The position numbers were made by a program, and so were the translations under genes. This document shows positions 1 through 64,000 of a stretch of DNA of 64,000 nt, piece after piece. Within the stretch, counting starts at the first letter, position 1. Each line of letters begins with the position of its first letter. This DNA is from Leptolyngbya sp. NIES-3755 (lineage in GTDB: Bacteria; Cyanobacteriota; Cyanobacteriia; Leptolyngbyales; Leptolyngbyaceae): NCBI GenBank assembly GCA_001548435.1, contig AP017308.1, positions 4,287,030 through 4,351,029 on the forward strand, read 5' to 3'. The notes below the pieces were generated by a model. That model searched no databases. It was not told the origin of the DNA and saw nothing but the letters and a program-made list of their open reading frames with translations.

Positions 1-2
1 AA

Positions 3-914
3 TCCCAGAATTTTCTCACTCCTGCTGATTCGGACTATCCTCAGTTACTCGCTGAAATCCCTGATCCGCCTCCGGTGCTTTACTATCGCGGACAGGTTGA
101 ACTGATTCGAGAACTCGATCGCCAATGTGGAATTGCGATCGTTGGTACTCGTGAACCTTCAGACTATGGCAGACGTTGGACACGTAAACTCAGTACAACA
201 CTGGCACAGCATGGATTTATCGTACTTTCTGGATTGGCAGATGGCATTGATGCGGAAGCTCATCGAAGTTGTCTAGACGTTGGAGGGAAAACGATCGCAG
301 TTCTTGGAACCGGAGTCGATCTGGTTTATCCTGCTAAAAATCGCCGCTTGTATGAACAGCTACTAGGAACTGGACTGGCTCTGAGCGAATATCCTGCGGG
401 AACCCAGCCCGATCGTACTCACTTTCCTCGTCGAAATCGCATCGTTGCAGGCTTATCGCGAGCAGTCCTAGTCATTGAAGGGTCAATCAAATCTGGAGCG
501 CTGATTACTGCAAACATGGCAAATGAATACGGGCGCGATATCTATGCGCTTCCAGGGAGTTTGGACAATCCGAGATCAGCCGCTTGCCTCAGTTTGATTA
601 GCAGAGGCGCGCAGATTATTCTAGGCGAAGCGGAATTAATGGAACATTTAGGAACAATTCCAAAGTTGGATCAGGCGAAACAGATATCGTTACCCTTGAT
701 CGATCTTGCTCCGGATCTTGCACAAGTGTTAGAAACAATTTCCGCGATCGCTCAACAGTCGAACTATCCTTCGGCTTCCTTCGATTCGATCGTGCAAACT
801 ACAGAAATGCCCACGGCAACCGTATCGAGTTCGCTCTTGCAGCTAGAATTGCTCGGACTGATCACACAAGTTCCCGGAATGCGCTACCAAATTCAAGAAG
901 TCACTTTACAATAA
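3..914 (+). CDS. dprA: DNA processing protein DprA (5' end outside window)
   Basis: Encodes the C-terminal part of DprA/Smf, the cytosolic protein that loads RecA on single-stranded DNA taken up during natural transformation. The reading frame is open to the left edge (it reads S-Q-N-F-L-T-P-A-D-S-D-Y-P from base 3), so the real start lies outside the window; the internal GTG at 75 falls inside a conserved P-P-P-V-L-Y-Y-R-G segment and is not a start. The Rossmann-like core shows VGTREPSDYG and SGLADGIDAEAH, then GTGVDLVYP and the FPRRNRIVAGLS motif. The last 60 residues resemble the DprA winged-helix domain. The stop is at 912-914. Confidence 0.93.
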   Translation, partial: SQNFLTPADSDYPQLLAEIPDPPPVLYYRGQVELIRELDRQCGIAIVGTREPSDYGRRWTRKLSTTLAQHGFIVLSGLADGIDAEAHRSCLDVGGKTIAVLGTGVDLVYPAKNRRLYEQLLGTGLALSEYPAGTQPDRTHFPRRNRIVAGLSRAVLVIEGSIKSGALITANMANEYGRDIYALPGSLDNPRSAACLSLISRGAQIILGEAELMEHLGTIPKLDQAKQISLPLIDLAPDLAQVLETISAIAQQSNYPSASFDSIVQTTEMPTATVSSSLLQLELLGLITQVPGMRYQIQEVTLQ

Positions 915-971
915 GCAAAAGTTTTCGACGATTAGAAAATTTCCACGTTGCTCTACTTATTGGTTGATCGC

Positions 972-2270
972 ATGACCGTACCTCTGATTCTGATTGTGGA
1001 TGACAATGCCACTAATGCACGGATTCTATTTGATGTCTTGGAGGAAGCAGGATATCAACCGCTCATCGCAAAAAACGGCGAGGAAGCGTTGAGCCAATTA
1101 GAGACCGTCTCTCCAGATTTGATTTTGTTAGATGTCGTCATGCCTGAACTGGACGGATTTGAAACCTGCGATCGCATTCAGTCAAATCCCAATCTTCAAG
1201 AGATTCCGATCATTTTTATGAGTGCGCTTGCTGATGTGGGCGACAAAGCGAAAGGACTCAAGCTCGGTGCAGTCGATTACATCACAAAACCGTTTCAGTC
1301 AGAGGAAGTGCTTGCCCGTGTTCAGACCCATTTGAAACTGCGGCAGCAAACTCGGCAACTGAAGGAACTCAACGATCAGTTAGAACAGAGAGTAGAAGAA
1401 AGAACAGCAGAATTGTCTCGATCGCTGGATGAACTGCAAGCGGCACATCTTCAACTCATTCAGCGAGAAAAACTGTCCACACTGGGCGAACTTGTATCAG
1501 GAATCGGTCATGAGATTAATAATCCGCTGAATTCGATCGCGGGAAACCTCGCTCACGCTGAACAATATGTGCAGGATTTGATCAGCCATTTACAGTTGTA
1601 TCAGCGCTATTATCCTGATCCGGTTGATGAGATTGTTCAAGATGCCGAAGAGATTACACTGCCGTTTCTGACGACAGATTTGGTGAAATTACTCAATACG
1701 ATGAAGATCGCGGCTGATCGAATGACGCATATTAGTCGATCGCTGCGAACGTTTTCCCGAAGCGATTACGAAAATACGATCGATCTTCAAATTCAAGACG
1801 GATTAGATAGTACACTCTTACTTTTACAGCACCGAATCAAAGCGAATTCGCATCGTCCAGCCATTCAGATTATTCGAGATTATGTGGAACTGCCCTCGAT
1901 CAATTGTTTTCCAGGGCAGTTAAATCAGGTGTTTATGAATCTATTGGCGAATGCGATCGATGCGATTGAGGAATCTAATCGAGACAAAACCTACGCTGAA
2001 ATTTCAGAGAATCCAAATCAAATCCATATCGCAACAGAACTAAAGTCAGAAACCGTCATGATTCGGATTCGAGACAACGGTATTGGAATGACAGAGGCAG
2101 TACGGCAAAAAGTTTTTGAGCCGTCATTCACAACCAAACCTGTCGGGAAAGGAACCGGGTTGGGACTTGCGATCGCATATCAAATTATTGTCGAAAAACA
2201 TGAGGGAAGCCTGACCTGCCACTCTGCTCCAGGAAAAGGAACAGAATTTACGATCGAGCTTCCCCTTTGA
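972..2270 (+). CDS. Response regulator receiver / histidine kinase hybrid
   Basis: A two-component protein of 432 aa with an N-terminal receiver followed by a kinase, a cyanobacterial layout in which the kinase reads out its own receiver. The receiver (about 5-120) has the acidic pair in LIVDDN, a phospho-acceptor Asp in LILLDVVMPELDGF and the Lys of ITKPF. A coiled coil (about 125-165) leads to a HisKA H-box, GIGHEINNPLNSI, then the ATPase domain with N-box NLLANAIDAI, DNGIGM and GKGTGLGLAIAYQI. There is no membrane segment, so it is cytosolic. I chose ATG 972 over TTG 948 because the receiver fold begins directly after it. The input signal is unknown. Confidence 0.88.
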   Translation: MTVPLILIVDDNATNARILFDVLEEAGYQPLIAKNGEEALSQLETVSPDLILLDVVMPELDGFETCDRIQSNPNLQEIPIIFMSALADVGDKAKGLKLGAVDYITKPFQSEEVLARVQTHLKLRQQTRQLKELNDQLEQRVEERTAELSRSLDELQAAHLQLIQREKLSTLGELVSGIGHEINNPLNSIAGNLAHAEQYVQDLISHLQLYQRYYPDPVDEIVQDAEEITLPFLTTDLVKLLNTMKIAADRMTHISRSLRTFSRSDYENTIDLQIQDGLDSTLLLLQHRIKANSHRPAIQIIRDYVELPSINCFPGQLNQVFMNLLANAIDAIEESNRDKTYAEISENPNQIHIATELKSETVMIRIRDNGIGMTEAVRQKVFEPSFTTKPVGKGTGLGLAIAYQIIVEKHEGSLTCHSAPGKGTEFTIELPL

Positions 2271-2281
2271 GTAGATTTCTT

Positions 2282-2311
2282 GAGTGAATGGAACTCGGTA
2301 GGCATTCACTC
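2282..2311. terminator. Bidirectional stem-loop terminator
   Basis: A perfect 9-bp stem GAGTGAATG/CATTCACTC (2282-2290 and 2303-2311) with a 12-nt loop, followed by AAAAATTTT. It sits between the convergent kinase and hemH genes and could end transcription from both sides. Confidence 0.75.
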
Positions 2312-2326
2312 AAAAATTTTAATCAT

Positions 2327-3493
2327 CTAACCGAGAATTCCAAACGCATGAAGTGGACCGCGACCTAGAATCATTTCAATAATCAAGGCAATCAAGCCGA
2401 TCATTGCCACTCGTCCATTCCAAACTTCGGCTGAAGTGGTCATTCCCCATTCCCAACCTTCTTGGGGATACATCTTCACTCGTTTCTGAGGACGAGCAAC
2501 TTCTGAGAAGTGAACTGATGGAGCATTGAGCGCATCCGTCACCATCGTCGCCAATTCACCGATGAAGATCGGATGCGTGTTGAGTGCTGGAACTCGCTCA
2601 AATCGTCCGATTCCCGCTTCCTCTGCGATTTCACGGTATTCCATATCAATTTCTTGCAGCGTCTCAATATGTTCAGAGACAAAACTGATTGGAACAACGG
2701 CTAGATCTTTCACCCCTTCTTCAGCTAATTCTTCCAATGCGTCTTCGGTGTAAGGTTTCAGCCATTCCACCGGACCGACTCGGCTCTGATACGCCAGCGT
2801 GTAGGGATTGGGTCGATCGAGCGTCTTCATAATCAGTGCGGTACACTGCTCGATCTCGCCCTGATACGGATCGCCCGCTTCTTCCACGTAGCTGACTGGA
2901 ACACCGTGAGCGCTGAAGAAAACGTGAACGTGATCAGGATTTTCAAAGCGATCGAGTTCTTGAGCGATCAAATCTGCCATCGCTTGGAGATATCCAGGTC
3001 GATCGTACCAAGTCGGAATCACTGTGTAATCAATCTTTTGCAGCGTCGGATCTTCGTCCCAAAGCTGCTCTAAAAGGCGGAAACTTGAACCACTCGTGCT
3101 AATCGAAAATTGAGGATACAGCGGCAAAACCACAAGTTTGTCAATTTGGTCGCGCTTGATCCGAGAAATCGCTTCTTCGGTGAACGGATGCCAGTAGCGC
3201 ATTCCAATGTAGACGCTGACCTCTTCTCCACGCTTGCGGAGTTCTTCCTGGAGAGCTTGCGCTTGTTCTTCAGTGATTCGACGCAGCGGAGAACCGCCCC
3301 CAATCTGGAGATAATTTTCTTGGGATTTCTTAGAACGCAGGGTCGAAATCAGCCACGCCAGCGGGCTTTGAAGCCAGCGGAATGGAAGACGAATAATTTC
3401 CGGATCAGCAAACAAGTTGTAAAGAAAGGGACGCACATCTTCGATCTTGTCCGGTCCCCCAAGATTCAGTAGTAAAACACCTACGCGACCCAT
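2327..3493 (-). CDS. hemH: Ferrochelatase with C-terminal LHC-like (CAB/HLIP) helix
   Basis: Inserts Fe2+ into protoporphyrin IX, the last step of protoheme synthesis. Of 388 aa, residues 1-320 are the ferrochelatase core ([11 protein letters not shown] at the N terminus, then [18 protein letters not shown] and [14 protein letters not shown]). The tail holds a chlorophyll-a/b-binding-type transmembrane helix with the motif [12 protein letters not shown], found in cyanobacterial and plastid type II ferrochelatases, where it links the enzyme to the thylakoid membrane. The start ATG at 3493 follows an A/T-rich leader and is divergent from the recombinase at 3702. It looks intact. Confidence 0.95.
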
Positions 3494-3701
3494 AGCAATG
3501 TTATATCCCTTTTCTTTTCAGCTTTGTTACCGATTTTAACAATAAAATCTCTTCTAAGTTGAAGCAAGTCCTACGAATCTCGATCGAAAATTCCTTGTGT
3601 TAATTTCTCGAAACAAATATCAAAATTAATTCACACTCGATCGCGGCTTCGTAGAATAGAAATCTTACTGTACCCAGTTGAATTTTTTGCACCGCTTTCC
3701 T

Positions 3702-4859
3702 ATGGCAGACCTGACGACGTTAGATGCCCGAATTGCTCAAACCAATCAGCGACTCAAAGCAGCCCAGTTAGGACTCCAAGTGGAACGAAGAGGCGTAAAA
3801 CTGGCACTACGAGGGACTTTACCCCCACGTCCCGACAGTGGACGACTCCGCCCTTATCAACAGCGTCTGAGTTTGGGAATTCCTGCGACTCCAACCGGGC
3901 TAAAACAGATCGAGCAAGAAGCAAAAATTGTCGCAGCGCAATTAATTCAAGACAAATTTGATTGGCGGGAATATTTGACTTTCACAGATGGAAAGCGGTT
4001 AAGTCAGCAAACCTTGAATCAGCAACTTGAGGCATTCGAGCAGTATTTTTTTGAGCAACCTGAACGATCGATAAATCCCGCCTCGACAAAAACCACGTGG
4101 TCAACGGCTTATGCACCGTATCTGAGGAAATTAATCGCGATCGCTGCGGATTTTCCAACGCTTACCCTGACTGAAGCGATCTATAAAACGATCGATTCAA
4201 CCCAAAATCATTCACGCAGTCGGCAATTGTGCTGTACTACTCTGAGCGCGTTTGCCGAATTTATGAATCTGACATTGCCAAAAGATCTCAAAGTGCTTTC
4301 TGGAAGTTATGGAGCGAGTCAGACAAAAATGCGCGAATTGCCTTCGGATGAGGAAATCTTGACAGTCTGGGCAACGATTCCGAATCCAGCTTGGCGGTTT
4401 GTTTATGGAATGATGGCGACTTTTGGGCTGAGAAATCATGAGGTTTTTTACTGTAATCTCAATGGCTTGAAAAAAGGAGAAACCTCGATCGAAGTTCTTC
4501 CCACGACGAAAACCGGGAGCCATCAAGTTTGGGCATTTCATCCAGAGTGGATCGAAGCCTTTAACCTGAGAGAAATTCAATTGCCCTCGGTTGAAACGGA
4601 TTTGAACAAAACGACCTTACAGCAAGTGGGAAAGCGAGTGACGACGCAGTTTAACCGCTATGATTTGCCCTTCTCGCCTTACGATTTGCGTCATGCTTGG
4701 GCGATTAGAACGATTCATATTGGGCTATCGGACACGGTTGCGGCGAAAATGATGGGGCATTCGGTACAGATTCACACTCGGACTTATCATCAATGGATGA
4801 CGCAGCGGGATCAACAGCTTGCCGTAGATAATGCACTGAAGAGATTAAAAGGAAATTGA
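3702..4859 (+). CDS. Resident tyrosine recombinase/integrase-like protein
   Basis: A 385-aa site-specific tyrosine recombinase. The catalytic part shows box I in FGLRNHEVF, box II YDLRHAWAIR, then MMGHSVQIHTRTYHQWM with the GH and candidate nucleophilic Tyr. The N-terminal 80 residues (RLKAAQLGLQVERRG, LRGTLPPRP, LSLGIPATP) match the N terminus of the element integrase at 32536-33642, so the two are paralogues with a shared specialised arm-binding-like domain. I see no tRNA or repeat next to this copy and no element boundary, so it may be a domesticated or housekeeping recombinase. ATG 3702 is preferred to the TTG at 3678. The stop is one base before the next gene's ATG. Confidence 0.82.
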   Translation: MADLTTLDARIAQTNQRLKAAQLGLQVERRGVKLALRGTLPPRPDSGRLRPYQQRLSLGIPATPTGLKQIEQEAKIVAAQLIQDKFDWREYLTFTDGKRLSQQTLNQQLEAFEQYFFEQPERSINPASTKTTWSTAYAPYLRKLIAIAADFPTLTLTEAIYKTIDSTQNHSRSRQLCCTTLSAFAEFMNLTLPKDLKVLSGSYGASQTKMRELPSDEEILTVWATIPNPAWRFVYGMMATFGLRNHEVFYCNLNGLKKGETSIEVLPTTKTGSHQVWAFHPEWIEAFNLREIQLPSVETDLNKTTLQQVGKRVTTQFNRYDLPFSPYDLRHAWAIRTIHIGLSDTVAAKMMGHSVQIHTRTYHQWMTQRDQQLAVDNALKRLKGN

Positions 4860-4860
4860 A

Positions 4861-5484
4861 ATGGCAACGATTTTAAGAGACTGGAGTTATCAGTATCAGT
4901 GGTTGTATGACGGAATTTCGAGAATTGCGGCATTGAGTGTGGGTGGAGAAGCAAGATTTCGACAGTTAGCCTTGGAAGGATTGTCGATCGAGCCTGACAC
5001 AAAAGTGCTGGATCTCTGTTGTGGAAGCGGACAGACGACTCAGTTTTTGGTGAAGCGATCGCAGCATGTCACCGGATTAGATGCGTCGCCTCTATCGATT
5101 GATCGAGCTAAACACAACGTTCCAGAAGCTGAATATATTGAGGCTTTCGCAGAAAAAATGCCGTTTGAAAATGATTCGTTTGATCTCATTCATACCAGTG
5201 CAGCGATGCACGAAATGGAGAGCGAACAATTGCGCCAAATTTTGCAAGAAGTCTATCGAGTTTTGAAGCCAGGCGGCGTATTTACAATGGTTGATTTTCA
5301 TCAGCCAACGAATCCAATTTTTATTCCTGGATTAGCCGTATTTTTCTGGTTATTTGAAACAGAAACCGCATGGGAATTAATTAGAACAAATCTTGAAGAA
5401 ATGTTGAGAGAAATTGGATTTGAAATACAGCGATCAAGGCTTTATGCAGGCGGAAGTTTACAAGTGATTCAAGCCCGAAAATAA
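4861..5484 (+). CDS. Class I SAM-dependent methyltransferase
   Basis: A 207-aa Methyltransf_11-type enzyme. Motif I is VLDLCCGSGQTT, the acidic end of strand 2 is TGLDAS, motif II is FDLIHTSAAMHEM and the post-motif is VLKPGGVFTMVDF. The substrate cannot be read from the sequence; the distant likeness is to small-molecule (quinone or lipid type) methyltransferases. Its ATG follows the recombinase stop by one base, so the two are probably co-transcribed and translationally coupled, although no functional link is evident. A good terminator follows. Confidence 0.85.
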   Translation: MATILRDWSYQYQWLYDGISRIAALSVGGEARFRQLALEGLSIEPDTKVLDLCCGSGQTTQFLVKRSQHVTGLDASPLSIDRAKHNVPEAEYIEAFAEKMPFENDSFDLIHTSAAMHEMESEQLRQILQEVYRVLKPGGVFTMVDFHQPTNPIFIPGLAVFFWLFETETAWELIRTNLEEMLREIGFEIQRSRLYAGGSLQVIQARK

Positions 5485-5486
5485 TA

Positions 5487-5514
5487 AGAGCGCTACCGGA
5501 CTTGGCAGCGCTCT
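5487..5514 (+). terminator. Stem-loop terminator after methyltransferase
   Basis: Perfect 8-bp stem AGAGCGCT/AGCGCTCT with a 12-nt loop, beginning two bases after the methyltransferase stop, followed a few bases later by GGTTTT. Confidence 0.7.
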
Positions 5515-5706
5515 CACTGGTTTTAGATAGGGGTATGAAAAAGCAATTGCTTTTCCCGATAATTCGGTTTACTTATAGGAGACAATCATAGAAACAGCCT
5601 GTGAACGTTCCGCTTTGAAAACTTGTTTTAATGCGTTTGGCTCACATAAATAACTTACCGAGTTTCACCTACAAAGTCGATCTATCTGAAGGTAGGTTAT
5701 GGAGAT

Positions 5707-5735
5707 TAAAAAAGGCGGGTTTAATTCACCGCCTT
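5707..5735 (-). terminator. Rho-independent terminator of the ABC exporter gene
   Basis: On the minus strand AAGGCGG, a 10-nt loop, then CCGCCTT running into a T tract (A tract at 5707-5713 on the plus strand). It lies just downstream of the ATP-binding protein stop at 5746. The stretch 5515-5706 between the two terminators holds no convincing gene. Confidence 0.8.
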
Positions 5736-5745
5736 AGAGAGCAAA

Positions 5746-6543
5746 TTATCGAGTTAACGTTTCTCGAAATCGATCGATTTCCGATCGCCCATCCGCCTGT
5801 AAAATTCCGTCTTCCAAATAAGCAATATGATCTGCCACATCTGCAATTCGGGGATCGTGGGTTACGATTAGCACCGTTCGACCTTTTTCCTTTGCCAGCG
5901 ATCGCAATAACTCGATCACCGCGTGACCGTTGTGAGAATCCAGTGCTGCGGTCGGCTCATCTGCCATAATCAGCGTCGGATTGCCCGCCAGCGCACGAGC
6001 GATCGCCACTCGTTGCTTTTGTCCACCTGATAGATCTCTTGGTAACTGATTCGCCCGATCGGCAAGTCCCACCTGATCAAGTAATTCCGCTGCCTCTTTT
6101 CGGGCTGTGCTCCCTCGAACCCCTTTGAGATTGAGAGCCACCTCGATATTCTCGATCGCGCTCAGAGCCGGAAACAGATTAAATCCTTGGAAAATGAAAC
6201 CAATATTTTCGAGTCGGAACTGAGCGAGTTTTGCGCTAGAGAGCTTGGTGATGTCTTGACCCATCAGACGGACACTGCCTGCCGTTGGTGTAAGAATTCC
6301 TGCCAGAATCGAAAGCAGGGTCGTTTTTCCTGAGCCAGACGGACCCATGAGAAGCTGAATATCACCGTAGCGTACCGTCAACTCCACTTGGCGCAGCGCT
6401 TGGTAACGCTCGCCTCCGGTTTGGTACACCATCTCCACCCCACAGGCAGCGATCGCCTTGTCTGCCCAATCCAAGCTGTTTGAGCAGGGTTCGATCTCCC
6501 GACTCTCAGCGCGAAACATCAAATCTATCGAGGTTGCAGTCAT
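5746..6543 (-). CDS. ABC exporter ATP-binding protein, DevA/MacB type
   Basis: A 265-aa ATPase of an ABC exporter. Walker A is GPSGSGKTTLLS, the Q-loop lies in FIFQGFNLF, the signature is LSGGQKQRVAIARAL and Walker B LIMADEPTAALD, with the switch His in IVTHDPR. The family (DevA, LolD, MacB) works with an FtsX-like permease and, in DevBCA, a periplasmic HlyD-like adaptor to export lipids or glycolipids across the envelope. The permease partner is upstream at 6881-8191 on the same strand, but no adaptor (DevB) gene is present here. A 337-bp gap separates the two, so this gene may have its own promoter. Confidence 0.9.
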   Translation of the reverse strand: MTATSIDLMFRAESREIEPCSNSLDWADKAIAACGVEMVYQTGGERYQALRQVELTVRYGDIQLLMGPSGSGKTTLLSILAGILTPTAGSVRLMGQDITKLSSAKLAQFRLENIGFIFQGFNLFPALSAIENIEVALNLKGVRGSTARKEAAELLDQVGLADRANQLPRDLSGGQKQRVAIARALAGNPTLIMADEPTAALDSHNGHAVIELLRSLAKEKGRTVLIVTHDPRIADVADHIAYLEDGILQADGRSEIDRFRETLTR

Positions 6544-6880
6544 TCGTTTAACAAACGGTAGGAAAACAGTTTAGAAGAAAGGGTGTGTGGGGAGCAGTAT
6601 CGAAATGTTCTAATCTATTCACGACTTCAGGACGAGACGGCTAAAATCCAGACGAATGGGACCAAATTTTAACTGTAATCTAGCCAAAACTGGGATTCCA
6701 TCCTCTTAGGGATTAGACCTTACGTTTATTTTAGAAGTTCAAATTCTGCTATGGGATGAATTCATGTGACAGATGTGTGAACGTTTTTCGTGAGTCAGGA
6801 TTGAGAAAGATGTCTATCCATGTACAGATGCGTAAAGATAATTCAAAATTTTACGCTGATCTCCGCAGTTTCAACTAATC
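6544..6880. promoter_or_regulatory. 337-bp spacer between exporter genes
   Basis: No coding potential that I can support. It probably carries the promoter and leader of the ATP-binding protein gene (minus strand). I see no strong stem-loop with a T tract, so read-through from the permease gene is also possible. Confidence 0.4.
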
Positions 6881-8191
6881 TCATGCTTTAAACACGATCG
6901 CTGGGTCTACTCTGGTAACTTTTTGCACCGCAAATAAGGCTGATCCCACACACATGACGACGGTTAAGACAAGGATTCCTGCTCCCGTCGCGGGTGTGAT
7001 TAAAATCATGATGCCTTTTGCAGCTTGCGTCCACGCACCCAAGCCGAGACAGAGCGCAATACTGGGAATGAATCCCAAGACTGCCATCCAGAGCGCTTGT
7101 TCTAGAATTACGCTGTAGATTACCCAGTTTGACGCACCCATCGCTTTGAGAGTTCCAAATTCGCGAATGTGGTCAGAAACCGATGAGTAAAGGATTTGCC
7201 CGACAATCACCATGCCGACGACAAAGCCAACTGTTGCACCCAGTCCGAGGACGAAGCCCACTCCAGTCCGGGTTGTCCAGTAGGAACGGGTGAGATTAGC
7301 GATTTCGGTTTGAGTGAAAACACGGGTGTTCGGTAGAGCAGATTCGAGACGCTGTTTAAGCTGCCCCAGATCTTCACCCGGTTTGGCGCGAATCAGGACA
7401 AATGAGATCGGATCTTGAACGTTGACGCGGCGAGGAGGGTCGGGATTGGGGTCGGGATTGCCAAATCTGGGCGTTTGATTCAAGCAGGAAAGTCTGCCGC
7501 TGGGATCGGTTCTACAGGTTAATCCGGTATCTGAACCGCCCAGTCCGTAAGCGTTGGCATTTTCTAACGAGGTGTAGACAAAGGCGCTAGACGCGATCGA
7601 TTGTGTGTCCTGAGTGACCCCAACAAATTTCGCAGGTAGAGCATTAAAGGCTCCGATCGTTCCTCGATCGTTAATTTGATTCAGCCCTAATGCTTTCAAG
7701 CTATTTGAATCGACGATGATCGAATAAGGCTGATTCAAGTCTGAGAGTTTGCCTTGAGTCACGTCCCAACCTGCGAACATACGGCTATTCGGATCAAAGC
7801 CGTAGATCCGAATCGGATTGATTTTTCCGTTGCTATCACGCCAAATGCTCGATCGAATCATTAGGGCTTCGGCTCGATCGACTCCTGCCACTTTTTGCGC
7901 GTCTTCGACTCGTTGAGCAGGCATCGGGGAAGAAAGTTCGAGATGGACGATATCTTTTGAGGCGACCCAGAGATCGGCACTGGATTCATCCACGAGCCGG
8001 GCAGTCGATCGACTGAATCCTTGAAGAATTCCAAGCTGGATGGTCACAAGGCTAACAGCGAAAACAATTCCTGCTTGGGCGACGATAAATCGGGGAATGT
8101 CTTCAAATAGGTTTTTGCGGGCGATCGATGCCATAGGACGGAAGATGGGTAGGACGCGGCGAGGAGCGGGACGATCGAGATGGGCGGTCAT
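6881..8191 (-). CDS. ABC exporter permease, DevC/FtsX type
   Basis: A 436-aa inner-membrane permease. After a short cytosolic N terminus there is one TM helix (about FIVAQAGIVFAVSLVTIQLG), a large periplasmic domain of about 250 residues, then three TM helices in the FtsX domain (for example GVGFVLGLGATVGFVVGMVIV) with the cytosolic coupling segment EFGTLKAMGAS. This is the usual DevC/MacB-C-domain plan. It pairs with the downstream ATPase gene. ATG 8191 is preferred to TTG 8224. The cargo is not known; in heterocystous relatives the DevBCA system exports glycolipids, but other paralogues exist. Confidence 0.87.
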   Translation of the reverse strand: MTAHLDRPAPRRVLPIFRPMASIARKNLFEDIPRFIVAQAGIVFAVSLVTIQLGILQGFSRSTARLVDESSADLWVASKDIVHLELSSPMPAQRVEDAQKVAGVDRAEALMIRSSIWRDSNGKINPIRIYGFDPNSRMFAGWDVTQGKLSDLNQPYSIIVDSNSLKALGLNQINDRGTIGAFNALPAKFVGVTQDTQSIASSAFVYTSLENANAYGLGGSDTGLTCRTDPSGRLSCLNQTPRFGNPDPNPDPPRRVNVQDPISFVLIRAKPGEDLGQLKQRLESALPNTRVFTQTEIANLTRSYWTTRTGVGFVLGLGATVGFVVGMVIVGQILYSSVSDHIREFGTLKAMGASNWVIYSVILEQALWMAVLGFIPSIALCLGLGAWTQAAKGIMILITPATGAGILVLTVVMCVGSALFAVQKVTRVDPAIVFKA

Positions 8192-8356
8192 ATCGAATGC
8201 AGTTACAGTAAATGGTATGACCAATCTGTGGCTTTGGCGTTCCCTTTTTGTTTTGAGAGTGTGACTCTATTTTTTCTAAAAGTTATGCAACAGAAGCTCA
8301 CACGCATCAAGAGACTCATCTAAGATAAGCACACAGAGCATTTTTGCCTTAGTCGA

Positions 8357-10078
8357 ATGAACTATCAAATCGTTCACAACATTGCGGGGCGGTTGCGGAT
8401 TCGCATACCTCAGCTTGCTCACGATGCGGAATTTGCATCGCGTCTGGGTGGATTTGTCGAGTCTCTAGCAGGCGTGACCCAGGTTCGGATTAATCCTGCG
8501 GCAAGTTCGATCGTGATTCAATATCAACCTTCAGTTGGCGCGATCGTAGAGTCTTTTCATCGCTGTATTTGTAAAGCTCACGGTGTTGAACCGGATGAAA
8601 CTTCGCAATCGATCGAGACTGATCCAGAGACTAATCACTGGCAGGATCTTGGATTGCCTGTGGTGAGCTTGGGAGCAGCACTGTTAGCAGCACCGTTGGA
8701 ATTGCCAGCAATCGTGGTTGGAAGTGCGATCGCGGGTGCAGCTTTACCTTGGGTTGTTCGGGCAACGGATAGTATTGTGAATCGTCAACAACCGAACATT
8801 GATCTACTCGATTCGTTGTGGATGGGCTTACAGACTTTGCAGGGACAATATGCGGCTCCTGCATTGAAAACCGTGATGGTGGAAACTCGAAGAGCATTAC
8901 GCGGAACAGTCGCAGAACAACGAGAAAAGCAAGCGAAAGAAATTTTAGAGTGGTTCGATCAAGAAATATTAATCGATCGAGATGGACATTCTAAATGGAT
9001 TGCTGCAAAAGCGGTACAAGAAGGCGATCGCATTTCCGTGATTGCGGGTGAACGAATTCCGGTTGATGGTTGGATTGTAGAAGGAACAGCTTTAATTGAG
9101 GAAGGACTGACCGAAGAAAGTTTTCCGATCGTCTGTTCTGAGGGTCATGGGGTCTATGCTTCAGCGAAAGTATTAACCGGAAAAATTACTGTAGTGGCAC
9201 AACATTCGGGAATCAATACCAGAATTGGAAAAGTGATACAACTGATGCTCAATGCACCAGTGCATGACACCGAGATTGGAGTGCAGCAAGCAGAATTCGT
9301 GAGAAATGCGATCGTACCCACAATCTTCTTCGGTGGTGCAATGTTCGCATTGACTGGAAACTTTGGAGCAGCAGTCTCACCCTTCCAATTTGATTTTGGT
9401 AGCGGCATTCCGATCTCAGTTCACACTACGCTATTGAGTGCATTAACTTATGCAGCCCGTCACGGTATCTATATTCGGAGTGCCAGAACATTAGAGCTAT
9501 TGTCTAAAGTTGATGCGATCGTACTGGATCATGCAGAATTGATTGATCGATCTGAGCTTGAAACCACGATCGCAACACTAGAGCGTCAAGGCATCACGCT
9601 TTACTGGATCAAAGAAGAGTCTTTAAATGATCAAACTTGCCACAGCGATCGAGCAACTCATCTAATCTCTGGACTTCAGCATCATGGAAGAACGGTTGCA
9701 GTAGTTGGAAGTTCAGGAGCAGAGCAAGCAAATGTGTCGATCGCATTTGAAGATCCATCTTCGATCTCAGACGTGATTCTGATGCACGAAGATTTGCGCG
9801 GTGTGATTGAAGCGATCGAGATTGCGAAACGTGCAATGCAGGTCGTCTATGAAAACACAGCAATTATTGTTCTACCAAACTTATTGATTCAAATTGGGGG
9901 CGGAATGATCATCGGAATTCATCCCGTCTTTAATGTGCTCACAAACAATGGTTCTGCGATCATTGCTGAGTTTATTCATGGAACACGACCGCTGTTTGAT
10001 CACCGAACCCCCACTCCAGTCAAACAGCGGTCGCGTACCGCCTCTAAACGTTCCAGTCGCCGTAAGTTGTCTCCGTAA
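8357..10078 (+). CDS. Catalytically degenerate P1B-type ATPase-like membrane protein
   Basis: A 573-aa paralogue of the P-type ATPases at 22210 and 26615, with the same N-terminal domain (NYQIVHNIAGRLRIRIPQL, about 1-75) and the same membrane segments. The enzyme core is broken: the phosphorylation motif DKTGT is replaced by DHAELID (context SKVDAIVLDHAELID), the actuator TGES reads TEESF, the hinge GDGIND reads GSSGAEQ, and the nucleotide-binding domain is almost wholly missing (573 versus 772 and 900 aa). The frame is open throughout, so it is a pseudoenzyme rather than a decayed pseudogene. It cannot pump by the usual P-type cycle; a scaffold or regulatory role is an inference. It overlaps the convergent gene at 10044 by 35 bp. 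Confidence 0.88.
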   Translation: MNYQIVHNIAGRLRIRIPQLAHDAEFASRLGGFVESLAGVTQVRINPAASSIVIQYQPSVGAIVESFHRCICKAHGVEPDETSQSIETDPETNHWQDLGLPVVSLGAALLAAPLELPAIVVGSAIAGAALPWVVRATDSIVNRQQPNIDLLDSLWMGLQTLQGQYAAPALKTVMVETRRALRGTVAEQREKQAKEILEWFDQEILIDRDGHSKWIAAKAVQEGDRISVIAGERIPVDGWIVEGTALIEEGLTEESFPIVCSEGHGVYASAKVLTGKITVVAQHSGINTRIGKVIQLMLNAPVHDTEIGVQQAEFVRNAIVPTIFFGGAMFALTGNFGAAVSPFQFDFGSGIPISVHTTLLSALTYAARHGIYIRSARTLELLSKVDAIVLDHAELIDRSELETTIATLERQGITLYWIKEESLNDQTCHSDRATHLISGLQHHGRTVAVVGSSGAEQANVSIAFEDPSSISDVILMHEDLRGVIEAIEIAKRAMQVVYENTAIIVLPNLLIQIGGGMIIGIHPVFNVLTNNGSAIIAEFIHGTRPLFDHRTPTPVKQRSRTASKRSSRRKLSP

Positions 10079-10400
10079 CCAGTTGAAGCTGATTTGCAAC
10101 CAGTTCCAATCCTTTACCAGCAGCTTTCGCACCAAACACCTGCATAAAAGTTGGGAGTGCTGCCAGTCCGCCTGTGATTGTTCCAGCCACGATCGCGCCT
10201 GCACTCGCAGCGACCAAACAATCGCGCACCGCATCCCAAAATTTTTCATCGGCATCAGGCGGTGGATTGATACAGAGAAACGCGTGAACAGTCGTGTTTC
10301 GGGTCTGCAACATTGGAAGAGGCAATAAGTTTTGATTGTTGAAGCTAACTCTAGCCTCTGGCAGTCCTGGAACACTTGCGATCGGGAATAAGGTCGCCAT
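10044..10400 (-). CDS. Hypothetical protein with glycine/alanine-rich zipper-like segment
   Basis: A 118-aa protein with no family that I recognise. The N-terminal 60 residues are polar and Pro-rich; residues about 65-100 are small-residue rich (AASAGAIVAGTITGGLAALP) and look like a glycine-zipper hairpin that could enter or associate with membranes. I chose ATG 10400 over a TTG at 10415. Its 3' end overlaps the end of the degenerate ATPase gene on the other strand. Its position inside the CoBaHMA-type gene group is suggestive, because glycine-zipper proteins occur with such domains elsewhere, but this is too short to be a calcyanin. Confidence 0.6.
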   Translation of the reverse strand: MATLFPIASVPGLPEARVSFNNQNLLPLPMLQTRNTTVHAFLCINPPPDADEKFWDAVRDCLVAASAGAIVAGTITGGLAALPTFMQVFGAKAAGKGLELVANQLQLVTETTYGDWNV

Positions 10401-10470
10401 AGTAAATTGAGTCAATACTAAGGATTGATTGTAACGAGGAATGAGTCAATCGAACAGTTTCTAAGAGAAT

Positions 10471-10669
10471 GTTTGAAAAGTATAAGAAGGTGTCTCGCTT
10501 CGTTCGATCCCGCCCCGGAATAGAAGTCGGGGCTAACAGTGCGAAGTCCTTTGAAAAGGACTGAAGACTCGATGCTGATTGGCTGTTAGTCCCCTTTAGT
10601 GGACTTCGTTCGATTAGCCCCGACTTCCAGTCCGGGGCGGGTCAGTGCAATGAACAATACTTTTCAGAC
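10471..10669. mobile_element. MITE-like palindromic element, 199 bp
   Basis: The ends are 13-bp inverted repeats GTTTGAAAAGTAT (10471-10483) and ATACTTTTCAGAC (10657-10669), 12/13 matching. Inside is a long imperfect palindrome with arms at 10509-10536 and 10614-10641 (CCCGCCCCGGA and GAAGTCGGGGCTAA with their complements, three-base mismatch bulge). Further nested stems are CGAAGTCC/GGACTTCG and AGTCCTTT/AAAGGACT. There is no ORF. It resembles the non-autonomous palindromic repeats common in cyanobacterial genomes. Confidence 0.7.
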
Positions 10670-10686
10670 ACCCTCTAAAACTTTGT

Positions 10687-11391
10687 TTACTCCGAATCGA
10701 CTGGGCGAAATAAGCGATCGTCTTCGTGATAGTTCCAAGCAATGCCTTCTGGATCTTGGGCTTGTGTCCATTGTCCGAAGTCCGATTTCATTCTGCGGCG
10801 AGTAATAGCTTGAGAAGTCACTTTCAACCGCTTAGCCAACGTGGAAGTTGAGCAAACCAGTTCGGACGTGGAGGATTCTACGATTGTATGAGTCATGGTT
10901 TTTTCTAAGTTTGGTTCTGGTGAAGGTTCATCATCCCAAGGCGAAGGAATCTCAGAAATGTTCGATCGCTTAGGTTCGGGTGACGATTTTGTAGGAACTT
11001 CGACGGGTGGAACTTCTGAAGTCGGCTCGATTGGTTCTTCAATAGGTTGAGTTTCTGTGATCGGAATCTCTTTAACTGGAATTTCTGAACTATTGGAGCT
11101 ATTTTCAGCCTCTTGTTCGACCGTTGGCGCAGCAGCAGGAGGAGTCAACTTTACCTGTTGCATCACAGCAATTAGCAAGTCCTCCATTTTGACAAGAGGA
11201 ACACGCTTGGCGTTGTATTCCACTACGATCGACTGCGCCAGTGGATTGATTCGCACTGTTTTTACGCCGTCTATCGCCTCAACTAACTGTTGATAGGTAC
11301 CTGCCGACTGTGAATCTGTTTCGAGCCAAGGAACTCGAAGCCGAATTCGTCCCGCGATCGAATGTATGATCTGATATCCTACTGATTCCAA
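10687..11391 (-). CDS. Soluble CoBaHMA-type domain protein with C-terminal HTH-like module
   Basis: A 234-aa protein with three parts. Residues 1-75 repeat the N-terminal domain of the nearby P-type ATPases (GYQIIHSIAGRIRLRVPWL, then VKTVRINPLAQSIVVEY). A Glu/Pro-rich linker (about 85-165) follows. The C-terminal 55 residues (LAKRLKVTSQAITRRRMK, then DPEGIAWNYHEDDRLF) match the C terminus of the 900-aa ATPase at 26615. LAKRL..TSQAITRRR looks like a helix-turn-helix start. No membrane segment is present. It may be a cytosolic partner or regulator of the ATPases. The start is a TTG with a weak RBS, so the exact start is uncertain. Confidence 0.75.
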   Translation of the reverse strand: MESVGYQIIHSIAGRIRLRVPWLETDSQSAGTYQQLVEAIDGVKTVRINPLAQSIVVEYNAKRVPLVKMEDLLIAVMQQVKLTPPAAAPTVEQEAENSSNSSEIPVKEIPITETQPIEEPIEPTSEVPPVEVPTKSSPEPKRSNISEIPSPWDDEPSPEPNLEKTMTHTIVESSTSELVCSTSTLAKRLKVTSQAITRRRMKSDFGQWTQAQDPEGIAWNYHEDDRLFRPVDSE

Positions 11392-11647
11392 AGGTATTTT
11401 GATCTGAGCATTGAATAGCTACATTTTAACTGCTTAGACTTGAAGCTTGAACATGGGCTGAATACTCTAATTGTTAGTTCAACATCTACCAGAATCTATT
11501 GATCGCTGCATAGTGTTAAGGGAAGTCAACAGTTCAATCGGGATCATTGAGATTTGGGTGATAATGCAGAATCTGACCGCGTTCGGCACAGGTATCGCGG
11601 CTTGATTGAACAGCATTTGTTATCTGATAGATTCAGAGGTCAAAACA

Positions 11648-12745
11648 ATGACAACCATAGCGGACACAAAACTGTCCAAAAAAGATTTGGTGTTGCTTTG
11701 TTTGTTGGGATTTATCCCGATCGCATTAATCGCAGAATGGTTAGAAATCAATCCAGTATTCGTGTTTGTCGCTTCAGGATTAGCGATCGTGCCCTTAGCG
11801 GCTCGGATTGCCCATACAACTGAAGGAATTGCTGAGGTAATTGGTCCGACGTTCGGAGGGTTGCTGAACTCGACGTTTGGTAATGCAACAGAATTAATTG
11901 TCTCGATCGTGGCATTAAAAGCAGGTTTGGTTGAAGTGGTGAAAGCCAGCATCACAGGAACAATCATCGCAAATCTATTGTTAGCGTTGGGACTAGCCAC
12001 TCTATTAGGAGGCATCCGATTTAAAGAACAATCCTTTCAGCCAACGGTCGCCCGAATTAATGCGTCTTCGCTAAATTTAGCGTTGGTTGTACTACTTACC
12101 CCTGCGGCGATTCATCTAACTTCAGATGGGTTGCAGCAAACGACTTTGAACAATTTCTCTTTAGTATTGGCAGTTCTGTTACTGCTGTTTTATGGGTTAA
12201 TGCTGTTGTTCTCTATGAAAACGCATAGTCATATTTATCACATTGCAGATTCGGAGATTGAACATGCGTTTGAGAGTCGGGGTCGATCGCGTTTGTGGAA
12301 GCAAGTGGGCGTGTTGCTGATTTGTACGATCGCACTTGTCTTCGTCTCTGAAGTGCTGGTTTCGAGCTTAGAGAAAGCGATTTCGACACTCGGATTTACT
12401 GACCTATTTACAGGTGTCATTCTGATCCCAATTTTTGGTGGTGCGGTGGAATACATTACTGCCGCAACTTTTGCCGTTAAGAACAAAATGGATTTGTCGG
12501 TCGCGGTGGCAATGGGTTCGAGCTTACAGATTGCGATGTTTGCTGCACCTTTATTGGTGATCATTGGACGATTTTTAGGACAGCCAATGAATTTGGAGTT
12601 TAATACCTTTGAAGTCGTGGCAGTTGCGATCGCAGTTCTATTAACCAATTCGATCAGCACCGATGGCAAGTCGAACTGGCTAGAAGGCGCAATGTTATTA
12701 GTCACTTATGCCGCAGTTGGAGCCGCATTTTATTTCCATCCTTAG
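11648..12745 (+). CDS. cax: Calcium/proton antiporter, CAX family
   Basis: A 365-aa integral membrane exchanger that uses the proton gradient to export Ca2+ (or similar divalent cations). The two family signature repeats are GNATELIVSIVALKAGLVEVVKAS near residue 80 and GGAVEYITAATFAVKNK near residue 265, each with the acidic ion-binding Glu (the first in GNATE, the second in VEY). About 11 TM helices are visible with an acidic loop in the middle. ATG 11648 has AGAGG eight bases upstream. The 62-aa gene at 12784 follows by 38 bases. Its place among the HMA-like domain genes suggests a divalent cation function for the whole cluster. Confidence 0.92.
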   Translation: MTTIADTKLSKKDLVLLCLLGFIPIALIAEWLEINPVFVFVASGLAIVPLAARIAHTTEGIAEVIGPTFGGLLNSTFGNATELIVSIVALKAGLVEVVKASITGTIIANLLLALGLATLLGGIRFKEQSFQPTVARINASSLNLALVVLLTPAAIHLTSDGLQQTTLNNFSLVLAVLLLLFYGLMLLFSMKTHSHIYHIADSEIEHAFESRGRSRLWKQVGVLLICTIALVFVSEVLVSSLEKAISTLGFTDLFTGVILIPIFGGAVEYITAATFAVKNKMDLSVAVAMGSSLQIAMFAAPLLVIIGRFLGQPMNLEFNTFEVVAVAIAVLLTNSISTDGKSNWLEGAMLLVTYAAVGAAFYFHP

Positions 12746-12783
12746 ATTGATCTATCATTACCTTTAGTCAAGCAGGTGAACCT

Positions 12784-12972
12784 ATGACCAGTATCATTGT
12801 TTGGATTGCTGAATTTGTTGCAGAAGTGATCGTTGCCGCGATCGCGCAATTCGCTACAGAAGTCTTTGTCGGATGGATCGCAGAAACGGCAGAAGCTCTG
12901 GTTGCCGAATGGTTAACCGCAGCGATCGCAGATGTAACTCGATTGTTTGCAGAATTACTTGGTAAACGATAG
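12784..12972 (+). CDS. Small amphipathic/hydrophobic protein, 62 aa
   Basis: A 62-aa protein rich in Ala, Val, Ile and regularly spaced acidic residues (for example AEFVAEVIVAAIAQFATEVF). It would form one or two long helices with one hydrophobic face, so it is probably membrane-associated. It lies 38 bases after cax, with GCAGGTGAACCT upstream, so co-transcription is likely. I know no family. Confidence 0.6.
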   Translation: MTSIIVWIAEFVAEVIVAAIAQFATEVFVGWIAETAEALVAEWLTAAIADVTRLFAELLGKR

Positions 12973-13075
12973 AGAAGCCCGAAGCAATTGAATCAAACAA
13001 TAGACTAATTGATTCAATTGCTGATTTGGGATTCGTGATAGTCTAATGATAGATTCCCTTATGTGGTGAAATCAG

Positions 13076-13222
13076 ATGTTTAAACAAGTTCGGAACGCTG
13101 CACGAATTGTTGGAGGAATCGTTTTTGCTGTAATCGGCATCGTTGGCGTTGTATTGCCACTTATTCCTGGAATTCCTTTTTTGATGCTGTCGGCTGCTTG
13201 CTTTAGCTCTTTGGAGCCATAG
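13076..13222 (+). CDS. Short DUF454/YbaN-like membrane protein (truncated)
   Basis: A 48-aa ORF too small for routine gene finders. GGIVFAVIGIVGVVLPLIP followed by GIPFLMLSAACFSSLEP is the start of the DUF454 (YbaN) family, whose members are usually near 120 aa with three or four TM helices. Here a TAG stops the frame after CFSSLEP, so it is either a natural mini-protein or a truncated remnant. A terminator follows directly. The DUF454 likeness is from memory of the L-P-x-x-P-x-x-P-F-L pattern. Confidence 0.55.
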   Translation: MFKQVRNAARIVGGIVFAVIGIVGVVLPLIPGIPFLMLSAACFSSLEP

Positions 13223-13246
13223 TTTTTTTCTGCAATGCTGATAGTT

Positions 13247-13291
13247 AGAACTCCGATTTGATTATGCGATCGGAGTTCTATTGATTTTTTG
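13247..13291 (+). terminator. Rho-independent terminator
   Basis: Perfect 11-bp stem AGAACTCCGAT/ATCGGAGTTCT (13247-13257 and 13269-13279) followed by ATTGATTTTTTG. It closes the cax / 62-aa / DUF454 unit. Confidence 0.85.
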
Positions 13292-13328
13292 TGCCTTATC
13301 ACTCCCTCGAAGAAAGGGAGAAAGCTTC

Positions 13329-14426
13329 ATGAGCAGAATTATTACATTCTTGGGCAAAGCGGGAACGGGACACACTACTTTTGCGATCGCTACTGCAAAG
13401 TGGTTTGCTCAACAAGGAAGCCGAGTCCTTTTCGTGACTCACAATCCTAGCCCAAGTGCAGAATTATTGTTAGGAATGCCGCTAACTTCGCAAGCTCAAA
13501 TTATTGAGCCGAAGCTGGAAGCAGTCCAACTCCAAACGACAGTGCTACTCGAACAATCTTGGGATGCACTAAAGCAGTTTATTTCGCCTTATCTTCCCGT
13601 TTCAATTCCACAAGAAATTTATCCGGGTGAGGTCATTATCTTGCCGGGATTTGATAGTATTCTCGCGTTTAATGCACTGTGTCAGTACTATCTACGCGGT
13701 GAGTATGATGTGATTGTTTATGATGGTCGAGGCGACCTTGAAACTTTACGATTGTTAGGTGTGCCTGATGTTTTAGATTGGTATTTTCGACGGTTTCGCA
13801 AATTGTTTCAAAGCGTAGATATTGCGAAAATTGCGGAATCGATCGCAGGTCCACTTGCTTCGGCGCTAGTCACTGCGAATCTGGATACGCGCAAAGTTGA
13901 TCAGGAAATGAATCAAGTGCGCGGCTGGATTAGTGAAGGCGTTGCTGTGGTCAACGATCCGAAGCGATTTACAGCGTATTTAGTCACGATCGATGAACCA
14001 GGTGCGATCGCGGAAGCTTGCTGGCTCTGGGGAAGTGCTCAACAAGTGAATCTCAGAGTCAGTGGCGTTCTCGTGTGTCAATCAATCCAGCAGTCTGAAG
14101 CTCTGAAAACAGCATTTGAACCTTTAGAAATTTATCCAATTCCCAGTTTGCAAAATCAGGATTGGGAACCGTTACTCGCAGCATTACCGAACTTCAATGA
14201 TATTCCGACTGTTCCTGAGCCAGTGTCGATCGACCTCGCACAACGTCAGATTCGCGTCTTTCTTCCTGGTTTTACTAAGAAGCAAGTTAAGCTGACTCAG
14301 TTTGGATCAGAGCTAACGGTTGAAGCAGGTGATCAACGACGCAATATTCTACTGCCGCCTGAACTTCGGGAGCTATCGATCCAATCCGGTCGGTTTGAAG
14401 CTCCCTATTTGATTATCGACCTCTAA
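13329..14426 (+). CDS. ArsA/Get3-like ATPase with altered P-loop and C-terminal HSP20-like domain
   Basis: A 365-aa protein of the deviant-Walker ATPase family (ArsA, Get3, MinD). The N-terminal loop reads GKAGTGHTT; the signature Lys at the loop start is kept, but the P-loop Lys before Thr is His. Later pieces fit the fold: YDVIVYDGRGDLETLRLLGVPD (given in part) as Walker B/switch and LVTIDEPGAIAEA. The last 80 residues (RQIRVFLPGFTKKQVKL through LPPELRELS) resemble the alpha-crystallin/HSP20-like domain fused to cyanobacterial Get3-like proteins. It may handle membrane or tail-anchored proteins, but ATP hydrolysis is in doubt. ATG 13329 has GAAAGGGAG upstream. Confidence 0.78.
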   Translation: MSRIITFLGKAGTGHTTFAIATAKWFAQQGSRVLFVTHNPSPSAELLLGMPLTSQAQIIEPKLEAVQLQTTVLLEQSWDALKQFISPYLPVSIPQEIYPGEVIILPGFDSILAFNALCQYYLRGEYDVIVYDGRGDLETLRLLGVPDVLDWYFRRFRKLFQSVDIAKIAESIAGPLASALVTANLDTRKVDQEMNQVRGWISEGVAVVNDPKRFTAYLVTIDEPGAIAEACWLWGSAQQVNLRVSGVLVCQSIQQSEALKTAFEPLEIYPIPSLQNQDWEPLLAALPNFNDIPTVPEPVSIDLAQRQIRVFLPGFTKKQVKLTQFGSELTVEAGDQRRNILLPPELRELSIQSGRFEAPYLIIDL

Positions 14427-14428
14427 AA

Positions 14429-14472
14429 CATTCAAAAGCTGAGAACATGAGTCACGCCTCAGCTTCTGAATG
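14429..14472 (+). terminator. Long stem-loop after ArsA-like gene
   Basis: CATTCAAAAGCTGAG pairs with CTCAGCTTCTGAATG (15 bp with two mismatches/bulges, 14-nt loop) three bases after the stop. It lacks a long T tract, so it may stabilise the 3' end as well as terminate. Confidence 0.55.
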
Positions 14473-14602
14473 GTGAACAGCACGATCGCGCTCATCGCCT
14501 GTACAATTCCAGAGGAATCACAAAAGATTCCTACCCTTCTGCTCTCTTCTCCTCACAACCCAGTTTTGGAACTGCTAATGTGCTGTTCAGGCTTCGCAAT
14601 CT

Positions 14603-14794
14603 CTATTGATTGTTCAAACTAGCAGGTTGCACTTTTGGAGCTAGTTCAGTTGCCACATTTGCTTTGGTCGGCTGACTGGTATGTTTTGTGAAAGACAGGT
14701 CTAAAGCCGTGAAAGCCGCCAATAATGCGAAAGGACCAGCAATCAGAAAGAAGGCAATGTTGCGGACATTGATGATTTGACGATCGTTAATCAT
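14603..14794 (-). CDS. Small single-pass membrane protein, 63 aa
   Basis: A 63-aa protein with one hydrophobic helix (NIAFFLIAGPFALLAAFTAL) and a polar C-terminal tail. The upstream minus-strand sequence CCTGAGAGGTTTT gives a good ribosome binding site before ATG 14794. No family was recognised. The flanking 14473-14602 and 14795-15124 hold only repeat-like sequence. Confidence 0.5.
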   Translation of the reverse strand: MINDRQIINVRNIAFFLIAGPFALLAAFTALDLSFTKHTSQPTKANVATELAPKVQPASLNNQ

Positions 14795-14830
14795 AAAACC
14801 TCTCAGGTGTAATGGTAGAGGGACTGTCTC

Positions 14831-14938
14831 AACACTCGTTCAATTTCTAATGTTCAAAGTCCCCCAAGAGTGAAGGATTTAGGGGACTGAACCCCTATCA
14901 ACGCAGCGAAGTTCATTGAACGAGTGTTACGTTAGCAA
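14831..14938. repeat. MITE/REP-like inverted repeat element, 108 bp
   Basis: A perfect 14-bp terminal inverted repeat, AACACTCGTTCAAT (14831-14844) and ATTGAACGAGTGTT (14925-14938), encloses a second stem AGTCCCC/GGGGACT. There is no ORF. The AGTCCCC...GGGGACT core is typical of dispersed cyanobacterial palindromes. Confidence 0.6.
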
Positions 14939-15015
14939 TCAATTCCCAAAGGATACTCTGATATCAACCGCTCTAAATTGCAGCGCGATCGAGAACAGCG
15001 TAAGAACGAAACCAT

Positions 15016-15053
15016 CTCTATCCCTGAGTCGGTGCAGGGTTGCAGGGATAGAG
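15016..15053. terminator. Stem-loop downstream of DUF5132-like gene
   Basis: Perfect 11-bp stem CTCTATCCCTG/CAGGGATAGAG with a 16-nt loop, about 70 bases beyond the stop of the minus-strand gene at 15125. It has no T tract, so its role as terminator is uncertain. Confidence 0.4.
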
Positions 15054-15124
15054 GATGAAGTCTGTGAAGGTGTTGAGGTGTGAATTACAGAAATCAAAGG
15101 GAGCGACCCAATGATTAGAGTGAA

Positions 15125-15436
15125 CTAGCCGATCGTCACTTCACGTGGAGCTGGATCTTCAGAACCATTCTTCGACTCACCCATTTCTGACTTAGCTTCC
15201 GCAATCAAGTCTTGAACCGACTCACTCGCCTCTGCTACTGTGTGCTGCACCTTATCAAACGCTTCAAACGCCCAAACCAATCCAGTCTTCGCGGCACTGC
15301 GCGTTCCTTCAGAGACATTACCTCCAGTCATTGAATCGAGCGCACCCACCACAGGAGCGACTAACAATGCACCAACACCGATCGTTAATGCGGTGACTGG
15401 CTCCAATCCTAACAACAAGGCTTCGAGTTCAAACAT
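15125..15436 (-). CDS. DUF5132-like small membrane protein
   Basis: A 103-aa protein. The N-terminal third is one hydrophobic segment (LTIGVGALLVAPVVGALDSM); the rest is an amphipathic helix (GLVWAFEAFDKVQHTVAEAS, VQDLIAEAKSEM) with a charged tail. This matches my memory of the DUF5132 family, which often sits with HMA-domain P-type ATPases of the kind found here. GGAGG lies just upstream of ATG 15436 on the minus strand. The molecular function is unknown. Confidence 0.6.
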   Translation of the reverse strand: MFELEALLLGLEPVTALTIGVGALLVAPVVGALDSMTGGNVSEGTRSAAKTGLVWAFEAFDKVQHTVAEASESVQDLIAEAKSEMGESKNGSEDPAPREVTIG

Positions 15437-16151
15437 GGATAGAATCCTCCAATCATAGAAGAGATAAACAGATACGATCGCGTTACTTGCTCAAATCTGT
15501 GACAGCACCAAAGCTGAAACGATAAACCCAAATTAGGGTTCGATTCAGGTTTATTCCATTTCAACGAAAGACTAGATCGCTCGCTTGAGTGATAACGCGA
15601 TAGGGATGACAAGCTCGGTAAATGTGCAACCTCTTAAAGCTAAATCATCGATTCCATTCGTACCGAAGAGGTCGTTTTTCTGATGTTCATCCTACCAACA
15701 AATAGTGCTCTGTCATCTGTTCGTTAATGTTCTTAAAATATTGTCAGAGTAGGAAAGCTTAGATATGTCTTTCTGCTAACGTTTATTAAACGAAATTAAG
15801 CATATTGTTGAAAATTCGGTCTTATATTAATTTGTGCACGATTAGTGACACTATCAGTTCTAGTTAAGACATCGTTAGGTAGAAGTGAACAGTGGGGAGT
15901 TCTGTAACTTTGGGACGGTGGTTATAATTTGGATACCTGCGAAATTTTACAGGTGAAAATAATCATCAAATGGGGAGAAAACGTCAGACTTAATGACTAA
16001 CGTTTGAGGTTGAATCGTGAATTGCAGATGCGATGTTTGCAATTTGTGAAACGGTTTGGACAGAATTGGATCGCTGTAATTTCAACCTAAATTGTTCTGG
16101 CTTTCGAGCCGGAATTTTGCTCTATCAACTTTAGAGGGAGACCGCTAGTTT
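15437..16151. promoter_or_regulatory. 715-bp intergenic region with no supported gene
   Basis: It separates divergent genes and should carry the promoters of the DUF5132-like gene (minus) and the 96-aa gene (plus). I found no ORF that looks real. The A/T-rich part near 15700-15870 is the likely promoter zone; a small RNA cannot be excluded. Confidence 0.35.
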
Positions 16152-16442
16152 ATGGCATTTATTAAGCTAGAGGATGTGATTATCAACACGTCCTATATTG
16201 CTGCCATTCGGTTAGAACGCACCGAGGAGTTCCGTGTTTGTTTGCTTGTTGCGATTCCGACTGCGGCTCTGCGCCCCCAAGAGTCCCCCACCCAGAGTCT
16301 TTATCATTTTGAATGGTTGCAGTTTACCGGAGATGCAGCTAGGGCACTTCAGGACTATTTCAGCAGCTTTAATAATGTGATTGATTTGCTACCTCATTAC
16401 AATATGCATTCGTGTTGTGGGAGTTCGCAGCAGGATGGGTAG
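16152..16442 (+). CDS. Conserved-looking hypothetical protein, 96 aa
   Basis: A 96-aa soluble protein that begins MAFIKLEDVIINTSYIAAI and ends HSCCGSSQQDG. The alternating pattern at the N terminus suggests a small beta-rich fold (PH-like or LytTR-unrelated), but I recognise no family. AGAGGGAGA lies about 12 bases before the ATG. A strong terminator follows. Confidence 0.6.
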   Translation: MAFIKLEDVIINTSYIAAIRLERTEEFRVCLLVAIPTAALRPQESPTQSLYHFEWLQFTGDAARALQDYFSSFNNVIDLLPHYNMHSCCGSSQQDG

Positions 16443-16460
16443 AAATTGGAAAACGTGCGA

Positions 16461-16492
16461 AACCTTCGATCGACAAATTACGATCGAAGGTT
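16461..16492. terminator. Bidirectional terminator
   Basis: Perfect 12-bp stem AACCTTCGATCG/CGATCGAAGGTT with an 8-nt loop between the convergent 96-aa gene and the NRAMP-like gene. Confidence 0.75.
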
Positions 16493-16509
16493 AATTTCAT
16501 CCAATGACA

Positions 16510-17973
16510 CTATCCAATCTTTGGTGCATTCAATGAAGGTGGCAACATAGACTGAGGACTTGATTTAGGAGCGGGAGCAGGCGAGTTCGGAGAGGTCGTC
16601 AGACCTGAATTATCGGGCTGCGGCAGGATGAAGGTTGTGAAGACCAAACAGACCGCAGCAAGACACATGATTCCGAACGTGAAATAACCGACGAAGTTCG
16701 ACCAGAAACCATTTGTGTACGCGCCCATAATTCGAGGATTATTGCAGATTCTGAGGATATACCAAATAGTTGGTGGAACTGTGATGCCATAGACCACCGC
16801 TGAGAAAATGAGCGCTTGAACTGCACCAATTCCGGTGAGATTAATCAGCAAACTCAGAACGACAGAAACGAGCATGACTGCATAGAAGACTTTCGCTTCA
16901 TATAATTTCTTGTCCATTCCACGCGGCAAGCTAAATGCCTCAGCCGCAATATATCCACAAGTTCCTGCCAAGACTGGAACTGCAATAAATCCAGATGCCA
17001 GAATTGCAAATGCAAATAGGAAATAAGCAAACTCTCCCGCGATCGGTTCCAATGCTTTCGCAGCTTGATCGACAGTATCAATATCAGTAATACCGCTCGC
17101 ATGTAAGGTACTCGCACAAGCCCAAACGACGAAAAACATAATCGTGACGGCAATTCCCATGCCAAACGCATTATCTTTCCGCATCTCTTTGACTTCGTGG
17201 CGCAGATTGGGAATGTGATCAGCAGGTCGATCGAATAATTGTCCGTACCGATGTTCTGCATGATCCACGAACATTGAGGATTCCCAGAAGAACAAGTATG
17301 CAGAGATGTTTGTTCCCAAGAATGCGCCGACTGTACCGATATAGGATGGATTCAGTTCAATATGCGGCGTGACCATCGATCGAGCGACTAATCCCCAATC
17401 TTGGTGTACAAAGAACGGCACAAAGAAATACAGTACTAATGCACAAGCCGCCCATTTCAGAACGTTTGCTACTCGTTCATAGCTGGCGAAAAATAGCGTC
17501 GAAATAATCAGCACTCCAGCAATCACGCTAAACATACTGATGGGAATCGATGGAACAAGCATATTTGCAACTGCGCCCATCGCTAGGAGGTCTGAACCAA
17601 CATTAATCGTGACTGCTGGCAGCGTAATCAATCCGACTAACCACAGTACATAAGGAGGAAACTCTTCTTTAATGATGCGAATAATTCCTCGATGAGTCAC
17701 CAGTCCAATTCGAGCACTCATTTCTTGAATACAGACCATCATCGGGAACACAAATAGCGGCAACCACATTAACTGAGTTCCGTACTGTGCTCCTGCTTGC
17801 GAGAAGGTTGCAACACCGGATGGATCATCATCTGCGGCTCCAGTGACAAAGCCAGGTCCAAGCGTTTTTGAGAAAAAGTGCTTAGCTTTTACGACTAAAT
17901 TTCGGTTGGAGATGCGTTGCCGGAGATGACGATTCACTCTCGATCGATCAAACTCTTCGTTCGTTTTGGTCAT
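16510..17973 (-). CDS. NRAMP-like divalent metal transporter with atypical metal site
   Basis: A 487-aa membrane transporter with about 11 TM helices. The first helix motif reads GAADDDPSGVATFSQAGAQYG, related to the NRAMP TM1 motif but with D-P-S-G where classical Mn/Fe transporters have D-P-G-N. The TM6 region (FLGTNISAYLFFWESS) lacks the usual M-P-H. It thus belongs to a divergent NRAMP-like clade whose ion is unclear. It is the last gene of a leftward four-gene unit (two DUF1345 proteins, YtaF-like protein, this gene; spacing 14-60 bases). ATG 17973 is preferred; a GTG at 18012 is possible. Confidence 0.85.
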   Translation of the reverse strand: MTKTNEEFDRSRVNRHLRQRISNRNLVVKAKHFFSKTLGPGFVTGAADDDPSGVATFSQAGAQYGTQLMWLPLFVFPMMVCIQEMSARIGLVTHRGIIRIIKEEFPPYVLWLVGLITLPAVTINVGSDLLAMGAVANMLVPSIPISMFSVIAGVLIISTLFFASYERVANVLKWAACALVLYFFVPFFVHQDWGLVARSMVTPHIELNPSYIGTVGAFLGTNISAYLFFWESSMFVDHAEHRYGQLFDRPADHIPNLRHEVKEMRKDNAFGMGIAVTIMFFVVWACASTLHASGITDIDTVDQAAKALEPIAGEFAYFLFAFAILASGFIAVPVLAGTCGYIAAEAFSLPRGMDKKLYEAKVFYAVMLVSVVLSLLINLTGIGAVQALIFSAVVYGITVPPTIWYILRICNNPRIMGAYTNGFWSNFVGYFTFGIMCLAAVCLVFTTFILPQPDNSGLTTSPNSPAPAPKSSPQSMLPPSLNAPKIG

Positions 17974-18026
17974 GATGTTGAAGTAGATAAAGGAAACTGA
18001 CCTGCTCCTCACTCACACAAACCAAA

Positions 18027-18722
18027 TTAAGGAATAAAGTACTCGTACACGCCGAGAACAATCATCATCACGCCAGACAGCACTCCCGCAGAAATACCTG
18101 TCATTTTGCTCGTAGATTGTTCGCCTAGTAGATATCCAACCATCACAGCCAGAATGCTGCACACAAAAGTTAAGACTGTGGTAAGCGCAATATTGAAGCC
18201 AGAAATGCCTGCACCCACTCCTGTCCCCAAATTATTGATTGTGAGTCCGAACGAAAGCGCGATCGCTTCTTTGGCATCAATTTCACCAGAGCGATCGACA
18301 TCTGCAATCTCAGGATTTTCTAAATAGCTTGCATAAGACAATGGATCAATCGATTCAGCTCTGGCATCCAGTTGTGGAATAAAAGCAGAATCAACTCCTG
18401 CTGCGACCATCGATCGACGAATTTGGCGAAGTTTGACCCGATTGCGTTTTTTCTCACGCTCAAACGTATCCCAAATGCCCCAAATTCCAATGGCAACCAG
18501 CACTGCACTACCGATCACATTGGCAACGGGGTCAGGTAAATAACGCTCGATCGCGGCTCCGACTGACAGTGAAAGCAATGTTCCCAATGCAGACACAAGC
18601 GCGATTAAGCAATTACTTAACCAGCCAATTCGCAGTTTTTTCACTCCATACGCAACCGCAACGGCAAAGTTATCAACATTCGAGGAAAAGCACAGAACAA
18701 ACGAAGAAAAGAGGTGAGTCAT
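18027..18722 (-). CDS. YtaF/MntP-like membrane protein (putative Mn efflux)
   Basis: A 231-aa six-TM protein. The N terminus SSNVDNFAVAVAYGVKKL and the internally repeated GLTINNLGTGVGAGISG fit the YtaF branch of the MntP/LysE-like fold, whose relatives export Mn2+. A cytosolic loop (about 80-145) holds DVDRSGEIDAKEA, which looks like an EF-hand-type calcium loop (D-x-D-x-S-x-E-x-D). That loop suggests gating or sensing by a divalent cation, which fits the neighbourhood. It lies in the leftward operon between the DUF1345 and NRAMP-like genes. Confidence 0.8.
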   Translation of the reverse strand: MTHLFSSFVLCFSSNVDNFAVAVAYGVKKLRIGWLSNCLIALVSALGTLLSLSVGAAIERYLPDPVANVIGSAVLVAIGIWGIWDTFEREKKRNRVKLRQIRRSMVAAGVDSAFIPQLDARAESIDPLSYASYLENPEIADVDRSGEIDAKEAIALSFGLTINNLGTGVGAGISGFNIALTTVLTFVCSILAVMVGYLLGEQSTSKMTGISAGVLSGVMMIVLGVYEYFIP

Positions 18723-18778
18723 GTCAAGTCATTCCAAAGAAGATGAACAAATGAATGAATCGATCGGGGCTAAACTCT

Positions 18779-19417
18779 CTACAGAAGTTCAGATACGAGA
18801 TTCACAGACATCGCCACAATGCCAACGAAGTACCAAAAAGCGATCAAACACTGTCCCAAGGCTAAGCGTCGAACCGTGCGCGACGTAATGAAGGTATCAG
18901 AGGTTTGAGCGGTTGCCCCAAGTGTGAATGCAAAGTAGAGAAAATCCCAATCGGTTGGAGTGTCTTGCTCCTGAAATTCAATTCCGCCAGGACTATCGGG
19001 ACGGTAGTAAAGTGCCGCATAGTATTGAGCAAACAAAGTATGAAGCAGAAACCAGGACAGAAGAATCGCCAACATTGAGATACCGAGATGCAGAGCCAGC
19101 ACTTCTGTCGAAGCTTCTTTGGTCGTTTTTAACAATCGAAACGCAATAAAGATCATAGAGAGCGCCGTTGCTACGATCGTAAAAATCGCAGTTCGACGCA
19201 AATTAAATCTGCGAGCGCGATAAGCTGTGGTTTCAGGAGTCGTTCGCAGAATGATCAGCACCACTGGAAACAGAAAACAACTGACTGCCGCTGCCCAAGT
19301 TGCTAATAATCGAGTCGAGGTCTGAAGGTGTGAAGGCAATAGGAAAAATACAATCAAACCACCACAGAGTGCTAAACTCACCCGCAATCGAAACGAAAGA
19401 TATTGCAAAACATTCAT
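18779..19417 (-). CDS. DUF1345 membrane protein (copy 2)
   Basis: A 212-aa protein with five or six TM helices. The conserved part DFLYFAFTLGATAQTSDTF and the following VRRLALGQCLIAFWYFVGIV are typical of DUF1345, a family of unknown function that resembles a potassium-channel-like pore region. It is a paralogue of the gene directly upstream at 19437. ATG 19417 has GAGG ten bases upstream and is preferred to an upstream GTG/TTG. Confidence 0.8.
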   Translation of the reverse strand: MNVLQYLSFRLRVSLALCGGLIVFFLLPSHLQTSTRLLATWAAAVSCFLFPVVLIILRTTPETTAYRARRFNLRRTAIFTIVATALSMIFIAFRLLKTTKEASTEVLALHLGISMLAILLSWFLLHTLFAQYYAALYYRPDSPGGIEFQEQDTPTDWDFLYFAFTLGATAQTSDTFITSRTVRRLALGQCLIAFWYFVGIVAMSVNLVSELL

Positions 19418-19436
19418 TGGAGTTGCCTCGATCGAT

Positions 19437-20171
19437 TTATAGCAATCCACCAACGATACCGACACTCAGCGCAATAATCACGCTGTAGAAGAAGAATGAA
19501 ACAATGCCATGACCGAGAGACAATCGGCGCATCGCGGGGGTCATAATCGAGATGTCTGAAGTCTGCGAAGTCATGCCGATCGTAAAAGAGAAATAGAGAA
19601 AGTCGAGGAAATCGGGTTGTTCTCCGCCTGGAAGTTCGATTCCGCCTTCATACTCTAGCTTTGGATCAGACTGATCAATCCGGTAGTAACAGGAAGTATA
19701 GTGCAGAGCAAACATGGTGTGCGTTAAAAACCAGGACGAAAGAATCGATACGATCGATAACGCAATCTGAACAGTCAACGCGGAAGCGGGCAAATCTTTG
19801 TTATCGACGAGCATTAATGCGATCGCGCCAATGCTAATCAATGCGGTACAAACAACTAAAAGAAAAATTGCCCAGTGCTCTGCTTCTTGACGTTGAGCAC
19901 GATCGGATGTTTTTTCTGCATCCGAACTGACCATCATCCAGAACACAATGCTCAGGAAGCAAAAAACGCCTGCAATCCAAGCAGCAAGAACGCGACTATA
20001 AAGGTGCATTGCATCGGGCAGGATTACAAAAACCGTCATCCCGGCTATGACCGCAAGACCGATACGTTGACGAGAATCTAGACTAATCAGGGCATGAAAG
20101 ACAAGAGATCCAAAGTCTTGAAGCGATCGAGAAAAGCGCGATCGGTGAGGTAAATTTGGCTGAATTTTCAT
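19437..20171 (-). CDS. DUF1345 membrane protein (copy 1)
   Basis: A 244-aa paralogue of the downstream gene. The signature here is DFLDFLYFSFTIGMTSQTSD followed by MRRLSLGHGIVSFFFYSVII. An N-terminal basic, cytosolic stretch of about 35 residues precedes the first helix. It is the first gene of the leftward operon ending with the NRAMP-like gene, so the operon promoter is expected in 20172-20546. Confidence 0.8.
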   Translation of the reverse strand: MKIQPNLPHRSRFSRSLQDFGSLVFHALISLDSRQRIGLAVIAGMTVFVILPDAMHLYSRVLAAWIAGVFCFLSIVFWMMVSSDAEKTSDRAQRQEAEHWAIFLLVVCTALISIGAIALMLVDNKDLPASALTVQIALSIVSILSSWFLTHTMFALHYTSCYYRIDQSDPKLEYEGGIELPGGEQPDFLDFLYFSFTIGMTSQTSDISIMTPAMRRLSLGHGIVSFFFYSVIIALSVGIVGGLL

Positions 20172-20546
20172 AATTCATTCGAGAAGTATACTGCCAGACA
20201 CAGCAGATTTTGGAAAAGGCAAAATGACAGGAGACAATCTCCTGGTGAAGCAACGGTAACAACGAAAAACTTGCAGATTCGCGGATCGAAACAGTTCAGA
20301 TGTAGCTAAGGTCGATTCGGAGCGAAGCTCATCGCTTCCCCAACTGCAAGATTGCCCTTGATTAGGGAGAGTTCGCCCTCAATCAAAGAGAACTTGATGA
20401 GTAAAGTTGCTTTATCAGCAAAAGATTCAGTTGGGAAAGCTTTCTAATTGCTCCATAGCTTACCGCAAAGTCATGAACTCAGAGCAGAAAGTTTTATAAA
20501 TCGCAAAATTGAGTTTTGATAAGGAGTGTGAAGTGAATGTAATATC
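20172..20546. promoter_or_regulatory. 375-bp spacer with nested stem-loops
   Basis: No gene supported. It holds an 8-bp inverted pair CCCAACTG (20339-20346) and CAGTTGGG (20428-20435), and inside it a stem TTGATTAGGG/CCCTCAATCAA. On the minus strand it would be part of the leader of the DUF1345 operon. I looked for the yybP-ykoY (Mn2+) riboswitch consensus and did not find it. Confidence 0.4.
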
Positions 20547-21911
20547 TCAGGCAAACAAGTCGGTTTTTTCTGCCTGCTTTCCTGACCATTTTTGCCAGCG
20601 ATCGATAGAACGATTCACGCAGTCTAAGCAATCATCGCCTGCAAAACAAATTCGCTCCATTCGTTCACACGCCATCAGCACTTCACCATTTCCAAGTCCT
20701 GGATTCAGCACAAAATGACCAGGCTTGCTATAGAGACTGATTAGATAAGTCACAAGACCTTCAATTCCTTCGATCGACAAAGCTTGATCTGGAATCACGA
20801 TCGATTGATGCGCGAACAATGCCAGATACATTCCGCTAATTAGCAACTCACATCGAAATGGCATTCGTTGAGCGCGACAGAAATTGAGAATATCACCTTG
20901 CGATCGTAAAACCGCTACGACTTTCGCTTCATTGATCAAATAATCATGATTCCATGACGTTTGAGGAGGTACGATCGCCAAGGCTGCATTCGAGGGCAAA
21001 CAATCTCGATAGTTCTCACGATCCGTTTTGCCACAATAAATTAAATGCCGTTTCAGCATCCAAGTATCGCCTTGTTGAACTTCAAGCGTTGAAGTTTTGG
21101 CATCGGTTACTTTGCGGATTGCTTTCTTGGCAGTTTTCGCGGCTCGTTCAGCCTCCACCGATTGAAGCGCTAACAATTGAAGTTCAGCCTGTTTTGCTTT
21201 GGCAGCATCAGCAATTTCTTGATAGTGTTCAGCTTCGCTTGGATGGAGTTCTGCGGCTTTGAGGGATTGTTCTGCTAGCTTGCGCTCTTCACTCCCTGCA
21301 CGGGCGATTTTAAGCAGGATTTGAGGGCTTTTGGAGACAGCACTGCCCCGAATTGCAGCTTTCACTTCAGGGGCAATGTCTCGCGCAATTTGTTTACCTT
21401 GCTGGAATGTGCGCTCGGTATAGCCAATTTCTTCCGCTAACTCGACGGTCGTTTTGAGAGGGGGCGAATTGATTTCACCACCTTTTTTCCGAGTGAACTG
21501 GTTGTCTCCAGGACGCGCTCTGAGTCCCAGACGTTCTAGGATTTGGTCACGTTCCAACCACAGTTCCGATCGCTCCAAGGCTTCGAGTTCGTTCCGAATT
21601 AAATTTTCGTCAATTTCTGCGAGTCGAGCTTGATCGCGATCGCAGTTCACCACCTTACATTCGATTTGAGTAAATCCCAGAAGCCGACACGCGGTCAGTC
21701 GATGTAATCCTGCAATCAAAAGAAAGTTCTGATCGAGCGTAATTGGGTTCAAAAGTCCGTTGGCTTCAATCGATCGCATTAAATCAGCAACCTTGTGATC
21801 CTTCAAAGGTCGTCGGTTTGAACCCACACTCACTTTATCAATATCAATTAGAGCCATAGCTAGGGTTTTGTTTGATGCGTCGATTGAGAATCGTTTGAAA
21901 ATCGCAGCCAT
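20547..21911 (-). CDS. ParB-like domain protein fused to a degenerate DNA methyltransferase domain
   Basis: A 454-aa protein. Residues 15-110 are a ParB/Srx-type domain (NRRPLKDHKVADLMRSIEANG, LIAGLHRLTACRLLG, ENLIRNELEALERSELW), followed by a KorB/HTH-like helical part and a coiled coil. The last 170 residues follow the plan of ParB-linked N4/N6 DNA methyltransferases (QQGDTWMLKRHLIYCGKT) but the catalytic motif D-P-P-Y is VPPQ and the SAM loop D-P-F-x-G-S-G reads NPGLGNG. It probably binds DNA without methylating it. It is monocistronic on the minus strand, with no ParA in the window. Confidence 0.75.
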   Translation of the reverse strand: MAAIFKRFSIDASNKTLAMALIDIDKVSVGSNRRPLKDHKVADLMRSIEANGLLNPITLDQNFLLIAGLHRLTACRLLGFTQIECKVVNCDRDQARLAEIDENLIRNELEALERSELWLERDQILERLGLRARPGDNQFTRKKGGEINSPPLKTTVELAEEIGYTERTFQQGKQIARDIAPEVKAAIRGSAVSKSPQILLKIARAGSEERKLAEQSLKAAELHPSEAEHYQEIADAAKAKQAELQLLALQSVEAERAAKTAKKAIRKVTDAKTSTLEVQQGDTWMLKRHLIYCGKTDRENYRDCLPSNAALAIVPPQTSWNHDYLINEAKVVAVLRSQGDILNFCRAQRMPFRCELLISGMYLALFAHQSIVIPDQALSIEGIEGLVTYLISLYSKPGHFVLNPGLGNGEVLMACERMERICFAGDDCLDCVNRSIDRWQKWSGKQAEKTDLFA

Positions 21912-22209
21912 TATGAAGTGCTTCTCTATGGTAGCTCAGATTCACTGGTCTCGATTCACCCAGTCGTATGACTAATCTTTGCAAAGTTTAAAAACGACTT
22001 GGAGAAATCCATCAAGGATCACATAATCTTAAGAATGAACGCGGTACTTCGTGATTGCATCCAGTCAATGCTGACAAGTCATGATTCGAGCGTAGGAGAT
22101 CATTGCTTGAGTCAGCAATCTATCTTTAGAGATGTTGTGTTGAGTAATATTGTTTGACACGATACAATTCATCGCCACGATCGGAAAGTTTTTATTTCAA
22201 AATCGTAAT

Positions 22210-24468
22210 ATGCTACCCAAAGCCATTGATCGAGCTAGTGTTTCACCGCAACTTCAATCTCTCGATTATCAGGTCATTCATGCGATTCCAGGACGAGTCC
22301 GCCTCAGAGTTCCTCGACTGAGCCAAGATCCGCTGTACGCCAATAAGTTGAACTGGTTTGTCGAATCGATCAGTGTTGTGATCAGTGTTCGGATTAATGC
22401 GATCGCGGATTCGGTGATTGTGTATTACGAACAACAAACCGCAACGTTAGCAACCATTCAGGAATCCCTGATTACAGCAGTTCAACGTGCTCTGATCGAA
22501 GATTTGCCGCCTGAAGCGACTCCGTTTGGTGAATTGTTATCGAAGACAGAACTGCGCCCTGAAATCAATTGGATTGAACGATTGGGCTTACCGGTGACCA
22601 GTTTAGGACTCGCGCTAGTGGCTCAACAGGTAGCATTGCCGTTGTCTCCGTTGCTGGTTGGTGGATTAGTTGCGATCGCAGCAATGCCTTTTGTGCTGAG
22701 AACAATAGAGACGACTCTCAAAGAAAGACGTTTAGATGCGGATGTTCTAGATGTTATTTGGCTCACCCTGTACACCGTCAAAGGAGATTTTGTTGCGCCT
22801 GCTTTGATGGTGAGCTTGATGGAGTCTGGAGAAGCGTTACGAGATACAACTGCTCGTGCCAATGAACATCATGCGGTTCAGATGGTGGGGGGTATTAATC
22901 GAATGGTTCGAGTGGAACGCAGTGGACAAGAAGAACTGGTTCCGCTTGATGAAGTGAACTTAGGCGATCGAGTGGTAGTTTATGCAGGTGAACGCATCCC
23001 AGTCAGCGGTCGAGTGTTGCGTGGAACCGGATTGATCGATGAACATGAACTCACAGGAGAATCAACTTTAGTCTCTCGGTCTGAAGGGCAAGTTGTTCAT
23101 GCTTCGACGCGATTGTTAGATGGACAAATCTGTGTGTTGACCAAGCGCATGGGACAACAAACGCGAGTTGGTTTAACCGTTCAATTGATGCAATCGGCTC
23201 CAGTCCATGACACCCGAATTGAAGATTATGCGGCAACCTTGGCGAATTTAGCAATCTTACCTAGTGTGCTCTTAGGTGGAGCGATTTTTGCCCTCACTCG
23301 TGATATTTCCCGCGCTCTTGCTCCTTTGCATCTGGACTTTAGCCACGGGATTCGATTGTCCGTTCCAACGACGGTTCTTTCCGCACTCACGTATGCTTCA
23401 CGGCATGGAATCTACATTCGGAGTGGACGAGCCTTGGAAATGTTATCGAAAGTTGACGCGATCGCATTTGATAAGACTGGAACAATCACTCAAGGCAATG
23501 CGGCAGTCACCATGGTTCGGACTGTGAACACTCGCACTTCGATCAAAGACGTATTGACTTTAGCGGCATCTGTAGAAAAAGAAAATACTCATCCAGTTGC
23601 AAAAGCAATTCTTGATTACGCCGCTGCGAAGGGGATTCAGCCCCGTCCTTGTGAAACTTGGGAGTATCGAATTGGCTTAGGAATTGTGGCTCAGATTGAT
23701 GGGGATTCGGTGATCGTTGGCAGTCATCGATTGATGGAAAAAGAAGGCATTGATGCTGAAGTGATCGATAGACGCTATCCCGAATTACATATCAGTCGAT
23801 GTTCATTAGTCTATGTTGCCCGCAATGGAAAGTTATTAGGTGCGATTTCGTACACTGATTCAATTCGGACAGAGGCGACAGGAGTGATTCAACAGTTGCG
23901 CGATCGCGGCATTGAGTCGTACATGATGACCGGAGATAATCCGCGTGTCGCTCAAGATGTCGCTCATGCGATCGGAATCAAAGCTGATCAGGTCTTTGCT
24001 GAAGTGACTCCAAAGGGCAAGGTAAAGGCGATTCAGCAACTACAAGAGCAAGGAAAAGTCGTTGCCTTTATCGGTGAAGGCATTAACGATATTGCGGCAT
24101 TGGCTCATGCGGATGTTTCGATCTCGATCGCAAGTAGCAGTGATATGGCACGAGAAACGGCGGATATTGTGCTGCTCGATGATGATCTGCGAGACTTAGC
24201 TCATAGTATTGCGATCGCACAACGCGCAATGGACATTATTTATCAAAATACAATGCTCGTCGCAGTTCCGAACATCAGTGTCGTTCTCGCGGGAATTGTT
24301 CTCGCACTCGATCCGATTTTGGGTGTGATCATCAGTAATGGTTCGATGATTCTGGCTGAAGTTAATAGTATTCGTCCGTTGTTTGATCCAGGTGAAGATC
24401 CATTTCTCAAGGCAACCCAGTCTTTGAAATCCGCTGAGCCGCTCAATCCTGCATTGGGACTGGCTTAG
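22210..24468 (+). CDS. P1B-type metal-transporting ATPase with CoBaHMA-type N-terminal domain
   Basis: A 752-aa P-type ATPase. Residues 15-95 are the basic HMA-like domain (DYQVIHAIPGRVRLRVPRL). The pump core has actuator ELTGES, phosphorylation motif FDKTGTIT, ENTHPVAKA in the nucleotide domain, MMTGDN and the hinge GEGINDIAAL. In the membrane site the usual C-P-C/S-P-C is replaced by RLSVPTT. Classical hinges read GDGIND, so the Glu here is unusual. It is one of three family members in the window. The ion is unknown. The start is uncertain: ATG 22210 has a weak RBS and a TTG at 22150 would add 20 residues. Confidence 0.88.
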   Translation: MLPKAIDRASVSPQLQSLDYQVIHAIPGRVRLRVPRLSQDPLYANKLNWFVESISVVISVRINAIADSVIVYYEQQTATLATIQESLITAVQRALIEDLPPEATPFGELLSKTELRPEINWIERLGLPVTSLGLALVAQQVALPLSPLLVGGLVAIAAMPFVLRTIETTLKERRLDADVLDVIWLTLYTVKGDFVAPALMVSLMESGEALRDTTARANEHHAVQMVGGINRMVRVERSGQEELVPLDEVNLGDRVVVYAGERIPVSGRVLRGTGLIDEHELTGESTLVSRSEGQVVHASTRLLDGQICVLTKRMGQQTRVGLTVQLMQSAPVHDTRIEDYAATLANLAILPSVLLGGAIFALTRDISRALAPLHLDFSHGIRLSVPTTVLSALTYASRHGIYIRSGRALEMLSKVDAIAFDKTGTITQGNAAVTMVRTVNTRTSIKDVLTLAASVEKENTHPVAKAILDYAAAKGIQPRPCETWEYRIGLGIVAQIDGDSVIVGSHRLMEKEGIDAEVIDRRYPELHISRCSLVYVARNGKLLGAISYTDSIRTEATGVIQQLRDRGIESYMMTGDNPRVAQDVAHAIGIKADQVFAEVTPKGKVKAIQQLQEQGKVVAFIGEGINDIAALAHADVSISIASSSDMARETADIVLLDDDLRDLAHSIAIAQRAMDIIYQNTMLVAVPNISVVLAGIVLALDPILGVIISNGSMILAEVNSIRPLFDPGEDPFLKATQSLKSAEPLNPALGLA

Positions 24469-24490
24469 GTTCACACTCAGGAGATAGATT

Positions 24491-25750
24491 ATGCCTCGCT
24501 GTTCTGTCTGCCAAACTCGCTACACGGCTAACAAAACCGATCGCTGCCCGCTCTGTGGTTGGGATATTCAGCCGCTTTCATTTGTCACAGGCATGATTCC
24601 CGAAGTTTCTCAGAAAGAGGCAATTCGGCTGGAATGGGCAAAACAGCTTTGGAGTAAGGCAAAAGCCTGTCAAGACCAAGCTCGACAGATTCAGCTTCAA
24701 TTTGAGGCAATCAGCGATCGAGAAAAAACGTTCCAAGCCCAACTCATTCAGCAAAAAACCGAGTTCGAGGCAACTTTAAAACAGTACGAAACGACGATTG
24801 TGGCGCTTCAAACTAAACTCGATCAAGCTTTAATCGACCCCATTCCCGAAGTTGAGGAAACGCCAATTGAAGAGCCGATTATTGTTGAGAAACAAACATT
24901 TGTACCTTCAGAACGATCGCTGAAATCTTTCCACTTTGAAACCGTTGTAATTCATCCATCTGGACGCGAAATTCAATCCAAGCAAGCTCTGTTCTACGAT
25001 GAAACCTTATACAAAGACATCGCTCTAGAAATGGTTGCGATTCCAGGTGGGCGCTTTGAAATGGGTTCTCCAGCCACAGAAACCGGACGAGATTTGCATG
25101 AAAATCCGCAACATTGGGTGAACATTGCCCCATTTGCGATGAGTCGATTTTTGATCACTCAAGCTCAATGGAAAGCGATCGCAGCTTTACCTAAAATTAA
25201 ACGCACTCTCAATCTCTATCCTTCTGATTTTGAAGGCGACGATCTTCCCGTTGAACAAATTTCCTGGTTTGACGCGATCGAGTTCTGCACTCGTTTATCT
25301 CAACAAACCGGACAGTCTTATCGCCTCCCCAGTGAAGCCGAATGGGAATATGCTTGCCGTGCAGGAACGATTACGCCCTTTCACTTCGGAGACACGATCG
25401 CGGTAGATTTAGCGAACTATGACGCGAACTATGTGTACCGATTTGGCACGACTGGACACTATCGGCAAACCACTACTTCGATGATGTCGATCGCGAATTC
25501 ATTCGGACTCTCTGATATGCACGGCAACGTCTGGGAATGGTGTGCGGATGCGTGGCACGAAAACTATCAAGGTGCGCCCACAGACGGCAGTGTATGGGAA
25601 GCAGAGGACGAAGTGACTTATCGAGTTTTGCGGGGAGGAGCCTGGTATTGTTTGCCCGAACTTTGTCGATCGGCGCAACGCCACTGGAATCAGCCCAATA
25701 TGACTGGAAGTGGCATTGGATTTCGTGTGGTTTGTGAGATGAAAAATTAG
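24491..25750 (+). CDS. Formylglycine-generating-enzyme-like protein with zinc ribbon and coiled coil
   Basis: A 419-aa protein in three parts: an N-terminal zinc ribbon (C-S-V-C near residue 4 and C-P-L-C near 18), a coiled coil (about 50-125), and an FGE/SUMF1-type domain (about 190-418) with MVAIPGGRFEMGSP, YRLPSEAEWEYACRAG, HGNVWEWCADAW and the terminal GFRVVCE. Proteins of this fold oxidise a Cys to formylglycine in true FGEs, but most bacterial members have other or unknown roles. It follows the ATPase gene by 22 bases and is probably co-transcribed with it. Confidence 0.87.
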   Translation: MPRCSVCQTRYTANKTDRCPLCGWDIQPLSFVTGMIPEVSQKEAIRLEWAKQLWSKAKACQDQARQIQLQFEAISDREKTFQAQLIQQKTEFEATLKQYETTIVALQTKLDQALIDPIPEVEETPIEEPIIVEKQTFVPSERSLKSFHFETVVIHPSGREIQSKQALFYDETLYKDIALEMVAIPGGRFEMGSPATETGRDLHENPQHWVNIAPFAMSRFLITQAQWKAIAALPKIKRTLNLYPSDFEGDDLPVEQISWFDAIEFCTRLSQQTGQSYRLPSEAEWEYACRAGTITPFHFGDTIAVDLANYDANYVYRFGTTGHYRQTTTSMMSIANSFGLSDMHGNVWEWCADAWHENYQGAPTDGSVWEAEDEVTYRVLRGGAWYCLPELCRSAQRHWNQPNMTGSGIGFRVVCEMKN

Positions 25751-25959
25751 TCGATCGATAAGAAAGTTCAACAGAATGCAACTTTGCACCAGATAACGCA
25801 GTAAGATACTCAGTAAGCTTCATATTTAAGATGCTTCAAACTATTCTGAAGCACAATCAATCTAAACCGACCTGCTAGAAGAGATAAGGGTTGCTCTTCT
25901 ACAGTTTTTCAATTTCCCTATCAATCTGTTATCTCTACATCTCAAAAGGAGAGAGTGTT

Positions 25960-26163
25960 GTGTCTAGCCAGGTCGCGCAATTCCACCAGCAAGTTTTGCA
26001 GGATCGAACATTGGTTGAACAATTAAGAACTGCTGGTAACTTTCAAGGATTTGTTCATTTGACGGTTAAGCTCGGAAAAGAACATGGTTACAATTTCACT
26101 CAGCGAGAAGTTGAGACTTACGTGCGGCGAAATATGTTGACCTTGATTAGACAGTTTTCTTAG
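25960..26163 (+). CDS. Nif11-like leader peptide family protein
   Basis: A 67-aa protein with the Nif11 pattern F-H-Q-Q-V-L-Q-D..L-x-x-Q-L-R..G-F-V-H-L and a Tyr/Phe-rich second half (EHGYNFTQREVETYV). Nif11 domains serve either as leaders of modified peptides or as stand-alone proteins in cyanobacteria; there is no double-Gly cleavage site or core peptide here. GTG 25960 with AAAGGAGAG eight bases upstream decides the start, against an upstream ATG at 25891. Confidence 0.75.
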   Translation: MSSQVAQFHQQVLQDRTLVEQLRTAGNFQGFVHLTVKLGKEHGYNFTQREVETYVRRNMLTLIRQFS

Positions 26164-26614
26164 AATTAGTCGATACGTTCTGGGCTAGCTGTTGTGGGAG
26201 TCAGAAGCTTTGTGATAGGTGTGAGAGAGGTTGACCGAGCTGTAATATTCAGACAAACAGGTTTACAAAACAGAATGAGTGTGTAACCTTTAGTAAGGAA
26301 AGCTTCTCAAAACTTCTGTTTTCTAGCTCCGCATTTACAGTACACTCAGGGAAATGCAGGTTACAGAGCAAATCTATTGTTCTACACGAAAGCCTGTTCA
26401 GTCTTCTTAATCTACGTTCAAATATGCAGACAGCACCCCGTTCTTGGCTGCTGTCTGGACAGTATTTTATTAACCCCAGGCTAGTAGGGTTCCTAGCTGA
26501 AAGGTCTAACGTAGCGATGATCGTATTCGTCGTTAAAGTGCAGAAATTGTTCGATCGCTTCATTCAGTTGCGAGATTCGTTTGTTCTTCAATAATTCCAC
26601 GTCAGGAGATTGTC
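26164..26614. promoter_or_regulatory. 451-bp leader region of the third P-type ATPase gene
   Basis: No gene supported. A 9-bp stem CAGACAGCA/TGCTGTCTG (26427-26435 and 26449-26457) with a T-rich tail could act as terminator of the Nif11-like gene or as an attenuator in the leader of the ATPase gene. The RBS AGGAG precedes ATG 26615. Confidence 0.4.
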
Positions 26615-29317
26615 ATGGTGGTTGCAACAACGGTAGAGTCAGTAGAGTCAGTGGTCGTCGATGCGGTGGTTGTCGAAAATGTTTACTATCAAATTGTTCA
26701 TTGGATGCCAGGACGATTCCGGATTCGCATTCCTCGACTGGCGCAGGATGAAGACTATGGGCTGAAGCTGACTCACTTAGTAGATTCGCTTTCATTCGTG
26801 ACTGGAACTCGTCTGAATTCGGCTGCAAGTTCACTGATCGTGGAATATCGACATGAACCGAGTGCAATTGCGATCGCAACGGTACAAGAAAAACTGTTCC
26901 GCACGATTCAAGATGCGGTCACTGCAAATGTCGATCTGGCTCTGGTGGCGAAAGGCGATCAAAAAGCGAACAATGAGATTGATTGGACGGAGCGTTTAGG
27001 ATTTCCAGCAGCAGGCTTGATCTTGAGTTTAGCCTCGTTAGCAGGTGCACCGATTCCACCTCTATTAATTGGAGGCGTGGTGTTCATTGGTGCAATTCCA
27101 GTGTTCAAACGAGCTTGGGAAGCGATTCAGGAAGAGCAACAATTGACGATCGACTTTTTAGACGGATTAGCGATCGCATTACACACTCTTCAAGGTCACT
27201 TCTTTGCACCGTCGTTCATGTTGGGTTTAGTGGAAGGGGGCGAAGCGATTCGAGATATGACAGCCCGTGGTAGTGAGCGGGCTTCTCTCGATTTGCTCGA
27301 TTGTTTGAGTAAGACTGCTTTTGTGTTGCGCGATGGTCAAATCGTTGAGATTCCCACTCAGGATGTGATTGTCGGAGACCATGTGATCGTTTATCCGGGC
27401 GATCAGATTCCAGTCGATGGTGTGGTACTCGATGGAACAGGCATCATTGATCAATGTAAGTTAACGGGTGAATCTGTTCCTGTGACTCGATCGACCGGGG
27501 ATGAAGTCTTTGCTTCTACCCTGCTGGTGGATGGAACATTAACGATCTTGGCAGAACGGACAGGCAACAACACTCGTGCAGGTGTGATTGTTAACTTGAT
27601 GCAGGCTGCACCTGTGCATGATACTAGAGTTGAGAACTATGCGGCAGCGGTGGCAAACCAGGCTGTACTTCCGACTTTATTAATTGGTGCAGGTGTGGGC
27701 TTGTTCAGCGGCAACCTCAATCGCGCAGTTGCACTGTTAACTCTGGACTTTGGTACTGGAATTCGGGTCTCTGTTCCGACCACGATTCTTTCTGTGCTGA
27801 CTTATGCGGCTCGAAACGGCGTGTTAATTCGGAGTGGTCGAGCCATTGAAATTCTGGCGAAGGTCGATACGATCATTTGTGATAAGACTGGAACACTCAC
27901 AATTGGTCATGCAGGCGTGAATGATATTGATGTGATGAGCGATCGCTTTAGTAAAGAAGATGTGCTTTGCTATGCGGCATCCGCAGAAAAGGGATTAACT
28001 CACCCGATCGCAGAAGCAATCGTTCACCATGCCAAAGATACGGGTGTCGATCTGAAAGAATGCGAAGAGTGGGAATACAAAGTCGGTTTAGGTGCAATGG
28101 CAACGATCGACGGTATGAACATTCTGGTCGGCAGTCCGCGCTTCATGAAGAACGAGAACATCAGCTTGGAAGAATACGACATCCGTTATCCTGATGGAAA
28201 AGCGGGTGGTCAATCGCTGGTGTATGTTGCTGGAGATGGACAACTGTTAGGTGTGATTCGCTATAGTGATCCACCTCGCCCGGAAAGTAAGGAAGTGATT
28301 CGTGAACTGAAGCGGATGGGCATTTCTGTCCAGATGTTAACCGGAGATGTCCAGCGAGTTGCAAATTCCATCGCGAACAATCTCGGAATCAAACCGGAAC
28401 ATGTTCATGCAGAAGCTTTCCCAGAGAAGAAAGTCGAAGTTGTGAAAGCAGTGCATGATCAAGGTAAGACCGTTGCGTTCTGCGGTGATGGTATCAATGA
28501 TTCCGCTGCACTTGCTTATGCTGATGTATCCGTATCCTTTGCTGGTGCAACTGATATCGCACGAGAAACGGCTGATGTGGTGTTAATGGAAGATGATTTG
28601 CGCGGCTTGATCATGGCAATTAAATGTGCTCGTCAAGCAATGGACATCATCTGGCAAAATACCGCGATCGTTGCTATCCCAAACTTAGGTGCATTGGTTT
28701 CCGGTATCTTCTTCGCTCTCGATCCAATTCTCGCTGTTGTCATCAACAATGGAACAGCAATCTTGGCAGAGTTGAATGGCTTACGTCCATTGATCGGACC
28801 TGGCGAAGAAGTGATGCCGAAGACTCATCATCTCAGTGCTTCAGCACTCGCAGAAGAAGAAAGACGCTTGCACGAAATGGCGCATTCGGTCAAAGCAGTA
28901 GAGCAAACTAAAGGGGTCGAACAAACCATTGATGTTGCTGCTACAGTACAACCGACGATCGATGTTGCTGCTACAACTCAAACAACGATCGATGTTCCTG
29001 AACCAACCCCGATCGTTGTTGCTGCAATTTCTGAAACGAATGGTCATTCCAATACCAATGGACATGCTGCACCTTTGCCGCTCGGAATGCTGAAGCAGAC
29101 TGATTTAGCCAAACGGTTAAACATTGCAACTCAAACCATTACCGCGAAACGCATGAAAGTTGACTTTGCGGAGTGGAGCCAGAAGCGTGATCCAGAAGGA
29201 ATTGCTTGGTGCTATGAACCGGGTAGCAAGATGTTCCATACCGTTGCGATCGGACATCCGATTCGTGAAAAAGCAAACACCAATGGACATCGCGACAGGG
29301 TTCTAGCAGAAGTTTGA
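26615..29317 (+). CDS. P1B-type ATPase with CoBaHMA-type N terminus and C-terminal HTH-like extension
   Basis: A 900-aa P-type ATPase with complete catalytic motifs: actuator KLTGES, phosphorylation site CDKTGTLT, nucleotide-domain GLTHPIAEA, MLTGDV and hinge GDGINDSAAL. The N-terminal domain has YYQIVHWMPGRFRIRIPRL. The membrane site reads RVSVPTT instead of C-P-x. After the last TM helix (about residue 725) comes a cytosolic tail of about 170 residues: a linker with three 10-residue repeats around TIDVAAT, then LAKRLNIATQTITAKRMK and DPEGIAWCYEPGSKMF, the same module as in the soluble protein at 10687. A metal is the likely substrate, but which is unknown. Confidence 0.9.
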   Translation: MVVATTVESVESVVVDAVVVENVYYQIVHWMPGRFRIRIPRLAQDEDYGLKLTHLVDSLSFVTGTRLNSAASSLIVEYRHEPSAIAIATVQEKLFRTIQDAVTANVDLALVAKGDQKANNEIDWTERLGFPAAGLILSLASLAGAPIPPLLIGGVVFIGAIPVFKRAWEAIQEEQQLTIDFLDGLAIALHTLQGHFFAPSFMLGLVEGGEAIRDMTARGSERASLDLLDCLSKTAFVLRDGQIVEIPTQDVIVGDHVIVYPGDQIPVDGVVLDGTGIIDQCKLTGESVPVTRSTGDEVFASTLLVDGTLTILAERTGNNTRAGVIVNLMQAAPVHDTRVENYAAAVANQAVLPTLLIGAGVGLFSGNLNRAVALLTLDFGTGIRVSVPTTILSVLTYAARNGVLIRSGRAIEILAKVDTIICDKTGTLTIGHAGVNDIDVMSDRFSKEDVLCYAASAEKGLTHPIAEAIVHHAKDTGVDLKECEEWEYKVGLGAMATIDGMNILVGSPRFMKNENISLEEYDIRYPDGKAGGQSLVYVAGDGQLLGVIRYSDPPRPESKEVIRELKRMGISVQMLTGDVQRVANSIANNLGIKPEHVHAEAFPEKKVEVVKAVHDQGKTVAFCGDGINDSAALAYADVSVSFAGATDIARETADVVLMEDDLRGLIMAIKCARQAMDIIWQNTAIVAIPNLGALVSGIFFALDPILAVVINNGTAILAELNGLRPLIGPGEEVMPKTHHLSASALAEEERRLHEMAHSVKAVEQTKGVEQTIDVAATVQPTIDVAATTQTTIDVPEPTPIVVAAISETNGHSNTNGHAAPLPLGMLKQTDLAKRLNIATQTITAKRMKVDFAEWSQKRDPEGIAWCYEPGSKMFHTVAIGHPIREKANTNGHRDRVLAEV
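28918..29007 (+). repeat. Three in-frame 30-bp tandem repeats in ATPase linker
   Basis: Three successive 30-bp units centred on ATCGATGTTGCTGCTACA encode three degenerate copies of a 10-residue unit (Q-T-I-D-V-A-A-T, P-T-I-D-V-A-A-T, T-T-I-D-V-P-E-P). They lengthen the flexible linker before the HTH-like module. Confidence 0.7.
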
Positions 29318-29350
29318 GGATGTCCGACTGATCGTTGTTGCTCCTTAAGT

Positions 29351-29416
29351 GATTGACTGACGAGGGAAGAAAATCAGTGTCTCCTCCACGACCCTTTCTC
29401 AACTCGTCGGTCAATC
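29351..29416. terminator. Inverted repeat between ATPase and Usp-like genes
   Basis: GATTGACTGACGAG (29351-29364) and CTCGTCGGTCAATC (29403-29416) match in 13 of 14 positions with a 38-nt spacer, followed by TTTCTTCC. It could be a terminator or attenuator ahead of the Usp-like gene. Confidence 0.5.
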
Positions 29417-29438
29417 TTTCTTCCTATTGGTACGAATT

Positions 29439-29882
29439 ATGTTTCAGCAAATTCTTCTGGTCGTTGAGTCTGAGTCGCTCGATCGTACAATTCAAACCGC
29501 CTCACTATTTTCCAAGTCTTACGGCAGCAAGCTTTTCCTGTTATGCCTTGAAACTGGGAAAGACGCGCCTCTGCTGCTGTTTTCTGAACTGAACCGCACG
29601 AAGGAATGGTCAGATTCAAGGTTTCGGAATGCGACTGGAGCAACCACACTCGTGCGACCAGAAACTAAGCTAAAGATTGTTGGCATGGAACATTCGATCC
29701 TTAATCCATTGCAGGGAAATTTTGAGCAGTTGACAGAGGTGATTCCTGAAAGCGGAAGTCTGGAGAGCACAATCAGAAACGTTGCTCAACTGTGCAAGGC
29801 AGATCTCGCGATCGTTGATCTCCCTCACGATTATTCCAATCTAATTCACACCTTGAATTGTTCAGTTTTATTTCTCCGATAG
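29439..29882 (+). CDS. Universal-stress-protein-like protein
   Basis: A 147-aa soluble protein. The start MFQQILLVVESESLDRTI, followed by a helix and KLFLLCLET, and the end CKADLAIVDLP..LIHTLNCSVLFLR, fit the UspA alpha/beta fold. The ATP-binding G-x2-G-x9-G-S/T motif of UspA is not evident, so it may be a non-binding variant. It follows the ATPase gene after a 120-bp spacer with a hairpin and ends at a clear terminator. Confidence 0.6.
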   Translation: MFQQILLVVESESLDRTIQTASLFSKSYGSKLFLLCLETGKDAPLLLFSELNRTKEWSDSRFRNATGATTLVRPETKLKIVGMEHSILNPLQGNFEQLTEVIPESGSLESTIRNVAQLCKADLAIVDLPHDYSNLIHTLNCSVLFLR

Positions 29883-29904
29883 TTGATTCAGCAAAACCCA
29901 TTTT

Positions 29905-29936
29905 CCGGGAAGCATTCTTTGTCTCCCGGTTTTTTA
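29905..29936 (+). terminator. Rho-independent terminator after Usp-like gene
   Basis: CCGGGA, a 13-nt loop and TCCCGG followed directly by TTTTTTATT. Confidence 0.85.
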
Positions 29937-29996
29937 TTGTCCAGACTGATTGAAATCTCTACTTAAATTGTTTCTGCTTATCAATCGAATGACCGC

Positions 29997-30343
29997 TGTG
30001 GAAAACCGCGCCGTTTCTGTGGAAAACCTGTGAAAAATCTGTCGAAAACCTCGATCGACTTGAGGAAATCCCCAAACTTTCCACAACCTGCTTCAGACTT
30101 TTCCACAGGGTACGATCGCAATTCGCCCGAAAAAATAACCTTTCGCTGAGTTTTCCACAATTTCCACAAGTCGTACAATAGTACTGAATATCGCTGTTTT
30201 TCCGGTCGTTTTCACGACTTCAGAAGAAGAGTAGATCGATCTCGCAAAGGGTGTTACGATGCTCAGACAGATTCAAAAACGCTAAATCTAGGGTTAGAAT
30301 TTTAATGATTCGCTTTATATAGAGTACGTCTTACTTTTCCACA
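29997..30343. other. oriC: Putative chromosomal origin of replication (DnaA-box cluster)
   Basis: Five exact copies of the cyanobacterial DnaA box TTTTCCACA occur: minus strand at 29997-30005 and 30018-30026, plus strand at 30099-30107, 30151-30159 and 30335-30343. At least four one-mismatch copies lie between them (30029, 30040, 30077, 30160). The cluster is directly upstream of dnaN, the known oriC position in several cyanobacteria. The boxes on the left point one way and those on the right the other. There is no ORF in 29937-30371. Confidence 0.8.
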
Positions 30344-30371
30344 GCTTTTGTCCCTTACTCCTACCACTCCC

Positions 30372-31505
30372 ATGAAACTGGTTTGCGCTCAAACTCACCT
30401 CAACTCCCATTTATCGCTGGTTAGTCGTGCGGTTTCTTCGCGCCCCAGCCATCCGATTCTCGCGAACATCTTACTGAAAGCGGACACTGCAACACAGCGG
30501 GTCATCCTCAGCGCCTTCGATCTCAGCCTCGGAATCCAAACCAGTTTCCCAGCCCAAGTCGAAACAGGCGGAGTTCTCACCCTTCCAGCAAAACTGCTGA
30601 GCGATATTGTATCCCGATTGGCTGACAATGATATCACGATTGAGAGCGATGCCGATTCCAATCACATCACGACGATCACATCCGCGTCGGGACGCTACCA
30701 AGTGCGCGGTATGGGAGCCGAAGAATTCCCCGAACTACCCAAAATCGAAGAAGGTGAACAAACCCAATTAGCTGCCGATCGATTAGTCGATGGATTGCGC
30801 GGTTCATTGTTTGCGGCAAGTGCAGACGACACCAAGCAAGTCTTGACCGGGGTTCATGTTAGTATGCAGCCCGATGGGTTAGAATTTGCCGCGACTGATG
30901 GACACCGTTTGGCAGTGGTGAAAACGATCGAAGAAGATGCCCCTGAAGAAGAGGCTCAACTGGATGTCACCGTTCCAGCGAAAGCGCTTCAGGAATTGAT
31001 GAAAATGCTCGATCGACAAAATGGCAATGCGATCAATGTGCAGTTTGATCAAGGTCAGGTCGTCTTTGAATGGACCGATCAGCGTCTCACCAGCCGACTC
31101 CTAGAAGGACAGTATCCGAACTATCGGCAGTTGCTTCCACGCCAATTTACGCATCAGATGACCCTCGATCGACGTGCCTTCCTCAGTGCCCTAGAGCGGA
31201 TTTCGGTGTTAGCAGACCAGAAAAATAACATCGTCAAAGTGCAACTCGACGAAACCAATCAGCAGCTAACTCTCTCTGTGGATGCTCAAGATGTCGGCAG
31301 TGGACGCGAATCAATCCCGGCTCAGATTTCTGGTGAGGGAATGGACATTGCATTCAACGTTCGGTATTTGCTCGATGGATTGAAAGCGATTAATACTTCA
31401 GAAGTGCAAATGCAATTGAACACTGCAACGAGTCCTGTTGTGCTGTCACCCTTAGGAAATCTGAAAATGACCTACTTAGTGATGCCCGTTCAAGTGCGGA
31501 GTTAG
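30372..31505 (+). CDS. dnaN: DNA polymerase III beta subunit (sliding clamp)
   Basis: A 377-aa ring-forming processivity clamp of the replicative polymerase. It starts with the conserved MKLVCAQTHLNSHLSLVSRAV (given in part by its key residues) and SRPSHPILANI, has FAATDGHRLAVV in the middle and ends in the typical LMPV-like YLVMPVQVRS. ATG 30372 is preferred to TTG 30348. Length and ends are normal. The last DnaA box lies 29 bases before the start. Confidence 0.97.
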   Translation: MKLVCAQTHLNSHLSLVSRAVSSRPSHPILANILLKADTATQRVILSAFDLSLGIQTSFPAQVETGGVLTLPAKLLSDIVSRLADNDITIESDADSNHITTITSASGRYQVRGMGAEEFPELPKIEEGEQTQLAADRLVDGLRGSLFAASADDTKQVLTGVHVSMQPDGLEFAATDGHRLAVVKTIEEDAPEEEAQLDVTVPAKALQELMKMLDRQNGNAINVQFDQGQVVFEWTDQRLTSRLLEGQYPNYRQLLPRQFTHQMTLDRRAFLSALERISVLADQKNNIVKVQLDETNQQLTLSVDAQDVGSGRESIPAQISGEGMDIAFNVRYLLDGLKAINTSEVQMQLNTATSPVVLSPLGNLKMTYLVMPVQVRS

Positions 31506-31530
31506 ATTGCAACCGATAATAATGTAAGCG

Positions 31531-31552
31531 AAGCTCCGAAAGGGGCTTTTTT
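31531..31552 (+). terminator. Rho-independent terminator of dnaN
   Basis: AGCTCC-GAAA-GGGGCT stem-loop (one G-T pair) with a TTTTTT tract. Confidence 0.85.
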
Positions 31553-31694
31553 ACTGATGAAAAGCTAATTCATCGAAGGAATCGGAACGACGATCGCTCA
31601 ACTTCAACCAATAGCAAGAAAAACTAATGAAAATCGCATTACGCTAAAGCATAAGAAGGTGCGAACTTCCCCTGCAAGAACCGGAGGTAACGTC

Positions 31695-32282
31695 ATGACT
31701 CAAGCCAATACCCGATTCAACAGCCTTGAAGAATATATCGAATATGACAATCGGACAGATTTTCACTATGAGTTGGTTGATGGAGCACTAATAGAAATGC
31801 CCCCAGAAAGACCGATCAATCGCAAAATTGCTTCCTTCCTGTTTGCTGCATTTCTCAGGCTGGGACTGTCCCCAAACCTAATCGCGATCGGGACTCAGAT
31901 TGCCATTACCAGCCGCAAGGTGACAGCGAGAGAACCTGATTTTGTTGTGCTGTCGGAAGAATGCGCGATCGCATTAGACAACGCAAAAAGCGACATCATT
32001 CTCTCAGAGATGCCAGCCCCAGCATTAGTAGTAGAAGTCGTTTCGCCAGGAAATCCTGGAAGCCAAAATTATGACCGCGACTACGTTGAAAAGCCTCGCG
32101 AATATGCTGCAAGAGGAATTCTTGAGTTTTGGCAGATTGATCCGAGTCGCGCCGTGGTGAATGTGCTGAGCCTAGAGAATGGTATTTATCAATCACATTC
32201 GTTTCGAGGCAGAGAGCGCGTCGTCTCTCCCGCTTTTCCAGATCTTCAACTCACGGCAGAGCAGATTTTGCAAGCAGGTTAG
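31695..32282 (+). CDS. Uma2-family putative restriction-endonuclease-like protein (chromosomal copy)
   Basis: A 195-aa Uma2 (DUF820) protein with a PD-(D/E)XK-like nuclease fold, very abundant in cyanobacteria and often spread with mobile DNA. The family core is visible: YELVDGALIEMPPE, then EPDFVVLSEE and VEVVSPGNPG with the KPREYAARGILEFWQIDP block. GGAGG lies before ATG 31695. It ends 69 bp left of the element's left attachment repeat, and a close paralogue lies inside the element at 38732-39319. Confidence 0.85.
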   Translation: MTQANTRFNSLEEYIEYDNRTDFHYELVDGALIEMPPERPINRKIASFLFAAFLRLGLSPNLIAIGTQIAITSRKVTAREPDFVVLSEECAIALDNAKSDIILSEMPAPALVVEVVSPGNPGSQNYDRDYVEKPREYAARGILEFWQIDPSRAVVNVLSLENGIYQSHSFRGRERVVSPAFPDLQLTAEQILQAG

Positions 32283-32350
32283 AGGATAATTCGATCGTAC
32301 CTTCAATCCAAATGAGTCTGCGATTTCACAGCTTCAACACTATTTATTGA

Positions 32351-32401
32351 AACCAGGGCGAACGATGGGGATCGAACCCACGAATGGAGGTACCACAAAC
32401 C
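32351..32401 (-). repeat. Left attachment site (attL), tRNA-His 3' fragment
   Basis: 51 bp identical to 51218-51268. Read on the minus strand it runs from the anticodon loop (GGTTTGTGGTACC) through the T arm (GTGGGTTCGATCCCCAT) and the acceptor end CGTTCGCC. The 5' half of the tRNA is missing here, so this copy is not a functional gene. Confidence 0.9.
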
Positions 32402-32413
32402 AACCAATAGAAA

Positions 32414-32438
32414 CGCCTGTACCAAAGCGATACAGGCG
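32414..32438. other. Stem-loop beside attL
   Basis: Perfect 8-bp stem CGCCTGTA/TACAGGCG with a 9-nt loop, 12 bp inside the left repeat. It has no T tract. It may serve the integrase transcript end or the recombination complex. Confidence 0.4.
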
Positions 32439-32521
32439 GAAATCCCAGTAAAATCAAGCTTTTTAACTTGAGCAAATGTACTAAATTGTTCCGAATTGTC
32501 CTGAATGATTCACACAAAAAA

Positions 32522-32539
32522 GGATCAAATCTGGCTCAC
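32522..32539 (+). repeat. Candidate integrase arm-type site, left
   Basis: GGATCAAATCTGGCTCAC, matching GGATCAGATTTGGCTCAC at 51180-51197 (16 of 18). Both copies lie just inside the two attachment repeats and in the same orientation. This copy overlaps the last bases of the integrase gene. Confidence 0.45.
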
Positions 32540-33642
32540 GGTGGCAACGGTCGATCGTTTCGCTGCATTGCTCGATCAAATGCCCGTTGATGCACATCAT
32601 CAGAAATCCAATGATGATAAGTCTCGCTGTGAGTCTTGAGAGAGTGCCCCATCTGTTGCGCTGACAGTTCGACTGGAATATCAAACTCGATCGTTCGGAC
32701 TGCCCAAGCATGACGCAGATTGTAAGGTTTATGGAATCCATACCGAGCAAATGCAGTCGTCACACGGTTTCCGAGTGCTGCATTCGTCTTCCCCGTCACC
32801 TGTGGCAACAGCTTGGTATCCCACAAGTGCCATTTATCCCACCATTCTGGGTAACACGCCCAGACTCGCCGCGCTCCCGTCTTTCCGCCCCCGTGTAGGT
32901 CTTCAGTCAAGCTGAGAACTGGGGACTCTCTAAGCCGTTCTAGGTCAATGTGGAATAGCTCATGATTCCGCAGTCCATAGCAAGCCATTAGACCGAAAGC
33001 ATAACCCCATGATTCATTTTCTTGATTGATGCGATCTCGCCACTCGGAGATCTCCTGATCGGTAGGCAAGTCACGCGGGTTTACTCGTTTTGGTGAGTAT
33101 TTGCCGCGCAATGATTTCGCCTCTAACTCAATGCCTGCAAACTTTGCCAGATGTCCCAGTGCATCTACCCGTCTTTGACGGTTGCGAGTATCCGGATCAG
33201 TCTCAAGAATCGACTGACGCAGGATTTCAGCCGTTAGCGGTTCATCTGGAGGGAGTTGTCCGAATGGTTGCTTGTAGTCGGTTTTCCAAGTGGTTTCAGA
33301 TTTTGGAGTCCGCGATCGACGGTTAAAGTACTCCGTTTCATAGCGCTCGATCCATGCCGAAATCGTGTCAGAAACGGGTGCATCAGGCTCTACCCAGTCA
33401 TCCCATCGGAATTCTCTAGAGGCAAGCTGTCCCGCTAATTCTTTCGCCAGTTCGTTTGCTTTTTTGATTCCAGCGGGATTGCTGTAAATTCCGAGCGGAA
33501 TATATTGCCGATACCATTCGCCTGTACCTGTTCTCGGTGGCAGTTTCGCCCGTAGGGATAGCAAAGATCCCTTACCTCTAGCTTCTACAACCACGCCAAG
33601 TTTAGCCGCCTTTAAGCGGGCATTCAGTTGATCTAGATTCAT
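32536..33642 (-). CDS. int: Element integrase (tyrosine recombinase)
   Basis: A 368-aa tyrosine recombinase predicted to join the element to the tRNA-His gene. The catalytic boxes are YGLRNHELF (Arg I), YNLRHAWAVR (box II) and QMGHSLKTHSETYHHWI with the candidate Tyr nucleophile. The N-terminal 80 residues (RLKAAKLGVVVEARG, LPPRTGTGEWYRQYIPLGI) are shared with the resident recombinase at 3702. The gene faces the left repeat and ends 135 bp from it. It is the last gene of a tightly packed leftward operon and starts 8 bases after the excisionase-like stop. Confidence 0.92.
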   Translation of the reverse strand: MNLDQLNARLKAAKLGVVVEARGKGSLLSLRAKLPPRTGTGEWYRQYIPLGIYSNPAGIKKANELAKELAGQLASREFRWDDWVEPDAPVSDTISAWIERYETEYFNRRSRTPKSETTWKTDYKQPFGQLPPDEPLTAEILRQSILETDPDTRNRQRRVDALGHLAKFAGIELEAKSLRGKYSPKRVNPRDLPTDQEISEWRDRINQENESWGYAFGLMACYGLRNHELFHIDLERLRESPVLSLTEDLHGGGKTGARRVWACYPEWWDKWHLWDTKLLPQVTGKTNAALGNRVTTAFARYGFHKPYNLRHAWAVRTIEFDIPVELSAQQMGHSLKTHSETYHHWISDDVHQRAFDRAMQRNDRPLPP

Positions 33643-33649
33643 TGTTCGA

Positions 33650-33868
33650 TTAGTAAGATTTGCGCTTCTCTGGTGGCAGATTCAATTGCTCAGAGCATCG
33701 ATTCACATGGAATTGCAGCGTAGGACGTTTTGAGTTTGGTGGACTCACATCGCGGTAGTGGAATCCAACCTTAAACATTCCCGATGTGCATAAACTTCTC
33801 AGTTTTTTGGCAGGCAAATCAAGAGCGATCGCTGCCTCAGCCGTGAAATACCAAGTTTTCTCGCTCAT
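33650..33868 (-). CDS. Excisionase-like small DNA-binding protein
   Basis: A 72-aa protein. WYFTAEAAIALDLPAKKLRSL looks like the winged-helix/MerR-like fold of excisionases and AlpA-type regulators (Y-F-T-A-E-A-A..L..L), followed by a wing-like HYRDVSPPNSKRPTLQF. Its position directly upstream of the integrase and in the same operon supports an Xis role. Its ATG overlaps the stop of the preceding 57-aa gene (ATGA). Confidence 0.65.
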   Translation of the reverse strand: MSEKTWYFTAEAAIALDLPAKKLRSLCTSGMFKVGFHYRDVSPPNSKRPTLQFHVNRCSEQLNLPPEKRKSY

Positions 33869-34038
33869 CGCTTCCGATTCGTCTTGTATTCCGAGTAAAG
33901 AATGAGTGCTTTCTCTGCTAGTTGCAGAAGTTTTGCTGAACCAGGACGTTTCGCGATCGCGTCAATCAACCGATGGCAACGCATTCGCATATCGTTAATC
34001 GAATCAGGTTCGTTATTCGATTCAAGAGTGTCGCTCAT
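33865..34038 (-). CDS. Small helical protein, 57 aa
   Basis: A 57-aa ORF below the usual length cut-off: it begins MSDTLESNNEPDSINDMRMR and ends LYSEYKTNRKR. The second half is a basic amphipathic helix. Both of its ends overlap its neighbours by the ATGA pattern (start with the helicase stop, stop with the excisionase-like start), and AGGAGGAG lies before its ATG, so it is very likely translated. The function is unknown; a regulator or replication accessory protein are both possible. Confidence 0.7.
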   Translation of the reverse strand: MSDTLESNNEPDSINDMRMRCHRLIDAIAKRPGSAKLLQLAEKALILYSEYKTNRKR

Positions 34039-37000
34039 GCCGATCTCCTCCTGAAATCCTGTGAATACGATCGCTCAAAGTCTTGTTCTGACTCAATTTT
34101 GTGATTCTGCAATTCTGCGCGATTTGGCGATTCTGCCCGTGTTTCGTCAGTCGAAGTATCTTCACTCGGAACAATCAAACTTAATCGTTCCCGCGCTGCT
34201 ACGAGTGCTTTATCGCGATACTCCCAAGCAGTGTCTTGATGACTTTTGGAGACGCGATCGATTGCCACGGTATAGACGCGCTCTTGTTCCCCGCGCTTGC
34301 CTTTAGTCCGAATTGCCACGGACTTCAAACCAATCTTCTTAAGCAGCTTGCCGCAAACGTCTACGGGGGTGTGCTGTTTGCGCCCTTTCGAGTCGGTGTA
34401 TTCGGGTGCGATCGTCAGTCCAAAATAATATCGGAGCTGCTTCGCGTGATTCACTGCCCATTGTTGAATCGCAATGCAGCGAGGATCAGAATTCGAGAAT
34501 TCAACGCCGCGATCGGCAAGTTGGAGAACCCCGCTTTGTTTTAGTAATTGCGCCCGGACGTATCGTTTGGGCAGTCGGTGAACCATGCCCAATTCGTCAC
34601 GGCAAATCGTCTCGATAGATTCGCGATCGAGTTCCTTGGTAGCAGCAATATTCTCGATCGCCGCCTGAATTTCTGCCCCTCGTCCCAATTTGCCGCGCCG
34701 CTTGATCAAAATCCACAAGCAATTCTCAAAATCGTCAAAGTCGATATCGGGAAATCGTTCACAGGATAGAGTTTTCAACGCTTTGATTTCGTCCTCAAGA
34801 CTGCATTCTGAACTCAGAATCTTCTGAGCCGCGTCGATCGACTCGCACACTGGAGAATCTGCCCACTTTCGAGCGTCTTCAGTATCGATTTCGTTTTGAA
34901 TTTGGCTCAAAACTTTCTGCTCGTCTGAATTTTTGCCCCACTCCTCGATCGTGATTGTGTGCCCTGCTTCAGTCAGCACTGAGATTAGATACTCACGGGC
35001 GATTGCTTTCTGTGCCCCTCGCAAGGCGGACATCTCGGAGTAATAGGATTGAGCCGCTACTAAAACCGCGACTTTACGATCGTCGGTTTCGGCTAAAGCT
35101 CCGATCGCAAAGTGGGCTGAGAATGCCTGTTTCGTTTGATTGAGTGTGCGGTCGATTGCCCGTGGGTAAATCAGAGATTCGTCACCAAAAGTGACAACAA
35201 ACTTAGGACAGCACACGAATCGGGGAACGTTCGGGCGATATCTACCAAGCATTTGCGCCCAGCCGTCCGGGTCGATCGCGCCCACAAAATAGCCGTGAAC
35301 AGACTCGAATCCTTCCCAAGTAATCGAAACGCCTGTCTTAACGGAAGGAGAGCAAATTAGAAAATCAGGCTGATTCTGTTCTAGCCACTCGTTAGGATCG
35401 TCAAAGAATTCGGCAAAAAACCCGCCCCGATTCGTTTCTGAGTCAATTCGGACAATCTTCTTCTCTGGGAATTCCCTCGCCAAACGCCGCTCGATTCGCT
35501 TTCCACTGGCTTGCGCGTCGGTGACAATTAGCTTTCTCGCAGGGGTAAGAATCCCGTCGATAAAGCCGCTCAAGTCTCCAGACCCTAGTGTGACTTCCCA
35601 CGGCTGATTCTGCCGAAAGTGTCGAAAATATCGAACGTTTTTTGAGTGAGAGTACGTTTTGAGCAGTTCAATCGATCGGGGGTGGATCTCTGCTTCTGCC
35701 GAAATAATTGCGCCACTCGCGCCGCAAACAAAACAGACTTCGGAGAAGCGATCGAGGATTTCCCCGTGTTTGCTTCCAAGCGTTTTCCCTTCGATCAAAT
35801 AATCCAAGCCTTGATTGATTTCGTCCAGAACAAGCAATAACGGTCGCTCAACCACGAACCAATCAGGAATTCTATGGAGAGAGTTAAAACAAACTGCTGC
35901 CCCGTGACGCGCTGAAATATCTCGGCAGAAAAGCCGATATCCCTCGCTGTCACTCAAATCGTAGTCGGAACTGTGGGGGATATCTGAGAGCCGCGATCCT
36001 TGCGCCCCAAGCGACAGAAGCGGATCGAGCCTCAAGACGTTGCCGCCGTTCTGAATCCAGCGCTTCACAGTCTGATTGATTCCCGTGTGAGATTTGCCAG
36101 CACCCATGTTTGCTGCGATCGCAGTAATCGAGCCAATTGGAATTTCGCTAGGCAACTCAGGCAGATAATCGCCTGTGCTATCACGGTCTGGGGTGATTTG
36201 CAGGGTCTTAAGCCTGCAAATATTCTCGAAATACTGCCGAGTCAATCCGCATTTCTTCCACTCGTCAAGGGTGAGGGAAGCCGCGATCGTCTGATCTAAC
36301 CAGTCCGCGCCCTTGTGTACAAAAGCGTCGTCAATCCCTTTACCGTCTGCACTGTCCCAAGTCGCAACCGAAACTTTGCAGCCAAGATTTTGAAGAATTT
36401 GCCCCAATTGCCGAATTTGATAGCCGACGTTCCTAACAGTCTTCGGTTTCTCGTCTTGGTCAAAGACGATCGTGACTTGCCGTCCCCTAGTGGCGAATTC
36501 TCGCAGAATCGGGAATAGCTCTTTACTGCCTTTAGGATGCCAGTTCGCGACTCCTCGCAGTGCGATCGCTGGATATCCTTGCTGAGTGAGCAGAACAGCT
36601 TTCTTCAGTCCCTCAGTGAGATATATCGGCAGGTTGCAGCGTTTAACGGTTCTCCAGAATGACTCGCTTTCTAATGGGGTAACGCCATGTTTCTCGAAAA
36701 TCTTTCGCGCCACTGCTTCGGAAACAAACGGCAGAATCGGTAGAGCCTCGCACTTTCCGGGGGTTTCGTATTTGATTTTCTTGCGTTTCTCAAAGTCGAT
36801 TCTCGGAACTCTCGGCTTGAAGTAAGCAACCTCACCTCGATCTCCGTCGATCGTTGAACCATAAGCGACCCATCCACCTAGAGCCGCATTCTCGTAGCGT
36901 CTGAGGATTGATTGAGCCGATCGCGTGACGTATTGGACGCTTTGAGATTGCGCGATCGCATACTCAGACAGAACTTGAACAGCCTCATCGCCTTCAATCG

Positions 37001-37142
37001 TCTGAATATTAATCGAGGTCATTTCGGCGGTAATGCCGCTCGATTTGAAGTCAGCGATCGCCCATTCTTCTAAAGTTTGGGGCTGGGCTTTCCCGCCGAT
37101 CGTTTCGGTTTGCAGCCTGCCAAATACCCTAGGCGCAATCAT
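34035..37142 (-). CDS. Replication protein with TOPRIM-like (DUF3854) and SF2 helicase-like domains
   Basis: A 1035-aa protein and the largest gene of the element. Residues about 100-290 resemble DUF3854/TOPRIM (LPIYLTEGLKKAVLL with the Glu, VTIVFDQDEKPKT with D-x-D, GKGIDDAFV). From about 335 there is a helicase-like ATPase: AANMGAGKSHT (Walker A), LLVLDEINQGLD (DExx), and GWAQMLGRYRP (Q-x-x-G-R-x-R motif VI). The C-terminal 300 residues are helical and unknown. Such TOPRIM-helicase fusions act as primase-helicases or initiators in cyanobacterial plasmids and phages. GGAGGT five bases before ATG 37142 decides the start. Confidence 0.82.
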   Translation of the reverse strand: MIAPRVFGRLQTETIGGKAQPQTLEEWAIADFKSSGITAEMTSINIQTIEGDEAVQVLSEYAIAQSQSVQYVTRSAQSILRRYENAALGGWVAYGSTIDGDRGEVAYFKPRVPRIDFEKRKKIKYETPGKCEALPILPFVSEAVARKIFEKHGVTPLESESFWRTVKRCNLPIYLTEGLKKAVLLTQQGYPAIALRGVANWHPKGSKELFPILREFATRGRQVTIVFDQDEKPKTVRNVGYQIRQLGQILQNLGCKVSVATWDSADGKGIDDAFVHKGADWLDQTIAASLTLDEWKKCGLTRQYFENICRLKTLQITPDRDSTGDYLPELPSEIPIGSITAIAANMGAGKSHTGINQTVKRWIQNGGNVLRLDPLLSLGAQGSRLSDIPHSSDYDLSDSEGYRLFCRDISARHGAAVCFNSLHRIPDWFVVERPLLLVLDEINQGLDYLIEGKTLGSKHGEILDRFSEVCFVCGASGAIISAEAEIHPRSIELLKTYSHSKNVRYFRHFRQNQPWEVTLGSGDLSGFIDGILTPARKLIVTDAQASGKRIERRLAREFPEKKIVRIDSETNRGGFFAEFFDDPNEWLEQNQPDFLICSPSVKTGVSITWEGFESVHGYFVGAIDPDGWAQMLGRYRPNVPRFVCCPKFVVTFGDESLIYPRAIDRTLNQTKQAFSAHFAIGALAETDDRKVAVLVAAQSYYSEMSALRGAQKAIAREYLISVLTEAGHTITIEEWGKNSDEQKVLSQIQNEIDTEDARKWADSPVCESIDAAQKILSSECSLEDEIKALKTLSCERFPDIDFDDFENCLWILIKRRGKLGRGAEIQAAIENIAATKELDRESIETICRDELGMVHRLPKRYVRAQLLKQSGVLQLADRGVEFSNSDPRCIAIQQWAVNHAKQLRYYFGLTIAPEYTDSKGRKQHTPVDVCGKLLKKIGLKSVAIRTKGKRGEQERVYTVAIDRVSKSHQDTAWEYRDKALVAARERLSLIVPSEDTSTDETRAESPNRAELQNHKIESEQDFERSYSQDFRRRSA

Positions 37143-37441
37143 GCCGCACCTCCGTCGATCGTCTGTTCGATCGCCCACCAAATCTTGCTACGATCTCGGC
37201 TTCTCCCGATCAACCCAATCGCTCGGTAGGCTTGCGATCTCGTTAGTTGAATTGCTGCGAACCAATTCCCGCAACTGATATAGAATCGGTCTTCTGCAAG
37301 AGAAAGATTAGGTGGAACGCGATCGAGAATTAAATCTGAAGGCGTTCCAGGGAGTGATCGCGCTTGAGTCTCGTTAGACTCAGTGTTAGAATTAGAAAAA
37401 CAGCATTTTTCTGCTGTTGCGAGAATTTGTTTTTGCCGCAT
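37139..37441 (-). CDS. Small protein upstream of the replication gene, 100 aa
   Basis: A 100-aa protein with no recognised family. The N-terminal 40 residues are polar; the rest (VPPNLSLAEDRFYISCGNWF, AIQLTRSQAYRAIGLIGRSR) may be a small winged-helix or HTH. Its stop TGA overlaps the start of the replication protein (ATGA), so it opens the leftward rep-xis-int operon. The promoter should lie in 37442-37541, which also holds a G/C stem with a T tract on the plus strand (near 37462-37494). Confidence 0.6.
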   Translation of the reverse strand: MRQKQILATAEKCCFSNSNTESNETQARSLPGTPSDLILDRVPPNLSLAEDRFYISCGNWFAAIQLTRSQAYRAIGLIGRSRDRSKIWWAIEQTIDGGAA

Positions 37442-37541
37442 AATTGAAACAAGTATTTGTGGGTGCAGTCGAAAGGCTGTGCCTTTTTTGTTGTCTTGAT
37501 ACTAGCCGAAATCCTTACAGGGAAAGTCTTGCAACCAAATA

Positions 37542-38291
37542 TTAAGCATTTGTTACAATGCCCTCACGCCAAATCTCCCCGCTGAGTTTTTGCGATTCGT
37601 GGATGTGGGATGCTAAAACTTGCCCTAGAGTGTTGCTGGCTTTTAGAAGTGCCTCGTAAGCATCCTGAAGCACAAGATCGTATTGACCAGCTTGTTCAGC
37701 AACATTGATGCAGAATTCTTGCAGTAAAAAATACTCTCTGCCATGCGCGAGGAAATGAGCGCGATCGCTGAAATACTTCCGTACTTCCCGCTTTTCAGCC
37801 TTGTTTAACGTGTCGATCGGCTTCTCGATTAACTTGAGTAAGCGTTTCGACGGGCGTAGGATTGTCCGCGCTGATTTCACAGAAATTGTGTGATGGGCAG
37901 CAAGAATCGGGGCAATCTGCAACTCTGCTCGATCTTCCAAAATTTGGACAAGTGTAGCCCCAGGTGAGTTGGGGATTGAATAATTGACATGAGCGGCAAA
38001 CGCTTTAATCTGCCGCCATCCCAAGCTCAGGACGTTATACAAGTTGACGTAAACGTTCCTCAACGCTCGGTAGATGTCGTTTAGCTCTGGGTGTTCTAAT
38101 TCTGGATCTGGCTCTCCTGAAAAAAATGCCTTCAGATAGCCTCTTAAATCCAAGCTGTCTTGCTTTATCTTCCACCAGCGGTCGATTTGCTCTTGACTTA
38201 CACAAACAGACAAGTAGCCCTCTGGCGGAAGCTGATTCAAAACAGTCAGAACTTTCTCTTGTGTTGGACGATCTTGCAGAATTATTGCCAC
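37542..38291 (-). CDS. Hypothetical helical protein, 249 aa
   Basis: A 249-aa protein with no family that I recognise. It is largely helical, with a Trp-rich N-terminal third (QEQIDRWWKIKQDSLDLRGY), a basic middle (ARTILRPSKRLLKLIEKP) and an acidic-alternating end. There is no signal peptide or TM helix. It is separated from the rep operon by 100 bp and from the RHH-like gene by 50 bp. Codon use looks like that of its neighbours in the element. Confidence 0.6.
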   Translation of the reverse strand: MAIILQDRPTQEKVLTVLNQLPPEGYLSVCVSQEQIDRWWKIKQDSLDLRGYLKAFFSGEPDPELEHPELNDIYRALRNVYVNLYNVLSLGWRQIKAFAAHVNYSIPNSPGATLVQILEDRAELQIAPILAAHHTISVKSARTILRPSKRLLKLIEKPIDTLNKAEKREVRKYFSDRAHFLAHGREYFLLQEFCINVAEQAGQYDLVLQDAYEALLKASNTLGQVLASHIHESQKLSGEIWREGIVTNA

Positions 38292-38340
38292 AGGCTGACC
38301 TCACGATCATTTGTTTTCGAGTGTTGTTCGATCGTGTAAT

Positions 38341-38499
38341 TTACAATTTTTGCGAATTCGCGTTTTTGCTCTTCTCGATCGCTTTCTCAAGGATCTTTGA
38401 TGCAGCCGTAGCCGGACGCTGGCTATAGTCCAAATCCCGAAGCGCGTCGATCTGCCACTGATAGAGCCGGACGTTCAACGTAGTTTTGCGATTGCCCAT
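38341..38499 (-). CDS. Ribbon-helix-helix-like small regulator, 52 aa
   Basis: A 52-aa protein starting MGNRKTTLNVRLYQWQIDAL. The short beta strand T-T-L-N-V-R-L followed by two helices fits the RHH (MetJ/Arc) fold. The upstream region 38500-38731 is A/T rich and full of short repeats, which suits an autoregulated repressor or centromere-binding protein. ATG 38499 is chosen because the strand begins just after it; an upstream non-ATG start at 38562 would add a hydrophobic stretch that does not fit. Confidence 0.5.
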   Translation of the reverse strand: MGNRKTTLNVRLYQWQIDALRDLDYSQRPATAASKILEKAIEKSKNANSQKL

Positions 38500-38644
38500 T
38501 TGTACTACTACCAAATTCGATAGCGATAATAGTAGCGCCTTTAATGTCTTTTTGGACAACAAACAGCAAAAAAGTTTTTCAACTTTTGAAATGCGATCGT
38601 GATCCTGCTCGTAAGCAATTTCTGTTACAGAAAATCGAATTGAA

Positions 38645-38729
38645 AGACGAACGCGAAATTTACAAATTTAAAATTGCAAATTGCAAAGTTGCACGATCGT
38701 AAGTTGCACAATTTACAAATTTTGTAAAT
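38645..38729. promoter_or_regulatory. A/T-rich repeat array upstream of the RHH-like gene
   Basis: Overlapping short repeats: TTTACAAATTT, TTGCAAATTGCAAAGTTGCA, AAGTTGCACAATTTACAAA, ending in the 19-bp palindrome ATTTACAAA-T-TTTGTAAAT (38711-38729). The motif TTTACAAATTTTGCAAATTG recurs at about 43118-43137. It could be an operator or a centromere-like site. Confidence 0.45.
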
Positions 38730-38731
38730 CG

Positions 38732-39319
38732 CTACCCTGCACTCAGAATTTGCTCTGCCGTCAATTGCAGGTCTGGGAATGTGGGCGAGATGACGCGATC
38801 GCTTCCTCGAAACGACAGCGATCGATAACTTCCGTCCACCAGTTCCAGCACGTTCACCACGGCGCGACTCGGATCAACCTGCCAAAACTCACGAATTCCT
38901 CTTGCAGCATACTCGCGTGGTTTTTCCACGTAATCGCGATCGTGGTTTTTCTCCCCAGGGTTTCCCGGTGATACCACTTCGACAATTAGCGCGGGTACTG
39001 GCATGGTGGACAGAATTACCGAGGTTTTAGCCCCCTCTAACGCGATCGCACATTCTTCCGACAGCACAACAAAATCAGGCTGTCTGACCGTAGCTTCTTG
39101 ACTGTTAACGGCAATCTGTATCCCAATGACCAGCAAATCTGTTGAGATTCCTAGTCTGACAAATGCCCCAAACAGGAAGGATGCAATTCTTTGATTCAAT
39201 CGGCTCTCTGGAGGCATTTCGACTAATTCCCCGCGAACCAATTCATAACGGGTGTCTGTCTCATCGTCATAGCTCAGATATTCCTCAATCGTTCTAAATC
39301 GTGGTTTGGCTTGGGTCAT
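38732..39319 (-). CDS. Uma2-family putative nuclease (element copy)
   Basis: A 195-aa paralogue of the protein at 31695, close to it over the full length (YELVRGELVEMPPES, QPDFVVLSEECAIAL, VEVVSPGNPGEKN, KPREYAARGIREFWQVDP). The fold is PD-(D/E)XK-like and the biological role of the family is unclear. Its likeness to the chromosomal copy just outside attL suggests gene capture or shared ancestry. The 46-bp gap to the RHH gene upstream suggests co-transcription. Confidence 0.85.
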   Translation of the reverse strand: MTQAKPRFRTIEEYLSYDDETDTRYELVRGELVEMPPESRLNQRIASFLFGAFVRLGISTDLLVIGIQIAVNSQEATVRQPDFVVLSEECAIALEGAKTSVILSTMPVPALIVEVVSPGNPGEKNHDRDYVEKPREYAARGIREFWQVDPSRAVVNVLELVDGSYRSLSFRGSDRVISPTFPDLQLTAEQILSAG

Positions 39320-39365
39320 GACGATCCACCTCTAGGCTCTTTTATCAAGCGTAATGCGAATTTCA

Positions 39366-39635
39366 TCAGTTTTCCTCATCGTCGGAAGGGGCGCGATCGT
39401 CGTTTTCTGACTTCTTTCTTTTACCTGCATTGGGACGCGCCCCTCCCCGTGCTTCAGGTAATGGTTCGGCATCTGGGGGAAGTTTGCCTACTGATTTTGC
39501 ATAGCTGAAAAGAATTGTTTCACACAGCGCGTTGAAACTCATGCCGCTTTCTTCAGCCTTTTCCCGAAGTGCTGACAGTATTCGTTCATCTAATCTGAGT
39601 TTCGTGTCTTTTCGGGGCATCTCGATCGCAAGCAT
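39366..39635 (-). CDS. Ribbon-helix-helix transcriptional regulator
   Basis: An 89-aa protein. MPRKDTKLRLDERILSALREK followed by GMSFNALCETILFSY is a clear RHH unit (beta strand, helix, turn, helix). The C-terminal 35 residues are charged and disordered (Gly/Arg then Asp/Glu rich). GGAGG nine bases upstream supports ATG 39635. It faces a promoter region containing repeated TCAAATACGGTAC sites at 39692-39830, its likely operators, from which the rightward operon also departs. Confidence 0.75.
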   Translation of the reverse strand: MLAIEMPRKDTKLRLDERILSALREKAEESGMSFNALCETILFSYAKSVGKLPPDAEPLPEARGGARPNAGKRKKSENDDRAPSDDEEN

Positions 39636-39691
39636 TTGTTTTTACCTCCATTCATTAAATAGCTTCACCTCACTATAACAATCAAAATATC

Positions 39692-39830
39692 CCGTATTTG
39701 ATTCGACTTGCTTATATCAAATACGGTACGTTTTGAAGACTAAGAACCAATCAATTTAAGGCTTACAGCGTCTCTAATACGGTTTTTTAATCATAAGTAA
39801 CAGTCATCTCAAATACGGTACATTTTGAAA
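39692..39830. promoter_or_regulatory. Repeated operator-like sites in divergent promoter region
   Basis: Two 21-bp direct repeats TCAAATACGGTAC(G/A)TTTTGAA start at 39717 and 39809. A reverse half-site CCGTATTTGA at 39692-39701 forms a 10-bp inverted pair with the first repeat. A further CTAATACGG lies at 39775. The sites lie between the RHH gene (minus) and the rightward RNA/operon region. Confidence 0.65.
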
Positions 39831-39852
39831 ACAATCGAGTTATATTTGATTT

Positions 39853-40235
39853 GTCGGTGGGAGAGACACCCCACACGACGGGGGTGAAAGTCCCTCACGG
39901 CGGGTTCGCTCAACGGATGCCCCGCGTAGACAGAAAGACTGATATCGGGGGTGATTGCAGCGGTGCAATCCCGTAAGTCCCTGCCGTCCTTCGGGGCAGT
40001 CAGAGGAACCCCAAATTAGAGCCAGCGGTTCACCCGTCTGGTGTTTCCCTCGTTGGATTAAATGCCTTCGAGCGTATTGAGTTGTGAGCGACCTTATTCG
40101 ACGTGACTAAGCGGAACTCTCAGCCAGTGACCGAGGCTTTAGTAGTCGGACGTACAAGCGAACTGTAGCGGATTCATTCAGTAGCATCGCCCTAGCCTCT
40201 ACCTACAGGGCAAACAATCAGCGCGGACGGTCGCC
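39853..40235 (+). ncRNA. Structured RNA-like region (HEARO/omegaRNA-like or group II intron-like)
   Basis: About 380 nt without ORF but with dense pairing: GTCG-GTGGG...CCCAC-CGAC (39853-39880), GGG-GTGAAAG-TCCC, GCGGG...CCCGC, GACTG...CAGTC enclosing ATTGCA-GCGG-TGCAAT, and TGCC...GGGCA. The strings GGGGGTGAAAGTCCC and GCGTAGACAGAAAG recall HNH-endonuclease-associated (HEARO/IscB omega) RNAs; a GTGAAAGTCC hairpin also occurs in group II intron domain I. No IscB/IsrB, TnpB or reverse transcriptase gene is near, so it would be a stand-alone RNA or a relic. The boundaries are estimates. Confidence 0.45.
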
Positions 40236-40314
40236 GCTAAAAAACCACTCTGTTGAGTTGGATGCGGTTTCGAGTTCGATTCTCGCAAGCTTCGCTGCAC
40301 GGAGTGTTCGCGCT

Positions 40315-40356
40315 ATTGCCGAAAGGCAATCCACCCCACTACGAGGACTTCAAATC
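40315..40356 (+). promoter_or_regulatory. Leader module 1 (stem-loop, CACCCCAC linker, GAGG)
   Basis: ATTGCC-GAAA-GGCAAT, then CCACCCCACTAC, GAGG at 40343-40346 and ATG at 40357. First of five leaders with the same layout in this operon. Confidence 0.65.
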
Positions 40357-40647
40357 ATGTTCACTTTTATTCTCACTGCTGCAATCGGAGCGTATCTTTC
40401 CCGTCGAGTCAACTTCATCTCTGATAACGGGTTAGCTGATGTTGCGGTCAATTATCGGCAGATTTGGCAGGATGCGATCGCGCTCTGGGCAATGCTTGGT
40501 TTCATCTGCAACTGGGTGATTTTAACTGGGCGCAACACTCGAAACTATTTCGACGGTGCAATTCTGCCTTGGCTGAACGGATTCGGAATCTCGCTATCAC
40601 TTCCGACTTTGCAACTTCCAGCACTGCCACAAACACAGATTGACTAA
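40357..40647 (+). CDS. Small membrane protein, 96 aa
   Basis: A 96-aa protein with two likely TM helices: MFTFILTAAIGAYLSRRV at the N terminus and IALWAMLGFICNWVIL in the middle. The Pro/Leu-rich C terminus ends LPALPQTQID. ATG 40357 with GAGG ten bases upstream is far better than the ATG at 40258, which lies in the RNA-like region. It is the first gene of the long rightward operon. No family was recognised. Confidence 0.6.
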   Translation: MFTFILTAAIGAYLSRRVNFISDNGLADVAVNYRQIWQDAIALWAMLGFICNWVILTGRNTRNYFDGAILPWLNGFGISLSLPTLQLPALPQTQID

Positions 40648-40659
40648 TTCCAAATCAAA

Positions 40660-40724
40660 AGCCGCTCCCCTGCCTGAGAAACAACGGGAACGGCTCACAC
40701 CCCAAACAACGAGGTATTTTACCA
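40660..40724 (+). promoter_or_regulatory. Leader module 2
   Basis: AGCCGCTCCC/GGGAACGGCT stem (40660-40669 and 40686-40695, one mismatch), linker CACACCCCAAACAAC, GAGG at 40711-40714, ATG at 40725. Confidence 0.7.
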
Positions 40725-40904
40725 ATGGTACAAGCATTCACAATCAAACGATCGACAACGATCGAACCAATTCAGCCAACCTGCTCTTGGTGCAGGGAAT
40801 ACGACAAGGGACTTTGCAAACTTCGAGCGAGAGCCGAATGGGACAACTGCTACGTGAAGCCCGATCGGAAGCCTTGTCACTTCGCTGACCTGTACCCGTT
40901 CTAG
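40725..40904 (+). CDS. Cysteine-rich mini-protein, 59 aa
   Basis: A 59-aa protein found by following the GAGG of leader module 2: it begins MVQAFTIKRSTTIEPIQP and has the metal-binding-like set C-S-W-C, D-K-G-L-C, D-N-C-Y and K-P-C-H (five Cys plus His). It may be a small zinc-binding or Fe-S-like protein. The stop at 40902-40904 is followed by GGGAGGG, the RBS of the next gene. It is too short for ordinary gene calling. Confidence 0.65.
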   Translation: MVQAFTIKRSTTIEPIQPTCSWCREYDKGLCKLRARAEWDNCYVKPDRKPCHFADLYPF

Positions 40905-40917
40905 GGAGGGTGCAACG

Positions 40918-41262
40918 ATGATCTACCTGTTGCATTTCAGCGATCGCATCAGCCCGAATCATACAACTCAGCATTATGTAGGATTCACCGATTCACTGAG
41001 CGATCGTATTTCTGCTCATGTTCAGAATCGCTCTGGAGTCTCGCTCATCAATGCGGCTCACGAGAGAGGAATCAGTTTCACAGTCTCGCGGGTGTGGAAG
41101 GGCGATCGGAAACTTGAACGACATCTGAAAAGTTTGAAGTGTGCCCCGAAATTCTGCCCCCATTGCAGCGATCGACCGTGGCAATTATTCCACCCTGGTT
41201 CGACAAGACAGGCGCGGGAATTGAGCGGATTGCGGCTAAAAGACGCGCTCTTGTTCAACTAA
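40918..41262 (+). CDS. GIY-YIG-like nuclease-fold protein
   Basis: A 114-aa protein. MIYLLHFSDRI and HYVGFTDSLSDRISAH resemble the two GIY-YIG strands and the following helix with Arg; ERGISFTVSRVWKGDRKLERHLK supplies the strand and the candidate Glu. A C-P-H-C motif follows (APKFCPHCSDRPW). GIY-YIG proteins cut DNA in homing, repair and phage defence. The catalytic set is close to the consensus but the first motif is Y-L-L / Y-V-G, so activity is not certain. GGGAGGG lies before ATG 40918. Confidence 0.65.
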   Translation: MIYLLHFSDRISPNHTTQHYVGFTDSLSDRISAHVQNRSGVSLINAAHERGISFTVSRVWKGDRKLERHLKSLKCAPKFCPHCSDRPWQLFHPGSTRQARELSGLRLKDALLFN

Positions 41263-41268
41263 CTATCG

Positions 41269-41307
41269 ATTGGCTACAGCTACCTATCAATGGCTACTGT
41301 AGCCAAT
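41269..41307. promoter_or_regulatory. Inverted repeat at the parM-like gene start
   Basis: Perfect 11-bp inverted repeat ATTGGCTACAG (41269-41279) and CTGTAGCCAAT (41297-41307), with a third GGCTAC between. It could be an operator or centromere for the ParM-linked partner protein, or a stem-loop in the leader of parM. Confidence 0.55.
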
Positions 41308-41358
41308 CACTCTAAAACACGTCAAACCATTGCAAAGAAAGGGATTGAACCGATTCTT

Positions 41359-42399
41359 ATGATTTCACCCAACACTGACGCATCGAAACCACTGGCAACG
41401 ATTGACTATGACAACCTATTGCAACCAATGGGAGCAGACATCGGCAACGGACAGCTTAAACTCGTCTCTGCAATGTCTGAAACTCGCACAGAGAGCTATA
41501 TCTACGAGCTTGACGAGCGCTCCCCCGATGGCGTGAAGGGGTACGTCGAATACCTCAAAGGCGATCGTGCCGACTTGATTGGTAAGCAGTGGATCGGCGG
41601 AATCAATGCCTACTACAACGGCTTGAACTCGATTCGACGGGTAACAGATGACAAGCAGGGAAAGCCGAGCTTAGGACTGCAATTGTTCCTTTCTGCTCTA
41701 TCCGAGTATGCCCACCGGGACAAATGGCACATTGCCCTAGCAGTTTCGGTGCATGACTCGAAAACACTTGGAAGTGCATTGAAACGAGCATTAGAAGGAA
41801 CTCATCAAGTTCGATTCCGCAACAAAGAAACGATCGTTTCAATCAAGGTTATCGCTGGACTGGAAGAAGGGACGGGCGCAATCATCACCTACCAAAAGCA
41901 GGCTGATATCACGAACGCGATTCTGTACGACCTGGGCAACGGAACTTTGATCGTGAGTAGCTTCAACGGCTTGAAGATGACCGACCGGAGCTATAGCCAG
42001 AATGGAGGCGTTGAAAAGCTGATTGACCAGATTGCAACTCATGACGCGATTCGAGAACGGTTGCTAAAAGAAGGCGATCGACATTTGATCCGCAAGGGTA
42101 TCGAAGCTCAGACGTTTACCTATGGCACTCAGCACCCAGACTGGAACTTTGAATCGGTCTACCGTGAAGAATTGCCCAAGTGGGTGAAAGCGGTCTTAGC
42201 TCCCACAGTGCGACCGTGGGAAGACAGGCGCGATTCTGCAACTGCTTTGATTGCGGTTGGAGGTGGGGCGCAACTGCCGGGAATTGAACCACTACTGAAC
42301 AAGAAGGGCATCAAAGTATTGCCTGATCCACTGTGGGCAAACGCACGAGGTTTGTACACTCTAGCGACTCGCAAAGTAGCCCAACTGGAGGCGAAATGA
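41359..42399 (+). CDS. parM: Actin-like ParM/StbA family segregation protein
   Basis: A 346-aa actin-like ATPase of the type that pushes plasmid copies apart. Phosphate loop 1 is GADIGNGQLKLV, loop 2 YDLGNGTLIV, and the adenosine loop IAVGGGAQLPGIEP. The end LPDPLWANARGLYTLA is typical of plasmid and phage ParM-like proteins. It is translationally coupled (ATGA) to a 70-aa gene downstream, as in parMR loci. ATG 41359 has AAAGGGA upstream; ATG 41290 would add 23 residues but lies inside an inverted repeat. A segregation gene implies that the element can exist as a replicating circle. Confidence 0.85.
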   Translation: MISPNTDASKPLATIDYDNLLQPMGADIGNGQLKLVSAMSETRTESYIYELDERSPDGVKGYVEYLKGDRADLIGKQWIGGINAYYNGLNSIRRVTDDKQGKPSLGLQLFLSALSEYAHRDKWHIALAVSVHDSKTLGSALKRALEGTHQVRFRNKETIVSIKVIAGLEEGTGAIITYQKQADITNAILYDLGNGTLIVSSFNGLKMTDRSYSQNGGVEKLIDQIATHDAIRERLLKEGDRHLIRKGIEAQTFTYGTQHPDWNFESVYREELPKWVKAVLAPTVRPWEDRRDSATALIAVGGGAQLPGIEPLLNKKGIKVLPDPLWANARGLYTLATRKVAQLEAK

Positions 42400-42608
42400 A
42401 GCAGGTTAGAGCTTCGATTCCGTCCCATCTTCAGACTGCTTTCTTTGAGGTGGGACGGCAATTAAACACCGACGATGCAACGATCATCAACACTCATATT
42501 CTCAGTTGCTACTTCACGGGCGATCGCTCTGATAGTCCGAAGCAACTCACATCGAAAGAGGGTGATAGCTATGGGCTGGATGATCTGAACGATTGGACAG
42601 AGGAATAG
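42396..42608 (+). CDS. Small ParR-like partner of ParM
   Basis: A 70-aa protein, MKQVRASIPSHLQTAFFEVG then LNTDDATIINTHILSCYF, acidic at the C terminus. A strand (Q-V-R-A-S-I) and two helices could make an RHH fold, the fold of ParR adaptors that link ParM filaments to the centromere. Its ATG overlaps the ParM stop (ATGA). The likeness is positional and structural, not sequence-based. Confidence 0.55.
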   Translation: MKQVRASIPSHLQTAFFEVGRQLNTDDATIINTHILSCYFTGDRSDSPKQLTSKEGDSYGLDDLNDWTEE

Positions 42609-42610
42609 CA

Positions 42611-42796
42611 ATGCTAAACAATCATCGATCGAAGATTTGTCGATCGTACTATCCACTTGGTAGCGTCCGAATTGGGCACAATGCGAAACTGCTCGAAAAG
42701 TACGATCGCATTTCCACCCAAGCACTGCTCAAATTGACTGCTCAAACACTTACACCTAAATGCGTCGGAGGAATCAAAAGTGTCCGAACTGTTTAG
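42611..42796 (+). CDS. Hypothetical basic protein, 61 aa
   Basis: A 61-aa ORF from ATG 42611 with GAGGAATAGCA upstream: MLNNHRSKICRSYYPLGSVR and LLKLTAQTLTPKCVGGIKSV. It is basic, with two Cys, and overlaps the next GTG start by 17 bases. No family was recognised. It is supported by the RBS and by filling the only gap in a tightly packed operon. Confidence 0.45.
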   Translation: MLNNHRSKICRSYYPLGSVRIGHNAKLLEKYDRISTQALLKLTAQTLTPKCVGGIKSVRTV

Positions 42797-43112
42797 TCAA
42801 ATCGCTAACTTCTATGGTGGCGATTCACTGCTCAAAGCAACATTCTCCGATTGTGCTTTTCTCGTGTCCGATATTGGACGATCGTTGGTTTCAGGCGATG
42901 CGATCGAGGTTAAATCCTTCGATGGCTATATCAATCGGCGCAGAACATTCGAGCAAGTTTCGCGACTAGACACGATCGTTTGTCTCAGCCGACTTTCGGC
43001 AGTACTCGAAACGAAGCTGAAATCGCTGCCAGAGAAAGAACTGGAAGTACTCGATCGAATGCGGCAACTGTCGATCGAACTGCCGAAACGGTTAGAAAAT
43101 CGCGATTTATGA
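42780..43112 (+). CDS. Hypothetical protein, 110 aa
   Basis: A 110-aa soluble protein: MSELFSQIANFYGGDSLLKA, then FSDCAFLVSDIGRSL and a long C-terminal helix (LPEKELEVLDRMRQLSIELP). It starts with GTG 42780 and GGAGG eight bases upstream. No family was recognised. After its stop comes TTTACAAATTTTGCAAATTG, which repeats a motif of the array at 38645-38729. Confidence 0.6.
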   Translation: MSELFSQIANFYGGDSLLKATFSDCAFLVSDIGRSLVSGDAIEVKSFDGYINRRRTFEQVSRLDTIVCLSRLSAVLETKLKSLPEKELEVLDRMRQLSIELPKRLENRDL

Positions 43113-43225
43113 GGTTTTACAAATTTTGCAAATTGCTCAGATTGACGACTACGACGATTAGTAGATGCTCCCCTTGATGCTTGGATTGATGAGTCAAACA
43201 GTTCTTTTTGTTTTGGCTCCTAGCT

Positions 43226-43462
43226 ATGCTGCACTGCCCAGAATTGACCGAGTTTGAAAGCCTTGCCCATTTGTACGTCAGCAATGGAGCGCTCGTGATT
43301 GAGCCGCACCAAGGTCAAACACTAACCGCTTGCGACCAAATTCCGAAAATGGTTCAGGCTTTTCTAACAGCTAACCCGGATACCCACTGTTTCAGAGTGT
43401 TCGTTCTGTTTGGCGGCGAATACCTAGAGATGCAGCTTGAAAACGTCTTGCTGTTTTCGTAA
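43226..43462 (+). CDS. Hypothetical protein, 78 aa
   Basis: A 78-aa protein, MLHCPELTEFESLAHLYVSN to LFGGEYLEMQLENVLLFS, with alternating hydrophobic residues that suggest a small beta-rich fold. ATG 43226 is chosen; a TTG at 43208 is possible. No family was recognised. It is followed by leader module 3. Confidence 0.5.
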   Translation: MLHCPELTEFESLAHLYVSNGALVIEPHQGQTLTACDQIPKMVQAFLTANPDTHCFRVFVLFGGEYLEMQLENVLLFS

Positions 43463-43470
43463 ACAATCGA

Positions 43471-43540
43471 AAGCCGTCCCCACAGCGACTAAACCGAAGG
43501 ACGGCTTCACCCACACAACGTTAATGGAGGTCTTTTCATT
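43471..43540 (+). promoter_or_regulatory. Leader module 3
   Basis: Perfect 9-bp stem AAGCCGTCC/GGACGGCTT (43471-43479 and 43499-43507), linker CACCCACACAAC, GAGG at 43527-43530, ATG at 43541. Confidence 0.75.
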
Positions 43541-43696
43541 ATGAAATCGAAAACCAAATCGAGGCTTACGGGTATTGCGATCGCTGCATTCTTCTTGCTG
43601 ATTGCATTGACCAACCGGAACTATCAGAGACGGGTCAAGGCGAATCCGACTCCACCTGACAGACCGATCATCGAGAATTTCGATTCGCGGCGTTAA
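43541..43696 (+). CDS. Single-pass membrane mini-protein, 51 aa
   Basis: A 51-aa ORF located from leader module 3. MKSKTKSRLTG is a basic cytosolic start, IAIAAFFLLIALTN a single TM helix or signal-anchor, and the rest a Pro-rich basic tail (RRVKANPTPPDRPIIENF). It is shorter than the usual gene-calling limit. No family was recognised. Confidence 0.6.
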   Translation: MKSKTKSRLTGIAIAAFFLLIALTNRNYQRRVKANPTPPDRPIIENFDSRR

Positions 43697-43724
43697 AAGT
43701 GCGATCGAACAATCTCTAATCAAA

Positions 43725-43801
43725 AGCCGATCGCCCAGCCCGTGACAAGGAAAGCGATCGGCTCACCCCAACAACATCAAATCACTGAGGATTTTCTAAT
43801 C
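43725..43801 (+). promoter_or_regulatory. Leader module 4
   Basis: Perfect 10-bp stem AGCCGATCGC/GCGATCGGCT (43725-43734 and 43754-43763), linker CACCCCAACAAC, GAGG at 43787-43790, ATG at 43802. Confidence 0.75.
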
Positions 43802-44131
43802 ATGCACCAAACTATGCACGTCGGATATCACGGCGCGGGTTTCGACAGTCCAGCGTACAAGCTCACTGAAATTTGGGGCGATTGTCTAGAAAAGATTACG
43901 AGCGGTGACAAGCTTGCTTTGATTGCGGTTCTTGCAGGTTGGCTGTCTGAAGATGACGAGAGTTACAGCATTCCACAAGCTGTTGAAGATTGCTCTCTGT
44001 CTTGCTCTGAAGCTTTCTATCTCTACACTTCTTTCTTGGCGGAACGAGAACGTCCCCTTACTCCCGATGATGCTTTGAGCTTAATCGCAGCATTGACCGC
44101 ACAACTCAAAGGAGGCGTGTACGCGAAATGA
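43802..44131 (+). CDS. Hypothetical helical protein, 109 aa
   Basis: A 109-aa protein starting MHQTMHVGYHGAGFDSPAYK, followed by several predicted helices (LTEIWGDCLEKITSGDKLAL, EDCSLSCSEAFYLYTSFLAE). It is acidic overall. The start is set by leader module 4, against the ATG at 43742 in the stem. Its stop overlaps the next ATG (ATGA). No family was recognised. Confidence 0.6.
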   Translation: MHQTMHVGYHGAGFDSPAYKLTEIWGDCLEKITSGDKLALIAVLAGWLSEDDESYSIPQAVEDCSLSCSEAFYLYTSFLAERERPLTPDDALSLIAALTAQLKGGVYAK

Positions 44132-44271
44132 CCCCAGAAAGACGAGCAAGAATCATTGCTGGAGTTCTAATTGGGCTTGCAATTCTGCAATTGATTCCCA
44201 TCCTTCCAACAGCATTCGATTTTCTCAAAGTTCGCATCGAACAAGATTTTTTACACGAGGGACAGCAATGA
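44128..44271 (+). CDS. Single-pass membrane mini-protein, 47 aa
   Basis: A 47-aa ORF with MTPERRARI, a TM helix IAGVLIGLAILQLIPILPTA and a short charged tail ending LHEGQQ. Both its start and its stop overlap the neighbouring genes by ATGA, which strongly supports translation. It is the second single-helix mini-protein in this operon. Confidence 0.65.
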   Translation: MTPERRARIIAGVLIGLAILQLIPILPTAFDFLKVRIEQDFLHEGQQ

Positions 44272-44810
44272 AAGACCTACAAAACTTCTTCAACGAACAC
44301 AAAGCTGAGTGCTTTTGTGGCGCGATCGCAGTCGTCGTTTTATTAACCAATCTCGGCAGCATCAAGCAATTCGTCGGTGAAAATAATCAATTGCGCGAAT
44401 CAATGAAGGCAGAGCAAGCCGACAATCAACGATTGGAAGTTGAGCAATTGGTATCTGAGCAGCGCAGAGAAGTGGCAAACGATCGCTATCGAAACAATTG
44501 CACCATGATTTTCTCGCTCAATCAGAAAGGGCATTATGGCGCAATTACAGAGGGATCGCCCGTCATCCGAGGCGAATTGGCTTCCAAGCTTCGCGGCAAG
44601 CAATTAGATTATCGCAAGATGTCGATCGATACGTTTCTGCCAGCAGGGATGACCATCTGTGATCCCTTGGGCAATACCGCAAAGCTTGTTAAAGATCCCA
44701 ATTTGAACGGGATTGCAGTAGCGCGTGATATTGCCAACACGGGCGATCGCGCTTTGATTCAGGCAGCAATGGATCGCGCTCGTGGCATCTTTAACAATCC
44801 AGTCAAGTAG
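44268..44810 (+). CDS. Membrane-anchored coiled-coil protein, 180 aa
   Basis: A 180-aa protein with a short N-terminal polar part, one TM helix (CGAIAVVVLLTNLGSIK), a coiled coil (about 40-75, ENNQLRESMKAEQADNQRLE) and a C-terminal domain of about 100 residues (DTFLPAGMTICDPLGNTAKL) that would be outside the cytosol if the helix is a signal-anchor. No family was recognised. Its architecture, with a helix, coiled coil and exported domain, is like that of structural parts of secretion or conjugation machines, but this is only a resemblance. Confidence 0.6.
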   Translation: MKDLQNFFNEHKAECFCGAIAVVVLLTNLGSIKQFVGENNQLRESMKAEQADNQRLEVEQLVSEQRREVANDRYRNNCTMIFSLNQKGHYGAITEGSPVIRGELASKLRGKQLDYRKMSIDTFLPAGMTICDPLGNTAKLVKDPNLNGIAVARDIANTGDRALIQAAMDRARGIFNNPVK

Positions 44811-44818
44811 GAGAAAAA

Positions 44819-45541
44819 ATGAAAGGAACAAACACAGGTACAGAAACCAATTGGAAAGACAACGCGAAAGGATTCGCACACCGAGCAGGCACAGAAGCGC
44901 GGGATGCAATGGATAATCCCTTATTCGGTTTCATCGCTTGGACGCTTGCGATCGGGCTTGGGGTGGCACTGGTACGAGTTGCAATTACCAACATTGAGCC
45001 TTACTACTCGCTGTTTCAGGGAGCAAGTAATGACGCGCCGTGGGTGAAGAATCTCCCAGTTCTCGGATGGTTTTTGACTCAATGGAACACAGTCATTAGC
45101 GCGATCGGTGCGATTCTCGTATGGGCAGTGGTGCAAATCTTCCAAGTGCTTTGGATTCTAATTGCACTCGATCGTAAAGCAAAGCGAGGAGCGCTGAAAG
45201 ATGCCCGTCGAAGTGGGATTGACCCGAATAGTTTCAGCGATCGGCGTTCTCGCAAAGTGGCTAAGGGATTGAACGGCATTCCGTTCTTCTTCATCCGATG
45301 GTCTGCGTTACTCGCGCTTGCTGCTTATGCGTTCGATTTCACGGTGGGGATTCACAAGTATCCGCCTGCTCGGAACTTGCAGGTTTTCTTTGTGGCGATC
45401 GCATCAGGCATTACTAGCCGAATTGATTGGGGCAACTTCTGGAAGCTGTTGATCATGATGTTTAGCTTTGAAGCTTTGCTGATTCCATTCGTGATTGTGG
45501 TGTTCTGGCTCCGAGCGCGTCAAGCAGACAGCGAGCTGTGA
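44819..45541 (+). CDS. Polytopic membrane protein, 240 aa
   Basis: A 240-aa protein with about five TM helices: LFGFIAWTLAIGLGVALVRV, VISAIGAILVWAVVQIFQVL, WSALLALAAYAFDF, and a pair near the C terminus ending IPFVIVVFWLRARQ. A basic cytosolic loop (DRKAKRGALKDARRSG) lies in the middle. GTAGGAGA lies before the ATG. No family was recognised. It sits between the coiled-coil protein and the TraG/FtsK-like ATPase and may be the membrane partner of the latter. Confidence 0.65.
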   Translation: MKGTNTGTETNWKDNAKGFAHRAGTEARDAMDNPLFGFIAWTLAIGLGVALVRVAITNIEPYYSLFQGASNDAPWVKNLPVLGWFLTQWNTVISAIGAILVWAVVQIFQVLWILIALDRKAKRGALKDARRSGIDPNSFSDRRSRKVAKGLNGIPFFFIRWSALLALAAYAFDFTVGIHKYPPARNLQVFFVAIASGITSRIDWGNFWKLLIMMFSFEALLIPFVIVVFWLRARQADSEL

Positions 45542-45548
45542 CGCAACA

Positions 45549-45613
45549 AAGGATCGGGATTGTTCCCCGATCCTTCTAACCCTTTCCCCACACTGAGTAG
45601 AGGTATAAACATC
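45549..45613 (+). promoter_or_regulatory. Leader module 5
   Basis: 10-bp stem AAGGATCGGG/CCCGATCCTT (45549-45558 and 45566-45575), linker with CCCCACACTGAG, TAGAGG and ATG at 45614. The stem and linker deviate most here, but the spacing is kept. Confidence 0.6.
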
Positions 45614-47146
45614 ATGTTAAGTCGTTATGACGATGCAGAGCGCAAATTCAGCCCGGACCAAATTGAAGACAAGATCGAAGATTTTGAAGAGCAAGTTTCA
45701 GGCAAGCTCACCAATGCACCGACCGGACGCTTTTTAATTGCAGCCGGAATCTTCGGAGCGCTCGTGATTCCGTGTGGACTGCCAGCCGCAGGAGCGATCG
45801 CGCTTCCGTTTCTGGTGAATGCGGTGAAGAAAGCTATCAGAAACGGACATCAAGCTGAGTACGTTGCTAAGACGGGTATTTTTTGCCATTTACTAAACCA
45901 TCGGGAAATCGCGCAGTTGATTCGATTCACAGGTCGCAAATTCATCATTGATCAAGCAGTGCAAGCACACATCGACGGGATGAAGCTCACCCCGGCAGCG
46001 ATCGAGCTAGTTGAAATGATTGAAGGTGAATTGACTCCCACATCATTCGATGAAGTTAAGAAAGCATTTGCACCGGAGCCACAGAAAGAACTTGCAGCCG
46101 TGGGAAATAAGACTCGGTTGGGTGCAATTGACGTACCAGCCCAAGCGGTGAGCAACAGTGAGCAGTCGCAATCATCGGGGTCTATTCCCGTGATTAGTCC
46201 CGTTGATTATTTGGTGGGCGATCGCTTGCGTACTTCCCTTGTCGTCTCTGTTTCAGGAGGCGGAAAGGATTTCTTGCTGTCGAATGCGGTAAGAAAGTTT
46301 CTGGAGTTGTACCCACGATTCAGCGTCGTTGTGATGGATTGCAAGGACGATGCGAAAGAGTTCGGTTACTTTGCTGATTTGCCACGGGTGAAAGTGTATC
46401 GGCTCAATTTGTCAGTTTCGTCTGATTCCACGATCTCAGCATGGATTGATGCGGTGCTGGATGACTTCAATAGCCGTCCTGAAAAAACATTGTTGATTTG
46501 CAACGAAGGAACACTCGTTCGGGAGAAGTCAAAACGATACATTGATGCGATCGCATCATTAGTTAGTTCTGGAGATTCACGTCAAAAGTACGCTTGGGAA
46601 GCTGGACAATCAGGACATACCGATGATTTGAAAATTAACGGTGCGGCGCGTTCTCGTTTCCGTCCAATGGTGATTTCAATGATGGGTGAAGAGATGCAAG
46701 TAGAAGCCATTTTAAGAGCGAAATGGTTAGCAGATTCAACCAACGATATGCAGGCTTGTAAATCAGAAATGCGGCGTTCACCTGTGGGTAGAGCATGGTC
46801 TGATGGTCAACGATGGTACGCAATGCCAACCCTCGAAAATCATGCGGGATACGATCGTGATTCTCGCTCATTTGTGCAACCTGAAACCGAAACAGTTTCG
46901 GTAGCATCAGAACCGATTCAAGACAGCAAAGAAGCTGAGGACATCAACGATAGAGGCAGCATTCAGAAGCCGAATCTTTCCCGCGCTGATTTGATGCTTG
47001 CAATCGGAATTTTAGGCGAATGGATTGATGAGAATCCAGGACTATCTTTCGATCAGATGTACGGGAATTATAGCGCTCGTCGTAAGGGTTTTAGTAGACC
47101 TGAGTTTCGCTATTTGCTAACACAAATTGAAATTCTCGATTCCTAG
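45614..47146 (+). CDS. TraG/FtsK-like membrane ATPase with atypical P-loop
   Basis: A 510-aa protein. Residues about 35-75 form two TM helices (LIAAGIFGALVIPCGLPAAG, AIALPFLVNAV). The ATPase domain begins near 215: VVSVSGGGKDFLLSNA stands at the Walker A place, but with Asp after Lys instead of Ser/Thr; VVVMDCKDD is a Walker B-like strand and TLLICNEGT a sensor-like strand, and DSRQKYAWEAGQSGHTDDL may be the arginine-rich sensor part. A C-terminal helical domain (LMLAIGILGEWIDENPGLSF) follows. It is the last gene of the operon. A role in DNA movement at the membrane is an inference from fold and context. Confidence 0.65.
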   Translation: MLSRYDDAERKFSPDQIEDKIEDFEEQVSGKLTNAPTGRFLIAAGIFGALVIPCGLPAAGAIALPFLVNAVKKAIRNGHQAEYVAKTGIFCHLLNHREIAQLIRFTGRKFIIDQAVQAHIDGMKLTPAAIELVEMIEGELTPTSFDEVKKAFAPEPQKELAAVGNKTRLGAIDVPAQAVSNSEQSQSSGSIPVISPVDYLVGDRLRTSLVVSVSGGGKDFLLSNAVRKFLELYPRFSVVVMDCKDDAKEFGYFADLPRVKVYRLNLSVSSDSTISAWIDAVLDDFNSRPEKTLLICNEGTLVREKSKRYIDAIASLVSSGDSRQKYAWEAGQSGHTDDLKINGAARSRFRPMVISMMGEEMQVEAILRAKWLADSTNDMQACKSEMRRSPVGRAWSDGQRWYAMPTLENHAGYDRDSRSFVQPETETVSVASEPIQDSKEAEDINDRGSIQKPNLSRADLMLAIGILGEWIDENPGLSFDQMYGNYSARRKGFSRPEFRYLLTQIEILDS

Positions 47147-47240
47147 TGCCACGGTTGCCACGGGCAAAAAAGAGACGTGCCCCGCCCCGTGGCAGACCCG
47201 TGGCAGACCCGTGGCAGGTCTACCCGTGGCAACCGTGGCA
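47147..47240. repeat. CCCGTGGCA iteron array framed by a perfect 18-bp inverted repeat
   Basis: Seven 9-mers (A/C)CCGTGGCA: two inverted at 47147-47155 and 47156-47164, three direct at 47186, 47197 and 47208 (11-bp spacing), two direct at 47223 and 47232. The first and last pairs make a perfect 18-bp inverted repeat (47147-47164 against 47223-47240). It begins one base after the ATPase stop. It could be a replication, transfer or partition site, or a strong regulator-binding site. Confidence 0.8.
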
Positions 47241-47740
47241 AGATACAGCAAAAATTAAGCACGTCTACGATCGTACTTTCAAACTATTAGAAAAATGATT
47301 CAACCCTTTAACGAAACCAACTACGGAGCCTGCGCGATCGCACTGCTCAAAATCATCGCAAACGTGGGGTAATTCATCGTCACCAGCGAACACACATATC
47401 GCGACACTGCTTGTACTGAAGTTCGTAAATTCTGTGTGCTTTGTACGTTAAGCATTAGTGATTTAGAACACTCTCGAATGAATGCAGCAATTACACCAGG
47501 ATTAATCGAACATTGCGCGATCGTATCGGGTATCGTTGCCGTTGCATCAGAACGCGAATTGAAACGTATCGAATCCGGGTTGAGACAAAATCCCGTCTGG
47601 TGGGGTGTCATCGAATTTGATGCGTAAATCGAATTGAATTGTTCCTGTTCCTGCTGGGTGCTTGATATCACCCGGAGCAATATCGGAAATTTTCGACTTG
47701 GGATTGTAGGGGGGAATTGTTAAAACCATTGTTTCCATGC
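47241..47740. other. 500-bp stretch without a well-supported gene
   Basis: Several overlapping short ORFs exist on both strands. The best is a 63-aa minus-strand ORF (47547-47738, METMVLTIPPYNPKSKISDI), but it begins just beyond a terminator and lacks a clear RBS. An 11-mer CCCGGAGCAAT occurs twice (47671 and 47750). It may be a decayed gene region. Confidence 0.4.
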
Positions 47741-47744
47741 GAAA

Positions 47745-47773
47745 AACCGCCCGGAGCAATGCCCGAAGCGGTT
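47745..47773 (-). terminator. Rho-independent terminator of the 114-aa gene
   Basis: On the minus strand AACCGC, a 17-nt loop, GCGGTT followed by TTTCG, 28 bases beyond the stop of the gene at 47801. Confidence 0.7.
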
Positions 47774-47800
47774 TGGGAGTATTAGCGCGATCGTATCTGT

Positions 47801-48145
47801 CTATATTGTCGGGTGCGAATTGGGCGATCGCAACATTTGATCAAGCTTGCTCAATCTGCGCTGCAATTGCTCGATCGCTTTTCCTCGATCGATTTCTGCC
47901 TGAACGTTTGCGATGTCTTCTAGCCGGACATATTCAGACGCTTTGCCATTCGGGAGCAGCTTGTTTCTGCCTGCCCGGAGCCGACCGTATTTGTAGTCGT
48001 TTTGAGATTTCTTGCTTGCAGTTCCCGCCGCCGCCGCCAGGTCGAGGCGCACCCCAACGCGATACGTACCTTCCGATCTCAGTTGCTCGATCCTCGCTTC
48101 GATGTCGGAGCGCTCGGCTTGCAGGTCAGACTTACTCTTTCTCAT
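47801..48145 (-). CDS. Basic coiled-coil protein, 114 aa
   Basis: A 114-aa protein: an N-terminal helix (LQAERSDIEARIEQLRSEG), a Gly/Ala/basic middle (YKYGRLRAGRNKLLPNGK) and a C-terminal helix (EIDRGKAIEQLQRRLSKLDQ). It is basic and may bind nucleic acid. No family was recognised. A 15-bp inverted repeat lies just upstream at 48153-48216 and looks like an operator. The start is ATG 48145. Confidence 0.6.
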   Translation of the reverse strand: MRKSKSDLQAERSDIEARIEQLRSEGTYRVGVRLDLAAAAGTASKKSQNDYKYGRLRAGRNKLLPNGKASEYVRLEDIANVQAEIDRGKAIEQLQRRLSKLDQMLRSPNSHPTI

Positions 48146-48152
48146 GGCTCAC

Positions 48153-48216
48153 TATTCATGTAACATTTGCGGCTAAATCTAGGATAACTCATTTAGAGCA
48201 TAATGTTACATGAATA
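48153..48216. promoter_or_regulatory. 15-bp inverted repeat upstream of the 114-aa gene
   Basis: Perfect inverted repeat TATTCATGTAACATT (48153-48167) and AATGTTACATGAATA (48202-48216), enclosing CTAAAT...ATTTAG. It lies 8 bases upstream of the start and could be a dimer-binding operator or a leader stem. Confidence 0.6.
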
Positions 48217-48275
48217 AACAGAATGAATGATGGCGAGGGGACAGCACAGAACGCCGCGTAATGCGGACGGTAGGA

Positions 48276-48842
48276 TCAATGCTGTCCTCGTCGTTGTTGC
48301 ATATAGCCTTTCATGTACTCGCGCTTATATTCAGTGCGATCGCGACTGGGAATGATGACTTCCCCGATCAGCTCGAAATACTCCCGAAACCTCGATTTCC
48401 GCTTACCCAGATAAAACAGTACCGAGGGGAACGGAGCCGCATTGCCCTTATTTTTGGCGTTCAAGAACTTTAGCCGCCCGTGGATGTTGCAGCGTGGATA
48501 CTCGCTCAGTCGTTTGTACCACTGGGTATCGGTGCGACTGGGAACCAGAAATAGAATTTGCTGAGCATTGCCTGATTCGTATTCGATCGCGACTTTGTTC
48601 GCCCAATCTTTCAACGCATTACCGTAGGGCGGATTCACGAACACTTTTCCATGCCACGGTTGCGACAGTCCATCATCCTCGATCGTGAACTGTTGCCGAG
48701 AGGGAGTATGCGGATTTTCGCGATCGTTGCAGCAGGGGTCTAAGTCGATTAAGTCATCGTAGAAGCGCAGAACGCGATACAACAAATCGTGAGGTGTGTA
48801 GTGTTCGTTGTCGTTTGAACTGAACATCAAATCATGGTTCAT
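48276..48842 (-). CDS. Phage-type DNA N6-adenine methyltransferase (Dam family)
   Basis: A 188-aa enzyme that methylates adenine in DNA. The start MFSSNDNEHYTPHDLLYRVL, then DLIDLDPCCND (SAM-side acidic motif) and KVFVNPPYGNALKDWANKV with the catalytic N-P-P-Y, then FLVPSRTDTQWYKRL, match the small phage Dam family (PF05869). Such genes are common in prophages and satellites, where they protect element DNA or mark replication. The basic tail ends MKGYMQQRRGQH. A nested stem (48237-48290) covers the 3' end of the gene. Confidence 0.85.
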   Translation of the reverse strand: MNHDLMFSSNDNEHYTPHDLLYRVLRFYDDLIDLDPCCNDRENPHTPSRQQFTIEDDGLSQPWHGKVFVNPPYGNALKDWANKVAIEYESGNAQQILFLVPSRTDTQWYKRLSEYPRCNIHGRLKFLNAKNKGNAAPFPSVLFYLGKRKSRFREYFELIGEVIIPSRDRTEYKREYMKGYMQQRRGQH

Positions 48843-48897
48843 TGGTTAGACCCAAAAACATTAGATTGTTAGACACTATTATAACGCTTAAAATTGT

Positions 48898-49458
48898 CTA
48901 ACCGATGTAATGGCTGACATTTGTGATGTCACGATGTCCGCTGATTTGCGCGATTTCATGCGGTGCATACCCTTGTTTGTGCAAATTGGTGATGCCACTT
49001 CGACGAAATGAATGGGTAGACGCGCCATCAAAGCCAACACGATCGCAAGCTTCCCTTAAAATCTCATCTGCCATCCGCGCCGTTAAATGCCCAGTCTTAC
49101 TGCCACGGCGACCGGGGAACAGATAGGGGGAATTGACAGAGCCGCGCTCATTCACCCAGGTATCGAGAAACGGCTTCAGATTTTCATCGATCGCAATCTG
49201 ACGAGTCGCACCCTTGCCTTTCGTTGTGGACTTCCGAAAGGTAATCACACCGTTCTGAACGTCAGTGAGTTGCAACTGGACACATTCACTAATGCGGCAA
49301 GTGGTGAAATAGCAAATTGCGAATATGCAGCGATCGCGAGTTGTTTGCAATCCGTCTGAGAATAGCCGAGATAGTTCGTCAGCACTCAGGATTTTTGCTT
49401 TTCCGTGGCGATTTACTTTCCTCGCAATTTGAGGCTGAAAGTTCAGGTCAAAGTTCAT
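48898..49458 (-). CDS. Short tyrosine recombinase lacking the N-terminal domain
   Basis: A 186-aa XerC/integron-like catalytic domain. Arg I lies in FTTCRISECVQL, a Lys-containing hairpin in TTKGKGATRQI, box II is THSFRRSG and the end SGHRDITNVSHYIG holds the GH and the terminal Tyr. A separate N-terminal core-binding domain is missing (usual length 300-400 aa), as in some plasmid and cyanobacterial stand-alone catalytic recombinases. ATG 49458 is preferred to 49479. It may resolve dimers of the circular form rather than integrate it. Confidence 0.82.
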   Translation of the reverse strand: MNFDLNFQPQIARKVNRHGKAKILSADELSRLFSDGLQTTRDRCIFAICYFTTCRISECVQLQLTDVQNGVITFRKSTTKGKGATRQIAIDENLKPFLDTWVNERGSVNSPYLFPGRRGSKTGHLTARMADEILREACDRVGFDGASTHSFRRSGITNLHKQGYAPHEIAQISGHRDITNVSHYIG

Positions 49459-49489
49459 CCGTTCTGTCTCAAAAATCACTCCTCTATCT

Positions 49490-49518
49490 TATTTCCGAAA
49501 ATACTATTTTCGGAAATA
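49490..49518. promoter_or_regulatory. Near-perfect 29-bp palindrome upstream of recombinase gene
   Basis: TATTTCCGAAAAT-ACT-ATTTTCGGAAATA, 13-bp arms and a 3-bp centre, 31 bases upstream of the recombinase start and flanked by CCTC/GAGG. It may be an operator for divergent genes or a crossover site for the neighbouring recombinase (XerC/D sites have a similar two-arm plan). Confidence 0.6.
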
Positions 49519-49673
49519 GAGGTATCAAACCCGCATTCTCTCGTTATCGAATCATGCGATCGCGGAAAATCGAAGCACAGATAAGCGCTTGCTATCAATC
49601 GGAAGCGGTGAAAATGCCAGAAATGCCGCTATTGATAAGCTAGGCTGATGGCACAGGTTGATATCAAGCCAAA

Positions 49674-50072
49674 ATGAAAAGCAAGTCGAGCGACATGATT
49701 CGCGTCGTTAATCCGCTTATCCCCTCAGTGCAAAAATTAAATAGTTTGCATCGAAACGGTTTTCAAACTGAGGTCGAGCGAGGATTGAAAATTTTGATTG
49801 GGGCAATTGAACGAGGCGAATCAATCGGAGATTCTGCAATTCTGCGGAGACTCGATCGAATAGAGCGACTTTTCACGCAACAATCCCCAGTCACGATCGC
49901 AACTGAGCCAAAAATTTTGACCGAGGCGGAATTATGCGATCGCTTTAATATTTCCCCGCATTGGCGATTGCGTGTGCCTCATGGTTGGGTGGCTGAATTT
50001 TGGCTGTCTCAGAAAATCGGAGCCGAATATTTGGGGAACGATCGATATCAAATCAATGTCCCGAAACTGTGA
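49674..50072 (+). CDS. Hypothetical DNA-binding-like protein, 132 aa
   Basis: A 132-aa protein. The N-terminal 60 residues (SLHRNGFQTEVERGLKILIG) may be an RHH or helical dimer unit; a linker leads to a C-terminal part (LTEAELCDRFNISPHWRLRV, GAEYLGNDRYQINVPKL) that resembles a short winged-helix or excisionase-type domain. No family is certain. It is the only rightward gene in the right end of the element and overlaps the convergent 91-aa gene by 20 bp. Confidence 0.6.
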   Translation: MKSKSSDMIRVVNPLIPSVQKLNSLHRNGFQTEVERGLKILIGAIERGESIGDSAILRRLDRIERLFTQQSPVTIATEPKILTEAELCDRFNISPHWRLRVPHGWVAEFWLSQKIGAEYLGNDRYQINVPKL

Positions 50073-50328
50073 GCAACATCCACGGGCAACGACTGAGATT
50101 ACGATCGCCCAACAATAGAACCTGCTTCGATGGGTCATATCGATTCAACGCATCGCCAAATCTGCTCGGAATTCTCGGCAGGTCCCGCACTGGGAAATAT
50201 TTGATTTCTCCGCCGTCGAGCAGAGTGAAGCCTTTGCCGTGTTGTGCAGCGAGTCTGGGCACGATCGATAATCTCTCCATCAACTCGCGTTCAACGATCA
50301 AAGATTTTGCATAAGGATCTCTAGCCAT
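50053..50328 (-). CDS. Hypothetical protein, 91 aa
   Basis: A 91-aa protein, MARDPYAKSLIVERELMERL to SRCPWMLLTVSGH. It mixes helices and strands and holds no motif that I know. Its start overlaps the stop of the TerS-like gene by 8 bases, so the two are co-transcribed. If the upstream gene is a small terminase, this may be a packaging accessory protein, which is speculation. Confidence 0.55.
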   Translation of the reverse strand: MARDPYAKSLIVERELMERLSIVPRLAAQHGKGFTLLDGGEIKYFPVRDLPRIPSRFGDALNRYDPSKQVLLLGDRNLSRCPWMLLTVSGH

Positions 50329-50905
50329 TCTTCAACTCCTGCATTACCGAAATGTTCGGGGCAACGACTTGCAGCCCCGTCCGTTCTACTGCTGCAATAG
50401 CCCGGTTCAGGTCGAGATATTCCATCGACAACACCAGCCGCTCACCTTTGACACACCGATCGATGACGATCGAGCAAGTGTTGAGCGCATCGAGGCTAAT
50501 CTCGCTCATCTTCTGCTCCTGCTCTGCTTCGATTTGGCTGACATCTGCACCAAGCGATCGTTGTAAATCCTCTTCAATCCGAAGCGCTTCGAGTTGTCGC
50601 TGGATGTAGCGCACCTTGATTTCTGCAATTTTGCGGCAAATCTGGAATCCTGAGAGGTGTTCGATCGAGAGTTTTGCCCACTGCTCAGCTAATTCGTCAC
50701 TCGCTTTGTCGATCGTCTTGGCTTCAATTTGTTGATACAGTTCGGATTGAAACTGTTTGCGCTTGGATACCCATTTTCCCGTCGATCGCCATCGCTTCAA
50801 GGTCGTTTCGGGAACGCCTGAAAGCTCAGATAGTTGATTCAAACTGCCTTTCTCGCGCTCAACAAACCAGCGCAAGCACTCAGCCTCACTCCATCGACGC
50901 GCCAT
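50321..50905 (-). CDS. Phage small terminase (TerS)-like DNA-binding protein
   Basis: A 194-aa protein. The N terminus holds an HTH, LNQLSELSGVPETTLKRWRS followed by TGKWVSKRKQ, in the manner of small terminase subunits that recognise packaging sites (L-A-x-x-x-G-V-x-x-x-T-I-x-x-W-x-x-x-x-K-W). A long helical part (about 55-150) for oligomerisation follows. No large terminase, portal or capsid gene is in the element, as in satellites that redirect helper-phage packaging. It could alternatively be another HTH protein. Confidence 0.5.
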   Translation of the reverse strand: MARRWSEAECLRWFVEREKGSLNQLSELSGVPETTLKRWRSTGKWVSKRKQFQSELYQQIEAKTIDKASDELAEQWAKLSIEHLSGFQICRKIAEIKVRYIQRQLEALRIEEDLQRSLGADVSQIEAEQEQKMSEISLDALNTCSIVIDRCVKGERLVLSMEYLDLNRAIAAVERTGLQVVAPNISVMQELKNG

Positions 50906-51217
50906 AAAATACTCGTTTTTCGATACCAGTTAAGGACATTATAAATAGCGGATTGGTGCGATCGTACTTCTGATTTCTGGAATTGTCGATCGCGCTTCAA
51001 GTGTGTGTGAGAACCGGAGTATAAGCGTTCTAGTTATTTAAACCAGCTTCTCACACACAACAAAAATGGCGGCATCACACTCGGTATTCATGGGTTTCTA
51101 TGGGTGCTTTTCTCCCTCAGAAGTTGTGAATACGGCATTGATCCGCAGTTCCAGTCTATTCAATTGTCAGCGGGTTCTAGGATCAGATTTGGCTCACAAT
51201 TTGAAGCCGACTGCTAG
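50906..51217. promoter_or_regulatory. Right-end non-coding region with inverted repeat
   Basis: 312 bp without a supported gene. It holds the promoter of the TerS-like gene and a perfect 11-bp inverted repeat GTGTGTGAGAA (51001-51011) and TTCTCACACAC (51046-51056), plus the arm-type motif at 51180-51197. It is the P'-arm side of the attachment site. Confidence 0.45.
51180..51197 (+). repeat. Candidate integrase arm-type site, right
   Basis: GGATCAGATTTGGCTCAC, 16 of 18 identical to 32522-32539, 20 bp inside the right attachment repeat. Confidence 0.45.
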
Positions 51218-51268
51218 AACCAGGGCGAACGATGGGGATCGAACCCACGAATGGAGGTACCACAAACC
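51218..51268 (-). repeat. Right attachment site (attR) within tRNA-His
   Basis: 51 bp identical to 32351-32401. It covers the anticodon loop to the 3' end of the intact tRNA-His and six bases beyond it, so the tRNA stays functional after integration. Confidence 0.9.
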
Positions 51269-51297
51269 TCTGCCTTAACCACTTGGCTACGCTCGCC
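51224..51297 (-). tRNA. tRNA-His (anticodon GUG)
   Basis: 74 nt fold into a full cloverleaf: G-1 encoded opposite C73, acceptor GCGAGCG/CGTTCGC, D stem GCC/GGC, anticodon stem with loop TTGTGGT (GUG), T arm GTGGG-TTCGATC-CCCAT. The extra G-1:C73 pair is the tRNA-His identity element. CCA is not encoded. It is the integration target of the element. Confidence 0.95.
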
Positions 51298-51426
51298 ATT
51301 ACGATACTTAGTATAGCACAAGAGCCAGCAGTTTAAAGCAAAAAAACGGGCAGTTTAAAATTTTTGAGAACTTGTAAACGTGATACAACGTCCAAGAGAC
51401 CCGATCGTGAATTGAAGCGGTGCGTA

Positions 51427-51816
51427 ATGAAAACTTCTCAACTTCTCCTCGGTGTGCTGGGGCTGGGTGTTCTTGGATTGGCGGGAGTGATGGCGGTGAC
51501 AAATCCGGATGAGGCGGCATTCGGTGAGTTTGCGCTGGAACAGGTTAAAACTCAGGGGTGCAAGGAGGTTCCCCAAATTATTCGGCAGCAGTGTCCCCGG
51601 TTTGTGCAGGAGAATCAGGCGCAGGTCAAAAAGTTGATTGCTCAAAGTACAGAGCGCCAAAATTATGGGCTGTTTAGTTTATATCGGACGAATTTATCGA
51701 CACGATCGATTGTGCCCGATTTGCCTGTGTTCCTTGATTTGCCTGCGTTTCAGCTAGAGACGGTTGGAATGATGGGCAAGTTTTATATCTACCAGACGGA
51801 GGAAATTCGGCGTTAG
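51427..51816 (+). CDS. DUF4359 protein with N-terminal signal/anchor
   Basis: A 129-aa protein with a hydrophobic N terminus (LLLGVLGLGVLGLAGVMAVT) that is a signal peptide or anchor, then a domain with paired Cys (KTQGCKEV, RQQCPRFV) that could form a disulfide outside the cytosol. The pattern NPDEAAFGEFALEQV...YGLFSLYRT fits DUF4359, common in cyanobacteria and of unknown function. It is the first chromosomal gene right of the element. Confidence 0.75.
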   Translation: MKTSQLLLGVLGLGVLGLAGVMAVTNPDEAAFGEFALEQVKTQGCKEVPQIIRQQCPRFVQENQAQVKKLIAQSTERQNYGLFSLYRTNLSTRSIVPDLPVFLDLPAFQLETVGMMGKFYIYQTEEIRR

Positions 51817-51820
51817 AGAA

Positions 51821-53011
51821 TCACAATGTCGCCTCAATTTCTGTTGTCAATCTTTTTCGGCTCTGTGGGATTGCAAACAATAAAGTCACAAGATATGCCA
51901 ACAGCCCATTGCTATTTGTAAAAGGTGGCATGAAAAGCGGAAGAATTAAAGCGAATTTTCCTAAATGATTCGCTTTTCCAAATTGATAGACAAAGAACGG
52001 AATAAACCACACAATTCCCATAATCCAAGTTTGTGGATTGAAAAGATTGATGCAATTCACAACAGAAAAGAATTGGTGCTCAGCAGGTTCGCGCCGCAGA
52101 TAATACATGAGAATTAAGAAGGCGATAAATCCAACGGTTAAAGAGCCGACCGGATTCCCTCGCAAAAACGGATTCATAAATCCATGCACAAAATCATGCG
52201 TCACTCGTAATCCGTTACTATCGACGGACATGACAACTCGATTGACTACGCCTTGTCCATGAACATTGATAGGAACTGCGCTGGTGATTTCTCCAAAAAT
52301 TCTTGGCAGCATTCGTTTGAGATAGCTGATGTAAATTGAACTGCCAAGGATTGGAATCGGTGCGAGTATTAAAAGTACGATCGACAAAATCGAGTAACCC
52401 ACAATCTTGAATTGGCGCTTGGCGAGGAAATAGAGAATCGCGATCGCAGGAAATAATTTGACACAAAATGCTAATCCAATCAACATTCCAGGGATAATTT
52501 GCTGCCTATTTCGCTGATAAAGAAGAAACGCCAATATCGTAAGATACGCAACTAAAATATCAATTTGTCCGCGCTCAAATGCTGCAAGAACTGGAAAAGA
52601 CACCATCGAAAATAACAGTGTTTCTCCTTTGATCTTGAAATCACTATGTCGAACGATTTCAAACAGCATTAACCACAATAGAATTAAAATCAAAGAACTA
52701 TAAATTATCTTCGCAGTTGTATAAGAAAAGAGTGAAAATGGAACAAATAATAAGGCAGTTATAGGTAAGTAAATAAATCCAGAAGTTGCCGATCGATTTG
52801 CATTGACTGGAGTAAACAGTTCTGCATATTGAGTCACATGATTAATATAAGGATCTAATCCATACAGCACTGATTTTCCAGCAATATAGTAAGGGCGAAA
52901 ATCAATTTGATAAGATTCCAAAACGAGATAAACAATGAATGCAGACGGCATTAGATAAATGAAATAAGTCTGCACAAATTTGAGAAGATCTTGCCTAAAT
53001 GATCGAGACAT
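51821..53011 (-). CDS. GT87-like membrane glycosyltransferase (DUF2029)
   Basis: A 396-aa protein with about ten TM helices. The first loop holds the acidic YYIAGKSVLYGLDPY with the D-P-Y typical of GT-C/GT87 (DUF2029) polyprenol-sugar-dependent transferases, and FERGQIDILVAYLTIL later fits the family's E-x-G-Q-x-x pattern. It likely transfers a sugar (mannose type in the characterised relatives) on the outer face of the membrane. Codon use is A/T richer than the neighbours. It ends 5 bases from the convergent DUF4359 gene. Confidence 0.8.
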   Translation of the reverse strand: MSRSFRQDLLKFVQTYFIYLMPSAFIVYLVLESYQIDFRPYYIAGKSVLYGLDPYINHVTQYAELFTPVNANRSATSGFIYLPITALLFVPFSLFSYTTAKIIYSSLILILLWLMLFEIVRHSDFKIKGETLLFSMVSFPVLAAFERGQIDILVAYLTILAFLLYQRNRQQIIPGMLIGLAFCVKLFPAIAILYFLAKRQFKIVGYSILSIVLLILAPIPILGSSIYISYLKRMLPRIFGEITSAVPINVHGQGVVNRVVMSVDSNGLRVTHDFVHGFMNPFLRGNPVGSLTVGFIAFLILMYYLRREPAEHQFFSVVNCINLFNPQTWIMGIVWFIPFFVYQFGKANHLGKFALILPLFMPPFTNSNGLLAYLVTLLFAIPQSRKRLTTEIEATL

Positions 53012-53222
53012 TGGTTTTGCGTTCCATCATTGTCGTTGTGAGCCTAGCATTTTCTTTGAAGTCGATCGCTCCGCAGATTTCTCTTTATTTTCCTATTGAT
53101 CTCAAAAAATACATCGATAGAAATCTATAGTATTCTACCAATAGCTATTTATTCCCAAGCGTCCACCGCCTGTGTACCATAGAGGGTCTACACCATAATT
53201 AACAGAATGCAGCAGGTGAAGC

Positions 53223-55436
53223 ATGACCGCAGTTAGCCCAACCCCCACGTCTACCAAACCCGCCTTTACCGAAGGCATTCAATACTTTAGCGACACAGTA
53301 CCAGGGTTTGAGACGTATGGCAAAACGCCTGCGATCGCACCTGGAGAAACCGCAATTTCTGATCCGAGTGACAAGAATGCTGGCTATCAAACGATGCTGG
53401 TGGCGGATGCGTTACGCTACTTGATTCTGCAAATGACCGCCTCTAAAGCTTCAGGACACCCTGGCGGATTTGCAAGTCAAGCGGAAGCCTACGCTGCATT
53501 CGTGATGCTCGGTCACAAAAATATCATCACCGAAGTCGGACACCATGCACCGGGCTTTTATAGCGCCATGTTCCTCGATCGCTCTCTCGAAGATATGGGC
53601 ATCGAAACCGTTCAACATTTGCGCGATCGCTTCCGGGAAAAACATGGTTTGCTCGGTCACTTGTCCGGTTTCATCCCTGGAATTCTCGCGCCTGCGGGTC
53701 CGCTCGGTCAGGGACAGCATTTCGCGATGTCAGCGGCATTTTTACATCGAGATAAGCTTTTCCCCTTCACGGTTGGGGATGGTGGCTTGGGCGAGCCGTA
53801 CATTATGAGTTCGATGGCGCACTTTAATACGGCGTTTCCGGGCGTGACGAATTTCTTGCCGATTCTGGTTTGGAATGGGTATTCGCAAGAGCATCACAGT
53901 ATGGTCTCGCTCAAAACAAATGAGCAAATGATCGAATACTGGAAAGGGAATGGATTTGAGAATGTGGTGCTGGTCGATGCGAAAGATTTCGACGATCGTA
54001 ATCAGCCAAGCGACTATGTGGATAGCACTCTGTTCTCTCTAGAGCAGCGATTGAACTTTACGAATTCGGTGTTGGTTGCGGCGAGTGAAGCGGCTCGATC
54101 GGCGTTGGGCGGAAAGTTAACCGTGTTCATCATCAAACAGCTTAAAGGGGCGGGTGTTCACGCGAAAGGATCGAAATCGCATAATCTCTACGCTCAACAT
54201 ACTTTAGACAACGAAGACATTGTGAGTGCATTGAGAACGCGATCGCTGTCTCCTGAAGCTTGGGAATTAGTGCGATCGAACTGTGAACGTGCAGGCGGCG
54301 GATCAGCAAGTAAAACCGTTGTGACTGAATTCACGCGAGAGTTACCAGATTTAGGACAATTGCCGATGGAAGAATATGCGGTGGGCGGCGATCCGAAAGT
54401 TTCAACGACTGCAATGGGTCGATTGGTCGGGCATGTGGGACAAAGCGATCGAGCTTTCTTAGTCACAAATGCAGATGGAAACGAAGCTTCTGGAATTGCG
54501 AACATTAACCAAGCACTCAAGATCATTCACCCAACTGAAGATTCGCTCTACAACCAAGCTCCGAACGGTCAAGTGTATGAGCCATTGAGTGAAGATGCTT
54601 GTGCGGGATTAGCAGCAGGATTGGCATTGATGGGATGTCGATCGCTCTGGTGTTCATACGAATCGTTTGCAATCAATGGCTTACCCATTTGGCAAACGGT
54701 GACACAAGCAATGGCAGAGCTTCGTCGTTTAACGCCTTCTACGATTACGCTGTTTACGGCGGGTGCATTAGAGCAGGGTCGCAACGGTTGGACACACCAA
54801 CGTCCTGAAATTGAAGCTTACTTTGCGGCAATGATGCGGAATGGGAATGTTTTCCCGCTGTTTCCACCGGATGCGAATAGCATTCAAGCGTGTTACGAAT
54901 GGGCACTCACCACGAAAAACAAAGGGGTTGTGATCACTGCAAGTAAGTCACCGTTGCCGATTCGGACGACATTTGAGCAGGCTCGACAAGCGATCGAGCA
55001 AGGTGCGATCGTCTTGCATGAATCGACGGGAACGAAATCGATCGTCTTTGCGGTGGTGGGCGATATGACTCTGAATCCGGTGTTTGCTGCGGCTTCTACG
55101 CTGGAATCTCAGGGGTATGGCGTGAAAGTCGTTTCGGTTGTGAATCCGCGACGGTTGTATCGCGCTTCTGATGTGGCTTGGGAAATTTGCTCAGAGCCAG
55201 ATGGCGGATTCATTGATGATGCAACGTTTGAATCCTTGTTTGGGGGTGATGCTTTGATCGGGGTGACAGGGGGTGCAAGTGGAATGTTAGAGCCGATCAT
55301 GCTGCGGAGTACTGCGAAACGCGATACCTTTGCTTGGAAGCGGGGTGAGACGACTGCAACTGCGGGTGAATTGATGGCGGTGAATGGCATTACTGCTGAA
55401 GGACTGGTGAAACGATCGATCGAATTGTCCAAATAA
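53223..55436 (+). CDS. Transketolase-like thiamine-diphosphate enzyme
   Basis: A 737-aa ThDP-dependent enzyme. ASKASGHPGGFASQAEA matches the transketolase S-G-H-P-G, followed by GPLGQGQHFAMSAAF, and the cofactor motif runs from GDGGLGEPY to LVWNGY (G-D-G...N). The pyrimidine-binding domain and the C-terminal domain (VKVVSVVNPRRLYRASD) follow. It is about 70 residues longer than normal transketolase and diverges from it, so it is probably a second cyanobacterial paralogue of unclear sugar specificity rather than the Calvin-cycle enzyme. A terminator follows. Confidence 0.8.
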   Translation: MTAVSPTPTSTKPAFTEGIQYFSDTVPGFETYGKTPAIAPGETAISDPSDKNAGYQTMLVADALRYLILQMTASKASGHPGGFASQAEAYAAFVMLGHKNIITEVGHHAPGFYSAMFLDRSLEDMGIETVQHLRDRFREKHGLLGHLSGFIPGILAPAGPLGQGQHFAMSAAFLHRDKLFPFTVGDGGLGEPYIMSSMAHFNTAFPGVTNFLPILVWNGYSQEHHSMVSLKTNEQMIEYWKGNGFENVVLVDAKDFDDRNQPSDYVDSTLFSLEQRLNFTNSVLVAASEAARSALGGKLTVFIIKQLKGAGVHAKGSKSHNLYAQHTLDNEDIVSALRTRSLSPEAWELVRSNCERAGGGSASKTVVTEFTRELPDLGQLPMEEYAVGGDPKVSTTAMGRLVGHVGQSDRAFLVTNADGNEASGIANINQALKIIHPTEDSLYNQAPNGQVYEPLSEDACAGLAAGLALMGCRSLWCSYESFAINGLPIWQTVTQAMAELRRLTPSTITLFTAGALEQGRNGWTHQRPEIEAYFAAMMRNGNVFPLFPPDANSIQACYEWALTTKNKGVVITASKSPLPIRTTFEQARQAIEQGAIVLHESTGTKSIVFAVVGDMTLNPVFAAASTLESQGYGVKVVSVVNPRRLYRASDVAWEICSEPDGGFIDDATFESLFGGDALIGVTGGASGMLEPIMLRSTAKRDTFAWKRGETTATAGELMAVNGITAEGLVKRSIELSK

Positions 55437-55452
55437 ACCTTTTACCTAGAAT

Positions 55453-55498
55453 TCGGGGCTGTGTAGATGAGATTTGTCTATGCAGTCCCGATTTCTTT
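55453..55498 (+). terminator. Rho-independent terminator
   Basis: 15-bp stem TCGGGGCTGTGTAGA/TCTATGCAGTCCCGA (three G-T pairs, 9-nt loop) followed by TTTCTTT. Confidence 0.85.
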
Positions 55499-55593
55499 AA
55501 AGGATTATGACGAGTTCTAAATAGATTGCAATGAGCGTCAAATTAGTCCTGAGAAATCGCCTATAGTAGCGATCGCAATTCTGGTAATGCTGT

Positions 55594-56337
55594 GTGAATT
55601 TTCCCGTTTATCTTGGCGTTGGCGATTTTAAGATTCATCCGCACATTTTCTTTGAAGCGATCGCGTATACGGTGGCGTTGCGGTTGTCATTGCGGAATTT
55701 TCGACGGGATGCGATTAAACCGACTCAAAGAAGCTCGATCGTAGTCGGTGGAATGCTCGGTGCATTGATCGGCGCGAAAGTGCTCGTGATGTTGCAACAC
55801 ATTGATCTTTGGTGGGAACAACGAGAATTATTTTGGTTGCTGCTGCTTCAAGGAAAAACGATCGTAGGAGCGCTGCTAGGAGCATTGATCGGGGTTGAGG
55901 TCACGAAAAAGATTATTGGGGTAAAACAATCGACTGGAGATGCTTTTGTTTATCCGTTAATGCTTGGAATGGCGATCGGGAGAATGGGTTGCTTTTTAAC
56001 TGGACTTAGCGATCGTACTTATGGCATTGCAACGAATTTACCCTGGGGCGTTGATTTTGGCGATGGCATTCCTCGACATCCGACACAATTGTATGAGATT
56101 GGATTTTTATTGTTACTGATGGTGTTTTTGAAAGTGCGATCGCGCTATTCGCTCCAGTCTGGCGATCTGTTCAAATTCTTCATGATTAGCTATCTCAGCT
56201 TTCGCCTACTCATTGATTCAATCAAACCTGATTTTCAACCGATTCTAGGCTTAAGTGCCATTCAAATCGCTTGTGTGTTAGCACTCATCTACTACGCTCG
56301 TAGCATTCCAAAACTATTTAAATTCCAAGAGGCTTGA
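55594..56337 (+). CDS. Lgt-family (prolipoprotein diacylglyceryl transferase) paralogue
   Basis: A 247-aa protein with about seven TM helices. IHPHIFFEAIAYTVALRLSL, GRMGCFLTGLSDRTYG and PRHPTQLYEIGFLLLL follow the Lgt pattern, where the G-R-x-G-N/C-F-x-x-G and H-P-x-Q-L-Y-E blocks form the phosphatidylglycerol site. The Lgt signature Asn is Cys here. It starts with GTG 55594 and ends 3 bases before a radical SAM gene, an arrangement that suggests joint action on membrane lipids rather than lipoprotein maturation. Confidence 0.8.
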   Translation: MNFPVYLGVGDFKIHPHIFFEAIAYTVALRLSLRNFRRDAIKPTQRSSIVVGGMLGALIGAKVLVMLQHIDLWWEQRELFWLLLLQGKTIVGALLGALIGVEVTKKIIGVKQSTGDAFVYPLMLGMAIGRMGCFLTGLSDRTYGIATNLPWGVDFGDGIPRHPTQLYEIGFLLLLMVFLKVRSRYSLQSGDLFKFFMISYLSFRLLIDSIKPDFQPILGLSAIQIACVLALIYYARSIPKLFKFQEA

Positions 56338-56340
56338 ACG

Positions 56341-57765
56341 ATGCCGTCTCGTCCTTACTTGTTCTACGGTTTAACCAATAGTGTTTGTTCCAAATGTCTC
56401 ACCAAAGTTGAAGCGAAAATTATCTTTCAGAACGATCGAGTTTATCTGGTCAAACACTGCATGATTCACGGGCGCGAAGAGGTTCTGATTGCAGATGACA
56501 TTGAGTACTACAAACAGTGCCAGGAATTTATCAAGCCTGGAGACATGCCGCGAAAGTTCAACACTCCGATTAGTCGAGGCTGTCCTTACGATTGCGGATT
56601 GTGTCCAGACCATGAGCAGCATAGTTGTTTAACACTGGTTGAAGTCAGCGATAGATGTAATCTTTCTTGTCCAATTTGCTATGCAGACTCTGGAGTCGAA
56701 GAACTCTCCCACTCGAACTATCCGAGACGCGATCGCAGTTTAGCTGTGATCGAACAAATGCTGGATAATATTGTTGCAAACGAAGGTGAACCCGATGTGG
56801 TGCAAATCAGCGGAGGTGAACCCACAATCCATCCTGAGTTCTTTGAAATTCTCAACATTGCAAAGACTAAACCGATCAAGCATTTGATGATCAATACTAA
56901 CGGCATCAAGATCGCTCAAGATCGGGAATTTTGCAAGCGATTGAGCGATTATATGCCTGGAATTGAAGTCTATTTGCAGTTCGATAGCTTTGAAGAGAAA
57001 GCACTGCGAGAATTGCGAGGAGCGGATTTACGGAACATTCGGAAAAAAGCGATCGCGAATCTCAACGAATTCGGAATCTCTACAACATTAGTCGCAACTA
57101 TCAAAAAAGGATTGAATGATCACGAGATTGGTCGAATTATCGAATACGGATTGCAACAGAAGTGCGTTCGAGGAGTGACATTTCAGCCGATTCAAGCAGC
57201 GGGACGATTAGAGAACTATGATCCGAAACGCGATCGATACACTTTAACCGAAGTTCGCCGCGCTATTCTCGAACAAAGTCCACACTTCCAGCCTAAAGAT
57301 CTGCTCCCAGTTCCTTGTCATCCTGATTGTTTAACAATGGCTTATGCACTTAAGATCAATGGAAAAGTTATTCCACTAACAGGTTTACTTGATCCAACTG
57401 CCTTTCTCGATGTAATGCCAAACTCGGTGTTGTATGAGCAAAACGAAGACCTGAAACAGAAGATTTTTAAGCTATTCTCGACCAATCATTCTCCAGTTTC
57501 TTCAGCAACGACTTTGAAGCAACTTCTGTGTTGTTTACCAATGCTTCCGGTTCCAGCAGGAATCACTTACGAGAATGTATTTCGAGTGATCATTATGCAG
57601 TTTCTTGATCCGTTTAACTTTGATGTGCGATCGGTAAAGCGATCGTGTATTCACATTGCTGATCCCGATGGTCGCATCATTCCCTTTGATACTTACAATA
57701 TGTTCTACCGACCAGGCAGCGAAGGACATCATCTTGTGTCTAAACCGCCTGCATCTGTGAGTTAG
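56341..57765 (+). CDS. Radical SAM protein of the Tes/MJ0619-like type
   Basis: A 474-aa enzyme. The N-terminal part has a zinc-like C-S-K-C-L and VYLVKHCMIHGREEVL, then GCPYDCGLCPDHEQHSC. The radical SAM cluster motif is CNLSCPICYADSG (C-x3-C-x2-C), followed by VVQISGGEPTIHPEF. This N-terminal build (C-x2-C, H-C-x-x-H-G, C-x3-C-x2-C) is that of the family including tetraether synthase, which joins lipid tails by C-C bonds. With the Lgt paralogue directly upstream, a lipid-modifying role is a reasonable inference; the true substrate is unknown. Confidence 0.8.
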   Translation: MPSRPYLFYGLTNSVCSKCLTKVEAKIIFQNDRVYLVKHCMIHGREEVLIADDIEYYKQCQEFIKPGDMPRKFNTPISRGCPYDCGLCPDHEQHSCLTLVEVSDRCNLSCPICYADSGVEELSHSNYPRRDRSLAVIEQMLDNIVANEGEPDVVQISGGEPTIHPEFFEILNIAKTKPIKHLMINTNGIKIAQDREFCKRLSDYMPGIEVYLQFDSFEEKALRELRGADLRNIRKKAIANLNEFGISTTLVATIKKGLNDHEIGRIIEYGLQQKCVRGVTFQPIQAAGRLENYDPKRDRYTLTEVRRAILEQSPHFQPKDLLPVPCHPDCLTMAYALKINGKVIPLTGLLDPTAFLDVMPNSVLYEQNEDLKQKIFKLFSTNHSPVSSATTLKQLLCCLPMLPVPAGITYENVFRVIIMQFLDPFNFDVRSVKRSCIHIADPDGRIIPFDTYNMFYRPGSEGHHLVSKPPASVS

Positions 57766-57778
57766 AAGGAGCGATCGA

Positions 57779-58117
57779 GTGTCTCAATCAAATGAATGGC
57801 AAGGAATCATCCGTGGAATTCTATTGGCGATTCTGTTAGCAATTGCGACTGCTGCGATCGCGTTCCTTTTAGCCGCCGCCTTGCAAATGCTAAGAATTCC
57901 TCCAACTGCAAATTGGGCGTATAACATAGGACTTCTACTAAATTTGACAGTCTATTTTATCGGTCTCACACAACTGCTGTACATTATTCCGCTACTCATC
58001 GTTTTCTGGAGACAGAGAAGATTTGCACTGCTGAAAGGCTTGACCATCGGTGCAGTCATCATTGCACTGCTTAACTTTGGTTGCTTCCTTTACGTATCCA
58101 GTCTGTTTGGAGTTTAG
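57779..58117 (+). CDS. Small polytopic membrane protein, 112 aa
   Basis: A 112-aa protein with three or four TM helices (GILLAILLAIATAAIAFLLA, LLLNLTVYFIGLTQLLYIIP, GLTIGAVIIALLNFGCFLYV). GAAGGAGCGATCGAG precedes its GTG start, 14 bases after the radical SAM stop, so it belongs to the Lgt/radical SAM unit. No family was recognised. Confidence 0.65.
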   Translation: MSQSNEWQGIIRGILLAILLAIATAAIAFLLAAALQMLRIPPTANWAYNIGLLLNLTVYFIGLTQLLYIIPLLIVFWRQRRFALLKGLTIGAVIIALLNFGCFLYVSSLFGV

Positions 58118-58124
58118 ATAGCGT

Positions 58125-58952
58125 TTATCGCTTCTTCGCAATCTGATAGGCTGCAAGATTGAAAAGCTGAAGTTTACCGTCGAATTGTTGCTTGATCGTA
58201 TTCTTCAATCCAGCCAGCAAAGCTTCTCGCGTCGTCGGCTCTAATGCAATATACTGTGAACCGCTGCTTAGAAAAGATAGATAAAGATCAACATCGTACG
58301 TGCGTTCACACTCGATCGCTTCTTGCACCGGAGCCGCGAACAATCCCGAATCACTGATCAATTTTCCTAACCCTTGCAAGATCTCTTCCTGAGTTTCTTT
58401 GCCTTCGTACTTCGGTGCGATCGACGGTGCAATCTCTTGATACACCTGATCCAGCACTTGATAAATTTCGTAAGTCGGCTCTAGTGACATATTCCAGAGC
58501 AACACTAAAGCACCATTGTTGTGTAATGCTTCAGATGCTTTGACGTACTTAATATCGGATGAGATCCAGTGCCAAGCATTTGCAGCGAGAACGATTTGAA
58601 ACTTTCTGGGTTCAACTTGCCATTCTTCAAACGTTTGAGGAATAACTTTGACATTCGGATAGTCCGAGCAATTTCGCTCTGCTAATCGACAGAATTCTAA
58701 ATTTGGCTCAACCGCATCAATGCGATATCCCAATCGCGCAAAATCGACTGTAGCCACACCCGAACCACAGCCGACTTCTAGAATTCTTGATTGAGGCGCT
58801 AACTGGGCAACTTCGACGACTCGCTGAATTAATCGTTTTGGATAACGGGGTCTAGCTCGATCGTAGGCTTCGACAACCGGAGAATACCAAACCTTTCGCT
58901 GCTCCAAATCCTTTTTCGAGTACTCGTTGAGAACTTCTACCCAGTTTGACAT
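58125..58952 (-). CDS. Class I SAM-dependent methyltransferase
   Basis: A 275-aa Methyltransf_11/25-type enzyme. Motif I is ILEVGCGSGVATVDFARLG, the acidic residue is in IDAVEPNLEF, and FQIVLAANAWHWI is motif II. The A-x-A-W-H-W signature is typical of the trans-aconitate/Methyltransf_11 branch acting on small molecules. The substrate is unknown. It lies 3 bases downstream of crtW on the same strand, so co-transcription is expected. Confidence 0.85.
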   Translation of the reverse strand: MSNWVEVLNEYSKKDLEQRKVWYSPVVEAYDRARPRYPKRLIQRVVEVAQLAPQSRILEVGCGSGVATVDFARLGYRIDAVEPNLEFCRLAERNCSDYPNVKVIPQTFEEWQVEPRKFQIVLAANAWHWISSDIKYVKASEALHNNGALVLLWNMSLEPTYEIYQVLDQVYQEIAPSIAPKYEGKETQEEILQGLGKLISDSGLFAAPVQEAIECERTYDVDLYLSFLSSGSQYIALEPTTREALLAGLKNTIKQQFDGKLQLFNLAAYQIAKKR

Positions 58953-58955
58953 GGC

Positions 58956-59822
58956 TTAGTATTTCCCTTGTAATCGCCGTTGATGCAGTTCAGGAAGTTG
59001 CCACCAAGCTAGATCCGGACGCTCGTGGTGTTCTAAATGATAGCCGAAGTGATAGCAGCTAAGAAACGACCAGAACGGCGACCAGTTCGTAGTTTGAGCA
59101 CGACTCTCGTTTTGATATCCCTCAATCGGCTCACGATGCGGTAGGAAAGTTCCGAAAAAGAATAACTGTACAGAACTTGCGATCGAAGGAATCATCCAAA
59201 ACAAAGTCAAGTTCATTTCAGAAACGTGAAACACTCGGTGCATGATATGAAACATCGCAACTAGACCGATAATTCGAGTCCAACTCCAATACCGCACCAT
59301 GAAATAGGAATACCAAGAAAAGAAATTTTTATCCTTGCCGTTGTGGAAATCAGGATCAAGTTCGGAAGCTGGATGAGCATGATGCTCCCAATGCGTCCGA
59401 ATCATTTCTTTCAATGAAAATAGCGCATAAACTCGAAGCGCAAGTGAACCAATAAAATCATTGAGTTTACGATTGCTAGGAGAAACAGCACCGTGCATTG
59501 CATCGTGAGCCGTAATGAATAATCCTGTGTATAAAAATGTTTGTAGTGCGATCGCAATCACTCGAACAAAAATCGGAATTTGATCGATATCTGCCGTGAG
59601 CAATATTAGAAGACTTGCAGCCCAAGTTCCGATCACCGTCAGCGCGACAAAAACACCACGATCGACATGAATTCCAGAATCTTGAGCAGGATGAATCGGG
59701 GCGGAACGGAAAGAAACCACAGGATAACTCCACAAACATTCAGAATGAGCGGCAAGTTTCAACACAAGTTCAACAGATGCTGCTTCTACACGGATTCGGT
59801 AACGCTTTACAAATATTAACAT
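58956..59822 (-). CDS. crtW: Beta-carotene ketolase CrtW
   Basis: A 288-aa di-iron membrane oxygenase that adds 4-keto groups to beta-carotene or zeaxanthin (echinenone, canthaxanthin). The His motifs are clear: FITAHDAMHGAVSP, RTHWEHHAHPASELDPDFHN, and FGTFLPHREP...FWSFLSCYHFGYHLEHHERPD near the C terminus (given in part). Four or so TM helices separate them. It matches the cyanobacterial CrtW type and not CrtO. An N-terminal extension of about 50 residues before the first helix is longer than usual, so a later start is possible. Echinenone is also the pigment of orange carotenoid protein. Confidence 0.9.
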   Translation of the reverse strand: MLIFVKRYRIRVEAASVELVLKLAAHSECLWSYPVVSFRSAPIHPAQDSGIHVDRGVFVALTVIGTWAASLLILLTADIDQIPIFVRVIAIALQTFLYTGLFITAHDAMHGAVSPSNRKLNDFIGSLALRVYALFSLKEMIRTHWEHHAHPASELDPDFHNGKDKNFFSWYSYFMVRYWSWTRIIGLVAMFHIMHRVFHVSEMNLTLFWMIPSIASSVQLFFFGTFLPHREPIEGYQNESRAQTTNWSPFWSFLSCYHFGYHLEHHERPDLAWWQLPELHQRRLQGKY

Positions 59823-60106
59823 CTATAAGCCCGGTTGTAGAACTTAATCCAGGGAGAATCAAGCTTAACAGTACACAGAGAAAATGAAGAAACAGCATGA
59901 AAATTGCATAATCGACAGCTTAGAAACTAAACGGTTGAATTCTATCTCTCTGTGGGGCTAAACTCTTCTCTGCCTAAAAGCTACATCTGTTTAAGCATTA
60001 AAAAACTCTGCTTATTAAGAACATAAGCTAACAAGATCTAACGCAAGTTAGACGAATTTGATACGATACCAACCACACTAAAAGAATGCTTTAATTCATC
60101 GGTATC

Positions 60107-60928
60107 ATGGCTCCTACAGTTATTATTACAGGCGCGTCTCAAGGAATTGGAAAAGCAACTGCCAAACGGTTTGCTGAAAATGGCTATAACTTAGTGCTGG
60201 CTTCTCGAACGGTCGATCGCTTAAACGAGACTGCTGAGGAATTAAAGTCGATCGCGCCACGAGTGACGGCAATTCCCACCGATACGAGAGATGCAAATCA
60301 AGTGAAAACGATGATCGATCGAGCAGTTTCGGAGTACGGTTCGATCGATGTTTTAGTCAATAATGCAGGGATTTATATCTCTGGTCCTGCGGATAGCTTT
60401 TCGCTAGAGGATTGGCATACCGTCATCGATACAAATCTTTGGGGTTATATTCATACGATTCATGCCCTGTTGCCGCATTTCATTTCTCAAGGTCGCGGCA
60501 TGATTGTGAATGTCGTTTCATCCGGTGGTAAAGTTCCGATTCCGTATCTTGTACCGTATACGACGAGTAAATTTGGTCTTGCTGGACTCACTCAAAGTTT
60601 GCAGTCTGAGTTATCACCGAAAGGCATTACCGTTTGTGGGATTTACCCGAATTTGATCAACAGCGATTTTATGGAGCGGGCGATCTTTCGGGGTAAAGAT
60701 GAAGAAGATGCGATCGCACGTCGGAAACAATTAGAGCAAGTCTTGAGCGTTCCGGTGGTAGAAAAGCCTGATGACGTGGCGAAATCGATTATTGATGCGG
60801 TGAAGCATAAGAAAACTGAAGTGATCGTGGGATCGGCGGGCGCTTCTGTCATTTCGCAACGGCTTTTCCCTGATATGCTTCAGTGGATTATGCGACGGAC
60901 GTTCAAAAATAGCGACAAGGATTACTAA
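60107..60928 (+). CDS. Short-chain dehydrogenase/reductase
   Basis: A 273-aa classical SDR. The cofactor motif is TGASQGIGKA, followed by NNAG in DVLVNNAGIY, and the active site has the Ser of VNVVSSGG and Y-x-x-x-K in YTTSKFGLAG. ASRTVDRLNE after strand 2 suggests NADPH. The substrate is unknown. It is divergent from crtW across a 284-bp A/T-rich region that should hold both promoters. Confidence 0.88.
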   Translation: MAPTVIITGASQGIGKATAKRFAENGYNLVLASRTVDRLNETAEELKSIAPRVTAIPTDTRDANQVKTMIDRAVSEYGSIDVLVNNAGIYISGPADSFSLEDWHTVIDTNLWGYIHTIHALLPHFISQGRGMIVNVVSSGGKVPIPYLVPYTTSKFGLAGLTQSLQSELSPKGITVCGIYPNLINSDFMERAIFRGKDEEDAIARRKQLEQVLSVPVVEKPDDVAKSIIDAVKHKKTEVIVGSAGASVISQRLFPDMLQWIMRRTFKNSDKDY

Positions 60929-60953
60929 TATAGTCTGGAATGTGTAGGTCGAT

Positions 60954-61376
60954 CTAAGCCGCAAATTCTGGCTCACTCACTTTCCAACCCGTCACCTGCG
61001 AAACCAGATCGATCAAATCACTAGGCGGATATGGTTTCGCCAAAAACTTCTGAAATCCACAATTCATCGCCCGTTCCTGAGTTTCCACCGCCACCCAAGC
61101 CGAAACCGCGATCGCTGGAACCTCTCCCCCTTGATTAGGCGGCAAATTCCGAACCTGGCGAATCAAATCAAATCCATCGACAAAAGGCATTGCGAGATCT
61201 GCAATCAAAATGTGCGGTAGCGAACTAATCGCTTGTAGAGCTTGGGCGGCAGACATTGTAGCAGTCACATCAATTCCGTGAATCTCAAGCACTGTCGTCA
61301 TCAGAATGACCGAATCTAAATCGTCGTCTACAACTAACGCTCGAAGCGGCTGCTGGCTTGAAATTTGCTGAATCAT
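60954..61376 (-). CDS. Stand-alone CheY-like response regulator
   Basis: A 140-aa receiver without output domain. It has the acidic pair in LVVDDDLDSVIL, the phospho-acceptor Asp in ILIADLAMPFVDGF, Ser in AIAVSAW and Lys in KFLAKPYPPSDL. It may be a partner of the divergent histidine kinase at 61662 (285 bp away). The end overlaps no gene; the SDR ends 25 bases away on the other strand. Confidence 0.87.
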   Translation of the reverse strand: MIQQISSQQPLRALVVDDDLDSVILMTTVLEIHGIDVTATMSAAQALQAISSLPHILIADLAMPFVDGFDLIRQVRNLPPNQGGEVPAIAVSAWVAVETQERAMNCGFQKFLAKPYPPSDLIDLVSQVTGWKVSEPEFAA

Positions 61377-61661
61377 AATGCCTTACCACGCATCCTTGCA
61401 CTATTAATAGCTGATCTTCAGGAAGAAATAAAGAAAATCTTAAGATATCTCATAATTTCGTAAAACCGCGATCCGTAGAATAAAATGCTTACTTCAGAAC
61501 AGATTAAAAATTTGTAATATTCAGAGCAAAAAACAGCCGAATCGTTAAAATGTTAATAGTTTCTTAATAATCCGAGATAAACTCGAAACATCGATCGCAC
61601 TCTTGATTTAAACTTTGAGCTTTGTTCCGAACGTTCCTCTTAATGTCTCAAGGACAGTTCT

Positions 61662-63704
61662 GTGAAAGAGTTTCCCTCAGAAACCCCCAATTGCGACATA
61701 TCTATTTCGCTCACACCTTTCGCGCCGCAATCGATTCAATTCACGCTCGATCGCTCTGGGATCATCATCAGCACGAATGACTTGTGCTTGATTCACTTGG
61801 GCTACTCCTCACAAGATCTAATCGGGCGATCGGTCTTTAGTTTAGTCCATGTTCGTGATCAGGCAAGGTTACACAGCGCACTAATTGACAGAGTTCAATC
61901 TCCGTTCTTATTTTCACTGCTGCGGGCGGACGGGCAGAGCTTAGATGTTGTGCTTGAGATTGATTCGTTTGAGGATGCTGATCACGTTACATTTCTGATC
62001 TTTACATGCAGAATTTCTACTTCTCAGCACACTTCATTTCCTGAGCAAACTGAATTAGAAGCTCTACAGTATCAAAGGACTCGTGAACAACTCATTAGCG
62101 CGATCGCTCAACGCATTCGAGCTTCGCTTGATTTGAATACGATTTTGAATTGCACCGTTGAAGAAGTTCGAGAATTTCTCAATACCGATCGCGTTTTAAT
62201 CTATCGCTTTGAGGCAGATTGGAGTGGTACGATCGCGGTTGAATCTGTAAATCCGCCTTGGAATCCAATCTTAGGTAAAAACTTTCAAGATCCCTGCTTT
62301 CCAGCAACTTATATCCAGCAGTATTATCAGGGTCGAATTCAAGCGATTCGTAACATTAACGAGGCAGAGGTGCATCCGTGTTACAAAAATCTGCTGGCTT
62401 CACTCCAAGTTCGAGCAAATTTAGTCGTTCCGATCGTGTCTGAAATGGGACTGTGGGGATTGCTAATTGCTCAACACTGTCGGGAAGATCGTCAATGGTT
62501 CGATTCTACGATCGACCTTCTAAAACAATTAGCGACACAGGTAGGCTTTGCCGTTCAACATGCAGAATTGTTAAAGCGTGTTCAAGATATGAATGTTCAC
62601 TTAGAGCTTCAAGTCCAAGAACGAACTCGCAAACTACAGCAAATTCTCGACTTTGAAAAACTAGCAAGAAGAATCACCGAGAAGGTTCGCGATACCTTAG
62701 ACGAGAATCAAATTTTAATATCAGTCACAGAGGAACTTACACAGGTTTTAGACCTAGAACTAGCGCTAGTCGAACTCTATGACGATTCAAATTTTGTCGC
62801 ACCCCATGACATCGATATCACTCGATTAGCTTGTCCGATCGTGGATGATCAAGGAATTTTAGGCAATCTTTGGCTGGTTCGGAATCGATTGTTTGAGCAA
62901 GACGAGATTGATTTTGTGCAGCAGATTGCCAATCAATGTGCGATCGCAATTCGACAGGCTCGCCTCTATCAAGCCGTTCAAACCGAAGTACAGGGTTTAG
63001 AGCGATTAATCCAACTCAAAGATGAATTCCTGACAAGCATTACTCACGAACTTCGCACTCCGATTAGTAGCATTTCTCTAGCAGCCCAGACTTTACGGAA
63101 AGTGCTAGATCTCAAAGGATCGCTCTCTTCGGACAATCCGACTGTGATTCGCACGATCGAGATTTTAGAACGAGAATGCCAACGCGAGATTCGATTGATT
63201 GATAACTTACTTACTTTGTCTTACTTAGATGCAGGTGAAGCGATCAATCCAATCAAAGTGAATCTGAATGTTTGGCTTCCTCGTGCGGTTGCTCCTTTTC
63301 GCGATCGCACTCTCACCCGCCAGCAAAGATTTTCGCTCAATCTCGCTCAGCAGCTTCCCCTTTTAGAAACTGATCTTACTTATCTAGAGCGAATCTTAGT
63401 AGAACTGCTCAACAATGCTTACAAATACACCCCCGCCGACGGTGAAATTCTTGTCTCTGCAACCACGATCGAGGATCAATTACATCTCTGTGTGAGCAAT
63501 TCCAGCCAAGAAATGTCTCCCGAAGAGTTAGAGCGAATTTTTGACAAGTTCTACCGACTTCCCGATCGAGATATTTGGGAAGCCAGCGGTGCAGGATTAG
63601 GACTTGCCGTAGTGAAGAAATTAACAGAACGATTGGGAGCGTCGATCGCAGTGGAAAGCAATCGCGATCGGACTGCTTTCACACTGATCTTTAACCAAGT
63701 TTAG
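61662..63704 (+). CDS. PAS-GAF-GAF histidine kinase
   Basis: A 680-aa cytosolic sensor kinase. A PAS domain (about 20-120, RSGIIISTNDLCLIHLGYSS) is followed by a GAF domain (about 150-300) of the phytochrome-like type with NTDRVLIYRFEADWSGTIAV and VPIVSEMGLWGLLIAQHC. A coiled coil and a second, shorter GAF (about 355-455) precede the HisKA domain with H-box SITHELRTPISSISLA and the ATPase domain (LLNNAYKYTPADGE, GAGLGLAVVKKL). The chromophore Cys of CBCRs is not evident in the first GAF, where the region reads NEAEVHPCYKNLL; that Cys-Tyr could be examined. It starts with GTG 61662. Confidence 0.88.
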   Translation: MKEFPSETPNCDISISLTPFAPQSIQFTLDRSGIIISTNDLCLIHLGYSSQDLIGRSVFSLVHVRDQARLHSALIDRVQSPFLFSLLRADGQSLDVVLEIDSFEDADHVTFLIFTCRISTSQHTSFPEQTELEALQYQRTREQLISAIAQRIRASLDLNTILNCTVEEVREFLNTDRVLIYRFEADWSGTIAVESVNPPWNPILGKNFQDPCFPATYIQQYYQGRIQAIRNINEAEVHPCYKNLLASLQVRANLVVPIVSEMGLWGLLIAQHCREDRQWFDSTIDLLKQLATQVGFAVQHAELLKRVQDMNVHLELQVQERTRKLQQILDFEKLARRITEKVRDTLDENQILISVTEELTQVLDLELALVELYDDSNFVAPHDIDITRLACPIVDDQGILGNLWLVRNRLFEQDEIDFVQQIANQCAIAIRQARLYQAVQTEVQGLERLIQLKDEFLTSITHELRTPISSISLAAQTLRKVLDLKGSLSSDNPTVIRTIEILERECQREIRLIDNLLTLSYLDAGEAINPIKVNLNVWLPRAVAPFRDRTLTRQQRFSLNLAQQLPLLETDLTYLERILVELLNNAYKYTPADGEILVSATTIEDQLHLCVSNSSQEMSPEELERIFDKFYRLPDRDIWEASGAGLGLAVVKKLTERLGASIAVESNRDRTAFTLIFNQV

Positions 63705-64000
63705 AGCTTCAGGTCCGGCGGCAGAATGACTCGATCGATGACATGAATTACACCATTGCTCCCACTAATATCGGCAGTGACAACATTCGCATTGTTCACC
63801 CTAATTCTTTGATTCCGCACCTGAACCGCAACTGGGTTTCCTTCAACCGTTGCAACCTGTCCTGAACGCAGATCTTTCGATAGCACATTGCCAGCAACCA
63901 CATGATAGGTAAGGATCTTCCGCAACGTTTCTCGATTCTCAGGCAGGAGCAGTTTTTCTAATGTTCCTTGTGGAAGTGCCGCAAACGCTTCATTGGTAGG
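63701..64000 (-). CDS. Fasciclin (FAS1) domain protein (N terminus outside window)
   Basis: The C-terminal 99 residues of a FAS1 domain protein, a secreted or surface adhesion-type fold. PTNEAFAALPQGTLEKLLLP, then ILTYHVVAGNVLSKDL and the terminal GVIHVIDRVILPP are the typical FAS1 H1/H2 blocks. The frame is open to the right edge, so the start lies outside the window. Its stop overlaps the kinase stop by 4 bases on the opposite strand. Confidence 0.88.
   Translation of the reverse strand, partial: PTNEAFAALPQGTLEKLLLPENRETLRKILTYHVVAGNVLSKDLRSGQVATVEGNPVAVQVRNQRIRVNNANVVTADISGSNGVIHVIDRVILPPDLKL

Follow-up and report, generated by a model that had tools for sequence, protein, structure and literature searches.

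What kind of mobile element has settled in the tRNA-His gene of the filamentous cyanobacterium Leptolyngbya sp. NIES-3755, and by what routes might it pass between cells? The window, i.e., the whole stretch of 64,000 nucleotides analysed, contains an element of 18.9 kb bounded by two copies of a direct repeat with 51/51 identity, which lie 18,867 bp apart and have a chance expectation of ~4e-22. The right copy constitutes the 3' half of an intact tRNA-His(GTG), the single tRNA detected by ARAGORN in the 64-kb window, which runs into this copy, and on the left only a 3' portion of the gene is present (Table 1). The fragment end carries an integrase gene, Int1, matched by PHROG (E 5e-13) and weakly by Pfam (13.6 bits, below the cut-off), next to a Xis-like gene whose product has no match in the Pfam or PHROG libraries. 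The integration that the initial annotation had read from the perfect repeat, the intact and fragmentary tRNA, the integrase, and the adjoining excisionase-like gene is borne out by these features. The comparison of related genomes at tRNA-His that it had suggested reveals a single repeat copy, an empty site, in four same-genus genomes (G001, G002, G004, and G006); G005 and G007 each carry a further copy, and G003 is outside this count, its match beginning only at base 180. The element was not encountered as stable core DNA without the flanking repeat, and sister elements exist elsewhere.

The neighbourhood of the att core shows a recurrent architecture. The inverted repeat of the type GCCTGTAC...GATACAGG is located 12–18 nt beyond the core at 12/13 Int1-type att sites, the window counted, and is absent from the host's own tRNA-Phe element. 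The left and right candidate arm-type sites are 17/19 identical, and similar paired matches occur in the host Phe element and in G006_Phe. Furthermore, the Int stop codon is situated 174–191 positions from the element edge in all eight Int1-bearing elements scanned for gene content. No free circle or attP is present in the assembly, where a 185-bp left-end query matches two known places only.

Table 1. Features of the tRNA-His element, with positions in the window
Feature	Position	Strand	Remarks
attL, 51-bp copy of tRNA-His 3' half	32351..32401	.	
Inverted repeat GCCTGTAC...GATACAGG	32415..32436	.	13 nt beyond att core; putative terminator or binding site
Possible left arm-type site AGGATCAAATCTGGCTCAC	32521..32539	.	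right-arm match at 51179-51197
Int1, tyrosine recombinase, 368 aa	32536..33642	-	Pfam and PHROG
Xis-like protein, 72 aa	33650..33868	-	adjoins Int in 7/7 full elements (window counted)
Conserved 57-aa protein	33865..34038	-	from comparison with sister elements
Rep, 1048 aa, DUF3854 (TOPRIM-like) and helicase part	34035..37181	-	CyRepA1-related
100-aa protein upstream of Rep	37139..37441	-	present in sisters
249-aa protein, function unassigned	37542..38291	-	distant relative in G007_C121
Uma2-family putative nuclease, cargo	38732..39319	-	PF05685 E 1.3e-29; PADLOC candidate PDC-S03 E 2.2e-70
Arc-like RHH regulator	39366..39635	-	PHROG E 6e-4; relatives in 3/6 other full elements
Cluster of AATACGGTA-type repeats	39682..39832	.	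putative operator or partition site
GIY-YIG-like protein	40918..41262	+	weak Pfam match, 17.4 bits, below cut-off; relative in G007_Lys
ParM, actin-like segregation protein	41290..42399	+	ALP_N E 6.7e-9; PHROG partition protein E 3.7e-24
ParR-like RHH partner	42333..42608	+	assigned from position and by eye
51-aa protein, single TM	43541..43696	+	
p129b, conserved operon protein	43742..44131	+	7/7 full elements; 82% identical in host tRNA-Phe element
47-aa protein, single TM	44128..44271	+	
180-aa protein, membrane-anchored	44268..44810	+	
240-aa protein, 4 predicted TM segments	44819..45541	+	91% identical on 25.5-kb contig G006:C5
HerA/FtsK-fold membrane protein	45614..47146 (likely start 45614)	+	ORF 45560-47146, 528 aa
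Dam-type adenine methylase	48276..48842	-	E 5.7e-12; PHROG methylase family E 4.3e-35
Int2, short tyrosine recombinase	48898..49479	-	E 7.5e-22; also in G007_Lys and contig G006:C5
HTH protein once called TerS-like	50321..50905	-	identity unsettled
attR, 51-bp copy within tRNA-His	51218..51268	.	
tRNA-His(GTG), target gene, intact	51223..51296	-	ARAGORN

The element possesses plasmid-type replication and partition genes, the DUF3854 Rep (E 6.8e-35) and ParM. By profile score, Rep is related to CyRepA1 but is no member by NCBI's rule, reaching 150.5 bits against model NF042913 with a cut-off of 200. The ParR-like partner has no Pfam match, and its HMM matches none of the other full elements; it is 75% identical to the protein following ParM on G007:C24, and plasmids carry RHH-like proteins at the same position. 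The TOPRIM/SF2 replication protein, the Dam-type methylase, and the second recombinase of the initial annotation all hold; of its pair of ParM and a small partner, ParM is secured by Pfam and PHROG and the partner stands by position and inspection. Its iteron array is given up: the cluster, located between divergent genes, has the AATACGGTA-type repeat in two 27-bp copies, with a third, partial copy of 13 bp and a fourth in inverted orientation, and is more likely an operator or a partition site. Rfam gave no match at 39840-40260 and the fold z was -0.56, so that a known structured RNA there was likewise rejected.

The element is best read as an integrative, self-replicating low-copy plasmid, to which we assign a probability of roughly 0.75. 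Int1 would recombine the 51-bp site of the circle with that part of tRNA-His which extends from the anticodon side to the 3' end, its 3' half, so that the tRNA is made whole again, and Xis would aid excision. The freed circle would replicate via the large DUF3854/helicase Rep and would be segregated by ParM and its RHH-like partner, with dimers likely resolved by Int2. Such a plasmid was one of two natures offered in the initial annotation; integration and the plasmid-like character are supported by the empty sites, the sister elements, and the operon copies on plasmids or plasmid-like contigs, and we infer replication from homology; excision, segregation, and transfer are inferred too. CyRepA1-type cyanobacterial plasmids such as pSYSA are described in PMC10079941 and PMC10899382 as having a DUF3854 and helicase replication protein. 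Compared with these plasmids, the present element sits in a tRNA gene with Int and Xis, and its Rep is divergent.

Sister elements place this locus in an apparently undescribed plasmid-like family jumping into several tRNA genes. Ten elements with Int1 identity of at least 64% were delimited in tRNA-His, -Phe, -Lys(CTT), and -Met, including one of 15,078 bp in the host's own tRNA-Phe. Seven contain the full core, comprising Int-Xis, a large Rep-type ORF, ParM, and the membrane operon ending in the HerA/FtsK-fold protein. In the HMM scan, Int, Xis, ParM, and p129b were each found in all seven, which also have an ORF of 994–1291 aa in the Rep position; the HerA/FtsK-fold protein was recognised by HMM in six and, in G007_Lys, by eye from its N-terminus and weak AAA matches. 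The control comprised 12 loci whose integrases have less than 51% identity; in the 10 scanned, ParM and the ATPase had no match, p129b occurred in two, and a Xis-like match in three. G198_C6 has an Int 72% identical, yet ParM and the ATPase are absent within 20 kb. Three loci (G004_C57, G198_C1a, and G007_C27) belong to the integrase-locus comparison and lie outside the gene-content scan; G027 (L208, 2.6 kb), G007:C163, and C23 lie outside that comparison, and G006_Met (16,277 bp), with a tRNA-Met repeat and a weak p129b match and without an Int1-type gene, is outside the family count. Judged from substitution ratios, the conserved core is under purifying selection (dN/dS 0.04–0.16 in seven gene comparisons, with dS of 1.0–1.9, near saturation). 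In a tree of 15 closely related integrases the tRNA target changed at least six times. The statement in the initial annotation that no described element family has such a gene set agrees with the open-licence literature, where none was found.

The membrane operon, composed of small TM proteins, the 240-aa TM protein, and the HerA/FtsK-fold protein, probably serves as a module for the transfer or mobilisation of DNA, and would act with the relaxase and mating channel of a helper. The 528-aa ORF of the last protein had been overlooked in the first reading of the sequence. A fold search relates it to FtsK with Z 14.5; the top rows, VirB4, FtsK, B204, HerA, and EccC, tie, packaging and secretion ATPases also appear, and the subfamily is not separable. 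It has no Pfam (including FtsK_SpoIIIE, PF01580), NCBIfam, PHROG, or PADLOC match. Its Walker A motif is atypical (SGGGKD), with NE in Walker B, and the protein may not hydrolyse ATP because the Walker motifs are degenerate; relatives of the G001_Lys and G007_Lys type have canonical motifs. The Pfam scans covered 28 element proteins and two neighbours, the PHROG scans 20 window proteins, and those with Rfam, NCBIfam, and PADLOC a selected stretch or selected proteins. The relaxase PF03432 is absent from all seven full elements, other relaxase families from the Pfam scans of the 28 element proteins; VirD4 (PF02534) is absent from the seven full elements and occurs only elsewhere in the host genome.

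A sister genome has close copies of the operon on two of its smaller, plasmid-like contigs; on the 25.5-kb contig G006:C5, whose ends show no terminal overlap, p180 and the ATPase are 78% and 75% identical. The same operon order, with the row of small proteins, a TM protein of 238–260 aa, and an ATPase-type protein, occurs on four Nostocales plasmids: Scytonema HK-05 plasmid6, Nostoc HK-01 plasmid3, Fischerella NIES-4106 plasmid5, and pNPM6. Pfam recognises ParM in the first two and not in NIES-4106 plasmid5 or pNPM6. In contrast to the element, these plasmids are free circles with other Reps, and pNPM6 has a relaxase; five aligned ATPases of such plasmids are 23–26% identical to that of the window. 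Rep relatives are found on 223 plasmid records and window ATPase relatives on 18. No close Int1 relative was found on a PLSDB plasmid, three records matching at 32–41% identity.

Two alternatives to the integrative plasmid concern its mode of spread; it may move by helped conjugation, by a transfer machine of its own, or by phage packaging. P4 and PICI satellites occupy tRNA sites, have primase-helicase-type Reps and a similar size range, and share a layout in which Int-Xis-Rep stands at one end and a terminase-linked gene close to the opposite one, being packaged by a helper phage. That the present element is such a satellite, the other nature offered in the initial annotation, is unlikely for the window copy. 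The 20 window proteins scanned against PHROGs include no secure packaging or virion gene, and a complete prophage is rejected by the lack of capsid, portal, or terminase matches among them; the window copy differs from P4 and PICI in having ParM and the ATPase operon, which are common to plasmids, and no secure packaging or capsid-diverting gene. Its Dam methylase does match a PHROG family. The TerS-like identity of the HTH protein is not supported, as the best named TerS match scores 15.8 bits where the cut-off is 120, the fold model is poor (pLDDT 52), and profile comparison with the TerS-like proteins of sisters gave nothing convincing: against the HTH proteins of G005/G006 the value is 0.3%, with shuffles up to 1.8%, and against that of G002 the match covers 21 HTH residues only (9.5%, without a control). 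As terminase small subunits, even these HTH proteins of the sisters obtain weak scores or none.

Some family members may yet lead a satellite life, because four sisters inserted at sites of this kind have phage genes for packaging or tails, as detected with PHROGs on two sets of 10 larger proteins each. G005_Lys encodes a terminase large subunit (phrog_38, E 9.8e-110) with an HTH gene upstream, G002_Lys (E 1.6e-45) and G006_Phe (E 1.1e-21) encode tape-measure proteins, G001_Lys a tail-hub/M23 protein, and G002_Lys also tail-fibre-like genes. Against this, the HK97-type capsid (PF05065), the only capsid type sought, was found in none of eight genomes, and IMG/VR contains no confirmed relative of the ATPase, Int, Rep, or tape-measure protein and five TerL loci at 31–36% identity; in a phage collection, Int matches three records at 22% and Rep one. 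Tycheposons are also tRNA-integrated in cyanobacteria and possess a recombinase and a replication gene; the element resembles them in these respects.

It is comparably doubtful that the element transfers itself as the actinobacterial AICEs do, its HerA/FtsK-fold protein pumping double-stranded DNA into a neighbouring cell with the small membrane proteins and without a relaxase. The AICEs (pSAM2-like; PMC3218068) combine tRNA integration, Int-Xis-Rep, one FtsK-superfamily protein, and small membrane proteins. The element shares all four traits and lacks PF03432, but has a DUF3854 Rep instead of RepSA, RepAM, or Prim-Pol, no FtsK_SpoIIIE match, ParM, and a host that is no actinobacterium. The tied fold search and the degenerate nucleotide-binding motifs also speak against such a pump. 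A Calothrix relative of the ATPase matches 57 plasmid records, 29 through the N-terminal part only, and all 57, together with at least 32 genome loci, belong to filamentous genera, in favour of self-transfer. However, ATPase relatives are often on relaxase-bearing plasmids, 45/57 being typed as mobilizable or conjugative vs 97/223 of the Rep-bearing ones (Fisher p 1.4e-6, with redundant and overlapping records). Quite improbable is the extension that multicellular cyanobacteria have in this operon a new system for transferring DNA without a relaxase, comparable to the TraB and Spd proteins of Streptomyces. It would pass these plasmids between cells, perhaps down the filament, and integrases whose target has shifted again and again would allow the element to hide in one tRNA gene or another. 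A dead remnant of an old integration, suggested by reduced relics in G005 (7,474, 4,323, and 20,131 bp) and the lack of a circle in the assembly, is very unlikely, as the core genes are open, the att copies identical, and dN/dS low.

As an integrative plasmid family, these elements have precisely defined ends, four different tRNA targets, and known empty sites, which make the mobility of the family directly testable. How plasmids are transferred in multicellular cyanobacteria is little understood, and relatives of the ATPase-like protein, itself without a library match in the window, are present on many plasmids of filamentous cyanobacteria. In addition, the integrase family constitutes a natural series for the evolution of tRNA choice.

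The initial annotation had claimed an exact 51-bp repeat bounding an island at 32351-51268, with an intact tRNA-His on one side, and both were found as described, the intact tRNA being on the right. The repeat covers the 3' portion of tRNA-His, beginning at the anticodon side, together with five trailing bases, and joining the flanks in silico by script restores tRNA-His followed by the left flank. The proposed comparison of same-genus genomes at tRNA-His was run: G001, G002, G004 and G006 hold one repeat copy, G005 and G007 hold a second copy beside a relative of Int1, the element's tyrosine recombinase, and G003 was left out, its match beginning only at query base 180. Two G007 contigs (L104 and L109; C163 and C23) share a tRNA-His start and then diverge, which suggests mixed populations or alternative insertions. 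In G005, a 203-bp stretch (L103 14386-14588, contig C28) beyond the 7.4-kb tRNA-His element is 75% identical to the right end of the window element and may represent the remainder of a tandem insertion. The host genome comprises 6.76 Mb in four contigs; GCGATCGC motifs are abundant, a richness typical of cyanobacteria.

A sister element of this type occupies tRNA-Phe in the host; its repeat is 46 bp long (98%), and its integrase and membrane-operon protein p129b are 77% and 82% identical to those of the window element. A search with tRNA 3' halves and Int1 delimited 11 repeat-bounded elements in eight genomes of the genus, ten of them with an integrase of Int1 type (64% identity or more). Surplus 3' fragments without a tRNA call exist for Lys in 4/8 genomes, Phe in 6/8, Met in 3/8 and His in 3/8 (G003 not judged), some tRNA/fragment pairs being split over different contigs. 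Int1 relatives (E 1e-60 or better) occur in 138 of the class's 388 genomes. The window island is a member of a family, not a lone island. Searches of open-licence papers brought up none recognised as an account of an element or an operon of this kind.

Repeat-bounded elements delimited in the genus, with the content of the Rep place
Element	tRNA	Length (bp)	Rep place
Window element (32351-51268)	His	18,867	DUF3854
G005	His	7,474	
Host, second element	Phe	15,078	no Pfam match; 17.7 bits to Rep HMM built here
G006	Phe	24,579	weak DEAD matches under cut-off
G005	Phe	20,131	
G002	Lys(CTT)	29,647	DUF3854 + D5-type helicase
G005	Lys(CTT)	25,045	weak DEAD matches under cut-off
G001	Lys(CTT)	23,545	DUF3854 + D5-type helicase
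G007	Lys(CTT)	32,775	PriCT_2
G005	Met	4,323	
G006 (without Int1-type integrase)	Met	16,277	

At 13 Int1-type loci a tRNA 3' half was recognised at the left end, either by eye or from the repeat, and in 12 of them the inverted repeat GCCTGTAC...GATACAGG lies 12 to 18 nt beyond it. A tree of 15 Int proteins (from a short search, with SH-aLRT as its only support measure) shows at least six switches of tRNA target, the His insertions having arisen more than once among relatives targeting Lys or Phe.

The full gene set is kept in seven of the ten Int1-type elements, the window's included; those in His, Met and Phe of G005 are reduced. All seven encode Int, the excisionase-like Xis, ParM and p129b, together with an ORF of 994-1291 aa, shortly after Int-Xis, in the place of Rep. 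Judged from its content, this place is exchangeable between elements. The RHH partner of ParM outside the window was assigned by eye. The HerA/FtsK-fold membrane protein (ATPase-like; hereafter ATPase) was detected by HMM in six of the seven and, in the G007 tRNA-Lys element, assigned by eye from its N-terminus and weak AAA matches under cut-off. A protein of 230-328 aa with predicted TM segments adjoins it in each; the HMM of TM240 matches window and G002 only, that of p180 window and the G005 tRNA-Lys element only, and the others were assigned by position and hydropathy. Control loci around integrases below 51% identity (10 of 12 scanned) contained no ParM and no ATPase, with p129b in two and an Xis-like match in three. 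Around a 72% identical integrase (G198_C6) neither ParM nor ATPase lies within 20 kb; at G007_C121, ParM and p129b are present with no ATPase match.

Several further features were observed. Two Uma2 genes, just outside (31659-32282) and inside (38732-39319) the window element, show 74% DNA identity and are a possible substrate for homologous recombination; the genus has many further copies. Between divergent operons, about 400 bp of GC-rich DNA (39840-40260) contain no evident gene, have no Rfam match and show no unusual folding energy. The cargo of the G007 tRNA-Lys element includes, by eye, what looks like a type I restriction-modification system (L269 1517-8853, contig C32).

The window operon p180-TM240-ATPase is 78, 91 and 75% identical to that of a 25.5-kb plasmid-like contig, G006:C5, which also bears ParM, a CyRepA1-like Rep, a short recombinase and a relaxase match. 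A further copy accompanies a relaxase on the 84-kb contig G006:C4, and more distant operons of similar order reside on circular plasmids, mostly of Nostocales; Pfam confirms ParM on Scytonema plasmid6 and HK-01 plasmid3, not in pNPM6 or Fischerella plasmid5. By tblastn the window ATPase matched 18 plasmid records and a Calothrix relative 57, 29 of these only within the first 257 residues. The 57 belong to Nostoc, Tolypothrix, Microchaete, Calothrix, Aulosira, Trichormus, Scytonema, Fischerella and Leptolyngbya, every one known as a filamentous genus. Unlike the ATPase, Rep relatives also occur on plasmids of Synechococcus, Synechocystis, Acaryochloris and Picosynechococcus, a pattern confounded by phylogeny. 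Mobilizable or conjugative types make up 45/57 ATPase plasmids versus 97/223 Rep plasmids (p 1.4e-6; records not independent). Against an integrative plasmid, the collection's plasmids carry no close Int1 relative, only three records at 32-41%. Small circular plasmids of Microcystis NIES-298 (17.3 kb) and Picosynechococcus PCC 8807 (13.2 kb) encode an Int1-like recombinase (40%), a VapE- or DUF3987-type Rep and rows of unknown genes, with a CHAP peptidase in one and no ParM or ATPase match among the proteins tested. A third operon copy lies in the host chromosome (L161, G000:C1:3660001-3680000), with ParM, GIY-YIG, p166/TM244-like and ATPase matches, a 708-aa frame that matches a relaxase, and no Int1 match.

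The initial annotation also considered a phage satellite. Among family members, the G005 tRNA-Lys element encodes a terminase large subunit preceded by an HTH gene, those in G002 tRNA-Lys and G006 tRNA-Phe encode tape-measure proteins with metallopeptidase parts, the former with tail-fibre-like genes too, and that in G001 tRNA-Lys a tail-hub/M23 protein. No secure phage packaging or tail gene was found among the window proteins scanned, and capsid family PF05065, the only one searched, is absent from all eight genomes. Across the seven full elements the plasmid core is constant, but each phage gene type turns up in just one or two of them; an integrative plasmid is therefore ranked first and satellite life second.

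The AlphaFold2 model of the ATPase (mean pLDDT 62; core 195-422 blocks mostly 72-90, two near 60) resembles the HerA/FtsK superfamily: an R388 secretion complex chain (Z 14.7), FtsK (14.5), STIV B204 (14.4), HerA (14.3), TrwK/VirB4 (14.2), TcpA (13.9) and TrwB (12.3). These scores are tied or close, and the modelled fold does not reveal function. In 19/19 sequences covering the region (20 aligned), the Walker A lysine is followed by G or D instead of S/T, and Walker B of the window's group has N in place of D; two sister elements' ATPases have canonical GKS. By eye, motor parts appear exchanged between members with common ends. Neither relaxase PF03432 nor coupling protein PF02534 lies within any full element. 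Relaxases are, however, encoded elsewhere in all eight genomes and a coupling protein in seven; helpers are therefore at hand. Against a dead remnant, dN/dS taken as a ratio is 0.04-0.16 over seven gene comparisons (dS 1.0-1.9, near saturation), and the genes are therefore kept.
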